A stretch of 64,000 bases of DNA from Allodiplogaster sudhausi. Taxonomy: Eukaryota; Nematoda; Chromadorea; Rhabditida; Diplogasteridae. The DNA is taken from contig CALZFC010000101.1 in assembly GCA_945643635.1 (NCBI GenBank), forward strand, positions 95,001 to 159,000, in the 5' to 3' direction. The notes beneath the pieces were generated by a model. It did not search any database, had not been told where the DNA came from, and worked only from the letters and a program-made list of their open reading frames with translations. Shown here one piece after another: positions 1 through 64,000 of this stretch (position 1 is the first letter of the stretch; each line of letters starts with the position of its first letter). A program made the translations under genes and the position numbers.

Positions 1-184
1 AGATGTGAAGTATCCAAATCGAAAGAACAGGAGGTGGATAAGAGACGGAGATAATCTTGCCACACGTTCGTTCACTTCTCTCCCACCACAGGCTGATTTA
101 TCTGCGCTCACGTTTATGGGATAAACTATATGCTTGTGGTGTGCTCTCTCTGTCTCTCTCTCACTCTCTCCCTCTCTCTCTCTG

Positions 185-276
<92 letters not shown>

Positions 277-3200
277 CCTCTCTTCACCTTGTCACCCTTG
301 AGAAATTGTAATACATCAGATGTACACGAGCCGTGTCATTCCAGAACATGTAACGGCAAGATGAAGGCTTTCTATGCTTGCTGAATTCATTTAATTTTTT
401 GCCTATCTTCCCATCGCCTTCGAACTTGACATATATGTATGTCTATGCCTCTTATCTCTCTCTCCCTTTCTCTCTATCTCTCTCGTTCACTCTCTCTCTC
501 TCGTTCTCTCTCTCTCTCTCTCTCTCTATCCTTGTTAATCTGTCATTCTCAGCTGCACATGCGTTCACCTATAATTGTTCCGCAGTTTCATTCAGCACAT
601 CAGGAAATGTCTTTCTCTCTGAGTATTCATTTCTTCCTTCTCTTCCTATCCCATGGCTCCTCTCTTCTCTTCTTCAACTTCTCTACTTTCTTGCTAATCA
701 TGCTCGATTCCATCTTTCTTCCCTTGCCTCCTTTGAATGTTGTCGAAAGGGAAGAACAACTCGGTTGAAAAGAGGTCCAGCAGTGTCGTCAAACGTAAAG
801 GAATCCAAAGAGTAAGACTGACGGAAAGAGAGAGAACGAGAGAGAAAGGGAGAGAACGAGAGAGAGAGAGAGAAAATTTGACGAATGTTTTTTATGATGC
901 ATAGACAATCTCTGTGCAATAAACACTTGGTGTCATGAGAAGTAATCTTCACTTTTAGTGCAGTTATTTAATTATTTAATTATCCACTAAATTGTGAAAT
1001 GTGGGAGAGAAAAGAGCCGAAAAAAGAATATTTTTTATAGAATAGATTTATGTGCATTCTTTATATTCGAACGATAGGAGAATGCACGGGATTTTTTGAA
1101 TATTCATAAAAATCAACCGATGAAAGTTTGGATTTGAAAAAAATATATATTAAAATTAATTTTGGCCGTTAGAATAATGTCCAATAAATCTTTTTTAGAT
1201 CGATGAGCCTATATATAAAAAATCGCTCATTTCTTACAATTAGCCATAACTGCCTCCCGTCTTACTGTCAATGTCAACCAAGTGTTCCTCGACCTCCCTC
1301 CTGCTGCCCACCCGTTCCTGCTGTTCTTATTTATCTCATTCTCTCCCTCACGCTCTTACTCTTTCTCTCTCTTTGTCTCTAAATCTCTCGTTCTCTCCGT
1401 CTTTCTCGCTTTCGAAATCCCAGCCACTCCTACTTATTGCTGAACTCTTCACTCTCAAAGGCCGTTCTTAACATCGCCGAATATGTTCTTAACCCGTGCA
1501 CCTCTCGAAAGTGTTGAATACACTCTAAGTCAGTAATAACAAAAGAGATCTTAACGGGATATGTGAAAGAAACTTCTCATTTAATAAGTAAGATTGAATG
1601 CTTTTTGGTTAGTTAATCAAGCTGTTGTTTAATAGTTCATAATGTGTATATAAATGAGCATTCTTTCCTGCTTTCATATCGCAAGACTTTTGACTTCCAC
1701 CTGCAGGGGCCTAGACTTCTTTGCTTTCAGCATTTGTCTCTTTCGTCTTTTTTGCGCGCGTTCAAGTGCTATCTGCTGTATTCCGCATTCTCCATGCACA
1801 CCCTTTGAATGGAGATGGAAGAGAACGGAAAGGAGAGAAAGAACAGGAAGAAATGGCCGCTGCTGCCAGGAGTGAGTGATGGAAAGATCGAGAGAATGAG
1901 AGAGAGAATGGGGAAGAGAGACGGAGATAAGAAGAAAGAGAGGGGGAGAGAGATGGGAAGATCGAGAGAATGAGAGAGAGAATGGGGAAGAGAGACGGAG
2001 ATAAGAAGAAAGAGAGGGGGAGAGAGATGGGAAGATCGAGAGAATGAGAGAGAGAATGGGGAAGAGAGACGGAGATAAGAAGAAAGAGAGGGGGGAGAGA
2101 GAAAGAGAGAAAGGGATGGAAAGATAGAGAGAAGCACCGCAGTGCCTGCACCACGCTGCATCCTTGCTTCTATTTCCTTAGCCACCCCCCTAACAAACAC
2201 ATTATGGCACAAAAAAGAGGAGAAGTCCGGCGTGGAGATTCCCCCGGATGTCCCCGAGGAATCGGTGGAAATGGAAAACCGCGAAAGGGAAGAGAGGCCA
2301 AAGTGTTCGAGTGAAAGAGAGAGAGACAGACAGAGAAAGAGAGAGGGCTTGGCGGCTTTGAAATCAATCCACCATTCAACAGTTGCCGAACACCGTCCAT
2401 GAAGTAGTCACCATGATATACACTGGCTTTATCTTGCTTGAAATCTTGTTAGTTTGTTCCGCGAACTTTCTCTTTCTCTCTCTCTCTCTCTCTCTCAATC
2501 TCTCTCTCTCTTAGTCTCTCTTTCTCTGTCTTCGCCCATATACCTCCCTCTCCGTTTCATTCTTTCATGACTTTCCTTTCTTCCCTTCCGTTCCTCCTTG
2601 ATGCCTTGATAATATCCACTAGACTCGCACTCCTACCTCGTCTCTTCTCCCCCTCTTCCAACATTTCTATTTCGTTTCGCCATTCTTTGTCTCGTTGCTG
2701 TATCGCGTGTGTGTGTGCCCGTTCCTTTCTTTTGCGCGCACACGGGTTCTTTCTCCTTATGAAGGCACTCGGGTGGTACAGAGAGAGATTGAAAGAGTGA
2801 AAGCAATCTCTCTCTTTCTCTCTCACTCTCTCACTCTTTCTATCTCTTGACGTGGTGTGGAAATGGGACGAGTGAAAGGCATTTGGAGAAAGCAGTTGAA
2901 CAAGGTGACTTGGCGGGCGCAGCCGCATATTGAATAGATCGAGGCCATATATATGTATCCTCTAGACGGCCAGCAGCCAGCAGGCTTCGTATACGGGTGA
3001 TCTCACTCTTTCTTCCCGTCTCTTTTTCTCTGTCCTTCTCTGTCTCTCTCATTCTCTCTCTCTCTTTCACTCTCTCACTCGCTCACTTTCTTTGCCTCTC
3101 TCCGCACTCGCTGTCCCTCACACATGGAGATGGCAAAGAAGGCTATGAAAAAGGCAAGTGGCAGGTTGTCGTCGTGCGCCACTCTCATCCTTATCTGTTT

Positions 3201-4018
3201 CGTTTCTACCACTGTTTGTTTCTCTCGCTCTTTCTTTCACTCTTATATTATCTTTTTTATATATTATATGTATGAATTAATTTAGTATAGATTGTTGATT
3301 ATCGTCACCTCCCTCTCTCTCCCTCTCTCTCCCTCCTCTCTCTATCTGGATGTCTTTCTTTTCTCGATCTCTTTCCTTACCTTCTCTTCTAGCTCGCTCT
3401 CATTTTCTGCCTTGGACTCAAATGTACCTTACCATTCCCATTTGGTGGTGCGTGGTCGGTGTAATGAACAACTTTTATCACTGCTTCTTTCATCTCGGAG
3501 CGCGCTTTGAAAGGAAATCCCTACTCAATCTCCTGCATGAATCTATCTTCTTGGCGATGGCTACTATGTGTTCTATTATGAATCATAGTGTCTTAACTCG
3601 AGCTAATTATTTAAGTAGAACAAAAGTATTTCTTTCTTTACATGACACAACAGAACGATCCATACTCGTTATTTTATTATTTAGTTTGCTTCATGCTTAC
3701 AACTCATTTATTTACTCAGGTAATGTCTTTTGGGCGCTCCGGAAGTGAGAAAGTTGAGAGTTGCGGGGCGAAGATGATAATGGCTGAGGAAGTGGCAAAC
3801 TGATGAGAGAGAGATAAGATAGGCGAGGAGAACCCTTTACTCCCCTCCCCCCTCCTCTGCTCATTCTCCTTTCCACACCTGTCATTGTCAATCAACCGTT
3901 CATTGACTTACTCATTTTCTACACTTTTATCTATCCCTTTCTAATTGGCAATCTGCGTTCTCGATCCCCTGCTTTTAGCTCTGAATCTCTCTCTCTCACG
4001 CTCTCTCTCTCTCACACG

Positions 4019-4050
<32 letters not shown>

Positions 4051-5064
4051 CTCTCTCTATTCTGTCTTTCTCGGTCCTCTCGGCGCACTCCTTGCTTATT
4101 GAGGTGAGAAGACCTTGCACGTATGAGCAGCTAGCAGCCTGCCTACCAGAAAGTAAGAGCGAGCGAGATAGAATGAGAGAGAGAGATAGGAAGAGAGAGA
4201 GAGAGAGAAAGAGGAAGAGAGAGGGAGAGAGAGAGAGAGGAAGAGAGAGAGAGAGAGAGGAAGAGAAAGGGAGAGAGAGAGAGAGAGAGAGAGGAAGAGA
4301 GAGATGCCGGAAGGAGGGAAGAGAGGCCATAATTGAAGTGCTTCTTCCCACTCCTCGTCTTCTCATTCAACTTCTTTGGTTCAATTCATTCTTTGAAGAG
4401 ACGTAATTGACGAGAGAGAAAAAGAGAAAGAAGGATATTAAATCAGGAATAGATTGGACGAACTGATTTATTTGTGTCTTGGCCACACAATCTTCTCGGC
4501 CGCCTTCCCTGTGCCTTCTTTTTTCCCTTTCCAATTTTGCCAGCTGCATCGTGCACCAAGACAGTTGTTCGCTCTTTGACCTACCTTGCGCTCTCTGGCT
4601 TCCCCCCCCCTCCTCCTCCTTTAACCAAACACAACCTTACCCCCCTCGCGGCCCGGTTTCCTCGGTGATTTTTATCACACTTCCATCCCATCCTCCCATC
4701 CTATTTCCTCATCTGCTCGCATACAGAATAGCCACTATTGGCTTTATTTTCATCATTTCTGTCCTTGTTTCCCTAACTCTCTTTCTCTCTCTCCCTCTCT
4801 CTCGCTCTCTACGCCTTTTGTATTTGTTTTATCGCACCCATTTTTCATTTTTCATGCATCTCCCATGGCGACTGTGAGCATATTCGCAGGAAATGGAAAG
4901 TACAATTCTATATGTCTTCTCTTTCACACTCACAGTAATGTATGATCCGTGGCGTGAGACAATGGTGTCAAAATGTAATGAAATGAAATGCGATTTGTAA
5001 CAAAATAAAAATGAAAGAAAATGACGACTTGTAAGAATGAAAACGAAAGACGACTTCCTTGCAG
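1..5064. repeat. Low-complexity CT/GA-rich region, no supported gene
   Basis: Dominated by pyrimidine (CT)n tracts, for example about 138-270, 455-530, 2470-2525, 3000-3090 and 3970-4070, and purine (GA)n tracts, for example about 810-875, 1880-2110 and 4150-4305. Open frames here are mostly Leu/Ser or Arg/Glu runs produced by the repeats. The 5' exons of the PTIP gene that starts at or before 5065 should lie here or upstream of the window, but I could not identify an exon with BRCT character. Short non-repetitive stretches (about 1800-1870, 2200-2300, 3120-3200) could hold small exons; the evidence is too weak to call them. Confidence 0.7.
1877..2100. repeat. 74-bp purine-rich tandem repeat, about three copies
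   Basis: A unit containing 'gaagatcgagagaatgag' followed by 'acggagataagaag' recurs with the second motif at about 1921, 1995 and 2069, a period of 74 bp. Copies are nearly identical. It looks like a minisatellite that grew out of the surrounding GA-rich sequence. Confidence 0.8.
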
Positions 5065-8000
5065 TGTATCCGAATCCTCCGCTGACCCCGCAACAATCTT
5101 CTATCGTACTTCCACAACAACAGCAGCAGCAACATCCACCCCAGGCTCATACTCCACAAACGCCATTTACGCCAAACGGTATATATATATATATTTTTGG
5201 GACCATGATAGAATAGCAACGACATTTGAGAAATGGAACATTTGAGCAACGTAGCCTAATCGCAACGAAACGTCGTCCATTTGAGCAGCTAGTCAAAAGA
5301 GCGCCATGGAAATAGAGCAAAAGCGACATTCGAGCAATCATAGAACACTTGGGAAATGAGCAACGGGCTAGATACCACTTCTGGTATTGTAAGTGGTATT
5401 GGGGGCCTCTGAAACCCAATACCACTTTCACCTGCGACAATTGAGCAACGACATTTGAGCAACGGGCTAAATCCCGGGGGGCCTATGAGACCCAATGGGT
5501 CAATGCCTGCGACATTTGAGCAACATGCTAAATCTTCGTTGGGGGCCTATGAGACCCAATGGGTCAATGTCTGCGACATTTGAGCAACGACATTTGAGCA
5601 ACGGGCTAGATCTTCGTTGGTAGGCCTATGAGACCCAATGGGTTCCACCTACGACATTTGAGCAACGACATTTGAGCAACGGGTGAAATCTTCGTCCCTG
5701 GTATTGGGGGGCCTATGAGAGCCACTGGATTCCACCTACAACATTTGAGCAACGACATTTGAGCAACGGGTGAAATCTTCGTCCCTGGTATTGTGGGGCC
5801 TATGAGAGCCAATGGGTTCCACCTGCGACATTTGAGCAACGGGTGAAATCTTCGTCCCTGGTATTGGGGGGCCTATGAGAGCCAATGGGTTCCACCTGCG
5901 ACATTTGAGCAACGGGTGAAATCTTCGTCCCTGGTATTGGGGGGCCTATGAGAGCCAATGGGTTCCACCTGCGACATTTGAGCAACGACATTTGAGCAAC
6001 GGGTGAAATCTTCGTCCCTGGTATTGGGGGGCCTATGAGAGCCAATGGGTTCCACCTGCGACATTTGAGCAACGACATTTGAGCAACGGGTGAAATCTTC
6101 GTCCCTGGTATTGGGGGGCCTATGAGAGCCACTGGGTCAATGCCTGCGACTTTTGAGCAACAGCATTTGAGCAACGAGACGATATATTTATCTCTCATAC
6201 CAGGGGGGCATCGGAAACTGAACGGGTCTCGTTGCCGGCACCTATGACAATTGAGCAACGGCCTTATTAACATGAATTCCAAACTTAGAAGAATGTTGCC
6301 ATCTGGTATGTGAGAGGAACGTGTGTATGTCCTGAGAATAGAAAGTCGAAGACGACTACCGTTCGCTCTTGTTAACTGTTTGCTCTAACTTTATGATGTT
6401 GACCCAGTTGAAAAGGAGCGTTTCGTTTGATTACGGTGCTTTCGGATAGGGCTCGAAACATGAAATTTTCTTTTAACCTCCGACCATTTTATCTTATTTT
6501 CTTTGTTATTTCACAGCACTGAACCATAAAAAAACAAAGTACACAATGTTATCTCACAGAAGAAAAAAAACACTCGATTATGACAGATTAAATACAGCAG
6601 AAACTCCTTGTACATCAAAAAGACTATGAAAATAAATGTGGCAGTGAACCTTCGAGGGAGGAAAGATAGCAGAGAATAAAAGAGAATGACAAAGTGGTGA
6701 GAGGAAGTGGTGCGCATTCTTAGTAGTAAGTATTTGTCATCATTTTAATCTAACTCGGTCTCTGAGAATACAAAAAAATATTCACGGAGAATACTCGTCG
6801 CATCACAAGGAAAGAAATAGAGAGGGAGGAAAGCAACACCGACAAGGACAGAGTGTCAACGACAGAGCATAAGTAGATCCTCCAAAAAAACAAGAAAAAT
6901 CAAACATAAAATAATCTACAGGACGTTTAGCTAGCAAGCAACTGAGAACATTAGAAACTTCTCCTTGTGTTTTCATTTACATGGTCACCTTAATGTACGA
7001 GGACAACGCATTGAGATGATCAATTTCCGTCTGACCAGCCTGGCGTCCATTGCGAACTGCAAGTTTGCGACGTCGATGCTCAGCTGCGACGCGCAAACTT
7101 TGTGGATAGAGCTGATCGATCGTTAGGTTCTGGAGGACGGCGGCGGTGTGCTTCGCTTTGTAGTCTTTCTGGTGAACCAGCAATTTGGTGGCCACAAATT
7201 GCGCGGAAGACGAAGCGGGAAGAAGCTGAATTTTGTATACATCATCTAGCTATCCCCTATTTTTCACTAAAGCAACTTTTGGATAAAGGAAACCTTCAAG
7301 CTGGAGTTGTAGCCTTCTTGCGCTGAGTTTCCAATTTGTTGGTTGTTGAGAATGCGCGAGTAGACATTCCAGCGATCGACTCCAAAGTGGGGCTGCGAAC
7401 GAGCTCCATTCACCATCTTACCGAGATAAGTGGACTCGAAATAGGAGTAGAATTCTACAATTTGGCCTGTTGGTCTGTGAAAGAAGACTTCGTATTAGGA
7501 TCGCGATACATCTTTATCAGTGAGGACTTCTGTAATCAATAGAGCCTTTCAAAACTACTAAGTGCGGTTTGCGTAAACGGTTGTGTGTCAAAATGAAATT
7601 GAAACATGAGAGAGGGATTCCCCTATTAATTTCATGTCTCCTTGTAGTGATATTTACAGTTAAATTGAGTGGGATGATTGGAGAAAATAGGCAAACGCTA
7701 AAACCTGAATATGACGATGGACAGAGTTGAAGAAATGGAACGCGCAGAATAGAATGGAAACGCCGGGGTAAACCGCTCGAATTGCCATTGAAAGTGCTGG
7801 TTCGAAATCTACATAGTTTCCTTTTGAGACATCTGATGCTTACATACACCTTAAACTAAGGAAGGGCCGAACCTTGTTGGCATGTGAGTGGCTGTGCAAT
7901 TCCAGCTTGGTTCATCCACTCATAAACCTCTGTGTATGCCACGGCGGATTTGTCACAGAGGAAAGCGTAGAGGCAGGGAGTGAATATGTGGGCATCCTGT

Positions 8001-11000
8001 ACGGTTCAAACTATTGAAATGACGTATGGTGCAACTATTTGACCTTAACACCGACGACAAGAACTTGTGAAAAGCCAAAGGGAGCAACATGAAAGGTCCC
8101 GTCTGCACACCAGTCAAGATTCTGCATTGATAAAGTATAAATCGTACCTTATGCGCGAAGATATTAATGACCAACCGTATTTAGCAGTTGAATTGCATGA
8201 TCTGTTGCGAATATCTTGAGTGCCCGCGAGTATCCCTGTTGAAAAGATCCGCAACTGTCAAAGCGAAGGAAGTCCTCATCTGAAATGTTTAAGCCCCACA
8301 GCTGTTAAAATACGAAAGGCCACCTTTGGACACCCTAGAAACGATAACCATAGCCTTTTCGAGCAGTTATGACAATCAGTATTTTCAATGTAAAAATTTT
8401 TAAACTGTAAAGAAAATGCAATGGTAGCTAGTGGGTAATGGGGAGGTGCGTACCGAACATATCTGTATCGATGACTGCAGGACAGTCTCGTAACCCGGCA
8501 ATGTTGGAGGAACGTTGAACAGTTCTCCTAACTGCGGAAGCATTCAGGAGTGGCTTGAGATGTCCAGCAGCTTGTAGCACGTGACGGGACACGACTTGGG
8601 CGACTGATGCACCTTGTAGTCTCTGTGCTTTAGCCGACTTCTTCACCATCCGAATCTACAAAATAAAAATAGCTCTATGAAAAAGAAGTTAGAATAGATA
8701 TTAATTATTAGAAAAGACCACCGAAAAAAATCCTGATGAAAAATAAAAACTCGCTTAAAATATTCTAAAAGTGAACAACTAATTGCATATGGTAGCCTCC
8801 GCCCCTTGGGAAATGTATGGATTCCGGGAAACAGTTGTGCATTCGTTATAAATTTAGGAAGCAAATAAGGCAATATTAAAAAAAAATGTTCGGTAAAAGT
8901 TCTGGCCTGGAAATTTCTTAAAACCGCTAACTGTTCAGTGATATATAAAATTCAACAGAATAAATGAAAATCGACCTCATCTCCATAGTCTGGAGGGAGA
9001 TGGTGTGGTTCGTGCTGTGCGTAGACGACGACGACTCCACCTTCTTCCTTAGCTTTTCCTTTGCACTTCTTCGTATTGCATCTGATACAAAGAACAAGAT
9101 TATCATCAAGAGACGCCATTATTGGTGTTAAAGAAATTCGTCTCAGAACAATATTACAGTAAAGCAAGTGCAGAAAATATAGAAAAAAACTAAACGCAAA
9201 TAAAGAGGCGAATGGACAAACCTCCAAAGTTGTTCTCCATGGCCATTTACATGATACTTCCTGTATCTCTTGCCCTCGTCGTATAGAAGCTTCATTCCAC
9301 GATTGGATCGAACGGTGGAACTTGTGAGCCTGAAAGTTTTCAACTGTTTCTCTAGAAGTATATATATAACATATAAAATAAGGTGCTATCCTAGTCGAGA
9401 GGAGAAAAAAATTCAAGTTTTTCAAGCAAATTTCCGCTTTTTCAACGGAGCCTATGTTAAAACAAGTTGGGATTGTTTGCACTCAGAATACGAATCTACA
9501 TGCGAACTGCCTCAAACCCAAAGACAAATGGTTGCGAAAAATTTCTTGGATAGACAATAAAACAGTAGCCATATTCTGAAACCTGGATGGTCCAGGCGGC
9601 GTGGCCATGACAAGAAGACCACTTGTGGAGTTGAGAGAAGAAGCAAGATATGCGCCCGTGAACCCGGAATCTGAAATTTAAAACGGAATATTCTAAGCAA
9701 GTAAGTAAATTGCAAGGGAACAAGTTCTCACAATCAGCATGAAGAATGAAAAAAGAAGAAGGAGAATGACGACGGATTACACTGTGAACCAAAAGAACCA
9801 AAAATATCATAATTTGAAACAAGAATGACAAAGAAAATAAGATAAAATGGTCGGAGGTTAAAAGAAAATTTCATGTTTCGAGCCCTATCCGAAAGCACCG
9901 TAATCAAACGAAACGCTCCTTTTTAACTGGGTCAACATCATAAAGTTAGAGCAAACAGTTAACAAGAGCGAACGGAAGTCGTCTTCGACTTTCTATTCTC
10001 AGGACATGCACACGTTCCTCTCACATACCAGATGGCAACATTCTTCTAAGTTTGGAATTCATGTTAATAAGGCCGTTGCTCAATTGTCATAGGTGCCGGC
10101 GACGAGACCCGTTCAGTTTCCGATGCCCCCCTGGTATGAGAGATAAATATATCGTCTCGTTGCTCAAATGCTGTTGCTCAAAAGTCGCAGGCATTGACCC
10201 AGTGGCTCTCATAGGCCCCCCAATACCAGGGACGAAGATTTCACCCGTTGCTCAAATGTCGCAGGTGGAACCCATTGGCTCTCATAGGCCCCCCAATACC
10301 AGGGACGAAGATTTCACCCGTTGCTCAAATGTCGCAGGTGGAACCCATTGGCTCTCATAGGCCCCCCAATACCAGGGACGAAGATTTCACCCGTTGCTCA
10401 AATGTCGCAGGTGGAACCCATTGGCTCTCATAGGCCCCCCAATACCAGGGACGAAGATTTCACCCGTTGCTCAAATGTCGCAGGTGGAACCCATTGGCTC
10501 TCATAGGCCCCCCAATACCAGGGACGAAGATTTCACCCGTTGCTCAAATGTCGTTGCTCAAATGTCGCAGGTGGAACCCATTGGCTTTCATAGGCCCCCC
10601 AATACTAGGGACGAAGATTTCACCCGTTGCTCAAATGTCGTTGCTTAAATGTCGCAGGTGGAACCCATTGGGTCTCATAGGCCCCCCGGCGAAGATTTAG
10701 CCCGTTGCTCAAAAGTCGTTGCTAAAATGTCGTTGCTCAATTGTCGCAGGTGAAAGTGGTATTGGGTTTCAGAGGCCCCCAGTACCACTTCCAATACCAG
10801 AAGTGGTATCTAGCCCGTTGCTCATTTCCCATTGCTAAAACGTTTTCTTGTCGCTCATGTGTCGCTTTTGCTCTATTTCCTTGGCGCTCGTTTGACTAGC
10901 TGCTCAAATGGCCGCCGTTTCGTTGCGATAAGGCTACGTTGCTCAAATGTACCATTGCCAGAAGTACGGTGTTGAAATGTCCTTTTTACAACGTGTTGCT

Positions 11001-14000
11001 ATATTGACGTTGCTATTCTGACATGGTCCCATATTTTTTTACTCGTATTCATTGAATGTAATAAAAGATAATTAAAAATATATATGTTTGAAAAATTATG
11101 TTTATATTTAATTTAAATTCCAATTTTTATATTGTCACATAAAAAGAACTAAATACATTGTACAAGCATCGATGTTTGTGTGAAGAGCGAATCTTCGAGT
11201 GCGTCAAATATGTGTTGGGTGTAGGGAGAGAAATGAAAAGGTATTGTTATCAGGAGGGTGCATGGCAGGCAAGGAAGTGTTGTCCTCGCAGGAGAAGAAT
11301 GAAGAAGAATGAGGAGAAGGAGAAGAAGAAGAATCATGTGCTTGTTACCCTCTTCCGGCAGACATTTCAATGTCTCGCAAATAACAACTTGCTATGTGTA
11401 AATTTGCGCTATTTCTTTCGTTAATTCATAGGTTATCGTGGGAATCTTTTTTTATATTATTATTCTTTAAAAAAAAATCAACGAGCACTTTGAGAAAAGC
11501 GTTCAAAAATAACAAAATAAAATCTAATGAATAATAAATAATTTTTCTTGCTTTCCATGTGGTCTTAAATGAAATTAATTTTGAATAATAAATAGCTGTT
11601 TTTGTTTTCCAGGCGGCCGCTTCACCTCCTCAGCAACTTCGTCTCCACTCGCCGGGAACGCCGCGTGCCAGCAGCAGCCCCCAGGCACTCCGCAGCAGCA
11701 GCAACAGCAGCAGCCTCTGCCGATCGACATGCGCTCCCCTCCCCTGATGTCGCCTACCCAGGCGCCCCTCGCGCCCGGCGCCGCGCCCATGCCCGGTATG
11801 GCCCCGCCCCCTCCCGCGCCACAGGCTATCATCATGCCCAGGCAGATTAGCAATGGTGAGCAATCAGTTTTGGCGAGTCAAAGATACCGTTAAAGGGAAA
11901 AAAAAGAATCACGTTTGGGTTTTTGCTTAGCATCAACTTCCTTGTGTTCTGTCAGGGTAACATTTGCTGCTTATCAAAGGCAGATGGTCGACTTTTTCTT
12001 ATGGTTCTCAGCCACTCATGGTTCCGTAATTAGTGTCTCTCTCTATAGTCTCGAATGCTACCACCCCTGCTTGCCAGATGAATGAATATAGAAGCAGTAG
12101 GCATCTCTATCTTCCGTTCTCTCTCACTCTCTTCTTCATTTGTCATTCCTCCTTTTTTCTTGCTCTCTCTTCCTTTTCTTCTGTCTCTCTCTCTCTATTG
12201 CTCTCTCACGCTCGCTCTCTCTCTCTTATTTCCTTTCTCTCTCTCTCTCCCTCTCTCTAGTTCTTATTGTCTTCCACTCTCTCCCGATCCCATTGCACTT
12301 TCCATTTATGTCTACTCCTCCCCATATCTCACTTCCTCATCCTTTATGCCTGTGAAATAAGAGAACGTCACTTTAAAGCGGCGCCCCGTAATTGGTCTTC
12401 CCGAGATGATGGCCAACATTGGAAAGAATAAGCATTGATTATAGTGGCTGAAGTACACGGAGTTCAAAACATTGACAACAAAAGCGCTTTCAAGTACATT
12501 ATTGCTCATCTTTCATGCAGAAAACTTCATCTTTCATCACCCTGACGGGAAAGTAGATGAAAAATGATCGAATCATGCCGTAATTTAATCCCCACTGGCA
12601 AATTCTCTTAGAGTTTCTAACGGTTCGTAGTAACATGTTATGAAGGTTATTTGCTTTAGGTATAATTGGCTGGTGTTCCCCTAGCAAGTGTAGAATGCCA
12701 TCAATGTTTGGGTGTCAAATTACCAACGATTCAAACGATGGCAAACTGCCTTGTAGAGGACGTAGAATAAAAATGGCAGATTATTATTTTTTATAGTAGG
12801 GATATACGCTAAATAAAGCACTTAATATTGTTCTTGTATTTTATTATTTCAAAGTGAATAAATTGGTCATGTGGTGGGGGAAATCTTGTATTCCACTTGA
12901 GGCGACATGGCCGGTGTCCAGCAGCAGGGCGGGCCGCCGCAGGGGCAGCCCCTCGCGCCGCACCCAGTCACCCCCGGGACGCCCGGCGGCATGCGGATCG
13001 CTTCCGTGCGTCCGCCTCAGTTCTACACGAGAGACCCGAGTCTGCAGCAAGGTTTGTGGCTCAGAAGACTTGCACTTTAATTAGTTAAATAAAAGTTTAA
13101 AGAAAGTAAAATTTAAACTCGCTCCATTTTTACCGATCTACTTTAATCACTTGCAGTGAAGCCTGAGATGTGCCTAATCGGTTGCGTCATCCACATTCTA
13201 GACTGGGATCGATTCTCGACCGAAAGGGTTAGTTTGATTGTAGAGAAATATAACGTAGTGTGTTGATTCCTGACGGAAAAAGACTAGATTTCAAAATGAT
13301 ATTCGGTTACTTTGAAAGATGACCTAGACTCATTGTTTTGCAGACCGACTTTCCTCAACTAATGGCACTGGTCAAACTGCTCGGAGGAGACGTTGACGTT
13401 GCTGCCAAGACATATGAGAGCAAGAGAAATGTCGTTCTTTACACCTTTTACACAATTTTACACATTCCTTATAGAAACGCTCATCCCTGACCCGTTAATA
13501 ACAAAATGAATGTGGAAAGCATTTTGTGAGTGTATGTCAATTTAAAAAAGAACCTTGAAGAATATCAAAGTTATTTCGTGAATGTTTTCTAGGTCGTGAC
13601 TCATGTCGTGGTCTCTCATCTCTTTGGCCATCGAGAGCGAATGATGACGGAATGGGTACTTTCGGTTCGTTCTTTCGCTCTTTTCCTTTCTTCTCTTTCT
13701 TCTAAACCGTTTTTCTCCTTGGCGCTTTTAAATGGTTGTTTTAATACAATATTCGCTGATTTTTTTTAAGGAATCAATATTCCATGGGACTAAAAATAAA
13801 ATACAAGATGTTCTCGTTTCCAGGCAGTGAAGGATCGCAAACGCGTCGTGACTCTGCAGTGGCTCATTGACTGCGTAGAGCGTCGCCGTCTCGACGTGCC
13901 GACCAGACTCGCACATCTACCGTCCACAGCTCCGGTACAGTATCTCTCTCTCTATGTGTGTGTGTGTCTCTCTCTCTCTGTCCTTCTATCTCTCTCTCTC

Positions 14001-14958
14001 TCTGACTCTCTCTGTCTCTCTCTGTCTCTCTCTCTCTCAATTTCTCTCTCTCTCTGTCTCTCTCTCTCACTATAAATCTATAAAAAGAAACTCATATGGA
14101 TTTTTAGCATGTTTCTTTTTGTTGTTCACGAATTGGTCATTCAATGGACACAAATTCGAAACACCGTCCTGCTGGTGCGTATAACAAATAGCATAACGTA
14201 GTCGATTTTAATGTATTGTATTTATGATATGACATTGACAATTGTTTCACTGATTAGTTTTTTTTTCTAATTGCAGCGCTAGTATTTGCTATTTCATAGT
14301 GTCTTATTCTCAGCCCGAAGTGCTTCGTGCCCACGCGGGCCGCGTCGTTGCGATGACCGGCTTTGACGAGGCGAGCGGAGAGCGCGGAGCCGTGAGATAC
14401 ATGCTCGAGGCCATCGGCACCAAGGTCGCGCCCTACGTCGCGCCGCATGTCTACCTTCTGGTCGCCAAGGGGTACGGTACTTTTTATTTTTTCTTGAAAA
14501 AAAAAAGATATTTCAGAATCATTATTTCGCGATTCCGTAGTGACTACATTAGAAAAGGAATGGCTCTATTGTGAGAAATGTGGCATTTGAAAGAAGAAAA
14601 ATTATTTTAATCGCCAAGAAGTTGTAGTGGTTTTTTTGTTGTTAAAAGTAAAAGATATTATCGAAAAATAAAATAATTATTTTCCCATGCTAATGATTTA
14701 AGGCCATGCGAGATGGTGGATCGTGCTCGTGAATTGGACGTGCCCGTCATGACTTATCAGTGGCTGGCTGACATCTACGTCGGCCAGATGCGATACGATC
14801 TCGAGCATCCGAGATATCAGCTACCGCCTGGCGGCGCGGCTGCCGGATCGAGTAAGATACGAGGGGGATTTTAAAGAGTCGAACACTCCCACGTTAATTC
14901 GAGCCTTTTTCTTGACAAAGGGACGGGTGAACGAGAGAGAGAGACAGAGAGAGAGAGG

Positions 14959-14989
<31 letters not shown>

Positions 14990-15237
14990 GCAGAGACGCA
15001 GCAACAATAGTCAGGAAAAATTTCTAATACATACAAGGAGAAAATATAGTTAGTAAAAAAAATGGAAACGTAGGTTGAAAGTTGTTAATGAAAATGTTGA
15101 ATATAAATGGTGCATTTAAGGAAGCACAACTCCTGGCACGCCAGGCATGCAAGGAGTGGCAGCTCCGATGGAAGTGACCTGCGGGCCATACGTACTCGAC
15201 TGTATGCACGAGCAGTACAAGCTATGCATGCGTCAGT

Positions 15238-15274
<37 letters not shown>

Positions 15275-17932
15275 TCTCTCTCTCCTTCTCCCTCTCTCTC
15301 TCTCCTTCTCTCTCTCCTTCTCCCTCTCTCTTTCTCCCCCCCCTCTCTCTCTCTCTTCTCTCGTTCGCTCGCTCTTTTCTAGTTGCAATATTTCATTCTA
15401 CTGCCTATTCAGATGCTTGGCGCTACCCGATCCAGCTGATGGAAGAGACGTGGCAGCGTGCTTGCGAGATGCAGAACCAGCTGCAGATGGACGAGAGGAT
15501 CTTCCCGAACAAGAGAATCAAGTTGGTCTTGCGGCGAGTAGGGAGCAAAGCCTTTCTTGATGGAATAACAATTCTTAAGTTTGAAAGCATAAACAGCCCC
15601 ATGCCTCTGTATTCAGTACTCATATCATATATCATCCTGCCATTCGCAGCAAGCTTCCAAAAATTGTTCACGGGGTCCCTATGGAGGCCCGCTAGCCATT
15701 TGTATCATTGGAAACAGAAAAAAAACCATTCGCAGTTCATACGATATTCTTCGGATTTTTCGAGGTGCTACTACGTGTAAGAACGACGTGCTGGGGCATC
15801 TAGCATGAGATAGAACTAAATGCATAGAATATGTATGAGAGATGTGAGGGGAAGGAGACAAAAAAAATAGGGGAAGGAGAAGGGATGTAAGAAACACCAG
15901 AAATATGTAATTATTTCATAATTGTTTCTTTCTTGGTTTTAAATGATGTTTCAGGTTGCACTCATCGGCCGCGCCGTCGGAAGCGGAGATCGAGACGCGT
16001 CTGCAGGAACAGCCTCCTTCAGCAGCCGCGACTGCCATTCGCTGTGCCTTCGAAGGCTTCGACGAAGAAGCCACCGACATCCTCAAGAGGGTACGCGGTT
16101 ATGATTAACAATTTGTATAGTTTTACTTTGGCAAATCATTACCGCTTTCTTATTAGCTCCTTTTTTAATTTGGAGATTCGCACGTCCGATGTAGTCACTT
16201 TCTTTCTTTCTTTTATTATAGTATTTTATTTTCTTCTCTCTTTAACGCACTCTCATTTCACCCCTGCTTGCAGAAGATACGCTACCTCGGAGTGTCCGTG
16301 ACTTCTTCCGTGTCAGACTGCACTCATCTGGTGGCAGTGAATGGAAGGAGGACAATGCGACTGCTGGAGGCCATCTCCAGAGGCAAGAATGTCGTCGGCC
16401 CGGCCTGGATCACCATCTCGTATGATGCGAAGAGCATTGCTGGTCAGCTTTTATTTATTGTTGTATCACTAAAATTCCTTTTTAACAAAATTACAGTATG
16501 AATTAGAATAATGTGCTGGAGATAGAATGATTATATTTGCCTTTTTACATAATTTCTTGAAAGGCTATATTTTCACAGCTGAAAACACGATTCGAACATG
16601 ATCTTTAGTGTGCCGATTACTTGGCTAGCAGATGGCATTTATCCAGTTTATAAGGAAGAATACCGTTACAACTAGTTATCGAGAAAAAAAAAACAGAACC
16701 TTTTAAATAGTATAAAAAGAGCGTTTCAAATAATTATCATAAAAGAAGATTTCAAATAGTTATCGACGACTTCTTACAGACACGTATGACTTCTTCCTGC
16801 GCGACGACGAAGTGGAGAAGCAGTTCAGCTTCAGCTTTAAGATGAGTGTTCTCCGTGCCAGGCATCAGAGAGTATTTCGGGTGCGTCCACCGTGATCATT
16901 TTATCTTCTGTTTTACTTCTTACTAAGTTTTCTTCTTGTTCAGGATTGTGAATTCTGCATTACGCCCTCTGTCGAGCCGTCCGTTGAAGAGATCAAGTTC
17001 CTTATCGAATGCAATGGTAAGCAGGGACACTCTCTTCCTTTTAGTGATCTCGTTCCTCTCTTTCTCATCTCTTTTGATGAGTGGGAATTGTGCCTAATGT
17101 GATCAGCCTGATTGTAAGATTAGGAACAGGGAATAAAAGCCGCTGCCGAGTACCCAGAAGATTAGGGTGGGGAAGATGGTATTGGGCCCAAAAGCCCGGG
17201 TGGGTTCGCTGTTTCTTCCTAAATGCCACTCAAAAACATGGAGGGGTAGGGCTTTGGGGAGGCCCAAAATCGCCCAAAATCACGGTGGGTCTGTCAAAAC
17301 GACAGTACCTTTTTCCCCTGATTAGGAAAGAAGAATGTGGTTGCAGGTGGTACCGTATTCACTCAGCCGCCTTCTCCGAAGAAGTTGATCTCGTGCATTG
17401 AACGGGACTCTCCCTTCATCTTCATCTCTTCCGAATGCGACCTTCCGTTGCTCAAATACGTCACAGAATGCCAATTTAGTCAGTTTTAAGTTTATTTTCT
17501 TTTTCTATCTTCTACTTTATAGTTTTGTCACTTTTTTGTTCCTCTGCTATAGGTTTTTATCACAATACGAGAAACTTGTTTCCTATGCAAATAATATCTG
17601 TTTTTTCCAATCTCTTAACATATTTTGTAGTTTAATACTGATAGAATAAGTTGTTTCCTTAGCATTTGGAATTTATTATTAATTTAGCAATCTACAACGT
17701 GGAACTGGTGCTCGTGGCAGTGCTGCGACAGGAGCTCGAGCCGCATCCGTGCTTCCAGCTCCAGCTGCCCCTCCCGCCACCCGGCACTGCTCCGCCGCCC
17801 GCGCCCTCAACGCCCGCGCCGGCGTCTGCCTCTGGACGCGGCGGCGGCGGCGCCCCTGCTAGGCGCCAAACCGTTTCCGGCGCCGAGTTTGCTTCCCTCG
17901 CCGTGACGCCGCGAGTCAAGGCGAGCACTTAG
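5065..17932 (+). CDS. PTIP/PAXIP1-like multi-BRCT protein (3' part, 17 exons)
   Basis: Exons: 5065-5178, 11613-11855, 12902-13051, 13157-13227, 13344-13430, 13593-13655, 13824-13934, 14314-14471, 14703-14851, 15121-15231, 15413-15521, 15955-16090, 16274-16442, 16780-16880, 16944-17016, 17347-17478, 17688-17932 (TAG). All phases close, giving 739 residues after two leading bases. Residues 1-165 are Gln/Pro-rich; about 170-280 and 281-382 form a BRCT pair ('CLIGCVIHILDWDRF', 'VVTLQWLIDC', 'GRVVAMTGFDE', 'VMTYQWLADI'); a linker includes 'DAWRYP'-like 'HAWRYP'; about 488-570 and 592-690 form the last BRCT pair ('NVVGPAWITIS', 'EKQFSFSFKMSVLRA'). The order polyQ, BRCT pair, linker, BRCT pair is that of animal PTIP; the final pair binds phospho-Ser partners in known PTIP. 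The tail is Pro/Ala/Gly-rich. The family's N-terminal BRCT pair is not found here. The first intron carries a MULE transposon. Confidence 0.88.
5199..6513 (+). repeat. Left terminal inverted repeat of the MULE
   Basis: Reverse-complement match to 9826-11030, from the terminal 'gggaccatg' through a tandem array to a unique inner segment (about 6230-6513, including 'catgaattccaaacttag' and 'gaaattttcttttaacctcc'). Identity is high but not perfect (for example 'accgttcgct' against 'ttccgttcgc'), and the two arms differ in tandem-repeat number. Confidence 0.92.
5430..6175 (-). repeat. 73-bp tandem repeat array inside left TIR
   Basis: Repeat core 'gacatttgagcaacgggt' followed by 'gaaatcttcgtccctggt' and 'ggcctatgagagcc'. 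The basic period is 73 bp; several units carry an extra 15-bp duplication of 'gacatttgagcaac', giving 88 bp. Outer units are more diverged than inner ones. Because 73 is not a multiple of three, overlapping frames in each unit look like ORFs but are repeat artefacts. Confidence 0.9.
6977..9608 (-). CDS. MULE transposase with N-terminal FLYWCH zinc finger
   Basis: Minus-strand exons: 9583-9608 (ATG), 9222-9329, 8976-9081, 8454-8655, 8176-8279, 8044-8121, 7873-7996, 7705-7832, 7294-7474, 6977-7225 (TAA). The first eight join in frame (292 codons). The FLYWCH finger lies at about residues 20-75: 'LWRCNTKKCKGKA' followed by 'QHEPHHLPPD', giving Cys-x4-Cys and His-x3-His. The catalytic core shows 'DWCADGTFHVAPFGF' (first Asp), 'PCLYAFLCDKSAVAY', 'VDFEPALSMAIRAVYPG' (second Asp) and the Cys-x2-His motif 'FCAFHFF', then 'YFESTYLG', 'DRWNVYSRIL' and 'QEGYNSS'. 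These are diagnostic of Mutator transposases; the DDE enzyme cuts the TIRs and integrates the element. The join between 7705 and 7474 does not close in phase and about 40 expected residues are missing, so either one small exon is unrecognised or the copy is damaged. Confidence 0.88.
9826..11030 (-). repeat. Right terminal inverted repeat of the MULE
   Basis: Inverted copy of 5199-6513, ending with 'acatggtccc' at 11030. The outermost roughly 200 bp are more diverged between the arms than the interior, for example an extra segment near 10960-11010 ('gaagtacggtgttgaaatg'). Confidence 0.92.
10170..10760 (+). repeat. 73-bp tandem repeat array inside right TIR
   Basis: Same repeat as in the left TIR, on the opposite strand: 'gttgctcaaatgtcgcagg' recurs at 73-bp steps (about 10249, 10322, 10395, 10468). 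The central copies are essentially identical, pointing to recent homogenisation. It has fewer units than the left arm. Confidence 0.9.
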
Positions 17933-18743
17933 AGAGGATGGGGCTTGTCAATTAATTGTCCAGTGATAAAAGAGAATGTGATGACATAGAGAATAATAAT
18001 AAGGCATGAAAAAATTTCCTAACACATGATTTCAATATTCGCAATATCGTTTTCTTTCTATTTATTCATTCTGACAGGGAAACTGGCGGGAATGCTAAAT
18101 TTGCTCCCTCTTGCTTTTTTGTAGCTAATAATGAAGAGTAAGATGCAGTAGTAAAAACTTCTTCAGAATTTATATTCGGTAGCATTAGTGTCTTGTTGGA
18201 ATGTAATGGATTCACTCTCCTGTAAGTACTTTTCTACCTCTTTCTTCTTATCAGACTCTCATACGGAAATAGCTGCAGATAATATAGTTTACCGATTTGA
18301 TTCGTCATGTTTCACGTTTGTCCTTTTTATTATCCCTTTTAGTACGTGCCATTAATTTGTTTTGTCAAAAGTTGGATGATGACAAAGATGTCCTTAAAGT
18401 GGCCAATACTTCTGCGTTTACTTTCAACGTTTCTACTTTGTTGATGTTGCTCCACTCTACTGATCTCGTATTTCTATTTATTAATCTCGCACACAGGTGA
18501 CATTTGTATTCTTTAAGTTGAACTAGAGAAATGAAGTGTTAATGATTGTAAAGATTTTAGACTTGCGATAAAGGGGACAGAATCTATTGGAGTCTACAAG
18601 CACTCGGAAGGCTTGCAAGGGACAGTGATATCTGCTGCAATACAATCGACTGGTCCTTGGGTGTTCTTCTTTTAAAGCCAATTCATTTATGGCAAATATG
18701 ATAAAAGGAGGCGAAAAGCCATGGAAAAGGTATATCGAGTGTC

Positions 18744-18779
<36 letters not shown>

Positions 18780-19040
18780 AGGAGGTGTGTACTACGATGC
18801 CTGCTCAATTCACCGCCATTGCTCCTCCACACGATTGGTGTCTCATCGCTCTTCCCTCTGCTCCCTTACACGGCGCTTCCTTCCCACTGCTGGCAGCATA
18901 CATCTGCCGATATCTACACCGCGTGTTTTCGATGAATTGGGTAAATGCGAGAACAGTTATTCTATTTATTCTATTCCTAATATACTTTTCCTACTCTTTA
19001 TTGTTGCTATTCGTGAAAAAAAACTTTAAACTGCTAAGCA
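17933..19040. other. Intergenic region downstream of the PTIP gene
   Basis: Begins with the PTIP 3' flank. No AATAAA is evident near the stop; an A-rich stretch is present around 17985-18015. A (GA)n tract lies at about 18748-18775. No gene, RNA or mobile element was recognised. Confidence 0.6.
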
Positions 19041-19045
19041 TTGCC

Positions 19046-19075
19046 ATGACCTGGGTCAGATATGACCCAGGTCAT
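19046..19075. promoter_or_regulatory. Perfect 13-bp palindrome with AGGTCA-like half-sites
   Basis: Arms 19046-19058 'atgacctgggtca' and 19063-19075 'tgacccaggtcat' are exact reverse complements around a 4-bp loop. Each arm holds TGACCT/GGGTCA hexamers like nuclear-receptor half-sites. It sits 45 bp before an LTR-like fragment, so it could equally be a transposon end. Function is inference only. Confidence 0.4.
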
Positions 19076-19120
19076 GACAATTCTGAGCATGTCTCTCCCA
19101 TGTCTAACAAAATTCATTAT

Positions 19121-19260
19121 TGTTGCGGCCGGGGAAGAGCAGTGTCCCCGACCCCTCCGGGGGGTGAGGCCACTCGGGGAAGTTGCCAGCAGTGTGAGGA
19201 GAACAAATGCAGAGGAAGGCTGGCAGCTTCCCCCCGCCGCGGATCTCCCCGGGACCTCCA
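19121..19260 (+). mobile_element. LTR fragment, retrotransposon family A
   Basis: Starts 'tgttgcggccgggg' and continues through 'gaggccactcggggaagttg' to 'ggcagcttccccccgccgc'. The same order of motifs recurs at 20353 and 22157, where it follows a polypurine tract, which identifies it as the start of an LTR. This copy is cut off after about 140 bp. Confidence 0.7.
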
Positions 19261-19770
19261 CGGTCGCCAGCAATGCCAAAGCTCCACCAGCATCTTCGCC
19301 ATGCGATGCAAAGCCGCCCGCCGTGATTCATATTAATCAAACGGGCCGCTATCATTTCCTCTCGACGTCCTCCACTCCTCGTACGCACTCTCGCGATTGC
19401 CATACGCAACGTGTACAACAACTCCCCGGCGATTATCACTCTCTCACACTTTCTCTCTCTGCCATTTCTCTCTCGCCGCATCGCACTCTCGCAGGCAGGC
19501 CAACAAATGTCTCCCTAATGGTAAGTCACAACTCCCCCTGCCCAGCTCGACTCGGGCTGACGACATCAAGAAAGAAAGGGAGTTTCAGGCTAATTAATTA
19601 GGCCGGCACTCCAAGAAAAGGCGCAGAAAATAGAGAAAAGATGAGGAACAAGATCCATGACTCCTCCTCCGGATATCTGCCAAATCACCCTGATTGTAGC
19701 CACCCGACCCCTTCTTGAGAGTCGAATCTTGCCGTTCTTCCCTGTCATCTTTGACTAAAATTCATTATAG

Positions 19771-20151
19771 ATGGCAGATTCCGAGATCGATAAACTCAAC
19801 TGGGAGCTTGAAAAACTGAGATGGGAAACCGGAAGCTAGCGCGTCATTCTCAAGAGAGTCGAAGACGAAGTCAAAGCAAGCGAGACAACTATCAGGACTC
19901 GAAATGAGGTCATCGACGGCGTTGAGGCGCAACTGCGAGAGCTCCGAAATGAGGAGCGTCGGATGGAAACAAGGATCGCTCACCTCACGGCGCAACTCGA
20001 GAGAAACAAGCTCGCGGCGGCACGAAATGAACGGGAAGGCACAATAAGCGAGCAACAACTCTGGAACCGCCTGAACCGAAGAGAGGGCGAATTAGCCGAC
20101 CTGCGACGTGAGGTCACAGCCCTCAAACAACAACTCCAGAAGAAGAAGTAA
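19771..20151 (+). pseudogene. Coiled-coil ORF of an LTR retrotransposon, one stop codon
   Basis: 127 codons from ATG to TAA, interrupted by an in-frame TAG at 19837-19839 (codon 23). The product is almost entirely charged heptads ('ELEKLRWE', 'EAQLRELRNEERRMETRI', 'REVTALKQQLQKKK'), a long coiled coil. It ends about 200 bp before a polypurine tract and LTR, so it is the 3'-proximal ORF of the element. Related broken copies lie at 21459-21682 and 29691-29830. I do not recognise a named family; coiled-coil domains occur in Gag proteins and in extra 3' ORFs of some Ty3-like elements. Confidence 0.65.
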
Positions 20152-20352
20152 GGAAGAAGCCCCTCTCTCTTTCTTTTTTTTTCTCGCTCCTGTTTCCTTT
20201 CTACGGCGCTACGGAGATGTTTTTGTGTGCGTAGAGTAGACACTACGACGCATTTTCATGTTCATTTTTTTTATTTCTATTAATTTTTCTTTTCACCGCT
20301 CGCTCTTTTTCTAGTAATAGATTGAGGGACCAATCATACCTTAAAGGGGGGA

Positions 20353-20655
20353 TGTTACGGCGGGGAGAGAGCAGTGGCCCCGCCCCCTCCGGGGAGGGGG
20401 GCCACTCGGGAAGCTGCCTGCAGTGAGAGAAGAACACCTGCATAGGCTGGCAGGCAGCTTCCCCCCGCCATGGATCCCCCCCCCTCTCTAGCTAGGTCCA
20501 AATTCATGTTAAGAATGATGTGAGTAAAGTAAGCGATAAATGTGTAACTAAGAGGTCCAAGAGTAATACCGTAAGAGGGGAGATCCGGGGCGACAGAATT
20601 ATATACATACATTCCCCACGGCCGGCTCATACTCCACCGGAGAGCTGGCTTGACA
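20353..20655 (+). mobile_element. LTR of retrotransposon family A, with preceding polypurine tract
   Basis: Starts TG ('tgttacggcgg') directly after a polypurine tract 'aaagggggga' (20343-20352), and ends 'gagctggcttgaca' in CA at 20655, about 303 bp. A purine tract abutting TG...CA is the expected 3' LTR boundary. The matching 5' LTR and pol region are absent nearby, so this is the 3' end of a truncated element. Confidence 0.75.
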
Positions 20656-21098
20656 CAGCCAACCAAGAATGATTAATAATATACACCGCGCAGCAGAATC
20701 TGCACAAAAAGAAATGAACTCTAAAATGAGAGGAGAGAGGGTTGGTAAAGGGACACCCTTGACAAACTGGAGATGGTTGAAGATGACGAGGGAGAAGAGA
20801 AGCAGAGAAAGGAGAGGGCAGTGAGGAAAGAGGCAGAGACACGAAAAGAATATGGGAAGGAAAGAGAGCTCCCTCGGAGAGTATCTGAAATAACCAAGGG
20901 CGCGTCCGAGCCCAATTCGCTCCGTTGGAATACGATAGCGAGGAGCAGGCGCGGGCACGACGCCGCTGCCAAGGAGGGCGAGGTCGCCATCCGAGAGGAG
21001 GCCGAGCTCGGGATGCGCGCTCTTGTAATAGGCAGCACGAGCCAGGGTTACCAGGGAGTGGCCGTCACGGAGACGACATTGAGGAATCCAAACAGATA

Positions 21099-21146
<48 letters not shown>

Positions 21147-21458
21147 AGAGAGGGAGAGAGAGAGAAAGAGAGAGAGAGGGAGAGAGAGATCACAGCCAGG
21201 AAACTCACTTCAACCCCAGGGGCAGATTCGTATGTGCAGATCGCGTCGTCGTCGGTGCCCGCGAAGAAGACTCGGTATGGTAAAACATAGGCGTTCCTGC
21301 GGCACGAAGGAGGCTGGTGGACTTTGCCAGGGGCCATCGACACCTCTGGTGACATGGGAAGAGGGCAAACTATCAGAGGGATCCCATTCAATTAGACGAT
21401 TCAACCGAACTGGAATCTCTGGAAGCTTTGATATGCAACTCCGTCAAAGGGCATTGAT
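20656..21458. other. Spacer between retrotransposon remnants, with (GA)n tract
   Basis: Contains mixed open frames on both strands and a (GA)n tract at about 21100-21190. A direct duplication of 'gatatgcaactccgtcaa' lies at 21429-21446 and 21456-21473, at the start of the next coiled-coil fragment. No gene recognised. Confidence 0.5.
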
Positions 21459-21682
21459 ATGCAACTCCGTCAAGTCCGCAATGAGGAGCGACGACTGGAA
21501 ACGAGGATCGACGATCTTACTGCGGAACTCGAAAGGGCCAAGCTCACGGCCGCACGACAGAGCGAGAAGGCATAGTGAGAGAGCAACAGCTATGGCGCCG
21601 CCTAAATCGGAGAGAGGACGAAGCAGGAGCACTGCGACGCGAGGTCGCAGCTCGCAAGCAGCAACTCCAGAGGAAGGAATAA
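21459..21682 (+). pseudogene. Second coiled-coil ORF fragment, frameshifted
   Basis: Homologous to the second half of the ORF at 19771-20151: 'MQLRQVRNEERRLETRI' then, after a small deletion near 21560-21575 that shifts frame, 'EQQLWRRLNRRED' and 'QQLQRKE' to TAA at 21680-21682. It lacks the N-terminal third. It is followed at 22157 by its own polypurine tract and LTR. Confidence 0.6.
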
Positions 21683-21902
21683 GGAGAAGTCATGTACATA
21701 TGCCGGGTATGCCCGACATGCATACCAGACATGCCCGACCCCTTCTTTCTCCCTCGCCCCTCTCTCTCTTTCTCTCTCTTATATCTTCGCCAGCCCTCCT
21801 CATCGCATTTAAACTCTCTAACCCATTCTCTCCCTATTTTCAAAATTCTTTTTAATTTATTTTTTTGTTCTCGTTTCCCTTCCGCGGCGCTCTGGAGTTG
21901 TT

Positions 21903-21958
21903 TTGTGTGTGTGTGTGTTGTGAGTGTGTGTGTGTGTGTGTGTGTGGTGTGTGTGTGT

Positions 21959-22036
<78 letters not shown>
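21903..22036. repeat. (TG)n microsatellite
   Basis: Nearly pure GT repeat of about 130 bp with a few interruptions, located between the coiled-coil fragment and LTR of the second element. Frames read as Cys-Val or His-Thr runs and are artefacts. Confidence 0.95.
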
Positions 22037-22037
<1 letters not shown>

Positions 22038-22156
22038 AAATAGTGGTTGGTAGATAGACACTAGCTGGATTTCCATTTTATGAATGTTTCTTATTATTTT
22101 CGCTCCTTTTCGATTAATACGATTGAGGGACCAATCTATCCTTAAGGGGGGGGGGA

Positions 22157-22410
22157 TGTTGCGGCCGGGGGAGAGCAGTGGCCGGCCCCCTCCCGGGGGT
22201 GAGACCACTCAGGGAAGTTGCCAGCAGTGTGAGGAGAACACCTGCAGAGGAAGGCTGGCAGCTTCCCCCCGCCGCGGATCTCCTTCCCCCCCTAGATATG
22301 CCTCCTTCTGTTAAGAGTTAGTATGTTGTGTAAGTGTAAACGATAAATATGTATGCAAGAAGCCCAATAGTAAGACCGTAAACGGGGAGATCCGAGGCAA
22401 CAGAGATGGA
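22157..22410 (+). mobile_element. LTR of retrotransposon family A, 3' truncated
   Basis: Starts 'tgttgcggccgggggaga' after a polypurine tract (G-run ending 22156). It follows the 20353 LTR motif by motif ('ggcagcttccccccgccgc', 'gataaatatgtatgcaag', 'gggagatccg') and then diverges at about 22405, so the terminal 'gctggcttgaca' is missing. Confidence 0.7.
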
Positions 22411-22590
22411 GACACATGTGAATGGAGATAAGAAGTTTCTTATGGTCAACAATGGAATACACAACATGACCCACTGCGTGCAACAAGTCCTCTCTAAACA
22501 TTTTATTTAACAACAACAAAATAAGGGAGAAGGTGATGCAAAGGAGCGAAGGAGGAAAGAATGAATGAGGGAGAACGCGGACGCGTTTCC

Positions 22591-24220
22591 TCACTCCAAC
22601 TGAGTCTTGTCCGTCTTGAAGGAGTGGGCGGAGGTGGACTCGCCGACGATCTTATCACTCATCTCGCCAGACTGAGTTGAGGACAGCGGGGTTCTGTAAT
22701 GGAGAGAGAGAAAGAGTGTGAGAGAAGAGAGAGAGAGAGAGAATGAGAGGGAGGCAGTATGAGGAAGAGGGAGAGAGGAAGCGCGAGAAACAGACTTCTT
22801 AGACTGGACGCCACGCGACTTCGTACTGGACTTGGACGACTTCTCCGCATATCTAAAAGGGATAATGAATTTGAAGATAAAGCAAGATGAAGATCGCTGA
22901 CTCCTTCGGCGGGCTTCTCTTAGTCTTCTTGTCTTTCTTCGACTTCTGGTCAGGCGAGACCGGAAGAAGTTGTTTTGGGGCGACAAATATCTTGTCCTGA
23001 AGCAGGGAGAGGAAAAGGTGAGAGATATTAGAGAGGAAACGAGTGGGAGAGGGAGAGAGAAAATGAGAAAGAGTAGTGCGTAAAAGAGAGAGACAGAGAG
23101 AAGCTTAACCGATGATTCCTGGTTCGCTTGATGTTCTTCTTTCGCCGCTGCACCTTCCTTCTCCTCTTTTTCCTTGTCCTTACCAGCTGCTGCAATCAAT
23201 TTGCACGAGTTTTCGACTATGAGCATCGCGTATATGTTATGTCGTGATAAAAAAGTAATGTAATATTTAGCGATCTTTTTAGTGTTACCCTGTGCCTCCA
23301 GCAGAGTTCGCTTCCGTCGTTCCGCAACTCTCTTGCGCATGAGCAGCTTGATGTAGCTCATGAATTCGGAGATCGCGATACACATGGCTCCAGTCAGCGG
23401 AACGTACCACTTGTACTACAATTATAAGAAGGATACGGTAAGACGAATCTCGATTAATTGACAGCAGATGAGAAGTGTTCATCTGACATTTTCCCAGCTT
23501 CTGCTATCTTCAAAGCGTTCCTTCGCAAGTTTCTTCCATCGGATTTGACGCATCCGCGCCGACTGCAAAGAACGTCCAATCTTGGCTCGTCAATTCTCGA
23601 CTCTAATCATGTTTGATGTCCAAGCAAGAGAAGCCGCCACCTCAAATCCCATCCAGCCGTGAGTGTTGCAGCGCGAGATGCCGCATTCGCACCGGAGGAT
23701 CGTGCTGTTCTTGTTCCACTTAATCCATCACTTCTTTCAGATATTGCACCTATTGTTCTTACGATTGCGTACCTTGCACGGCAGTTTGCCTCTATTTCTA
23801 TTGAGGCCACAGCCGCGGGCGATGAATTTGCTCTGCCAGATTCGGTCCCAATTGTCGTAGCGGCGAAGGTAGTAGCACACCTGAAATGTCACAGAAAGAT
23901 AGAATTCATTCATTTCTTCTCCCTTGACAGATTTCCTCTCAAAGATTCATCTACATATTTTGCACCCTAATTATAGTACTAAATTACAAAACTATTACTA
24001 CTACATATATTCTTTAAAATTAAATCTTCCTGCAAGTTCCCTTGAAAGGTTGAGCGGAAACCTTGTGATCTCCGTGGCACTTCTCGAGTCCCTCCTCGTC
24101 TACGCCGCCCATGCACTGAAAGACCGTCTCCTGTTCTTCTTTGCTGTCGCAGAAGACGGAGAGAGGGAAGAGAAGGAGAAGAGGGAGGAGCCGCGAGAGA
24201 GTCGACCACTCACGACACAT
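22591..24220 (-). CDS. Unrecognised signal-peptide membrane protein with Cys-rich ectodomain
   Basis: Nine exons, all phases closing, 293 residues: 24062-24220 (ATG), 23773-23880, 23641-23718, 23488-23562, 23289-23415, 23110-23189, 22902-22996, 22796-22852, 22591-22693 (TGA). Residues 1-24 form a signal peptide ('RLLPLLLLFPLSVFC'). The ectodomain to about 140 has spaced cysteines ('FQCMGG', 'EKCHGD', 'VCYYLRRYDNW', 'ARGCGLN', 'LRCECGISRCNTHGW'). One likely membrane segment lies at about 143-166 ('WYVPLTGAMCIAISEFMSYI'), then a strongly basic stretch ('MRKRVAERRKR') and a Lys/Ser-rich cytoplasmic tail. This is type I topology. I recognise no family; a small cysteine-rich receptor or adhesion protein is possible but not shown. 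Confidence 0.75.
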
Positions 24221-25247
24221 TGCAGTCGATGGAATGAGGAAGAAATGTAATTTCTTCAAGATTTACATCGTAGTTAGTTGTGGCCACGTGTCGTATCTCT
24301 ATTGGCTGTCACAAGTCACGTGACATTCTTAAATTCGCCATTGCCTAATTAGACTACATGTTTTATTTATATTTCATTTATTCCGGCGAGCTCACATCAC
24401 TTCGCCCTAATGTATACTTCTCGAGCGGTGGTCTTCTACTTTCTCATTCTCTCTCTACTTCTTCTTATCTCTCGTCCGCTTCGCCCTCTTCACACATAAC
24501 AATCTACATAAACCAGAAATGCACTTGTCCAAGTACACAGGTTCTTTGAGCGAGGGATGATTTCAATTGTCATGAAAAATAGTTGCTCGGCTGAATTCAT
24601 GCGATTCTTCACTTTGGATATCATGGATGGCTGGTATGAGAAGTTGCGCCATTCTTGCAACAAACTCTTTTGGCGGCCGGCTGCTTCAGCAGTCGACTTT
24701 TGCCCATTTCGACCTACATAGTTCACTACTTTGCACCAAAAGTTCAAGCCACAGGAATTCTAATTTCATTAGGATACCATCTCTCATTTCCTCCTTTCAA
24801 ATTTCTCTTTCAAGATTTGATTTCTGTTTCTTTCTCCCCCTCGCTCGTTCTTTATTTCACTCTTTTCTCTGATACTTTCCCTTTTACTTCAATCTCTTCT
24901 TTTCTTGTGTTTTTCTTCGGCTTATCTTCAAACGAAAGCTTCTCCAATTTCTCTTCCGAGCTCCCTTTAACTTTGTCCTGCCCTTTAACACTTGCTGTTC
25001 TGTATTATTGTTAAAAAAACGTTGGCAATGTGCTAAAACAATTCATATATATGTACATAATAAAGCTTTACGAGAAATGCAGGGTAAGGAAAAAAGAGCT
25101 AGAGCTTGATGATTTCGCGACAGAATCTTAACAAGATGAAGATTTTGAGAATAAAATTTGAATGTTACAAATTTTTGCCACGAGTCAATCACTTTGCGAG
25201 CTGAAAGCAAAACAATTGCTTTTTATATTAATAATTGCAAAAAGTGT
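24221..25247. other. Intergenic, nothing recognised
   Basis: Upstream flank of the 24220 gene. It contains pyrimidine-rich stretches (about 24440-24480 and 24780-24960) and no frame with convincing splice structure or family resemblance on either strand. Confidence 0.6.
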
Positions 25248-25679
25248 TAATGTCTGTCCGCGACAGAAGACGGCGTGTACGAAGTCGCCAATGGTGACTG
25301 CGATGCAGTTCGTGTTCGAGGAACGCTGCAATTCACTCGTGTATTCTCTGGCAATTTGGCTTTAGAAAATTTGCATATTCAGTTTTGTACCAATTAACAT
25401 AATTAATTATAATAAGCTGAAGGATTCACACTGTCCAGGTAATTGGAATTAATTTTATAATCAAAAAATTACATGAGCTGCGAACATGGTGCTAATTTGA
25501 AAAATCAGGGATGCTAATTAAAAAAAAAAGGTTGATGCTGATCCACTCGTAGACGAATCCGCATTTTGTATGAGAAGATGCGTGTATGAGAATGAGGATG
25601 TCGGAGAGGGTGGGGCCGTCATCCTCGTTGCTCTTCTGGAGGTGGCAAGAGGGCGCCGCCAGAACATGCCCCAACTCTA
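25248..25679 (-). CDS. Possible two-exon gene fragment, unidentified
   Basis: Candidate exons 25547-25679 and 25248-25325 (TAA at 25248-25250) join in phase. The first reads 'ELGHVLAAPSCHLQKSNED' and 'TLSDILILIHASSHTKC'; the second is a Ser/Thr-rich tail ('RTRTASQSPLATSYTP'). No start exon was found, the plus strand of the larger exon is also open, and no family is recognised. It may be spurious. Confidence 0.3.
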
Positions 25680-26442
25680 CTGACGCCTCGCCAGGTGACA
25701 AGGAACAATTGAACACGAAGGGTTAGTGGTCTGCTTAGCTACTTTCCTCACACACCACGATGACGTTTCCACTGCTCGTATCACGGAAGGCGCTACCTAA
25801 GACTCGCGAGGGCTACTCGAGGCAAGAGACGAAGACATCCTCTCAGAGTGGGTGGAGCGAGAAGCGGGGAATCTGGAGGCCGATCACCTTCTGCCATGAA
25901 TAAGCTATAAGTATTCCTTTCATATATTTCTCATTAAAAAAAAGTTGACTTTGTTCTCATCGCAAGTTGTAGCGGACATTTTTCAGAAGAAGCAACCGCC
26001 CGCTGCCGGTGAGATGAATAAAGTGATGCTGCTTGCAAGACAACTCTGGAATAAACACAAGTGGAGAATCGGAGAAGGGGTGAAGGATGGAGTTGTTTCG
26101 AAAGTACAAAGGAATAGTGCATATATTTATATATGATAAGCTTCTTACGTGGTATATCTCCATTTACACGACAGTTGAAACTGAATGGGTTTAGTGCAAT
26201 TTATATTCATTTTGTGAAAGCTTAATTTATTCTGACGACGTGCGAGATGCACAAGTTTTGCTTAAGCGGACAAAGAACGAACCAATTTTGCATATTCCCG
26301 TGTTAAACACCGAAAGAATGCACGTCGGCGAATCACATAAAAGGCCGTTTTTTATCAGCTCTTCGTTCACTCCCTCTCAGTTCTTCTCGCGCAGTTGGTC
26401 GTCTTCAACGGCTTTGCTCGACTCTTAACGGGACTAACAGCG
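25680..26442. other. Intergenic, nothing firmly recognised
   Basis: A 48-codon frame from about 25761 to 25904 on the plus strand and an exon-like piece at 25987-26008 ('KKQPPAA' between AG and GT) were seen. The latter does not join in phase to the phosphatase gene. Neither is called. Confidence 0.45.
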
Positions 26443-28414
26443 ATGTCGACTTCCGAGGTTCTCTCCAAATCCATTCCCCAATAATCTTTCAATTTAATAA
26501 TCTCTTGTTTAGAATCCTGGCGCGCCGGCCGAGCAGCCCCAGGCTGAGCAAAACGCGCAGACAGCGCCTCCAGTCCCCGCGAACCAGGAGAAGCCAAAGG
26601 AGGAGCCACCCAAGGCAACATAATTATAATTCGGATTTTGTGGTGGAGATAAATAACTATGGAAATTTTGGAGACCTTCTTAGTAATGATGTAAAAATGG
26701 TCGACGGTTGTGGTTTCTTCTTAGGGTGGCGAACCATCCGCCTCTAACGTGATTCAATTGACAAGATCATAAAATGCTTCTGAATATTCTAGTAGAAATG
26801 GGAAGCATTTCCAGGTGTTCCTGACCACTGACGAGTGGGTCGTTGTCGTGGCCAAACGACTGGAAGGTCCCACTTCAAAAGTGTATTAATGATGTGTATT
26901 AAAAAGAATTCTTCTTCTTCAGAAATCAGGACGAACCCCGCGCTGACGGCGGCTCATATCCTGCACGTGTATGAAGTGGCGAAGATCATCCAGCTCGTGA
27001 CGCCCATTCTCATGGAGGACAGCTCCCTTGCTGAGTGCCCGCTTCCTGCGAAGATTGTCGGGGACATCCACGGCCAGTTCGGGGTGAGGCTCGTAATGAA
27101 ACATCGTTAAGTGACGGAAAATGATCTGCTCCCTCCTGTTCCAGCATCTGCAGCAGCTGCTGGACATGATCGGCCGCGTCCCTGAGCAGCGACTGCTCTT
27201 CCTCGGTGACTACGTGGACCGAGGACCCCACTCCGTCGAGGTCAGGCCAGGCCGCTTACCAACCGTTCTTCTCTACATTCTCATTTACTTTTCGATTCAA
27301 TAATGAAAGCAATCATTTCAGGTCGTACTGTACCTGTTCTGCCTGAAGATCCGCTACCCGCAGAGCATCTTCCTCCTTCGTGGCAACCACGAGACCGCCC
27401 TCGTCAACAAGGTCTACGGCTTCTGGGGCGAGCTCAACCAGAAGTTCGGCTACCCCGGGTGAGGCATTCGCTCATTCGCCATTCCATGACTTGTTCTTTC
27501 TAAACTTTTATTTCACAGTTGAATTTCGTTTAGGAATGGTCTGTGGTGGGACTTCAACGCCGTCTTCAACCGCCTTCCCCTGGCTGGCCTCGTCGGGAAC
27601 CGGGTTAGAATAAATTGAAACTAACAATATGATATTGATATTGTTATCATACTTCAGATTCTGTGCATGCACGGCGGACTGTCGCCCGATCTGAACTCCC
27701 TCAACGTCATCCGCAACATCGTCCGTCCCTGCGAGCCCCTCGACAGCGGCCTCCTCATCGATCTGATCTGGGCCGACCCCACCAACAGGGTCGGCATTCC
27801 TCCGATTGATCCTTTGGAGTACTTCCTCATTTCATTCTCAGGGCGAAGGATGGTTCCAGTCGATCCGCGGGATGAGCTACGTCTTCGGCAAGGCGGTCGT
27901 CAACAAGGCCTGCCAGAATCTCGGCATCGACCTCATCGTCCGCGCTCACCAGGCAAGACAATTATATCTTATCGCTTCGAATTAAAAAAAAAGAAATTTT
28001 CAAATTAGAAATAAAAAAAAACATAAATAATAAAACATAAAGTACAATGCAACAAAAAAAGATTTGAGGTGGTCCAAGACGGCTACGAGTTCATGGTGGG
28101 CCGCAAGCTGATCACCGTCTTCTCCGCGCCCAACTACTGCGGCCAGTTCAGCAACGCCGCAGCCGTGGTGTGCGTCTCCGAGGATCTTCAGGTTTATTAT
28201 GCTTTTCTTTCTTTTTAGTAATAGAGAGCCGTTCTAATCTTTTCTTGTCTTGCAGATCTCCTTCCAGCAGATGACTGTCCCCTTGCCTGAGGGAAGCCGC
28301 GCCCGTCCGGCCCCCGTCGTGGCTGCCGAGGTCTGCCAGGTCGCCTCGCCCACTGCCCAGACAGCCCCGCCCGCTCCCCAGACTCCGCTCGCCCAGCCTG
28401 CTAAGGGTGCCTGA
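26443..28414 (+). CDS. PP1-like serine/threonine phosphatase, divergent
   Basis: Twelve exons: 26443-26457 (ATG), 26513-26614, 26725-26748, 26815-26882, 26930-27083, 27145-27240, 27322-27458, 27534-27603, 27658-27789, 27842-27952, 28069-28191, 28256-28414 (TGA); 396 residues, all phases close. The core has every PPP metal and catalytic motif: GDIHG (114-118), GDYVDRG (142-148), RGNHE (173-177), MHGGLSPD (His 227), RAHQ (His 302) and SAPNYCGQF (322 on). The N-terminus is a Pro/Gln/Glu-rich extension of about 45 residues and the C-terminus is Pro/Ala-rich, both unlike canonical PP1. '[15 protein letters not shown]' and 'DLIWADPTN' match nematode PP1-like paralogues. Two introns (after 26614 and 27952) begin with GC. 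AATAAA at 28492. Dephosphorylates Ser/Thr residues in the cytosol or nucleus; partners unknown. Confidence 0.9.
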
Positions 28415-28491
28415 AGCAGTCGAAGAAGCCCCGCCTCTTCCTCTCTTCTTCACTCCTGCGTCTCTGCTCTTCTCTCCTATCCAAAGCAAGC

Positions 28492-28497
28492 AATAAA
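28492..28497 (+). terminator. Poly(A) signal of the PP1-like gene
   Basis: AATAAA 78 bp after the stop codon, followed by a T-rich stretch. Confidence 0.75.
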
Positions 28498-28499
28498 GT

Positions 28500-29377
28500 G
28501 CGAGTGAGACTACTCGTTTTGAATAACAAATGACAAATATCACTGGGCATATATTTATCAGAAATGAAGAACAAAATGCAACAAAAAAAAATGTAAAGTA
28601 AATAAATATAATAAAAATTGTAAAGGAAAATAGGCTGCTCTTATTGTTAGTTGGCCCGCGTTTCGGGGGATCAGAAGGAATCCATTCTTCACGCTCTCCG
28701 AGCGAAAATAAATGGCGACTTTTGGCTTCCGGACCGGGGGGTAATAAAAGGTGAAAAGAAGTTTTTTTTTTCGGTTTTTTTTTCGAGAATTCTTAGTAGA
28801 TGACGCAGCGAACAATTGACTTTATTTCGGGTTTTGGTCTGGAAAGTGTGCCGACTTTCATAGTTCTACTTGTAAGTCATCCCCCAGGGTGCCGTAAATT
28901 TTTGCTCCGTTGTTCCTATGTTACATTCAATAGCTCTAATGGTAAGTTCAGTGGGCGTCGAGCTGAGTCTAGAACCCTGAAGGCCGAGATACCCTCTTTT
29001 CGTGTCCCGCTTTTTTACCTCTTTAGGGTCTGCCCTACATAAAAGTTGCTCAGTAACTTTAGCCATTCCAAATGTCCAGTCAGGGTTGCATTTTTTGGAC
29101 CACTAAGGATACTTTAGAGATCACTAATTTATTTTTGAGCGAAGTTCAAATTTGCAAAGTGCTAATTTGCATAGATAGATTTGTAAATTCTCACCCAATA
29201 ATGAGGGGGAAATCGCTAATGGTAAGTAGCAAATTGCGAACACAGTACTGGCAAATTTTCATGAGTTTTTCAAAGTATAATAAAAGCAAGGAAATTCTTG
29301 GTCCCATGGTTTCTGCATATAAGAAGAGATCCTTTCGTCGCTCTTATGAACAAATATAAATATCGTCTATTTGGCTT
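28500..29377. other. Intergenic, nothing recognised
   Basis: AT-rich with no coding frame that resembles a known family. Short blocks such as 'cagggttgcattttttggac' and 'ttgcaaagtgctaatttgc' look like decayed repeat sequence but have no partner in this window. Confidence 0.5.
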
Positions 29378-29520
29378 CCTGGAAGGGATTGAATAAAAAT
29401 AGAGAAATCGCAAGTAGTACAAAGAATTTTTTTGGAGAAATCCGGAAAGGAAATGAGAATTCTTTATACTACTTGTGATTTCTCAACTTTTATTCGATCC
29501 CTGCCCGTGAACCAAATGGA
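29378..29520. repeat. Imperfect inverted repeat (hairpin) of about 60-bp arms
   Basis: Left arm includes 'gggattgaataaaaatag' then 'gagaaatcgcaagtagta'; the right arm read in reverse complement gives 'gggatcgaataaaagttg' then 'gagaaatcacaagtagta'. Arms of roughly 55-60 bp with several mismatches flank a short purine-rich loop. It could be a small foldback element or a structured transcript. Confidence 0.75.
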
Positions 29521-29589
29521 CGGCATTTATGTTAGCGCCGAAAGCTTGAATAAAGAGTTGTTCCTGATCGACGGAAGGTGATACATATG

Positions 29590-30068
29590 TATGTATGTAC
29601 ATTCTCCCACGGCCGACTTCAACTCGACCAGAGAGCTGGCTTGACATTATAGACTGGGAGATTAGAAGATTTCGAGTCATCCTATAAAGAGTGGAAGATG
29701 AAGTCGCTGCGAACGAAATAACCATCAAAGCGACAAACGAAGAGATCGAGGGAATCGAAACTCAACTCCGCGAACTCCGACACGAAGAAAGGCGACTGGA
29801 AATGAGAATCGTGGAGCTGATTCGGGAAGTTGCCAGCAGAGTGGAGAGAACACCTGGACTGGAAGGCTGGCAGCTTCCCCCCGCCGCGGGCGGATCTCCC
29901 CTCCCCCCCTCCTCCTTAGACATGCTTGTTCGGTCATAAGTGTTAGTGTAAGTCCGAGTGATTACTGATAAAACTACATATATGTGAGTAGTCCAGTGGT
30001 GACACCACAGACACACATGTACATTCTCCCACGGTCGGCTTCTACTCGACCGGAAAGCCGGGCGTGAC
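29590..30068 (+). mobile_element. Scrambled LTR-retrotransposon remnant, family A
   Basis: An LTR 3' end ('ccacggccgacttcaactcg' to 'gagctggcttgaca') at about 29600-29646 is followed by coiled-coil ORF sequence (about 29691-29820: 'IEGIETQLRELRHEERR'). That ORF fuses at about 29823 to the interior of another LTR ('gggaagttgccagcag' to 'ggcagcttccccccgccgc'), which ends at about 30068 with 'cgtgaca'. The polypurine tract and first roughly 60 bp of the second LTR are deleted. Confidence 0.65.
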
Positions 30069-30548
30069 AATAGTGAGTAGACACTAGGAAGTCCCTCAAG
30101 TGCCTGCCAGTCAGTCTGGAGAGCATCAAACGACTAGCAGGGGCCCCGGGCCACTGATCTCCCCACCATGTATCACATCTCTCTGTTTGTCCTCAAATAT
30201 GTAACTAATAAACGTTACCTCAGATGCTCTTTGGTAAGTACCGTCAAGGGTGAGATCCGTGCCCTACAAATATGTACATACATACATACATATATGTACA
30301 TGTGGGACGGTACAGCGAACTCGTCATGACAAGCTGAAGAACGCAAAATCTAAAGTGACGCGATCTCTCTATTCTCCATCTTATTACCCCTCTCCCTCTC
30401 CTTACGCGTCTAACTCTCAGTCTCTCTCATTCTGCCTCACCATCACTCCTCCTCCAGCGAAATCTTGGCCCCTAGGGGGCAGCTCCGCCACCTCGGGGGG
30501 GGGGGGTGTGAGACCCTCTTCAAGTGCCTGCCAGCGAGTAGTAAGTAA
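30069..30548. other. Intergenic repeat debris
   Basis: Contains two related segments ('ctcaagtgcctgccag' near 30095 and 'ttcaagtgcctgccag' near 30520) and an ATAC-rich stretch at 30272-30300. A G-run lies at about 30497-30508. No gene recognised. Confidence 0.5.
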
Positions 30549-30646
30549 GTTGAATCGAGCATGTGCAGTGGAAGGAACTTAAGCCTCTGTCAAGGAAAGT
30601 CCAGCCAGGAAGGTCACGAGAAAACAGTGGAAATGATGGATTTCAT
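30549..30646 (-). pseudogene. Broken copy of the cysteine-rich secreted gene (copy 0)
   Basis: Minus strand. The start region (ATG at 30644-30646) reads as the family signal peptide ('MKSIISTV') but a 1-bp deletion within 'gagaaaacag' shifts frame. A deletion then joins it to a piece of exon 1 further down ('gcagtggaaggaact'). Exons 2 and 3 are missing. It faces copy 1, so it is the decayed partner of a divergent pair. Confidence 0.75.
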
Positions 30647-31147
30647 TGCTGTGGAATGAAGCTGAGCCGGGTGGTGGACTGTCCCCTCCCCCCCCCCTCA
30701 ATGGCATTTTTATATTATCCTAAGATCCCTCGAACAAGAGCACAAGTGAGAACATTAAGTGTCAAGCGGAAGAACAAACAGATCGAATGTCTCTGACGGG
30801 CCTGTTGACTTATGAACAAATTTTGTTGAGACACAAACAAAAATACTAAAATTTGATACCAACGAGCTCAAAATATATATGTACATATCTCAAATTAGAG
30901 AGAACTGCCTATTTTCACTCACGATCTTTAGAGATGAAAGTAAGTATGAAATTGCGAGCTCACTCTGAGGTCAAGGCACGAGGATATCCGTGTGATGTAC
31001 GCTTGAGATATTGTTTGCTCGTCCTCTTCACTCTCACCTTCAAGAAGTTCCCTGAGGATATCGCGAGGGTTTAATGTCATAGTCGGTAATATAAAAGTGC
31101 CATTAACCGGGACAGTCCACCACCCGGCTCAGCTTTACTCCACAGCA
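30647..31147. promoter_or_regulatory. Divergent promoter spacer, in inverted orientation relative to the others
   Basis: Holds the same spacer as 51572-52073 and 58516-59017 but reversed. Next to the broken minus copy it carries the 'ttatcctaagatccct' side that elsewhere adjoins plus copies, and next to copy 1 the 'gcgagggtttaatgtc' side that elsewhere adjoins minus copies. TATAAAA at 31090-31096 is 58 bp from the copy 1 ATG. Confidence 0.7.
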
Positions 31148-31759
31148 ATGAAATCCATCACTTCCACTGTTCTTCTCGTGACCTTCCTGGCTGGACTTTC
31201 CTTGGCAGCTACGCAAGTCCCCCAGAAGTCTCTTCAATCTTCAACACCCTCTCCCCAGACTCCGGCAGTTCCTTCCGCTGCTGTTGCTCGCTTCAACTCC
31301 TTCACCACAAAGCCGTCTTCGTTGGCCGGGAGAGACAAGCGATGCTGTGGTTGCTGTGGCGGTTGCTGCAATAACTGCTGCAACAATTGCTGCAATAACG
31401 TGAGAGTCCTTTGAATATCTTTGAATGAGTCCTAAAAAAGGGAATTCAGTGCTGCAACCACTGTTGCTGCTGCAAGAAGTGCTGTTGTTGTTGCTGCAAA
31501 AAGTGTTGCTGCTGCCACAACTGCTGCTGTGGCAACCGCAACTGCTGCTGCAATAACTGCTGCAACAACTGCTGCTGCTGTCCCTGCTGCGGATGTGGAT
31601 GTGGATGCTGCGGATGCGGGTAAGGTTTAGTCTGACTCTTGGCATCTTCAAGGACTTACACTGAAATGCTGCAGTTGCTGCCCTTGCTGCTGCAAGCGCC
31701 GCAAGCGACGAGATTGCACGGCAGCCAAGCTATCGGGACTTCCTCAGGAGTCCGCTTGA
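31148..31759 (+). CDS. Secreted ultra-cysteine-rich protein, copy 1
   Basis: Exons 31148-31399, 31450-31619, 31675-31759 (TGA); 168 residues, phases close. Residues 1-20 are a signal peptide ('MKSITSTVLLVTFLAGLSLA'), 21-61 a Ser/Thr/Pro-rich pro-region, and 62-65 RDKR, a furin-type site. The predicted mature part (66-168) has 51 cysteines in 103 residues: CC pairs and runs of 2-6 Cys separated by NN, KK, HN or G ('CCGCCGGCCNNCCNNCC', 'KKCCCCCCKKCCCCHNCCC'), then 'CCPCCCKRRKRRDC' and a Cys-free tail. Cys codons are mostly TGC, so exon 2 is close to a TGC triplet repeat. TATAAAA is 58 bp before ATG; AATAAA at 31825-31830. No family recognised; a disulfide-crosslinked matrix or metal-binding role is only inference. 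Confidence 0.85.
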
Positions 31760-32551
31760 AATGCTAAAATTCTCTTCTCAGCAAGTTTAACAATATTGAC
31801 AGTAATTTATTTACCCTTCTCTTGAATAAAGTTTTTCAACAAGGAAGTTTTAATGTTGTTTTAAAGATAGCAATTATTGTTTTAAGAAGACAACTGTGAG
31901 TTTCTGAACTACCGAATATTAACACAACGTTTTCTATTCAGAGCCATTGAAATGACTATCTTGATAGATTTCATAGTCACATTTCGACATCATTTCATTT
32001 TCCTGCAAAGCGAGATCTCAGTAAGCGGAATCCTCCATTTCATTGTGCACGACCATATGAGCACAGAATCTGACGTTTCAATCTTCAGTCTCAGGACTCA
32101 ATTCCTGAGAATTATTTGAGGAACCACTAGAAGACTCAGCGATGGCAGCTTTTTATTTTATTTTTATTCATCTGACCATAAGGCGACATCTTTGAACCAG
32201 TATACATATATGACATGTACATAAATATATTTACATATGTAGTAAGTGGATAGGTCAATGACAACAGTTGTTTATGAGACACGCTCTATCCACATACATA
32301 AATGTTTGGATCATTGCGGATATGTCGATTCGGATTAGAAATGGCACGGCGTTCGACTACAAAGAAAGAGCAAAAGTCGCTTTCGGCTTGCGCCAACGAG
32401 CGAAGTCTGCCGATGATATGATATGAATAATTGGCATTCGTGGGCACTCTGAGGAATCGAGAGAGGAGGGGATAGGGAATGGGTAGAAAGGATGGTCTTG
32501 AGATGATTGGGAAAATGGGGTCGGCGAAAGAGGTGGGGAAGAAGAGACAAT

Positions 32552-32873
32552 TCAGAGATTGCAGCGCGTCCCGTTCACCTCGCGCCCCTTGAAGCGCCAG
32601 ACGTCATCGAAGTCGATGTCGATCGCGTTCGCGTCGTTGCCATACCTCAGAGAGATCGATCAGTCGAGAGAGAGAAAGAGTGAGAGAGAGAAAGAGAGAG
32701 AAAGAAAGAGAAAGAGAGAGAGAGAAAGAGAGAAAGAGAAAGAGAATGTACTTCTTGAATCTCTGTCGTGCCATGTCGATGATCTCCTTGGATATCTCGT
32801 TCTGCGACGTGCCACTCAACGTATCGGCAGAGGTCGTCGTTCGCGTAATGGCACGAGATCGCCTTGCGGAAAC
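32552..32873 (-). pseudogene. Phytanoyl-CoA dioxygenase, last two exons, frameshifted (unit I)
   Basis: Exons 32752-32873 and 32552-32645 (TGA 32552-32554) encode the C-terminus ('KAISCHYANDD' and 'DDVWRFKGREVNGTRCNL'). Compared with units III and IV, 5 bp are missing at about 32817-32820 ('cactcaacgtatc' here, 'cactcacgtccacgtatc' there), which shifts frame. The preceding exon present in unit III is absent because the block beyond 33286 is different. Not functional. Confidence 0.85.
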
Positions 32874-33065
32874 CTTCAATTATCAGCTCTCGATTGATAT
32901 TTTGAGCGCGTGAAAGAAATGCATTTAGATTATTTTCATGCTGGCTTACAGAACGAATGTGTTCTTTTTCTGATCACTGACTAATAGTTGATTCTTTCAC
33001 TCTCTCTCTCTCTCTCTCCTTCTCTTTCTCTCTTTTCACTATCTCTCCTTCTTTCTCTTCACTCT

Positions 33066-33102
<37 letters not shown>

Positions 33103-33410
33103 TCTCTCTCTCTTTTCACTATCTCTCCTTCTTTCTCTTCACTCTCCTTCTCTCTCTCTCTCTCCCTGTTCTAGTTGTTCCCCACGCTGGCATCATTTAC
33201 TCGCTTCACAGCGACAGCAGCTTGCCTGTTCTTACAGAGAAGGCTTACTACTTCGCCGTTCCGCTTCATTCCTTATCAAAAGAACGATAAACCAAACTTT
33301 TATTTTTTTTCTAGTGCTATCAAGGATTATCAAGAAAACATTAAAGGAAGTATCGTTTTGCATTAAAATATAGGATAAATGAACATATTTAAAGGAACAA
33401 AAATACTCAC

Positions 33411-33985
33411 AAAATCGGAGAGCTCCACCACGTCCGCCACTGCCAGGAATCCGCCGCCAAGAAGCCACGGCGAGGTCCGAACACCAGCAGGACCTCCACC
33501 AACTCCTGAATGCGCTTATCTTTCATTTATCTATAAATTTCTTTTAAATTATAGAAACAACGAAAACCGTTGGCGTGATTTTCAACGCGGTTCTGAAAAG
33601 GCCGAGGCGGGGTATAACTATGAATGATTTTAAAAACTGTCATTTCCCAAGGATTCGATAATAGCCTAAGACTAAGAAAACAAATGAACAGGCTTTTCAA
33701 TGTGTGAGGAAATGATTTTGGAAAAAAATACTGAAAATATAAAATTGCTGAAGTAAGTATACGAATTTCAACGTGAAATATTAACGATAGTTAATGCACC
33801 AATCAAGAGAAAACATATTAAATATTTAAATCGCTGGGAATACTGGCAGCATCAACTAACAGATGGATCCACTTATGAAGAAAAGAATTAAAAGCAAACC
33901 AGGCTCGGATGTCAAAAGAAGTTGATCTTGCTGTGCGCGCCGCTGCGCTATCTCGCTCCAGCAATCGCCGAGACGAACAGCGAGC
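33411..33985 (-). pseudogene. Unidentified two-exon gene fragment (unit I)
   Basis: Exons 33900-33985 and 33411-33505 join in phase, with acceptor AG and donor GT at each edge: 'LAVRLGDCWSEIAQRR' then 'SPWLLGGGFLAVADVVELSDF'. The last stretch loosely recalls the C-terminal helix of glutathione S-transferases (pattern xxxADxxxxxxF), but this is a guess. The gene would continue below 33411 but sequence there switches to the dioxygenase intron at the 33286 breakpoint, so the fragment is truncated. No start exon found. Confidence 0.4.
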
Positions 33986-34269
33986 CTGATAATAAAAGAA
34001 CAACGTTGCATATTCAGCATATTTAATAATGTTAATCTTATTACTCATTCGTGAAAAAGGAATGACAAACGTACTAAGGCATAAAAATTGCAACAGAAAC
34101 TTGCATGAATCAGCATTAACAAATCAGCTTTTTACTCCCAGAAGCGGGATGAATAAGTTGAACGTTTCAATTACTTACTATTAGAAGAAGAGTCTCCAGT
34201 CATCCCTCGCGAGCGCAAAGAGCAGCTTCGGCTGCCTACGCGGCCCGGGACGACTCCCGCTTTCTAACT

Positions 34270-36635
34270 GAAACAAAAGAGCATAATAGCAACGCTTACA
34301 CGTCATAAATATCATATCACAAAGCAATTCAATATTACAAACATGAAACAAACAAAAGGATAAGTTTTAAGTGTTTGTTAACCCGAGATTTTCTTTTGCA
34401 AATTAAACGTTCCGTTCAAATGATGATTCCGAATATTTTTCTAAACATGATCGAAAGTGGTACAATGTCACATTTTCTGTTCTCGCACCGCCTCGTCCCC
34501 CCTTGCCACCAAAATGTGACATCCGTTGTCACAATTCTCTTCGGCGGCCGCTTGCGTGTCACATTTTTGGTCACAATTTTGGATGGAACATTAATTGTGC
34601 GTCACATTTTTTTCTGTGTGTGCTTGCTCGTGTGGAGACGACAAAGCGAGATCGGCGACTTCCGGCTGAGGAATGATAGAAATTCTTATACTGACTATTG
34701 CATTTAGTTCTTAGTCTCTTGAGAGCGGCTGCTTGAATCACTTTCCCTAATTGTGCTTGAGTTCCTTTCGAGATGCTGTGCATAGGTCCGCGAGAATTGA
34801 GACAAAAACATAGAATGAAGGTCCACGATAATGATTGTGAGCAGAACCACGGAGGAACAAGGCTCTTCCTCCGTTATCATCATAACCGCAGGAGCAGTCG
34901 AAGTCATGAGAATCGAATATGTACATACACATGTATGTATATAACATTGATGAATCGCGCCGAGAACTGACCTAGGAGGGGCGCGATATGGCGCTTCCTG
35001 AAGTCCGGTTGCCTTCGCATTTCTAGCTTGTGCTTTGACAGCGAGTTTGAACTTGAACTTTGTTAACGCCCACCTTCGTGAAACATGCGAGAGTGAAACA
35101 AGCGATATAAATTTAGCAAAAAAATAAGATTATTGTTCAGATGATGTAAGGAGGTTATGCCAAAAAAGATGTACATATCTACTTTGAATGAAACTTCATC
35201 ATTTAGCTTTGCTGATTGTATGATTAAATCTTTTAACTGTTCTTACCTTCGAGAAGCACATGAAAATTATGGACCAAAAACGCTTTTTCTTCACATATGC
35301 AATACTGTTTTTATTTCATTTTCTACTATTTCAAGGTTGTTTGCAGAGGGGGACCAAAGATGGAAAGGAGCATAGAATTAGTGGAGGGATGCAGACTGTA
35401 ATAGAATGAGAAAGTGAATGGTGAGATGCATGGGAATGGGAGAGAGCAGAAGAGAAAGAGAGATGAGACATTGATTGAGCGAGTCGGAGAGGCTCATGCT
35501 CAGTTCTATTCGACTCTTCCTCTGCTTCGCCTGCTCGCCCATTCATGGCAGCATACAACTGCCACTGGCAACTCCTCTAAGCCATCAATCATCATCCTCC
35601 TTGTACCTGTCACATTTGGTCAGTTTTCATCTAGATATTTATATATTTCGCTTTGATTAGGTCGTATTTGATTTTTTTAAAATCTGTTTGTGAGTGTCTA
35701 TAAGATCTTTTTTTCTTATTTCAGAATACGTCGATTGGCTTCCTGAGCGTTCGAATAAATATGTTACAAAAATATTTGATGAAGGATGACGAACCAAAGT
35801 GAAAGTGGACCCAAGAACAGCAGAAACGAGGATGAAGAACTCTGTCGATGAATCGAGGAATTTGATGTTCACACCCGCTACCACATGCAGAAGGAGGTAG
35901 CTGACGTTGAGAAATACAAGATCCAATAAAAGACAACATTCTTTAGCATCCACCTGTGCAGTCGGACTCAGCCACTGCATCTTCCGTTATCTCCGAACTA
36001 TTTGAACAGGAAGGCGACTAAGAAAACGAATTTGTCACGGATCCCATGTATGAATCCACTTGTGATATTGCTAGGGGAGGAAACACAAGCTCTATCAGAT
36101 GATCATTAATTTCCTACTTCAATGTTCATAGGAAGACTGTAAAAGAAACGAAGGATATTTTCCAGTTTTCATATACTATGTCCATGGTTTTGTTGCATAA
36201 AAGCCAAACCGAATTCTCATTTATTGTTTTACAAAATTTTTATGTCAATTCACTGCCCGACAGTAAATAAACATCTTATCTTACTCGTTTTAAACACCCT
36301 TTAATGTGATATTGTGGTGCAAAAATGCGCCCTTGAGTTTCCGACTTCACGAGTCGTTGGTATCCGTTGGTAGAAAAAGAAAACGTTATCAGTCAAATTT
36401 CATGAAACGTGGTATTTATGTTATATGGAATTCTTCTCTCTAACTTATGTATATTGAAAACGATTTATTGCATAGTCAACAGTAATATTTCCTAGAGGAT
36501 CATTTTGCACTCACTGATGATCAAATGGAAAAATATGCCTAACAGTATAGCGTACATAGTATTCATTGCATAACGAGACGTTAATTCTGATGTCTCGCTG
36601 TGATTGACTAAATTCTCGTCCTTCTTCCACCGCGA
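34270..36635. other. No gene recognised; TGTCACATTTT cluster inside
   Basis: 2.4 kb between the unidentified fragment and the TSP1-like gene. At 34466-34610 'tgtcacattt' or its reverse complement recurs about five times with variants. A short plus-strand frame after an acceptor-like site at about 35725 ('EYVDWLPERSNK') soon hits a stop. Repeated in unit II at about 46115-48487. Confidence 0.5.
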
Positions 36636-37839
36636 CTAACACCCCTTGACTTCCTCATTGGCGCCACTGCAGATAATAGTTGCTATCGTGCTTATTTATC
36701 GATTAGTAGAATAATTGGATCGACGAGGTGTCTTGCTCATTTGGATCGTTTTCATGGCAAATTGAGCTAAGCGAGTTAAAAATATCGTTAACAAAATTTA
36801 TAAATAAAAAAAGGAAAAACCTGCATGGGCACTTGAATCCTTCGCCGGCGCAGGTTCGGAAGCGGCTCTGCTTCTTCGCGGCACACGGCATCCACACGCC
36901 CCATTCGTTCCAGTAGGTCGAGCTGTCTGCAAGGAGAGGCAAATGACTGTACGAACGTGGTGGTGTTGCTAGGTTCGGACTATTCTTCTAATTAGAATAC
37001 TAGCCCAAGCGAGTCTCGCGCACTCCTTCATTTGAACTCGCGAGATCACTTCACTTCGTTCCCGGTTCTCACCTAGAAGCCGCTCGGCTTGTTCTCTTCT
37101 ATGTATCTCTCGTATTCACCTCTCTCTCGCCTCGAATTTGGCTACCCACATACAAACTTTTCTCTCCGCTTCTGGTAAAACTCAACAGGTGCGAATCACG
37201 CTTTACATGTATGCGTTGTGCTGTTTCGCCTTTTAAAATGGAAATTTTTTGTTTAAATGGTTATGAAAAGCTAAAATCGCACTTGGCAGACAACATCCGT
37301 CAGCAGACTTCTTCAGGATGTTTTCTGTGTCACATGTGAATCGGTTGATGTTGTAGTTGATGTGTTTCTTGCCGACGCAGCAAGTGGGTTTCGGGTACTT
37401 GCACAGTGTTCGCTCGCACGGAACGTTCTTCGTCGTTTGGCCACTTTAAGAAATTTTTTAATTAAATTATTTGGCGGGAAAATTAAAAGTTCAAAATTGC
37501 CAACGTGCACGGGCAGCCATCGACTTCGGAGAGGCACTTGCGGGCCGCGGGCAGCGTCGTGCATCCGCCGCAGCTGGTCGGGCAGGCGACGCCAGGAAGG
37601 GTCATCCACTCGGACCAGACACCTCCCGCTGGGCAGCAGGCCTGAGAATGGCAGGCTCTTACTCTAGGTCCATCCTGGTGTTTCAGTCCATAAAACTAGT
37701 ATACGTAACGATTTGGGGCAGTCTTCCCTTTGTATCCTTTGAGATTCTTATAAAATCAGCCATAAGTAGAAACCTGCGCGTTCGTAGATGTCCACGAGGA
37801 GACGACGAAAAGTGAAAGGAGCAGAACGCGAACAGCCAT
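36636..37839 (-). CDS. Secreted TSP1-like cysteine-rich protein (unit I)
   Basis: Exons 37774-37839 (ATG), 37505-37641, 37283-37443, 36821-36926, 36636-36666 (TAG); 166 residues, all phases close. Residues 1-22 are a signal peptide ('MAVRVLLLSLFVVSSWTSTNA'-like, cleavage near Ala21). Then a thrombospondin type 1 repeat ('VWSEWMTLPGVACPTSCGGC', 'CLSEVDGCPC'), a Cys-rich segment ('CKYPKPTCCVGKKHINY', 'DGCCLP'), and a second short TSP1-like half ('YWNEWGVWMPC', 'FRTCAGEGFKCPC'), ending 'VKGC'. The 'CPTSCGGC...CPC...PTCC' spacing is that of small secreted nematode TSP1 proteins. TSP1 repeats bind glycans and matrix partners; no enzyme domain. Near-identical copy in unit II. Only the first repeat is close to canonical. 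Confidence 0.82.
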
Positions 37840-39108
37840 GTCTTCCAAGGTTTTCTCTCAAGCATCCAGTGTTTCTTTTAAGATAATGTAGACAAAAATA
37901 AAATATAGAAATATTATAATTATAGTTGATGACAACAAAATAGCCAAAGAATCTATAGAACGGGACATGGGGTTTAAAAAGAGAAAATATTCTACATCCT
38001 GAGAGTACGAGAACAGTTTGGTGGTTCGGCTTGTATCGCACTGTGCAATGCTGCATATTTATGTGTAGTTGTTGGACTCATAAACGCGTAAATCCCCCCT
38101 TCCACCCCCAACAACTGTTCAATCAAAATGCTGTCTGATGTTACTGGTGCATACAGAACATTTGACGGAGTCTTTGTTCCAGGTTGAGCTTATGGTTTCG
38201 TGGATCAAGACAATGTGGTTGATCTGCTGAATTCCAAATTTTACTACGATTGACGAAGGGTATGTTAAATAAAGACAGAATGCTAGTCAGAAGACCAAAA
38301 GAATCCTCTTTTGACAAGTCCTCCCACAGCTAAAATATTTGTGGACAAGTTTGCCATCTTTCGGTGACGCGCTCTCCCATTATTTCCTTTCTGCCTCTTT
38401 GGTGAAAAGATCATTTCTTAACTTTCGTTCGGCAGTTTCTCTAGCCTCTTTGTTTGCAACGTCTTTGTCATGTACATAGAGGTTTGCCCAAAGTAAGAAT
38501 TAGCACAGTGTATATTAATGTTCTATTTAGATAAAGTGAATCTTTTCTACAGTCAAACATTTCTCCGAGCGTTCTCGCCTGTTGACGGCGATTTCTAAGC
38601 GGTCTAGCAGCATTAATCTGACACTCGATTCCTGCAAACGGAATGAGAGAGACTCAAGGGAAGTGTTTAAAAAAACTTTCTCAATTTGTTTTTGCTTTTC
38701 CTTCAAGCATTTTTTTTTTACTTTCATCAGAAAATACAGCGGCTCTTTCCGTCACTTCATTCCTACATCAATTTAATTTCCATACTAGCTCCAAAGTCCG
38801 AGAGTGGTATATAGTTAGTACATAGGAGATGTGTACGTGACAATGAGCCAGTTGCACCTATCCAGATGGAGATGGTGACCATCACAACATTGATTCTCTC
38901 TCTATCTCTGTTTCTCCCTCTCTATCTTTCTCTCTCTCTCTCTCTTTCTCTCTCTTCTATTTCTTTCTTTTTCGATGCATCCCTTTTGTTCACGCTCATT
39001 TTCTAAATCTTAGTGAAAAGAAATCTTTATTCGCAAGATGAGACAATAAATATTAATACATATTTAAAACGCTAAATTAGCCATGTAAGATAAGAACAGT
39101 TTAGCATT
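37840..39108. other. Spacer between TSP1-like gene and cysteine-rich copy 2
   Basis: AT-rich, with a CT tract at about 38895-38965 shared by all minus copies. The breakpoint at about 38541 ('tcttttctacagtcaaac') marks where units I/II and III become homologous again. No gene called. Confidence 0.6.
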
Positions 39109-39721
39109 TCACGCCGACTTCTGAGGAAGTCCCGATCGCTTGGCTGCAGTGCAATCTCGTCGCTTGCGGCGCTTGCAGCAGCAAGGGCAGCAACTGCAGC
39201 ATTTCAGTGTAAGTCCCTTGAAGATGCCAAGAGACAGACTGAATCTTACCCGCATCCGCAGCATCCACATCCGCAGCAGGGACAGCAGCAGCAGTTGTTG
39301 CAGCAGTTATTGCAGCAGCAGTTGCGATTGCCACAGCAACAGTTGTGGCAGCAGCAACACTTTTTGCAGCAACAACAACAGCACTTCTTGCAGCAGCAAC
39401 AGTGGTTGCAGCACTGAATTCCCATTCTTAGGACTCATTCAGAGAAATTCAAAGGATTCTCACGTTATTGCAGCAATTGTTGCAGCAGTTATTGCAGCAA
39501 CCGCCACAGCAACCACAGCATCGCTTGTCTCTCCCGGCCACCGAAGAAGGCTTTGTGGTGAAGGAGTTGAAGCGAGCAACAGCAGCGGAAGGAACTGACG
39601 GAGTCGGTGGAGGGGATGTTTGGGTTGAAGATTGAAGAGACTTCTGAGGGACTTGCGTAGCTGCCAAGGAAAGTCCAGCCAGGAAGGTCACGAGAAGAAC
39701 AGTGGAAGTGATGAATTTCAT
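39109..39721 (-). CDS. Secreted ultra-cysteine-rich protein, copy 2
   Basis: Exons 39464-39721, 39250-39413, 39109-39193 (TGA 39109-39111); 168 residues. Minus-type member: starts MKFITSTV, pro-region has 'QTSPPPTPSV' (two residues longer), RDKR at 64-67. Exon 2 is two codons shorter in the Gly-Cys stretch, giving about 50 Cys in 101 mature residues. The tail reads 'AAKRSGLPQKSA' rather than 'AAKLSGLPQESA'. TATA box at 39773-39779, 58 bp from ATG. Its divergent partner (copy 3) is separated from it by the TTAA element at 39799-42586. Confidence 0.85.
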
Positions 39722-39798
39722 TTCTGTGGAGTGAAGCTGAGCCGGGTGGTTGACTGTCCCGGTCAATGGCACTTTTATATTACCGACTGTGACATTAA

Positions 39799-42586
39799 GA
39801 GAGCCTCTCTGTTAGGATCAAGCAGTCCTCAGTGGGAGCCTGCCCCGGGGCAAAAATTTCTGATTTGGTTATCCAAAATTTAATTTGTAGTACCCATGCG
39901 CACTATGAAGAAAATTAGAAGGTCAATTTTGTTATAAAATTTTTTTCCTTGTCTGGGCATGCAAATGTATGGAAAAAGTTGAAGTCCCCATAACTTTCTT
40001 TAATATCAATATTTTTCAATTTTCTTTTTTTTAACGGAATCAACGTTGGATTCTGAACAAAATCAGCCCAGATGTCTTTCAGTCAACTATTTTTTTCACA
40101 TCGAAAAATTACTTTTAATATTTGAATTTGACGGTTAAGTATCTTATACTCATTTGTGTGTGGGTGTTATATCTCAAAATGTAGAGCATTAAAAACTGTA
40201 TAACATATATTCTTTTCGCTTCGTGTGCACTACCCCTAAGGGGTGGAAAATAGGCTCAAATATGGGTACCTCGGATATGTAGGATTCAAGGAATGCGTGA
40301 AAAGAAGTTAAATTCTTGTTGTAACATAAAATGAACCATTTCATTCGATTCAGCACGTGCTTCTTTTCCAAAAAGCTCCATATAAAAATTTCATAAAATT
40401 ATCATCTTCCATGAAAAAAACGCATTTTTCGATTTTTCAGCCATTGTCAGAAAATGACCTAAAACTATTCGAATCGCTCTATTTTCAATGTTTTCAGTGA
40501 GAACAGAATGCGGATAGTACTATTCAGTACGCGACAAAATTCTCTACAACATACATCCATGACATCTGGATAGGGCGTCCCTACCAATGACACTATCGAT
40601 TTTCCTAAGGCGGTCGCGTCAAAACTAACAGATCCGCATTTTCCAACTTTTCGTGCAATCTTAATGTTTCTTACTCATCCAATGCATCATTCTGCTCCAC
40701 GAAGCACACAAAGGTCAGAACCGATGCTTGTTTTACAGCTCTCCCGTGGTAAAAGCCCGCAAAAGGGTTTGCACGCGCGCGGCTTCGAACCTGGGACCCA
40801 TGACTTTCGACGTGCACAACCAATTGGCTAAAATGACGTTATAAAATTCATTTCTGGAAAATGACAAAACCAATCTTAAAGGTTGACCTATCAGCCGATA
40901 GCTATTTTTGCGCTCTATCGAAATAAATATATCCGCCAAACAGTGTAAATTGATGGTAAGGTCAAATAAGTGGCCAAAATATTCGAACCCAAAAAAGTAG
41001 ATCAAAAAAGCTATTCATCATAACGTGATGTATGGGAAAGTTGTTCGTCTGAGCGAAAGCTATAGAATGGCATATAACATATGGGGACAAGTTCAATCCG
41101 CGAGCAATAAAGGCCGCGGTAATGTATCACCAACAAATTTACTTTTCAAAGGACTTCAGGGCACTTTTTCAGTACTCCAGCCGAATAGATAATAGTGACT
41201 GATAAAGAATGTCCTCTCTATTAGTAAGAGCACCGAAAAAGTGCCCTGGAGTCCGTTGAAAAGTCAATATTTTGGCGGGACATTTTCGCGGCTGTTATTG
41301 CTCGCGGATTGAACTTGTCCAAATATGTTATATGCCATTCTATAGCTTTCGCTCAGACGAACAACTTTCCCATACATCACGTTATGATGAATAGCTTTTT
41401 TGATCTACTTTTTTGGGTTCGAATATTTTGGCCACTTATTTGACCTTACCATCAATTTACACTGTTTGGCGGATATATTTATTTCGATAGAGCGCAAAAA
41501 TTGCTATCGGCTGATAGGTCAACCTTTAAGATTGGTTTTGTCATTTTCCAGAAATGAATTTTATAACGTCATTTTAGCCAATTGGTTGTGCACGTCGAAA
41601 GTCATGGGTCCCAGGTTCGAAGCCGTGCGCGTGCAAACCCTTTTGCGGGCTTTTACCTCTGTAAAACAAACATCGGTTCTGACCTTTGTGTGCTTCGTGG
41701 AGCAGAATGATGCATTGGATGAGTAAGAAACATTAAGATTGCACGAAAAGTTGGAAAATGCGGATCTGTTAGTCTTGACGCGACCGCCTTAGGAAAATCG
41801 ATACTGTCATTGGTAGGGACGCCCTATCCAGATCTAATGGATGTATGTTGTAGAGAATTTTGTCGCGTACTGAATAGTACTATCCGCATTCTGTTCTCAC
41901 TGAAAACATTGAAAATACAGCGATTCGAATAGTTTTAGGTCATTTTCTGACAATGGCTGAAAAATCGAAAAATGCATTTTTTTCATGGAAGATGATAATT
42001 TTATGAAATTTTGATATGGAGCTTTTTTGAAAAGAAGCACGTGCTGAATCGAATGAAATGGTTCATTTTATGTTACAACAAGAATTTAACTTCTTTTTAC
42101 GCATTCCTTGAATCCTACATATCCGAGGTACCCATATTTGAGCCTATTTTGCTCCCCTTAGGGGTAGTGCACACGAAGCGAAAAGAATATATGTTATACA
42201 GTTTTTAATGATCTACATTTTGAGATATAACACCCACACACAAATGAGTATAAGGTACTTACCCGTCAAATTCAAATATTAAAAGTAATTTTTCGATGTG
42301 AAAAAAATAGTTGACTGAAAGACATCTGGGCTGATTTTGTTCAGAATCCAACGTTGATTCCGTTAAAAAAAAGAAAATTGAAAAATATTGAGTTTGAAGC
42401 GAGATACATCAATTCAGATATTATCCATACTTTTACCTGTTCACGGAAAAATATTTTTTGAAAAAAAAATTTTGCCATTTAATATTGTTACTGGGGCCCA
42501 GTGCCATGCCCGACTATGTTTTCACATTCGAAATCCAACGTCTGGATCTGGGGCACGCCCTTCTGGAGGCATACGGAGAGGCTCTC
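39799..42586. mobile_element. 2.79-kb nearly palindromic DNA transposon with TTAA target duplication
   Basis: TTAA at 39795-39798 and 42587-42590 flank the insert. The ends are inverted: 'gagagcctctc' at 39799 and 'gagaggctctc' ending at 42586. The interior is a giant inverted repeat, arms about 40005-41175 and 41230-42390, axis near 41203, with scattered mismatches. Sister spacers at 51644 and 58588 read 'gacattaaaccctcgcg' without the insert, so the empty site is known. No transposase is visible; a 90-residue frame occurs in each arm ('MIYFFGFEYFGHLFDL') but has no recognised domain. TTAA specificity suggests a non-autonomous piggyBac- or Sola3-type element. Confidence 0.88.
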
Positions 42587-42590
42587 TTAA

Positions 42591-43015
42591 ACCCTCGCGA
42601 TGTCTCCAGGGGAACTTCTTGAAGGTGAGAGTGAAGAGAACGAGCAAACAATATATCAAGCGTACATCACACGGATATAATCGTGCCTTGACCTCAGAGT
42701 GAGCTCGCAATTTCATACTTACGTTCATCTCTAAAGATCGTGAGTGAAAATAGGCAGTTCTCTCTATTTTTAGATACATATATATATTTCGAGCTCGTTG
42801 GTAATAAATTTTAGTATTTTAGTTAGGAGATAAATTTGCGTCTCAACAAAATTTGTTCATAAGTCAACAGGCCCGTCGGAGACATTCGATCTGTTTGTTC
42901 TTCCGCTTGACACTTAATGTTCTCACTTGTGCTCTTGTCCGAGGGATCTTAGGATAATATAAAAGTGCCATTGACCGGAACAGTCCACCACCCGGCTCAG
43001 CTTCACTCCACAGCA
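42591..43015. promoter_or_regulatory. Divergent promoter spacer of copies 2 and 3 (right part)
   Basis: Corresponds to the spacer at 51572-52073, split from the copy 2 promoter by the TTAA element. TATAAAA at 42958-42964 is 58 bp from the copy 3 ATG. The rest ('ccctcgcgatgtctcc' to 'gagggatcttaggata') matches the sister spacers closely. Confidence 0.7.
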
Positions 43016-43606
43016 ATGAAATCCATCACTTCCACTGTTCTTCTCGTGACCTTCCTGGCTGGACTTTCCTTGGCAGCTACGCAAGTCCCCCAGAAGTCTC
43101 TTCAATCTTCAACACCCTCTCCCCAGACTCCGGCAGTTCCTTCCGCTGCTGTTGCTCGCTTCAACTCCTTCACCACAAAGCCTTCTTCGGTGGCCGGGAG
43201 AGACAAGCGATGCTGTGGTTGCTGTGGCGGTTGCTGCAATAACTGCTGCAACAATTGCTGCAATAACGTGAGAGTCCTTTGAATATCTTTGAATGAGTCC
43301 TAAGAATGGGAATTCAGTGCAAGAAGTGCTGTTGTTGTTGCTGCAAAAAGTGTTGCTGCTGCCACAACTGCTGCTGTGGCAACCGCAACTGCTGCTGCAA
43401 TAACTGCTGCAACAACTGCTGCTGCTGTCCCTGCTGCGGATGTGGATGTGGATGCTGCGGATGCGGGTAAGGTTTAGTCTGACTCTTGGCATCTTCAAGG
43501 ACTTACACTGAAATGCTGCAGTTGCTGCCCTTGCTGCTGCAAGCGCCGCAAGCGACGAGATTGCACGGCAGCCAAGCTATCGGGACTTCCTCAGGAGTCC
43601 GCTTGA
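43016..43606 (+). CDS. Secreted ultra-cysteine-rich protein, copy 3
   Basis: Exons 43016-43267, 43318-43466, 43522-43606 (TGA); 161 residues. As copy 1, but seven codons are missing at the start of exon 2, so the mature part has about 46 Cys in 96 residues; the frame is kept. The pro-region reads 'KPSSVAGRDKR'. TATAAAA at 42958-42964. Confidence 0.85.
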
Positions 43607-44398
43607 AATGCTAAAATTCTCTTCTCAGCAAGTTTAACAATATTGACAGTAATTTATTTACCCTTCTCTTGAATAAAGTTTTTCAACAAGGAAGTTTTAA
43701 TGTTGTTTTAAAGATAGCAATTATTGTTTTAAGAAGACAACTGTGAGTTTCTGAACTACCGAATATTAACACAACGTTTTCTATTCAGAGCCATTGAAAT
43801 GACTATCTTGATAGATTTCATAGTCACATTTCGACATCATTTCATTTTCCTGCAAAGCGAGATCTCAGTAAGCGGAATCCTCCATTTCATTGTGCACGAC
43901 CATATGAGCACAGAATCTGACGTTTCAATCTTCAGTCTCAGGACTCAATTCCTGAGAATTATTTGAGGAACCACTAGAAGACTCAGCGATGGCAGCTTTT
44001 TATTTTATTTTTATTCATCTGACCATAAGGCGACATCTTTGAACCAGTATACATATATGACATGTACATAAATATATTTACATATGTAGTAAGTGGATAG
44101 GTCAATGACAACAGTTGTTTATGAGACACGCTCTATCCACATACATAAATGTTTGGATCATTGCGGATATGTCGATTCGGATTAGAAATGGCACGGCGTT
44201 CGACTACAAAGAAAGAGCAAAAGTCGCTTTCGGCTTGCGCCAACGAGCGAAGTCTGCCGATGATATGATATGAATAATTGGCATTCGTGGGCACTCTGAG
44301 GAATCGAGAGAGGAGGGGATAGGGAATGGGTAGAAAGGATGGTCTTGAGATGATTGGGAAAATGGGGTCGGCGAAAGAGGTGGGGAAGAAGAGACAAT

Positions 44399-44720
44399 TC
44401 AGAGATTGCAGCGCGTCCCGTTCACCTCGCGCCCCTTGAAGCGCCAGACGTCATCGAAGTCGATGTCGATCGCGTTCGCGTCGTTGCCATACCTCAGAGA
44501 GATCGATCAGTCGAGAGAGAGAAAGAGTGAGAGAGAGAAAGAGAGAGAAAGAAAGAGAAAGAGAGAGAGAGAAAGAGAGAAAGAGAAAGAGAATGTACTT
44601 CTTGAATCTCTGTCGTGCCATGTCGATGATCTCCTTGGATATCTCGTTCTGCGACGTGCCACTCAACGTATCGGCAGAGGTCGTCGTTCGCGTAATGGCA
44701 CGAGATCGCCTTGCGGAAAC
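44399..44720 (-). pseudogene. Phytanoyl-CoA dioxygenase, last two exons, frameshifted (unit II)
   Basis: Exons 44599-44720 and 44399-44492, with the same 5-bp deletion as unit I ('cactcaacgtatc'). The shared lesion shows it predates the I/II duplication. Confidence 0.85.
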
Positions 44721-44912
44721 CTTCAATTATCAGCTCTCGATTGATATTTTGAGCGCGTGAAAGAAATGCATTTAGATTATTTTCATGCTGGCTTACAGAA
44801 CGAATGTGTTCTTTTTCTGATCACTGACTAATAGTTGATTCTTTCACTCTCTCTCTCTCTCTCTCCTTCTCTTTCTCTCTTTTCACTATCTCTCCTTCTT
44901 TCTCTTCACTCT

Positions 44913-44949
<37 letters not shown>

Positions 44950-45257
44950 TCTCTCTCTCTTTTCACTATCTCTCCTTCTTTCTCTTCACTCTCCTTCTCT
45001 CTCTCTCTCTCCCTGTTCTAGTTGTTCCCCACGCTGGCATCATTTACTCGCTTCACAGCGACAGCAGCTTGCCTGTTCTTACAGAGAAGGCTTACTACTT
45101 CGCCGTTCCGCTTCATTCCTTATCAAAAGAACGATAAACCAAACTTTTATTTTTTTTCTAGTGCTATCAAGGATTATCAAGAAAACATTAAAGGAAGTAT
45201 CGTTTTGCATTAAAATATAGGATAAATGAACATATTTAAAGGAACAAAAATACTCAC

Positions 45258-45832
45258 AAAATCGGAGAGCTCCACCACGTCCGCCACTGCCAGGAATCCG
45301 CCGCCAAGAAGCCACGGCGAGGTCCGAACACCAGCAGGACCTCCACCAACTCCTGAATGCGCTTATCTTTCATTTATCTATAAATTTCTTTTAAATTATA
45401 GAAACAACGAAAACCGTTGGCGTGATTTTCAACGCGGTTCTGAAAAGGCCGAGGCGGGGTATAACTATGAATGATTTTAAAAACTGTCATTTCCCAAGGA
45501 TTCGATAATAGCCTAAGACTAAGAAAACAAATGAACAGGCTTTTCAATGTGTGAGGAAATGATTTTGGAAAAAAATACTGAAAATATAAAATTGCTGAAG
45601 TAAGTATACGAATTTCAACGTGAAATATTAACGATAGTTAATGCACCAATCAAGAGAAAACATATTAAATATTTAAATCGCTGGGAATACTGGCAGCATC
45701 AACTAACAGATGGATCCACTTATGAAGAAAAGAATTAAAAGCAAACCAGGCTCGGATGTCAAAAGAAGTTGATCTTGCTGTGCGCGCCGCTGCGCTATCT
45801 CGCTCCAGCAATCGCCGAGACGAACAGCGAGC
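45258..45832 (-). pseudogene. Unidentified two-exon gene fragment (unit II)
   Basis: Same as the unit I fragment at 33411-33985: exons 45747-45832 and 45258-45352, identical in sequence as far as read, cut off by the breakpoint at about 45133. Confidence 0.4.
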
Positions 45833-48487
45833 CTGATAATAAAAGAACAACGTTGCATATTCAGCATATTTAATAATGTTAATCTTATTACTCATTCGTG
45901 AAAAAGGAATGACAAACGTACTAAGGCATAAAAATTGCAACAGAAACTTGCATGAATCAGCATTAACAAATCAGCTTTTTACTCCCAGAAGCGGGATGAA
46001 TAAGTTGAACGTTTCAATTACTTACTATTAGAAGAAGAGTCTCCAGTCATCCCTCGCGAGCGCAAAGAGCAGCTTCGGCTGCCTACGCGGCCCGGGACGA
46101 CTCCCGCTTTCTAACTGAAACAAAAGAGCATAATAGCAACGCTTACACGTCATAAATATCATATCACAAAGCAATTCAATATTACAAACATGAAACAAAC
46201 AAAAGGATAAGTTTTAAGTGTTTGTTAACCCGAGATTTTCTTTTGCAAATTAAACGTTCCGTTCAAATGATGATTCCGAATATTTTTCTAAACATGATCG
46301 AAAGTGGTACAATGTCACATTTTCTGTTCTCGCACCGCCTCGTCCCCCCTTGCCACCAAAATGTGACATCCGTTGTCACAATTCTCTTCGGCGGCCGCTT
46401 GCGTGTCACATTTTTGGTCACAATTTTGGATGGAACATTAATTGTGCGTCACATTTTTTTCTGTGTGTGCTTGCTCGTGTGGAGACGACAAAGCGAGATC
46501 GGCGACTTCCGGCTGAGGAATGATAGAAATTCTTATACTGACTATTGCATTTAGTTCTTAGTCTCTTGAGAGCGGCTGCTTGAATCACTTTCCCTAATTG
46601 TGCTTGAGTTCCTTTCGAGATGCTGTGCATAGGTCCGCGAGAATTGAGACAAAAACATAGAATGAAGGTCCACGATAATGATTGTGAGCAGAACCACGGA
46701 GGAACAAGGCTCTTCCTCCGTTATCATCATAACCGCAGGAGCAGTCGAAGTCATGAGAATCGAATATGTACATACACATGTATGTATATAACATTGATGA
46801 ATCGCGCCGAGAACTGACCTAGGAGGGGCGCGATATGGCGCTTCCTGAAGTCCGGTTGCCTTCGCATTTCTAGCTTGTGCTTTGACAGCGAGTTTGAACT
46901 TGAACTTTGTTAACGCCCACCTTCGTGAAACATGCGAGAGTGAAACAAGCGATATAAATTTAGCAAAAAAATAAGATTATTGTTCAGATGATGTAAGGAG
47001 GTTATGCCAAAAAAGATGTACATATCTACTTTGAATGAAACTTCATCATTTAGCTTTGCTGATTGTATGATTAAATCTTTTAACTGTTCTTACCTTCGAG
47101 AAGCACATGAAAATTATGGACCAAAAACGCTTTTTCTTCACATATGCAATACTGTTTTTATTTCATTTTCTACTATTTCAAGGTTGTTTGCAGAGGGGGA
47201 CCAAAGATGGAAAGGAGCATAGAATTAGTGGAGGGATGCAGACTGTAATAGAATGAGAAAGTGAATGGTGAGATGCATGGGAATGGGAGAGAGCAGAAGA
47301 GAAAGAGAGATGAGACATTGATTGAGCGAGTCGGAGAGGCTCATGCTCAGTTCTATTCGACTCTTCCTCTGCTTCGCCTGCTCGCCCATTCATGGCAGCA
47401 TACAACTGCCACTGGCAACTCCTCTAAGCCATCAATCATCATCCTCCTTGTACCTGTCACATTTGGTCAGTTTTCATCTAGATATTTATATATTTCGCTT
47501 TGATTAGGTCGTATTTGATTTTTTTAAAATCTGTTTGTGAGTGTCTATAAGATCTTTTTTTCTTATTTCAGAATACGTCGATTGGCTTCCTGAGCGTTCG
47601 AATAAATATGTTACAAAAATATTTGATGAAGGATGACGAACCAAAGTGAAAGTGGACCCAAGAACAGCAGAAACGAGGATGAAGAACTCTGTCGATGAAT
47701 CGAGGAATTTGATGTTCACACCCGCCGAGCTACCACATGCAGAAGGAGGTAGCTGACGTTGAGAAATACAAGATCCAATAAAAGACAACATTCTTTAGCA
47801 TCCACCTGTGCAGTCGGACTCAGCCACTGCATCTTCCGTTATCTCCGAACTATTTGAACAGGAAGGCGACTAAGAAAACGAATTTGTCACGGATCCCATG
47901 TATGAATCCACTTGTGATATTGCTAGGGGAGGAAACACAAGCTCTATCAGATGATCATTAATTTCCTACTTCAATGTTCATAGGAAGACTGTAAAAGAAA
48001 CGAAGGATATTTTCCAGTTTTCATATACTATGTCCATGGTTTTGTTGCATAAAAGCCAAACCGAATTCTCATTTATTGTTTTACAAAATTTTTATGTCAA
48101 TTCACTGCCCGACAGTAAATAAACATCTTATCTTACTCGTTTTAAACACCCTTTAATGTGATATTGTGGTGCAAAAATGCGCCCTTGAGTTTCCGACTTC
48201 ACGAGTCGTTGGTATCCGTTGGTAGAAAAAGAAAACGTTATCAGTCAAATTTCATGAAACGTGGTATTTATGTTATATGGAATTCTTCTCTCTAACTTAT
48301 GTATATTGAAAACGATTTATTGCATAGTCAACAGTAATATTTCCTAGAGGATCATTTTGCACTCACTGATGATCAAATGGAAAAATATGCCTAACAGTAT
48401 AGCGTACATAGTATTCATTGCATAACGAGACGTTAATTCTGATGTCTCGCTGTGATTGACTAAATTCTCGTCCTTCTTCCACCGCGA

Positions 48488-49691
48488 CTAACACCCCTTG
48501 ACTTCCTCATTGGCGCCACTGCAGATAATAGTTGCTATCGTGCTTATTTATCGATTAGTAGAATAATTGGATCGACGAGGTGTCTTGCTCATTTGGATCG
48601 TTTTCATGGCAAATTGAGCTAAGCGAGTTAAAAATATCGTTAACAAAATTTATAAATAAAAAAAGGAAAAACCTGCATGGGCACTTGAATCCTTCGCCGG
48701 CGCAGGTTCGGAAGCGGCTCTGCTTCTTCGCGGCACACGGCATCCACACGCCCCATTCGTTCCAGTAGGTCGAGCTGTCTGCAAGGAGAGGCAAATGACT
48801 GTACGAACGTGGTGGTGTTGCTAGGTTCGGACTATTCTTCTAATTAGAATACTAGCCCAAGCGAGTCTCGCGCACTCCTTCATTTGAACTCGCGAGATCA
48901 CTTCACTTCGTTCCCGGTTCTCACCTAGAAGCCGCTCGGCTTGTTCTCTTCTATGTATCTCTCGTATTCACCTCTCTCTCGCCTCGAATTTGGCTACCCA
49001 CATACAAACTTTTCTCTCCGCTTCTGGTAAAACTCAACAGGTGCGAATCACGCTTTACATGTATGCGTTGTGCTGTTTCGCCTTTTAAAATGGAAATTTT
49101 TTGTTTAAATGGTTATGAAAAGCTAAAATCGCACTTGGCAGACAACATCCGTCAGCAGACTTCTTCAGGATGTTTTCTGTGTCACATGTGAATCGGTTGA
49201 TGTTGTAGTTGATGTGTTTCTTGCCGACGCAGCAAGTGGGTTTCGGGTACTTGCACAGTGTTCGCTCGCACGGAACGTTCTTCGTCGTTTGGCCACTTTA
49301 AGAAATTTTTTAATTAAATTATTTGGCGGGAAAATTAAAAGTTCAAAATTGCCAACGTGCACGGGCAGCCATCGACTTCGGAGAGGCACTTGCGGGCCGC
49401 GGGCAGCGTCGTGCATCCGCCGCAGCTGGTCGGGCAGGCGACGCCAGGAAGGGTCATCCACTCGGACCAGACACCTCCCGCTGGGCAGCAGGCCTGAGAA
49501 TGGCAGGCTCTTACTCTAGGTCCATCCTGGTGTTTCAGTCCATAAAACTAGTATACGTTACGATTTGGGGCAGTCTTCCCTTTGTATCCTTTGAGATTCT
49601 TATAAAATCAGCCATAAGTAGAAACCTGCGCGTTCGTAGATGTCCACGAGGAGACGACGAAAAGTGAAAGGAGCAGAACGCGAACAGCCAT
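48488..49691 (-). CDS. Secreted TSP1-like cysteine-rich protein (unit II)
   Basis: Exons 49626-49691, 49357-49493, 49135-49295, 48673-48778, 48488-48518 (TAG), offset 11852 bp from the unit I gene. Coding sequence appears identical to the unit I gene; 166 residues with signal peptide and two TSP1-like segments. Base differences lie outside the exons (upstream of ATG near 49715 and in the first intron near 49559), so both copies look intact. Confidence 0.82.
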
Positions 49692-50958
49692 GTCTTCCAA
49701 GGTTTTCTCTCAAGGATCCAGTGTTTCTTTTAAGATAATGTAGACAAAAATAAAATATAGAAATATTATAATTATAGTTGATGACAACAAAATAGCCAAA
49801 GAATCTATAGAACGGGACATGGGGTTTAAAAAGAGAAAATATTCTACATCCTGAGGGTACGAGAACAGTTTGGTGGTTCGGCTTGTATCGCACTGTGCAA
49901 TGCTGCATATTTATGTGTAGTTGTTGGACTCATAAACGCGTAAATCCCCCCTTCCACCCCCAACAACTGTTCAATCAAAATGCTGTCTGATGTTACTGGT
50001 GCATACAGAACATTTGACGGAGTCTTTGTTCCAGGTTGAGCTTATGGTTTCGTGGATCAAGACAATGTGGTTGATCTGCTGAATTCCAAATTTTACTACG
50101 ATTGACGAAGGGTATGTTAAATAAAGACAGAATGCTAGTCAGAAGACCAAAAGAATCCTCTTTTGACAAGTCCTCCCACAGCTAAAATATTTGTGGACAA
50201 GTTTGCCATCTTTCGGTGACGCGCTCTCCCATTATTTCCTTTCTACCTCTTTGGTGAAAAGATCACTTCTTAACTTTCGTTCGGCAGTTTCTCTAGCCTC
50301 TTTGTTTGCAACGTCTTTGTCATGTACATAGAGGTTTGCCCAAAGTAAGAATTAGCACAGTGTATATTAATGTTCTATTTAGATAAAGTGAATCTTTTCT
50401 ACAGTCAAACATTTCTCCGAGCGTTCTCGCCTGTTGATGGCGATTTCTAAGCGGTCTAGCAGCATTAATCTGACACTCGATTCCTGCAAACGAAATGAGA
50501 GAGACTCAAGGGAAGTGTTAAAAAAAACTTTCTCAATTTGTTTTTGCTTTTCCTTCAAGCATTTTTTTTACTTTCATCAGAAAATACAGCGGCTCTTTCC
50601 GTCACTTCATTCCTACATCAATTTAATTTCCATACTAGCTCCAAAGTCCGAGAGTGGTATATAGTTAGTACATAGGAAATGTGTACGTGACAATGAGCCA
50701 GTTGCACCTATCCAGATGGAGATGGTGACCATCACAACATTGATTTTCTCTCTATCTCTGTTTCTCCCTCTCTATCTTTCTCTCTCTCTCTCTCTTTCTC
50801 TCTCTTCTATTTCTTTCTTTTTCGATGCTTCCCTTTTGTTCACGCTCATTTTCTAAATCTTAGTGAAAAGAAATCTTTATTCGCAAGATGAGACAATAAA
50901 TATTAATAAATATTTAAAACGCTAAATTAGCCATGTAAGATAAGAACAGTTTAGCATT

Positions 50959-51571
50959 TCACGCCGACTTCTGAGGAAGTCCCGATCGCTTGGCTGCAGT
51001 GCAATCTCGTCGCTTGCGGCGCTTGCAGCAGCAAGGGCAGCAACTGCAGCATTTCAGTGTAAGTCCCTTGAAGATGCCAAGAGACAGACTGAATCTTACC
51101 CGCATCCGCAGCATCCACATCCGCAGCAGGGACAGCAGCAGCAGTTGTTGCAGCAGTTATTGCAGCAGCAGTTGCGATTGCCACAGCAACAGTTGTGGCA
51201 GCAGCAACACTTTTTGCAGCAACAACAACAGCACTTCTTGCAGCAGCAACAGTGGTTGCAGCACTGAATTCCCATTCTTAGGACTCATTCAGAGAAATTC
51301 AAAGGATTCTCACGTTATTGCAGCAATTGTTGCAGCAGTTATTGCAGCAACCGACACAGCAACCACAGCATCGCTTGTCTCTCCCGGCCACCGAAGAAGG
51401 CTTTGTGGTGAAGGAGTTGAAGCGAGCAACAGCAGCGGAAGGAACTGACGGAGTCGGTGGAGGGGATGTTTGGGTTGAAGATTGAAGAGACTTCTGAGGG
51501 ACTTGCGTAGCTGCCAAGGAAAGTCCAGCCAGGAAGGTCACGAGAAGAACAGTGGAAGTGATGAATTTCAT
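50959..51571 (-). CDS. Secreted ultra-cysteine-rich protein, copy 4
   Basis: Exons 51314-51571, 51100-51263, 50959-51043 (TGA); 168 residues, minus-type (MKFITSTV). One change within the Cys block of exon 1: Gly to Val ('CCGCCVGCC'). TATA box at 51623-51629. Divergent partner of copy 5, about 500 bp between start codons. Confidence 0.85.
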
Positions 51572-52073
51572 TGCTGTGGAGTGAAGCTGAGCCGGGTGGT
51601 TGACTGTCCCGGTCAATGGCACTTTTATATTACCGACTGTGACATTAAACCCTCGCGATGTCTCCAGGGGAACTTCTTGAAGGTGAGAGTGAAGAGAACG
51701 AGCAAACAATATATCAAGCGTACATCACACGGATATAATCGTGCCTTGACCACAGAGTGAGCTCGCAATTTCATACTTACGTTCATCTCTAAAGATCGTG
51801 AGTGAAAATAGGCAGTTCTCTCTAATTTGAGATACATATATATATTTCGAGCTCGTTGGTAATAAATTTTAGTATTTTAGTTAGGAGATAAATTTGCGTC
51901 TCAACAAAATTTGTTCATAAGTCAACAGGCCCGGCGGAGACATTCGATCTGTTTGTTCTTCCGCTTGACACTTAATGTTCTCACTTGTGCTCTTGTCCGA
52001 GGGATCTTAGGATAATATAAAAGTGCCATTGACCGGGACAGTCCACCACCCGGCTCAGCTTCACTCCACAGCA
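51572..52073. promoter_or_regulatory. Bidirectional promoter of copies 4 and 5
   Basis: 502 bp between two divergent ATGs. TTTTATA at 51623-51629 and TATAAAA at 52016-52022 sit 58 bp from their start codons. Both flanks share 'gtgccattgaccgg'-type sequence next to the TATA boxes and 'ccgggtgg' in the leaders. Contains an uninterrupted 'acattaaaccctcgcg' (51642-51657), the empty site of the TTAA element. Confidence 0.7.
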
Positions 52074-52685
52074 ATGAAATCCATCACTTCCACTGTTCTT
52101 CTCGTGACCTTCCTGGCTGGACTTTCCTTGGCAGCTACGCAAGTCCCCCAGAAGTCTCTTCAATCTTCAACACCCTCTCCCCAGACTCCGGCAGTTCCTT
52201 CCGCTGCTGCTGCTCGCTTCAACTCCTTCACCACAAAGCCTTCTTCGGTGGCCGGGAGAGACAAGCGATGCTGTGGTTGCTGTGGCGGTTGCTGCAATAA
52301 CTGCTGCAATAATTGCTGCAATAACGTGAGAGTCCTTTGAATATCTTTGAATGAGTCCTAAGAATGGGAATTCAGTGCTGCAACCACTGTTGCTGCTGCA
52401 AGAAGTGCTGTTGTTGTTGCTGCAAAAAGTGTTGCTGCTGCCACAACTGCTGCTGTGGCAATCGCAACAGCTGCTGCAATAACTGCTGCAACAACTGCTG
52501 CTGCTGTCCCTGCTGCGGATGTGGATGTGGATGCTGCGGATGCGGGTAAGGTTTAGTCTGACTCTTGGCATCTTCAAGGACTTACACTGAAATGCTGCAG
52601 TTGCTGCCCTTGCTGCTGCAAGCGCCGCAAGCGACGAGATTGTACGGCAGCCAAGCTATCGGGACTTCCTCAGGAGTCCGCTTGA
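52074..52685 (+). CDS. Secreted ultra-cysteine-rich protein, copy 5
   Basis: Exons 52074-52325, 52376-52545, 52601-52685 (TGA); 168 residues, plus-type (MKSITSTV). Differs from copy 1 by Val to Ala in the pro-region ('SAAAARF') and one Cys to Ser in exon 2 ('GNRNSCC'), leaving about 50 Cys. Confidence 0.85.
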
Positions 52686-53487
52686 AATGCTAAAATTCTC
52701 TTCTCAGCAAGTTTAACAATATTGACAGTAATTTATTTACCCTTCTCTTGAATAAAGTTTTTCAACAAGGAAGTTTTAATGTTGTTTTAAAGATAGCAAT
52801 TATTGTTTTAAGAAGACAACTGTGAGTTTCTGAACTACCGAATATTAACACAACGTTTTCTATTCAGAGCCATTGAAATGACTATCTTGATAGATTTCAT
52901 AGTCACATTTCGACATCATTTCATTTTCCTGCAAAGCGAGATCTCAGTAAGCGGAATCCTCCATTTCATTGTGCACGACCATATGAGCACAGAATCTGAC
53001 GTTTCAATCTTCAGTCTCAGGACTCAATTCCTGAGAATTATTTGAGGAACCACTAGAAGACTCAGCGATGGCATCTTTTTATTTTATTTTTATTCATCTG
53101 ACCATAAGGCGACATCTTTGAACCAGTATACATATATGACATGTACATAAATATATTTACATATGTAGTAAGTGGATAGGTCAATGACAACAGTTGTTTA
53201 TGAGACACGCTCTATCCACATACATAAATGTTTGGATCATTGCGGATATGTCAATTCGGATTAGAAATGGCACGGCGTTCGACTACAAAGAAAGAGCAAA
53301 AGTCGCTTTCGGCTTGCGCCAACGAGCGAAGTCTGCCGATGATATGATATGAATAATTGGCATTCGTGGGCACTCTGAGGAATCGAGAGAGGAGGGGATA
53401 GGGAATGGGTAGAAAGGATGGTCTTGAGATGATTGGGAAAAGGGTCTCTCATGGGGTCGGCGAAAGAGGTGGGGAAGAAGAGACAAT

Positions 53488-54162
53488 TCAGAGATTGCAG
53501 CGCGTCCCGTTCACCTCGCGCCCCTTGAAGCGCCAGACGTCATCGAAGTCGATGTCGATCGCGTTCGCGTCGTTGCCATACCTCAGAGAGATCGATCAGT
53601 CGAGAGAGAGAAAGAGTGAGAGAGAGAAAGAGAGAGAAAGAAAGAGAAAGAGAGAGAGAGAAAGAGAGAAAGAGAGAAAGAGAGAAAGAGAAAGAGAATG
53701 TACTTCTTGAATCTCTGTCGTGCCATGTCGATGATCTCTTTGGATATCTCGTTCTGCGACGTGCCACTCACGTCCACGTATCGGCAGAGGTCGTCGTTCG
53801 CGTAATGGCACGAGATCGCCTTGCGGAAACCTTCAATTATCAGCTCTCGATTGATATTTTGAGCGCGTGAAAGAAATGCATTTAGATTATTTTCATGCTG
53901 GCTTACAGAGCGAATGTGTTCTTTTTCTGATCACTGACTAATAGTTGATTCTTTCACTCTCTCTCTCTCTCCTTCTCTTTCTCTCTTTTCACTATCTCTC
54001 CTTCTTTCTCTTCACTCTCCTTCTCTCTCTCTCTCTCTCTCTCCTTCTCTCTCTCTTTTCACTATCTCTCCTTCTTTCTCTTCACTCTCCTTCTCTCTCT
54101 CTCTCTCTCTCTCTCTCCTTCTCTCTCTCTTTTCACTATCTCTCCTTCTTTCTCTTCACTCT

Positions 54163-54204
<42 letters not shown>

Positions 54205-54463
54205 GTTCTAGTTGTTCCCCACGCTGGCATCATTTACTCGCTTCACAGCGACAGCAGCTTGCCTGTTCTTACAGAGAAGGCTTATTACTTCGCCGTTCCG
54301 CTTCATTCCTTATCAAAAGAACGTGCAACTGTTTTAGTTCACGAGTTGAACTTTTGCTGGTAAGACTTGAGCGTGTGCAGAGAGAAAGACAGACAATGGG
54401 AACGAGGGATGGAGAGAGAGAGAGAAAAGAGAAAGAGGAAGGTGAGAGAGCCCACGAGGGAAA

Positions 54464-54498
<35 letters not shown>

Positions 54499-55078
54499 AG
54501 AGATGTGTTAAAACTGTAGTCGAGTCTAGTACTTTTCTGTCCTTATCTTCCACGCAGCTGATATCGTGGCTGTTCTCTTCAGTGTATCGGCCCTGTCACG
54601 TTAGACTCTCTTTCAATTGTCCCTATTTCTCTACTCCCTCAGTGTCTCTCTCCCCCCCCCCTCCCTTAGTCCCTCTCTCTCCCTCTCTCTCTCTCTGTCT
54701 CTCGCTTGCGCCACCCGTTCAACAACGAATTGTCGGATTGAATTTTCCGATTTTCCCTCTCTGATCATCGAGCACTAATTCGACTTTCCTAACGAAACAA
54801 CGAAACTAAACTCTTGTTGAAGGGACAAAGTATAGGGTGATTCTGATGTATGTAATTGCTATTTTATTTCATGAATACTACTAAAAATGTTAATGAATAA
54901 TTGTTATCAATGAATTAAATAACAAATTTAATTAGTAACCTTGCGTTCGATTGGCGCCCGAGCCGTGTATGATGAGAGGATGGAAGAAGAGCGTGTCGCC
55001 CACGTCCATCTCCACGTGAAGACGAGGCATCGACGGGTCGTAGTTCTGGATCCCATGGTACGCCTTGTTCACGCCACC
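53488..55078 (-). pseudogene. Phytanoyl-CoA dioxygenase, C-terminal three exons (unit III)
   Basis: Exons 54940-55078, 53704-53830, 53488-53581 (TGA 53488-53490) join in frame, 119 residues. '[15 protein letters not shown]' carries the distal iron-ligand His of the family; 'GFRKAISCHYAN', 'SGTSQNEISKEIIDMARQ' and 'DDVWRFKGREVNGTRCNL' follow human PHYH to its end. The family enzyme is a peroxisomal Fe(II)/2-oxoglutarate oxygenase that hydroxylates phytanoyl-CoA. The exon with the His-x-Asp iron ligands and all upstream exons are not present before the citrate synthase fragment, so this is a 3' fragment, though its frame is undamaged. Confidence 0.8.
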
Positions 55079-56206
55079 CTGCAGAGAGAGAGAGGGAGAG
55101 AAAGAGAGAGAGAGAGAGAAATACAGAAGGGAGAAGATAGTCGCCTTATAAGTTTTGGCATGAGTGACACCGTCAAAAAGATTTTTTTTAAGAAGAAATA
55201 AATTCGAAGCAAGAGAAGAGGGCGCAAAGATAAACGAAGAGTTTAAGGGGCTATTCGAGGTCTAATCCAAGGTGAGAACGCCAAGACTCGCTGTCGCTTT
55301 CGGCGGTGGAGCTGCAAGACATGGCGGGGCAGGGAAGGGAGAGCGCGAGAGAGGCTAGAAAACACCCAGGTGGATGGCAGAGGAAAGCAGCCGTGCTATT
55401 AATCTTGATCAAACTGACGCCAGTTTGATCAAAAGTTAATGAACATTTTATTTTGAGCTGAGTGAAATTTCAGTGAAATGTATTAAGCTGTTTCAAAAGG
55501 GGAACATTTTGTATTTCAGTTTTTGGGAATTTCTTATTTTGACTCAACATTTGGAAGTATTATAAAATTGTCACGGCTCATACTTTACTGTGCGAGAAGA
55601 AATGTTCCCAAATATGCGCCCCGGTCGACAATATGAAAAGGATGCTCAGCGTTTTGATTATCTCGTAAATCGCGACATTTATAAAACTTGGTATTGAGAG
55701 ATTGGTGTTGAGAGACATGGGCAACTTATTCACTTTTATTATCACCAAAAGCATATTAACTTTGAAAACAATAAAAGTGGACAAAGAGAGAAATGGAATG
55801 TGGGGAGGTAGACTTGTTTGTAAAAGAGAAGAAAAACAGAGTCGAAGAGAAACTCATGAATGACAGAGGCAGACAACCTCTACTCAAATGAAAGAAGGAG
55901 GCGGAAGGAGTAAGAAAGGAAAAATAGGCTAATAAGGCATTCAAAGGCTATAGGTGTACTAAATCACAGGTAAGCTAGAAAGAGAATGTGGGTTCAATTC
56001 TGCGAGTTCTTGCCCCGGTAAATAAAGCACCAGTGCTTACATCACAGAAAAATACTCGAACAAAGACAACGTAGCATTATTACTAGATAAAAGAAAAAAA
56101 CAAAGTAGGAAAATAACAAAGAATAATCCATTGGTAGTTCCCATTACTGTAACCTAATGGTGAATACCGTAATCCACCAACGGTCTCCTTGGTCTATCCC
56201 TCTGAT

Positions 56207-56481
56207 TTAATTCCTGGAGGAACTATTCGGCGGCAACAGCATCTTGCCCTGTTCGAGAAGGATGTTGGGAGTGATATAGAGGGTGGACACGAGACGGAAG
56301 AGGTCATCCTTAGGCAGATGCTTCAGAGCGAATTCACGCTGGCACTCATAGCGGGGGTCCGTCTTGATCTCGTTGTTGAGAACGGCTACGGCAGCAGTGA
56401 ACTGGGACATGGGATGGACATTCTCAGGAAGGGCATCCAGGAGACGAACGACGTGGGCAGGAAGGGCAGGAAGGGCATTCC
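56207..56481 (-). pseudogene. Citrate synthase exon with large internal deletion (unit III)
   Basis: Acceptor 'ctgtttaag' then a frame from 56481 to TAA at 56207-56209. It reads '[20 protein letters not shown]', '[13 protein letters not shown]', then directly '[20 protein letters not shown]' and '[10 protein letters not shown]', and leaves homology. In mitochondrial citrate synthase the HPMSQ and KTDPRY segments are some 150-200 residues apart, so the middle is missing, including both catalytic His residues; the C-terminal catalytic Asp segment is missing too. Not a working enzyme. Confidence 0.8.
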
Positions 56482-57022
56482 CTTAAACAGAATAATGGTA
56501 CTGTAGACAGAGTACCGTAATCAGTATATTTCTAGTTCCTCGCTTAGAAAAATTATTTTATAAAAGGCCACTATTTTTCATCCTTTTTTAAATACACCCC
56601 TGCACCTTTTAACGGTATACTAACGAAAGAAGTAGCCAAGCGGGTCCACGGTCACTTGCTTAAAAAGGATGAGTTTGGCAATAAGCATACTGTAAAAAGT
56701 CTACAGTAACATCTGTGATGCAAGCAAAGAGTCACTGAATAAAAAAAACCCGCCGACTCTGGAACTGCTGCTGGGACTATGGCGGCCCGAAGTGCGTGTT
56801 GCGGTCGCGTCGCGTGCGGAAGGTAGAGAGTATCTCGACCTCTTTCTAGCGCACTTCGCTCGCCTTGGAAACAAGTTTATTTACCATCGTTTAACTCCCA
56901 TACTTTGTTCCGAACAAATCCTTAAATAAAAACGAAAAACTTAGTAAACAAAACAACTTTTAAAAAAAAACTTGCCTGAGCCGGATATTCGGCAGAATGT
57001 TAAAAAAAATACGCCTTCAAAC

Positions 57023-57188
57023 CTGCATGGCACACACTCCACTTCCATCCACTTCCATCCTTTTTGAAGAAAAGGAAAGAAATCTCGCTGGCGCCGGCGC
57101 CGAAGCAGGTTTCCGCCAGATCGAAGAACATGACCGCCTTGGTGCCCTCGCCAATGCCCAGCTTCGAATAGAGCATCGCCATGACAAG
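57023..57188 (-). pseudogene. Unidentified exon (unit III)
   Basis: Between acceptor 'gctattcag' and donor 'gtttgaagg' an open 166-bp exon reads 'MLYSKLGIGEGTKAVMFFDL' and 'AETCFGAGASE', which looks coding (GC-rich third positions) but I cannot place it in a family. No neighbouring exon was found; it may belong with the citrate synthase fragment or another captured gene. Confidence 0.4.
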
Positions 57189-57902
57189 CTGAATAGCGAT
57201 ATCAATACAGCAGGAATAAATATTGTAAAAGCTTCTTATGAAAAGAATAAAAAGAACAAAACAACAGCAATTTTCATGGAGCGCAGAACTGTTCAAGGGT
57301 TTTCGCTAGTTCAAGCTTCTCAGCAAAGGCACGGTCTTTTCTACAGTCAAACATTTCTCCGAGCGTTCTCGCCTGTTGATGGCGATTTCTAAGCGGTCTA
57401 GCAGCATTAATCTGACACTCGATTCCTGCAAACGAAATGAGAGAGACTCAAGGGAAGTGTTTAAAAAAACTTTCTCAATTTGTTTTTGCTTTTCCTTCAA
57501 GCATTTTTTTTACTTTCATCAGAAAATACAGCGGCTCTTTCCGTCACTTCATTCCTACATCAATTTAATTTCCATACTAGCTCCAAAGTCCGAGAGTGGT
57601 ATATAGTTAGTACATAGGAGATGTGTACGTGACAATGAGCCAGTTGCACCTATCCAGATGGAGATGGTGACCATCACAACATTGATTCTCTCTCTATCTC
57701 TGTTTCTCCCTCTCTATCTTTCTCTCTCTCTCTCTCTCTTTCTCTCTCTTCTATTTCTTTCTTTTTCGATGCTTCCCTTTTTTTCACGCTCATTTTCTAA
57801 ATCTTAGTGAAAAGAAATCTTTATTCGCAAGATGAGACAATAAATATTAATACATATTTAAAACGCTAAATTAGCCATGTAAGATAAGAACAGTTTAGCA
57901 TT

Positions 57903-58515
57903 TCACGCCGACTTCTGAGGAAGTCCCGATCGCTTGGCTGCAGTGCAATCTCGTCGCTTGCGGCGCTTGCAGCAGCAAGGGCAGCAACTGCAGCATTTCA
58001 GTGTAAGTCCCTTGAAGATGCCAAGAGACAGACTGAATCTTACCCGCATCCGCAGCATCCACATCCGCAGCAGGGACAGCAGCAGCAGTTGTTGCAGCAG
58101 TTATTGCAGCAGCAGTTGCGATTGCCACAGCAACAGTTGTGGCAGCAGCAACACTTTTTGCAGCAACAACAACAGCACTTCTTGCAGCAGCAACAGTGGT
58201 TGCAGCACTGAATTCCCATTCTTAGGACTCATTCAGAGAAATTCAAAGGATTCTCACGTTATTGCAGCAATTGTTGCAGCAGTTATTGCAGCAACCGCCA
58301 CAGCAACCACAGCATCGCTTGTCTCTCCCGGCCACCGAAGAAGGCTTTGTGGTGAAGGAGTTGAAGCGAGCAACAGCAGCGGAAGGAACTGACGGAGTCG
58401 GTGGAGGGGATGTTTGGGTTGAAGATTGAAGAGACTTCTGAGGGACTTGCGTAGCTGCCAAGGAAAGTCCAGCCAGGAAGGTCACGAGAAGAACAGTGGA
58501 AATGATGAATTTCAT
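57903..58515 (-). CDS. Secreted ultra-cysteine-rich protein, copy 6
   Basis: Exons 58258-58515, 58044-58207, 57903-57987 (TGA); 168 residues, minus-type, with Thr to Ile at residue 5 of the signal peptide ('MKFIISTV'). Cys block as in copy 2. TATA box at 58567-58573. Confidence 0.85.
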
Positions 58516-59017
58516 TGCTGTGGAGTGAAGCTGAGCCGGGTGGTTGACTGTCCCGGTCAATGGCACTTTTATATTACCGACTGTGACATTAAACCCTCGC
58601 GATGTCTCCAGGGGAACTTCTTGAAGGTGAGAGTGAAGAGAACGAGCAAACAATATATCAAGCGTACATCACACGGATATAATCGTGCCTTGACCTCAGA
58701 GTGAGCTCGCAATTTCATACTTACGTTCATCTCTAAAGATCGTGAGTGAAAATAGGCAGTTCTCTCTAATTTGAGATACATATATATATTTCGAGCTCGT
58801 TGGTAATAAATTTTAGTATTTTAGTTAGGAGATAAATTTGCGTCTCAACAAAATTTGTTCATAAGTCAACAGGCCCGGCGGAGACATTCGATCTGTTTGT
58901 TCTTCCGCTTGACACTTAATGTTCTCACTTGTGCTCTTGTCCGAGGGATCTTAGGATAATATAAAAGTGCCATTGACCGGGACAGTCCACCACCCGGCTC
59001 AGCTTCACTCCACGGCA
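58516..59017. promoter_or_regulatory. Bidirectional promoter of copies 6 and 7
   Basis: 502 bp, nearly identical to 51572-52073. TATA boxes at 58567-58573 and 58960-58966, each 58 bp from its ATG. Empty TTAA site intact at about 58586-58601. Confidence 0.7.
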
Positions 59018-59629
59018 ATGAAATCCATCACTTCCACTGTTCTTCTCGTGACCTTCCTGGCTGGACTTTCCTTGGCAGCTACGCAAGTCCCCCAGAAGTC
59101 TCTTCAATCTTCAACACCCTCTCCCCAGACTCCGGCAGTTCCTTCCGCTGCTGCTGCTCGCTTCAACTCCTTCACCACAAAGCCTTCTTGGGTGGCCGGG
59201 AGAGACAAGCGATGCTGTGGTTGCTGTGGCGGTTGCTGCAATAACTGCTGCAATAATTGCTGCAATAACGTGAGAGTCCTTTGAATATCTTTGAATGAGT
59301 CCTAAGAATGGGAATTCAGTGCTGCAACCACTGTTGCTGCTGCAAGAAGTGCTGTTGTTGTTGCTGCAAAAAGTGTTGCTGCTGCCACAACTGCTGCTGT
59401 GGCAATCGCAACAGCTGCTGCAATAACTGCTGCAACAACTGCTGCTGCTGTCCCTGCTGCGGATGTGGATGTGGATGCTGCGGATGCGGGTAAGGTTTAG
59501 TCTGACTCTTGGCATCTTCAAGGACTTACACTGAAATGCTGCAGTTGCTGCCCTTGCTGCTGCAAGCGCCGCAAGCGACGAGATTGTACGGCAGCCAAGC
59601 TATCGGGACTTCCTCAGGAGTCCGCTTGA
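59018..59629 (+). CDS. Secreted ultra-cysteine-rich protein, copy 7
   Basis: Exons 59018-59269, 59320-59489, 59545-59629 (TGA); 168 residues, plus-type. Carries Ser to Trp just before the processing site ('KPSWVAGRDKR') and the same Cys to Ser as copy 5. All splice sites intact. Confidence 0.85.
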
Positions 59630-60429
59630 AATGCTAAAATTCTCTTCTCAGCAAGTTTAACAATATTGACAGTAATTTATTTACCCTTCTCTTGAATAAA
59701 GTTTTTCAACAAGGAAGTTTTAATGTTGTTTTAAAGATAGCAATTATTGTTTTAAGAAGACAACTGTGAGTTTCTGAACTACCGAATATTAACACAACGT
59801 TTTCTATTCAGAGCCATTGAAATGACTATCTTGATAGATTTCATAGTCACATTTCGACATCATTTCATTTTCCTGCAAAGCGAGATCTCAGTAAGCGGAA
59901 TCCTCCATTTCATTGTGCACGACCATATGAGCACAGAATCTGACGTTTCAATCTTCAGTCTCAGGACTCAATTCCTGAGAATTATTTGAGGAACCACTAG
60001 AAGACTCAGCGATGGCAGCTTTTTATTTTATTTTTATTCATCTGACCATAAGGCGACATCTTTGAACCAGTATACATATGACATGTACATAAATATATTT
60101 ACATATGTAGTAAGTGGATAGGTCAATGACAACAGTTGTTTATGAGACACGCTCTATCCACATACATAAATGTTTGGATCATTGCGGATATGTCAATTCG
60201 GATTAGAAATGGCACGGCGTTCGACTACAAAGAAAGAGCAAAAGTCGCTTTCGGCTTGCGCCAACGAGCGAAGTCTGCCGATGATATGATATGAATAATT
60301 GGCATTCGTGGGCACTCTGAGGAATCGAGAGAGGAGGGGATAGGGAATGGGTAGAAAGGATGGTCTTGAGATGATTGGGAAAAGGGTCTCTCATGGGGTC
60401 GGCGAAAGAGGTGGGGAAGAAGAGACAAT

Positions 60430-61306
60430 TCAGAGATTGCAGCGCGTCCCGTTCACCTCGCGCCCCTTGAAGCGCCAGACGTCATCGAAGTCGATGTCGA
60501 TCGCGTTCGCGTCGTTGCCATACCTCAGAGAGATCGATCAGTCGAGAGAGAGAAAGAGTGAGAGAGAGAAAGAGAGAGAAAGAAAGAGAAAGAGAGAGAG
60601 AGAAAGAGAGAAAGAGAGAAAGAGAAAGAGAATGTACTTCTTGAATCTCTGTCGTGCCATGTCGATGATCTCTTTGGATATCTCGTTCTGCGACGTGCCA
60701 CTCACGTCCACGTATCGGCAGAGGTCGTCGTTCGCGTAATGGCACGAGATCGCCTTGCGGAAACCTTCAATTATCAGCTCTCGATTGATATTTTGAGCGC
60801 GTGAAAGAAATGCATTTAGATTATTTTCATGCTGGCTTACAGAGCGAATGTGTTCTTTTTCTGATCACTGACTAATAGTTGATTCTTTCACTCTCTCTCT
60901 CTCTCCTTCTCTTTCTCTCTTTTCACTATCTCTCCTTCTTTCTCTTCACTCTCCTTCTCTCTCTCTCTCTCTCTCTCCTTCTCTCTCTCTTTTCACTATC
61001 TCTCCTTCTTTCTCTTCACTCTCCTTCTCTCTCTCTCTCTCTCTCTCCCTGTTCTAGTTGTTCCCCACGCTGGCATCATTTACTCGCTTCACAGCGACAG
61101 CAGCTTGCCTGCTCTTACAGAGAAGGCTTATTACTTCGCCGTTCCGCTTCATTCCTTATCAAAAGAACGTGCAACTGTTTTAGTTCACGAGTTGAACTTT
61201 TGCTGGTAAGACTTGAGCGTGTGCAGAGAGAAAGACAGACAATGGGAACGAGGGATGGAGAGAGAGAGAGAAAAGAGAAAGAGGAAGGTGAGAGAGCCCA
61301 CGAGGG

Positions 61307-61350
<44 letters not shown>

Positions 61351-61932
61351 AGAGATGTGTTAAAACTGTAGTCGAGTCTAGTACTTTTCTGTCCTTATCT
61401 TCCACGCAGCTGATATCGTGGCTGTTCTCTTCAGTGTATCGGCCCTGTCACGTTAGACTCTCTTTCAATTGTCCCTATTTCTCTACTCCCTCAGTGTCTC
61501 TCTCCCCCCCCCCCCCCTCCCTTAGTCCCTCTCTCTCCCTCTCTCTCTCTGTCTCTCGCTTGCGCCACCCGTTCAACAACGAATTGTCGGATTGAATTTT
61601 CCGATTTTCCCTCTCTGATCATCGAGCACTAATTCGACTTTCCTAACGAAACAACGAAACTAAACTCTTGTTGAAGGGACAAAGTATAGGGTGATTCTGA
61701 TGTATGTAATTGCTATTTTATTTCATGAATACTACTAAAAATGTTAATGAATAATTGTTATCAATGAATTAAATAACAAATTTAATTAGTAACCTTGCGT
61801 TCGATTGGCGCCCGAGCCGTGTATGATGAGAGGATGGAAGAAGAGCGTGTCGCCCACGTCCATCTCCACGTGAAGACGAGGCATCGACGGGTCGTAGTTC
61901 TGGATCCCATGGTACGCCTTGTTCACGCCACC
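60430..61932 (-). pseudogene. Phytanoyl-CoA dioxygenase, C-terminal three exons (unit IV)
   Basis: Exons 61794-61932, 60638-60764, 60430-60523 (TGA), in frame like unit III. Upstream exons with the other iron ligands are absent here too. Confidence 0.8.
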
Positions 61933-63059
61933 CTGCAGAGAGAGAGAGGGAGAGAAAGAGAGAGAGAGAGAGAAATACAGAAGGGAGAAGATAGTCGCCT
62001 TATAAGTTTTGGCATGAGTGACACCGTCAAAAAGATTTTTTTTAAGAAGAAATAAATTCGAAGCAAGAGAAGAGGGCGCAAAGATAAACGAAGAGTTTAA
62101 GGGGCTATTCGAGGTCTAATCCAAGGTGAGAACGCCAAGACTCGCTGTCGCTTTCGGCGGTGGAGCTGCAAGACATGGCGGGGCAGGGAAGGGAGAGCGC
62201 GAGAGAGGCTAGAAAACACCCAGGTGGATGGCAGAGGAAAGCAGCCGTGCTATTAATCTTGATCAAACTGACGCCAGTTTGATCAAAAGTTAATGAACAT
62301 TTTATTTTGAGCTGAGTGAAATTTCAGTGAAATGTATTAAGCTGTTTCAAAAGGGGAACATTTTGTATTTCAGTTTTTGGGAATTTCTTATTTTGACTCA
62401 ACATTTGGAAGTATTATAAAATTGTCACGGCTCATACTTTACTGTGCGAGAAGAAATGTTCCCAAATATGCGCCCCGGTCGACAATATGAAAAGGATGCT
62501 CAGCGTTTTGATTATCTCCTAAATCGCGACATTTATAAAACTTGGTATTGAGAGATTGGTGTTGAGAGACATGGGCAACTTATTCACTTTTATTATCACC
62601 AAAAGCATATTAACTTTGAAAACAATAAAAGTGGACAAAGAGAGAAATGGAATGTGGGGAGGTAACTTGTTTGTAAAAGAGAAGAAAAACAGAGTCGAAG
62701 AGAAACTCATGAATGACAGAGGCAGACAACCTCTACTCAAATGAAAGAAGGAGGCGGAAGGAGTAAGAAAGGAAAAATAGGCTAATAAGGCATTCAAAGG
62801 CTATAGGTGTACTAAATCACAGGTAAGCTAGAAAGAGAATGTGGGTTCAATTCTGCGAGTTCTTGCCCCGGTAAATAAAGCACCAGTGCTTACATCACAG
62901 AAAAATACTCGAACAAAGACAACGTAGCATTATTACTAGATAAAAGAAAAAAACAAAGTAGGAAAATAACAAAGAATAATCCATTGGTAGTTCCCATTAC
63001 TGTAACCTAACGGTGAATACCGTAATCCACCAACGGTCTCCTTGGTCTATCCCTCTGAT

Positions 63060-63334
63060 TTAATTCCTGGAGGAACTATTCGGCGGCAACAGCATCTTGC
63101 CCTGTTCGAGAAGGATGTTGGGAGTGATATAGAGGGTGGACACGAGACGGAAGAGGTCATCCTTAGGCAGATGCTTCAGAGCGAATTCACGCTGGCACTC
63201 ATAGCGGGGGTCCGTCTTGATCTCGTTGTTGAGAACGGCTACGGCAGCAGTGAACTGGGACATGGGATGGACATTCTCAGGAAGGGCATCCAGGAGACGA
63301 ACGACGTGGGCAGGAAGGGCAGGAAGGGCATTCC
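63060..63334 (-). pseudogene. Citrate synthase exon with large internal deletion (unit IV)
   Basis: Same fused exon as at 56207-56481 with the identical junction ('VLNNE' to 'KTDPRY') and the same TAA, so the deletion predates the III/IV duplication. Confidence 0.8.
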
Positions 63335-63875
63335 CTTAAACAGAATAATGGTACTGTAGACAGAGTACCGTAATCAGTATATTTCTAGTTCCTCGCTTAG
63401 AAAAATTATTTTATAAAAGGCCACTATTTTTCATCCTTTTTTAAATACACCCCTGCACCTTTTAACGGTATACTAACGAAAGAAGTAGCCAAGCGGGTCC
63501 ACGGTCACTTGCTTAAAAAGGATGAGTTTGGCAATAAGCATACTGTAAAAAGTCTACAGTAACATCTGTGATGCAAGCAAAGAGTCACTGAATAAAAAAA
63601 ACCCGCCGACTCTGGAACTGCTGCTGGGACTATGGCGGCCCGAAGTGCGTGTTGCGGTCGCGTCGCGTGCGGAAGGTAGAGAGTATCTCGACCTCTTTCT
63701 AGCGCACTTCGCTCGCCTTGGAAACAAGTTTATTTACCATCGTTTAACTCCCATACTTTGTTCCGAACAAATCCTTAAATAAAAACGAAAAACTTAGTAA
63801 ACAAAACAACTTTAAAAAAAAAACTTGCCTGAGCCGGATATTCGGCAGAATGTTAAAAAAAATACGCCTTCAAAC

Positions 63876-64000
63876 CTGCATGGCACACACTCCACTTCCA
63901 TCCACTTCCATCCTTTTTGAAGAAAAGGAAAGAAATCTCGCTGGCGCCGGCGCCGAAGCAGGTTTCCGCCAGATCGAAGAACATGACCGCCTTGGTGCCC
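63876..64000 (-). pseudogene. Unidentified exon (unit IV, cut by window end)
   Basis: Start of the copy of 57023-57188; donor side at 63876, acceptor side lies beyond the window. Confidence 0.4.

Follow-up and report, generated by a model that had tools for sequence, protein, structure and literature searches.

Metallothioneins are small cytosolic proteins, about a third cysteine, with CC pairs and no pro-region. Feather EDCRP and the keratin-associated proteins of hair are not known to carry a signal peptide. Both are described as structural proteins of vertebrate cornified cells that are very rich in cysteine and thought to be cross-linked by disulfides; in EDCRP, 140 of 385 residues are cysteine (36%; PMC6713690). 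The late high-cysteine chorion genes of the silkmoth are described as 21 HcA-HcB pairs in strict head-to-head orientation, with 330 nt between partners and with products that enter the eggshell and cross-link it (PMC4639761); cysteine content is given as up to about 30% (PMC3068167). In nematodes, the pharyngeal cuticle of C. elegans is reported to contain cysteine-enriched secreted low-complexity proteins (APPG and IDPB), with the APPGs described as low in complexity, prion-like and largely disordered (PMC9629831). Ts-PCHTP of Trichinella spiralis is described as a secretory poly-cysteine protein of about 48 kDa and 8.8% cysteine, present in the cuticle and all larval tissues and reported to bind Fe, Ni and Zn (PMC2954182).

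The window analyzed here is a 64,000-nucleotide stretch of Allodiplogaster sudhausi DNA (contig CALZFC010000101.1, positions 95,001 to 159,000, assembly GCA_945643635.1). Seven complete genes lie between position 31148, the first base of the gene 1 ATG, and position 59629, the final base of the gene 7 stop codon. Each is split into three exons by two introns, one of 50 nt and one of 55-56 nt, that begin with GT and end with AG. The products are 161-168 amino acids long, that of gene 3 being seven residues shorter than the others. The chain that follows KR has 96-103 residues and 46-51 cysteines, which confirms the first-pass annotation of seven apparently intact genes with these counts at these positions. 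If the count stops at a second, conserved basic site, KRRKRR, the window genes have a core of 75-82 residues that is 60-61% cysteine. The features are as follows.

30587..30646 (approximate), - strand: fragment of an eighth gene, reduced to its start region with a changed frame, remainder missing; divergent partner of gene 1
31090..31097, + strand: TATA box TATAAAAG, 58 nt before the gene 1 ATG
31148..31759, + strand: gene 1, ATG at 31148; exons 31148-31399, 31450-31619, 31675-31759; 168 aa, 51 Cys after KR
39109..39721, - strand: gene 2, ATG at 39721; exons 39721-39464, 39413-39250, 39193-39109; 168 aa, 50 Cys after KR
39722..43015, no strand: intergenic region of the gene 2/gene 3 pair, 3294 bp, lengthened by an inserted element
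39799..42586, no strand: inserted element bounded by terminal inverted repeats (GAGAGCCTCTC...), with TTAA on either side of it (39795-39798 and 42587-42590)
43016..43606, + strand: gene 3, ATG at 43016; exons 43016-43267, 43318-43466, 43522-43606; 161 aa, 46 Cys after KR
50959..51571, - strand: gene 4, ATG at 51571; exons 51571-51314, 51263-51100, 51043-50959; 168 aa, 50 Cys after KR
51572..52073, no strand: intergenic region of the gene 4/gene 5 pair, 502 bp, with a TATA box towards each gene
52074..52685, + strand: gene 5, ATG at 52074; exons 52074-52325, 52376-52545, 52601-52685; 168 aa, 50 Cys after KR
57903..58515, - strand: gene 6, ATG at 58515; exons 58515-58258, 58207-58044, 57987-57903; 168 aa, 50 Cys after KR
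58516..59017, no strand: intergenic region of the gene 6/gene 7 pair, 502 bp, with a TATA box towards each gene
59018..59629, + strand: gene 7, ATG at 59018; exons 59018-59269, 59320-59489, 59545-59629; 168 aa, 50 Cys after KR

The array continues past the window with another gene pair, and the 351.8 Mb genome holds 114 exon-1 matches to the family, fragments included. For counting we used 108 exon-1 places. The search pattern behind them contains R-X-[KM]-R-CCGC, so that the site is present in them by construction. At roughly 97% identity (k-mer proxy) they form 93 groups, and some of the contigs could be second haplotypes. The gene finder produced 63 automatic models; its score rewards cysteine and good splice sites, and a hydrophobic N-terminus is required. 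We removed 15 models by hand as wrong, incomplete or broken and added the seven window models, which gave 52 distinct complete proteins. In all family counts the paralogues are not independent of one another.

The predicted protein has a signal-type N-terminus, a pro-region and a cysteine-dense chain, as first proposed, and this coding model holds as far as hydrophobic windows, motifs and codon constraint test it. Eighteen of the 108 exon-1 places lack a usable start. A hydrophobic N-terminus was found in 88 of the remaining 90, judged by hydrophobic window and, for the automatic models, built into the gene finder. The core is flanked by R-X-K-R on its N-terminal side and by [KR][KR]RKRR on its C-terminal side in all 52 distinct models. 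The N-terminal site is RDKR in 38, REKR in nine, RAKR and RGKR in two each and RNKR in one; RNMR replaces it in one of the 15 dropped models. Together, the hydrophobic N-terminus (88/90) and the R-X-K-R before the core (52/52) are at odds with the layout of a cytosolic metallothionein. The motif at the junction with the conserved part is of the convertase type R-X-[KR]-R, and cleavage there is predicted from the motif.

Across the 52 models the core is 75-108 residues long and 49-61% cysteine, with a pooled composition of 56% C, 17% N, 14% G, 5% K, 2.6% H and 1.5% P and no acidic residue (D or E) in any of them. We know of no protein family with a higher cysteine density. The number of cysteines per core ranges from 41 to 53 and is odd in 34 of 52; both features argue against a single closed intramolecular fold. 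Both the pro-region and the tail beyond the second basic site diverge among the models, as would be expected of discarded pieces.

No named family had been recognized for these proteins, and this still stands as far as Pfam, PDB and the accessible literature were searched. Two of the seven window proteins had no Pfam match at E up to 10, and the gene 1 protein had no PDB relative, only one chance match (E 1.3). We found no published description of such a family in weak searches of open-access journal papers. The absence of Pfam matches for the two proteins counts against membership in the keratin-associated and, by homology, the chorion families, and, with the PDB result for gene 1, against membership in the metallothioneins. 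The poly-cysteine PCHTP family of Trichinelloidea, described by a spaced cysteine motif with CKCCC, a poly-His tail and about 9% cysteine, was set aside by eye, since the core is 49-61% cysteine and has no His tail.

The first-pass annotation called the genes a tandem family. They do form a multicopy array, but its units are head-to-head pairs rather than plain tandem copies. Pairing was scored between starts <2.5 kb from each other, in the window and in the fetched stretches, each of 2.3-9.7 kb. Close neighbors are divergent in 40 of 46 cases, with a median ATG-to-ATG gap of 502 bp; 36 of the 40 divergent gaps are 300-750 bp (mostly 329-716 bp). The gene 2/gene 3 pair is left out of the 40 because its starts are not <2.5 kb apart. 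A TATA box of the TATAAAAG type lies upstream of all seven window genes. Of the 88 genes tested genome-wide (two of the 90 starts were excluded for a weak hydrophobic stretch), 87 have TATAAA no more than 110 nt from the ATG, compared to 4.8% of random pieces. AATAAA lies at most 200 nt from the stop codon in 45 of 51 cases, compared to 17%. This layout, the C-terminal basic site and the genome-wide scale are additions to the first description.

We consider it probable that the product is a secreted, convertase-processed, disulfide-crosslinked matrix protein of the cuticle or eggshell type, similar to silkmoth high-cysteine chorion in how it works, with no homology found. The product would be made as a pre-pro-protein and directed to the ER by its signal peptide. 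A furin/kex-type convertase would then cut after R-X-K-R and at [KR][KR]RKRR, and cleavage at both sites, as the motifs suggest, would release a basic core of 75-108 residues whose non-cysteine part is mostly Asn, Gly, Lys and His. In the extracellular space, intermolecular disulfides between cores would build an insoluble layer, as part of the cuticle, the eggshell or a comparable apical matrix. Many copies in head-to-head pairs, with a short common intergenic region and a TATA box each way, could give high and co-ordinated output through shared regulation.

Silkmoth HcA/HcB, as described, resemble the nematode family in being secreted (predicted here), cysteine-dense, multicopy and head-to-head, with two TATA boxes on either side of a short shared promoter. 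The silkmoth pairs join two gene types at 330 nt, whereas the nematode pairs are of one family with gaps mostly of 329-716 bp; the nematode core also lies between two basic sites, is richer in cysteine (49-61%) and has no Pfam match. C. elegans APPG and IDPB are likewise nematode, secreted, low-complexity, multigene and cysteine-enriched, and are deposited in a matrix, as we propose here; the available description sets them apart in that it reports no core of about half cysteine, no flanking basic sites and no pairing. EDCRP and the keratin-associated proteins are lower in cysteine as described, and belong to vertebrate cornified cells.

The first-pass annotation left a structural role and metal binding side by side. 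The TATA pairs, the two basic sites, the variable and often odd cysteine number and the lack of acidic residues favor the structural role. A secreted metal-binding protein, with extracellular or vesicular Zn, Cu, Cd or Fe thiolate clusters for storage or detoxification, is unlikely but is the strongest of the alternatives. Metallothioneins share small size, richness in cysteine and CC pairs with the family, and to our knowledge no metallothionein matches the cysteine content of the core, whose Cys, Lys and His could also bind metal. The signal-type N-terminus and convertase-type sites instead point to an oxidising route, and the two proteins scanned had no Pfam match. Ts-PCHTP offers a precedent in a nematode protein with a signal peptide, poly-cysteine stretches and reported binding of Fe, Ni and Zn (PMC2954182), but it is described as only 8.8% cysteine, with a widely spaced cysteine motif and a poly-His tail.

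Upstream motifs were compared to a mononucleotide-shuffle control in 55 regions (17 of subfamily A, 28 of B and 10 of C). Counting against metal binding, MRE-like sites are near expectation (7/55 compared to 5.4 expected; A 1/17, B 4/28 and C 2/10 compared to 1.4, 2.9 and 1.1), and GATA sites are below it. A heat-shock-like site, GAANNTTC, is somewhat over-represented (7/55 compared to 3.0 expected); this small excess would fit a stress role and counts in favor of metal binding. The forkhead-like TGTTTGT occurs in 7/17, 24/28 and 1/10 regions of A, B and C, and may be shared by descent in A and B. The NHR-type half-site AGGTCA occurs in 5/17 regions of A (1.2 expected), 0/28 of B and 1/10 of C. 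No motif that would assign a tissue was consistent across the three subfamilies in these 55 regions.

The cysteine core is strongly constrained at the codon level. Core dN/dS is 0.056 (A-A), 0.041 (B-B) and 0.037 (A-B), compared to 0.484, 0.440 and 0.274 for the pro-region. Between subfamilies A and B, core dN is 0.057 and dS is 1.54. Of 36 near-invariant cysteine columns (those with Cys in 50 or more of the 52 rows), 32 use both TGC and TGT. The low dN relative to dS and the mixed codons at conserved cysteines exclude chance composition. In subfamily A the core has a lower synonymous divergence (pS 0.091) than the pro-region (0.304), so gene conversion may contribute to core homogeneity there.

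In families of defence peptides and effectors it is usually the mature part that diversifies. In this family the variation sits in the pro-region and tail, and the core is highly conserved over the 52 models (dN/dS about 0.04-0.06), with a cysteine number that is variable and often odd. A secreted defence peptide or effector directed against microbes or a host, from a large processed cysteine-rich family, is a doubtful reading, less favored than metal binding, even though the pre-pro-peptide layout with basic processing sites, the cationic core without acidic residues and the large multicopy family would all suit it. We regard as improbable a redox-active or germline-specific secreted protein, such as a sperm, spermatheca or gland coat, whose thiols would buffer oxidation without forming a matrix: the paired TATA promoters could hint that a single cell type expresses the genes in a burst, but the sequence points to no defined redox-active motif, since the cysteines lie in runs. 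A non-coding CTG/TGC-rich repeat that merely appears open and spread by segmental duplication can be dismissed, because, although simple repeats and recent duplications (97-99% identity) abound in the region, this reading is contradicted by dN/dS, with codon constraint across several subfamilies, conserved splice sites and TATA and AATAAA signals.

For the disulfide-crosslinked matrix protein, we see an even chance of a broader reading: a nematode-lineage biomaterial, independently analogous to insect chorion and vertebrate hair and feather proteins. It would be built of a convertase-released peptide in which cysteine makes up as much as 61%, acidic residues are absent and hydrophobic ones nearly so. 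The cross-links would be essentially disulfides only, and the peptide would be encoded at about 110 gene places (some broken) in largely bidirectional TATA pairs. If so, it would be an extreme example of a disulfide-built extracellular material. A peptide that is mostly cysteine would put to the test how dozens of neighboring thiols pass through the secretory pathway without aggregating too early, and whether the pro-regions on either side hold the core soluble until cut. The parallel with silkmoth chorion (paired genes, short common intergenic region, similar copies and high cysteine) would be a clear example of genome architecture converging for matrix proteins made in bulk, and the family would be a strong marker of the nematode layer containing its product, whichever one that is.

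Within the inserted element between genes 2 and 3, the inner part (40006-42391) has a 95% match to its own reverse complement. Ten other open reading frames of the window, scanned against Pfam, yielded only a BRCT domain and a fragment of a PP1-like phosphoesterase. Pattern searches for a viral or prokaryotic source gave 55 and 166 matches, none confirmed by tblastn. An SmY RNA is present in the window, and the SL1 leader has 2393 genome matches with at most one mismatch, compared to 0 for the reversed control; both support a nematode origin of the DNA.

Self-comparison and splicing of the window yielded seven complete Cys-dense genes, numbered here by position.

Start positions and strands of the complete genes
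31148, plus strand, gene 1
39721, minus strand, gene 2
43016, plus strand, gene 3
51571, minus strand, gene 4
52074, plus strand, gene 5
58515, minus strand, gene 6
59018, plus strand, gene 7

All seven have three exons, with introns of 50 and 55–56 nt. The first-pass annotation had described seven apparently intact genes with a mature chain of 96–103 residues and about 46–51 Cys, and splicing the window reproduced these counts for the chain after KR. The core (the Cys-dense part between two basic sites), counted as far as a conserved KRRKRR, has 75–82 residues and is 60–61% Cys. Only a fragment is left of the divergent partner of gene 1, and a further gene pair lies directly past the window end.

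We searched the whole assembly (351.8 Mb, 382 contigs), where contig C101 holds the window. The family comprises at least three subfamilies: A, the window type; B, with CCNNNCC near the core start and GGC expansions near the core end; and C, in which one extra intron interrupts the core and which is found mainly on contigs C246, C6, C4 and C67. One C member, locus L048, was modelled in full and has four exons. Two more divergent members are located on contig C6 near 11168000 and on contig C9. A query typical of another subfamily gave 114 first-exon matches genome-wide at E up to 1e-3 (all 126 candidates scored), a count that takes in fragments and, in a few cases, two pieces of a single gene. 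At least 168 exon matches were obtained with a window protein as query (150 of 248 candidates scored) and at least 162 with a distant member (150 of 196). Sites matching the first exon number 108 in 53 stretches (52 fetched loci and the window); a usable start is present at 90, and a k-mer proxy sorts the sites into 93 groups with an identity of about 97%. Clusters at L049 (C246) and L050 (C6) carry matching subfamily C gene sets in mirrored order, which may represent a pair of haplotypes or a recent duplication of the segment.

Coding status was assessed on 52 distinct complete models, obtained from 63 automatic ones by dropping 15 by hand, adding the seven window models and merging duplicates. 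By Nei–Gojobori counts over 253 A, 378 B and 644 A–B pairs, core dN/dS is 0.056, 0.041 and 0.037, respectively (A–B dN 0.057, dS 1.54). The corresponding values are 0.484, 0.440 and 0.274 for the pro-region and 0.686, 0.295 and 0.242 for the signal region. Against the single C model, where synonymous sites are saturated or nearly so, core pN is 0.087 for A and 0.073 for B, and the value for the pro-region is 0.737 for B. Both TGC and TGT are used in 32 of 36 near-invariant Cys columns. Given this mixed codon usage and the low core dN/dS, we conclude that the Cys frame encodes a real protein, strongly selected to retain its Cys. Within subfamily A, synonymous pS is lower in the core (0.091) than in the pro-region (0.304), a difference that points to gene conversion in addition to selection. 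One consensus fits most splice sites of the models, and 45 of 51 (one model was left out for too short a flank) carry AATAAA no more than 200 nt from the stop, compared with 17% of random pieces.

Every model has R-X-K-R immediately N-terminal of CCGCC and [KR][KR]RKRR C-terminal of the core (52/52 for each); one of the dropped models reads RNMR at the first site. The tail beyond the second site varies in length and sequence by subfamily, from about 9 residues to the acidic 74 of L048, as would be expected for a cut-off piece. Cores span 75–108 residues with 49–61% Cys. Their pooled composition is Cys 56%, Asn 17%, Gly 14%, Lys 5%, His 2.6%, Pro 1.5%, Arg 1.2%, Ser 1.1% and Gln 0.6%, with F, I, Y and V in trace amounts; no Asp or Glu occurs in the pooled cores. 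Cys residues stand singly or in runs of up to six, spaced mainly by G, NN, GG, KK, P, GNRN, NH, NNN and HN. Each core contains 41–53 Cys, and in 34 of the 52 models the count is odd. Such a varying, often odd number would fit a cross-linked polymer; it would be unexpected in a closed intramolecular fold.

Among 46 neighbouring first-exon sites whose starts lie under 2.5 kb from each other, 40 are arranged head-to-head, five same-strand and one tail-to-tail. The head-to-head ATG–ATG gap has a median of 502 bp and measures 300–750 bp in 36 of the 40 pairs; in 29 of the 40, each partner has a usable start. In 87/88 genes (A 31/31, B 41/42, C 15/15) the 110 nt next to the ATG contain TATAAA, at a median of 59 nt upstream; 4.8% of random 110-nt window pieces are positive. 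In non-redundant upstream regions (17 A, 28 B and 10 C), TGTTTGT was counted in 7, 24 and 1, TCTCACCT in 7, 18 and 0, CACCTG in 0, 17 and 0, and AGGTCA in 5, 0 and 1, respectively. No tissue-assigning motif was found in these 55 regions. Relative to a mononucleotide shuffle, GATA sites are fewer than expected, MRE-like sites are near expectation (7/55 against 5.4) and a heat-shock-like site slightly exceeds it (7/55 against 3.0).

The product is probably a bulk extracellular matrix protein. A signal-type N-terminus would direct secretion, convertase-type sites flanking the conserved core would allow processing, and the processed cores would then be oxidised into an extracellular network. The multitude of small genes, paired head-to-head with TATA boxes, and core side chains that offer little except disulfides or metal binding also fit such a role. 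We lowered our confidence in the matrix reading marginally because the heat-shock-like motif is slightly over-represented and signal-type N-termini were partly a selection criterion of the models. The strongest alternative is a secreted metal binder, which we consider unlikely. A defence peptide or effector is more doubtful still, because conservation sits in the core rather than in the pro-region.

The silkmoth late chorion genes are nearest to the family in working principle. There, 21 HcA–HcB (late high-cysteine chorion) pairs are strictly head-to-head with a spacing of 330 nt, identity between the two TATA boxes exceeds 90%, and their products penetrate and cross-link the eggshell (PMC4639761). 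Cys content reaches about 30% in silkmoth chorion (PMC3068167), 36% in the feather protein EDCRP (PMC6713690) and 8.8% in Ts-PCHTP, a poly-Cys protein of the nematode Trichinella spiralis with a His tail (PMC2954182). For Caenorhabditis elegans, PMC9629831 describes how secreted families of low complexity and with strong Cys enrichment contribute to the pharyngeal cuticle, and it cites work in which disulfides of the C. elegans cuticle are reduced to permit apolysis.

Homology to known proteins was not found: two of the seven window proteins were scanned and matched no Pfam family, and the gene 1 protein had no significant PDB relative. Among the papers listed by our literature searches, none described such proteins. 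The family is real, large, strongly constrained and apparently secreted. Cys makes up from about half to 61% of its core, and within the reach of these searches the family is without earlier description. Its working principle, that of a disulfide matrix protein, is of a known kind; the new part is the Cys density together with basic sites flanking a nearly pure Cys/Asn/Gly core.

Other features of the window
5232-6510 and 9824-10956, mutually inverted arrays of a 73/87-bp unit with CGACATTTGAGCAA, about 3.3 kb apart
15633-15710, minus strand, SmY spliceosomal RNA (43.5 bits, gathering 39)
16169-16501, plus strand, BRCT domain exon (PF16770 E 1.2e-8, PF00533 E 1.2e-5)
27625-28008, plus strand, partial phosphatase-like fragment, PP1-type by eye (PF00149 E 4.8e-4, 21.0 bits, curated cut-off 21.5)
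39799-42586, inserted element (about 2.8 kb) that splits gene pair 2/3, bounded by TTAA at either end and carrying terminal inverted repeats GAGAGCCTCTC

Over its inner 2.4 kb the inserted element matches the reverse complement of that stretch at 95%, and the element is missing at the equivalent site of the sister pair near 51648. From its TTAA flanks, which are typical of piggyBac-like elements, it may be a non-autonomous element of piggyBac-like or related type. Intervals 54021-57147 and 60883-64000 are 98.8% identical: the downstream 3.1 kb was duplicated along with the gene pair, as a unit of about 6.9 kb. SmY is an RNA family known only from nematodes, and the genome holds 2393 copies (at most one mismatch) of the canonical SL1 leader, versus 0 for a reversed control; the window DNA is thus nematode. 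SL1 copies stand in tandem at C1:10148768-10204176, with a spacing of about 460 bp for many and about 2.7 kb for others, and the orientation of this array flips more than once.
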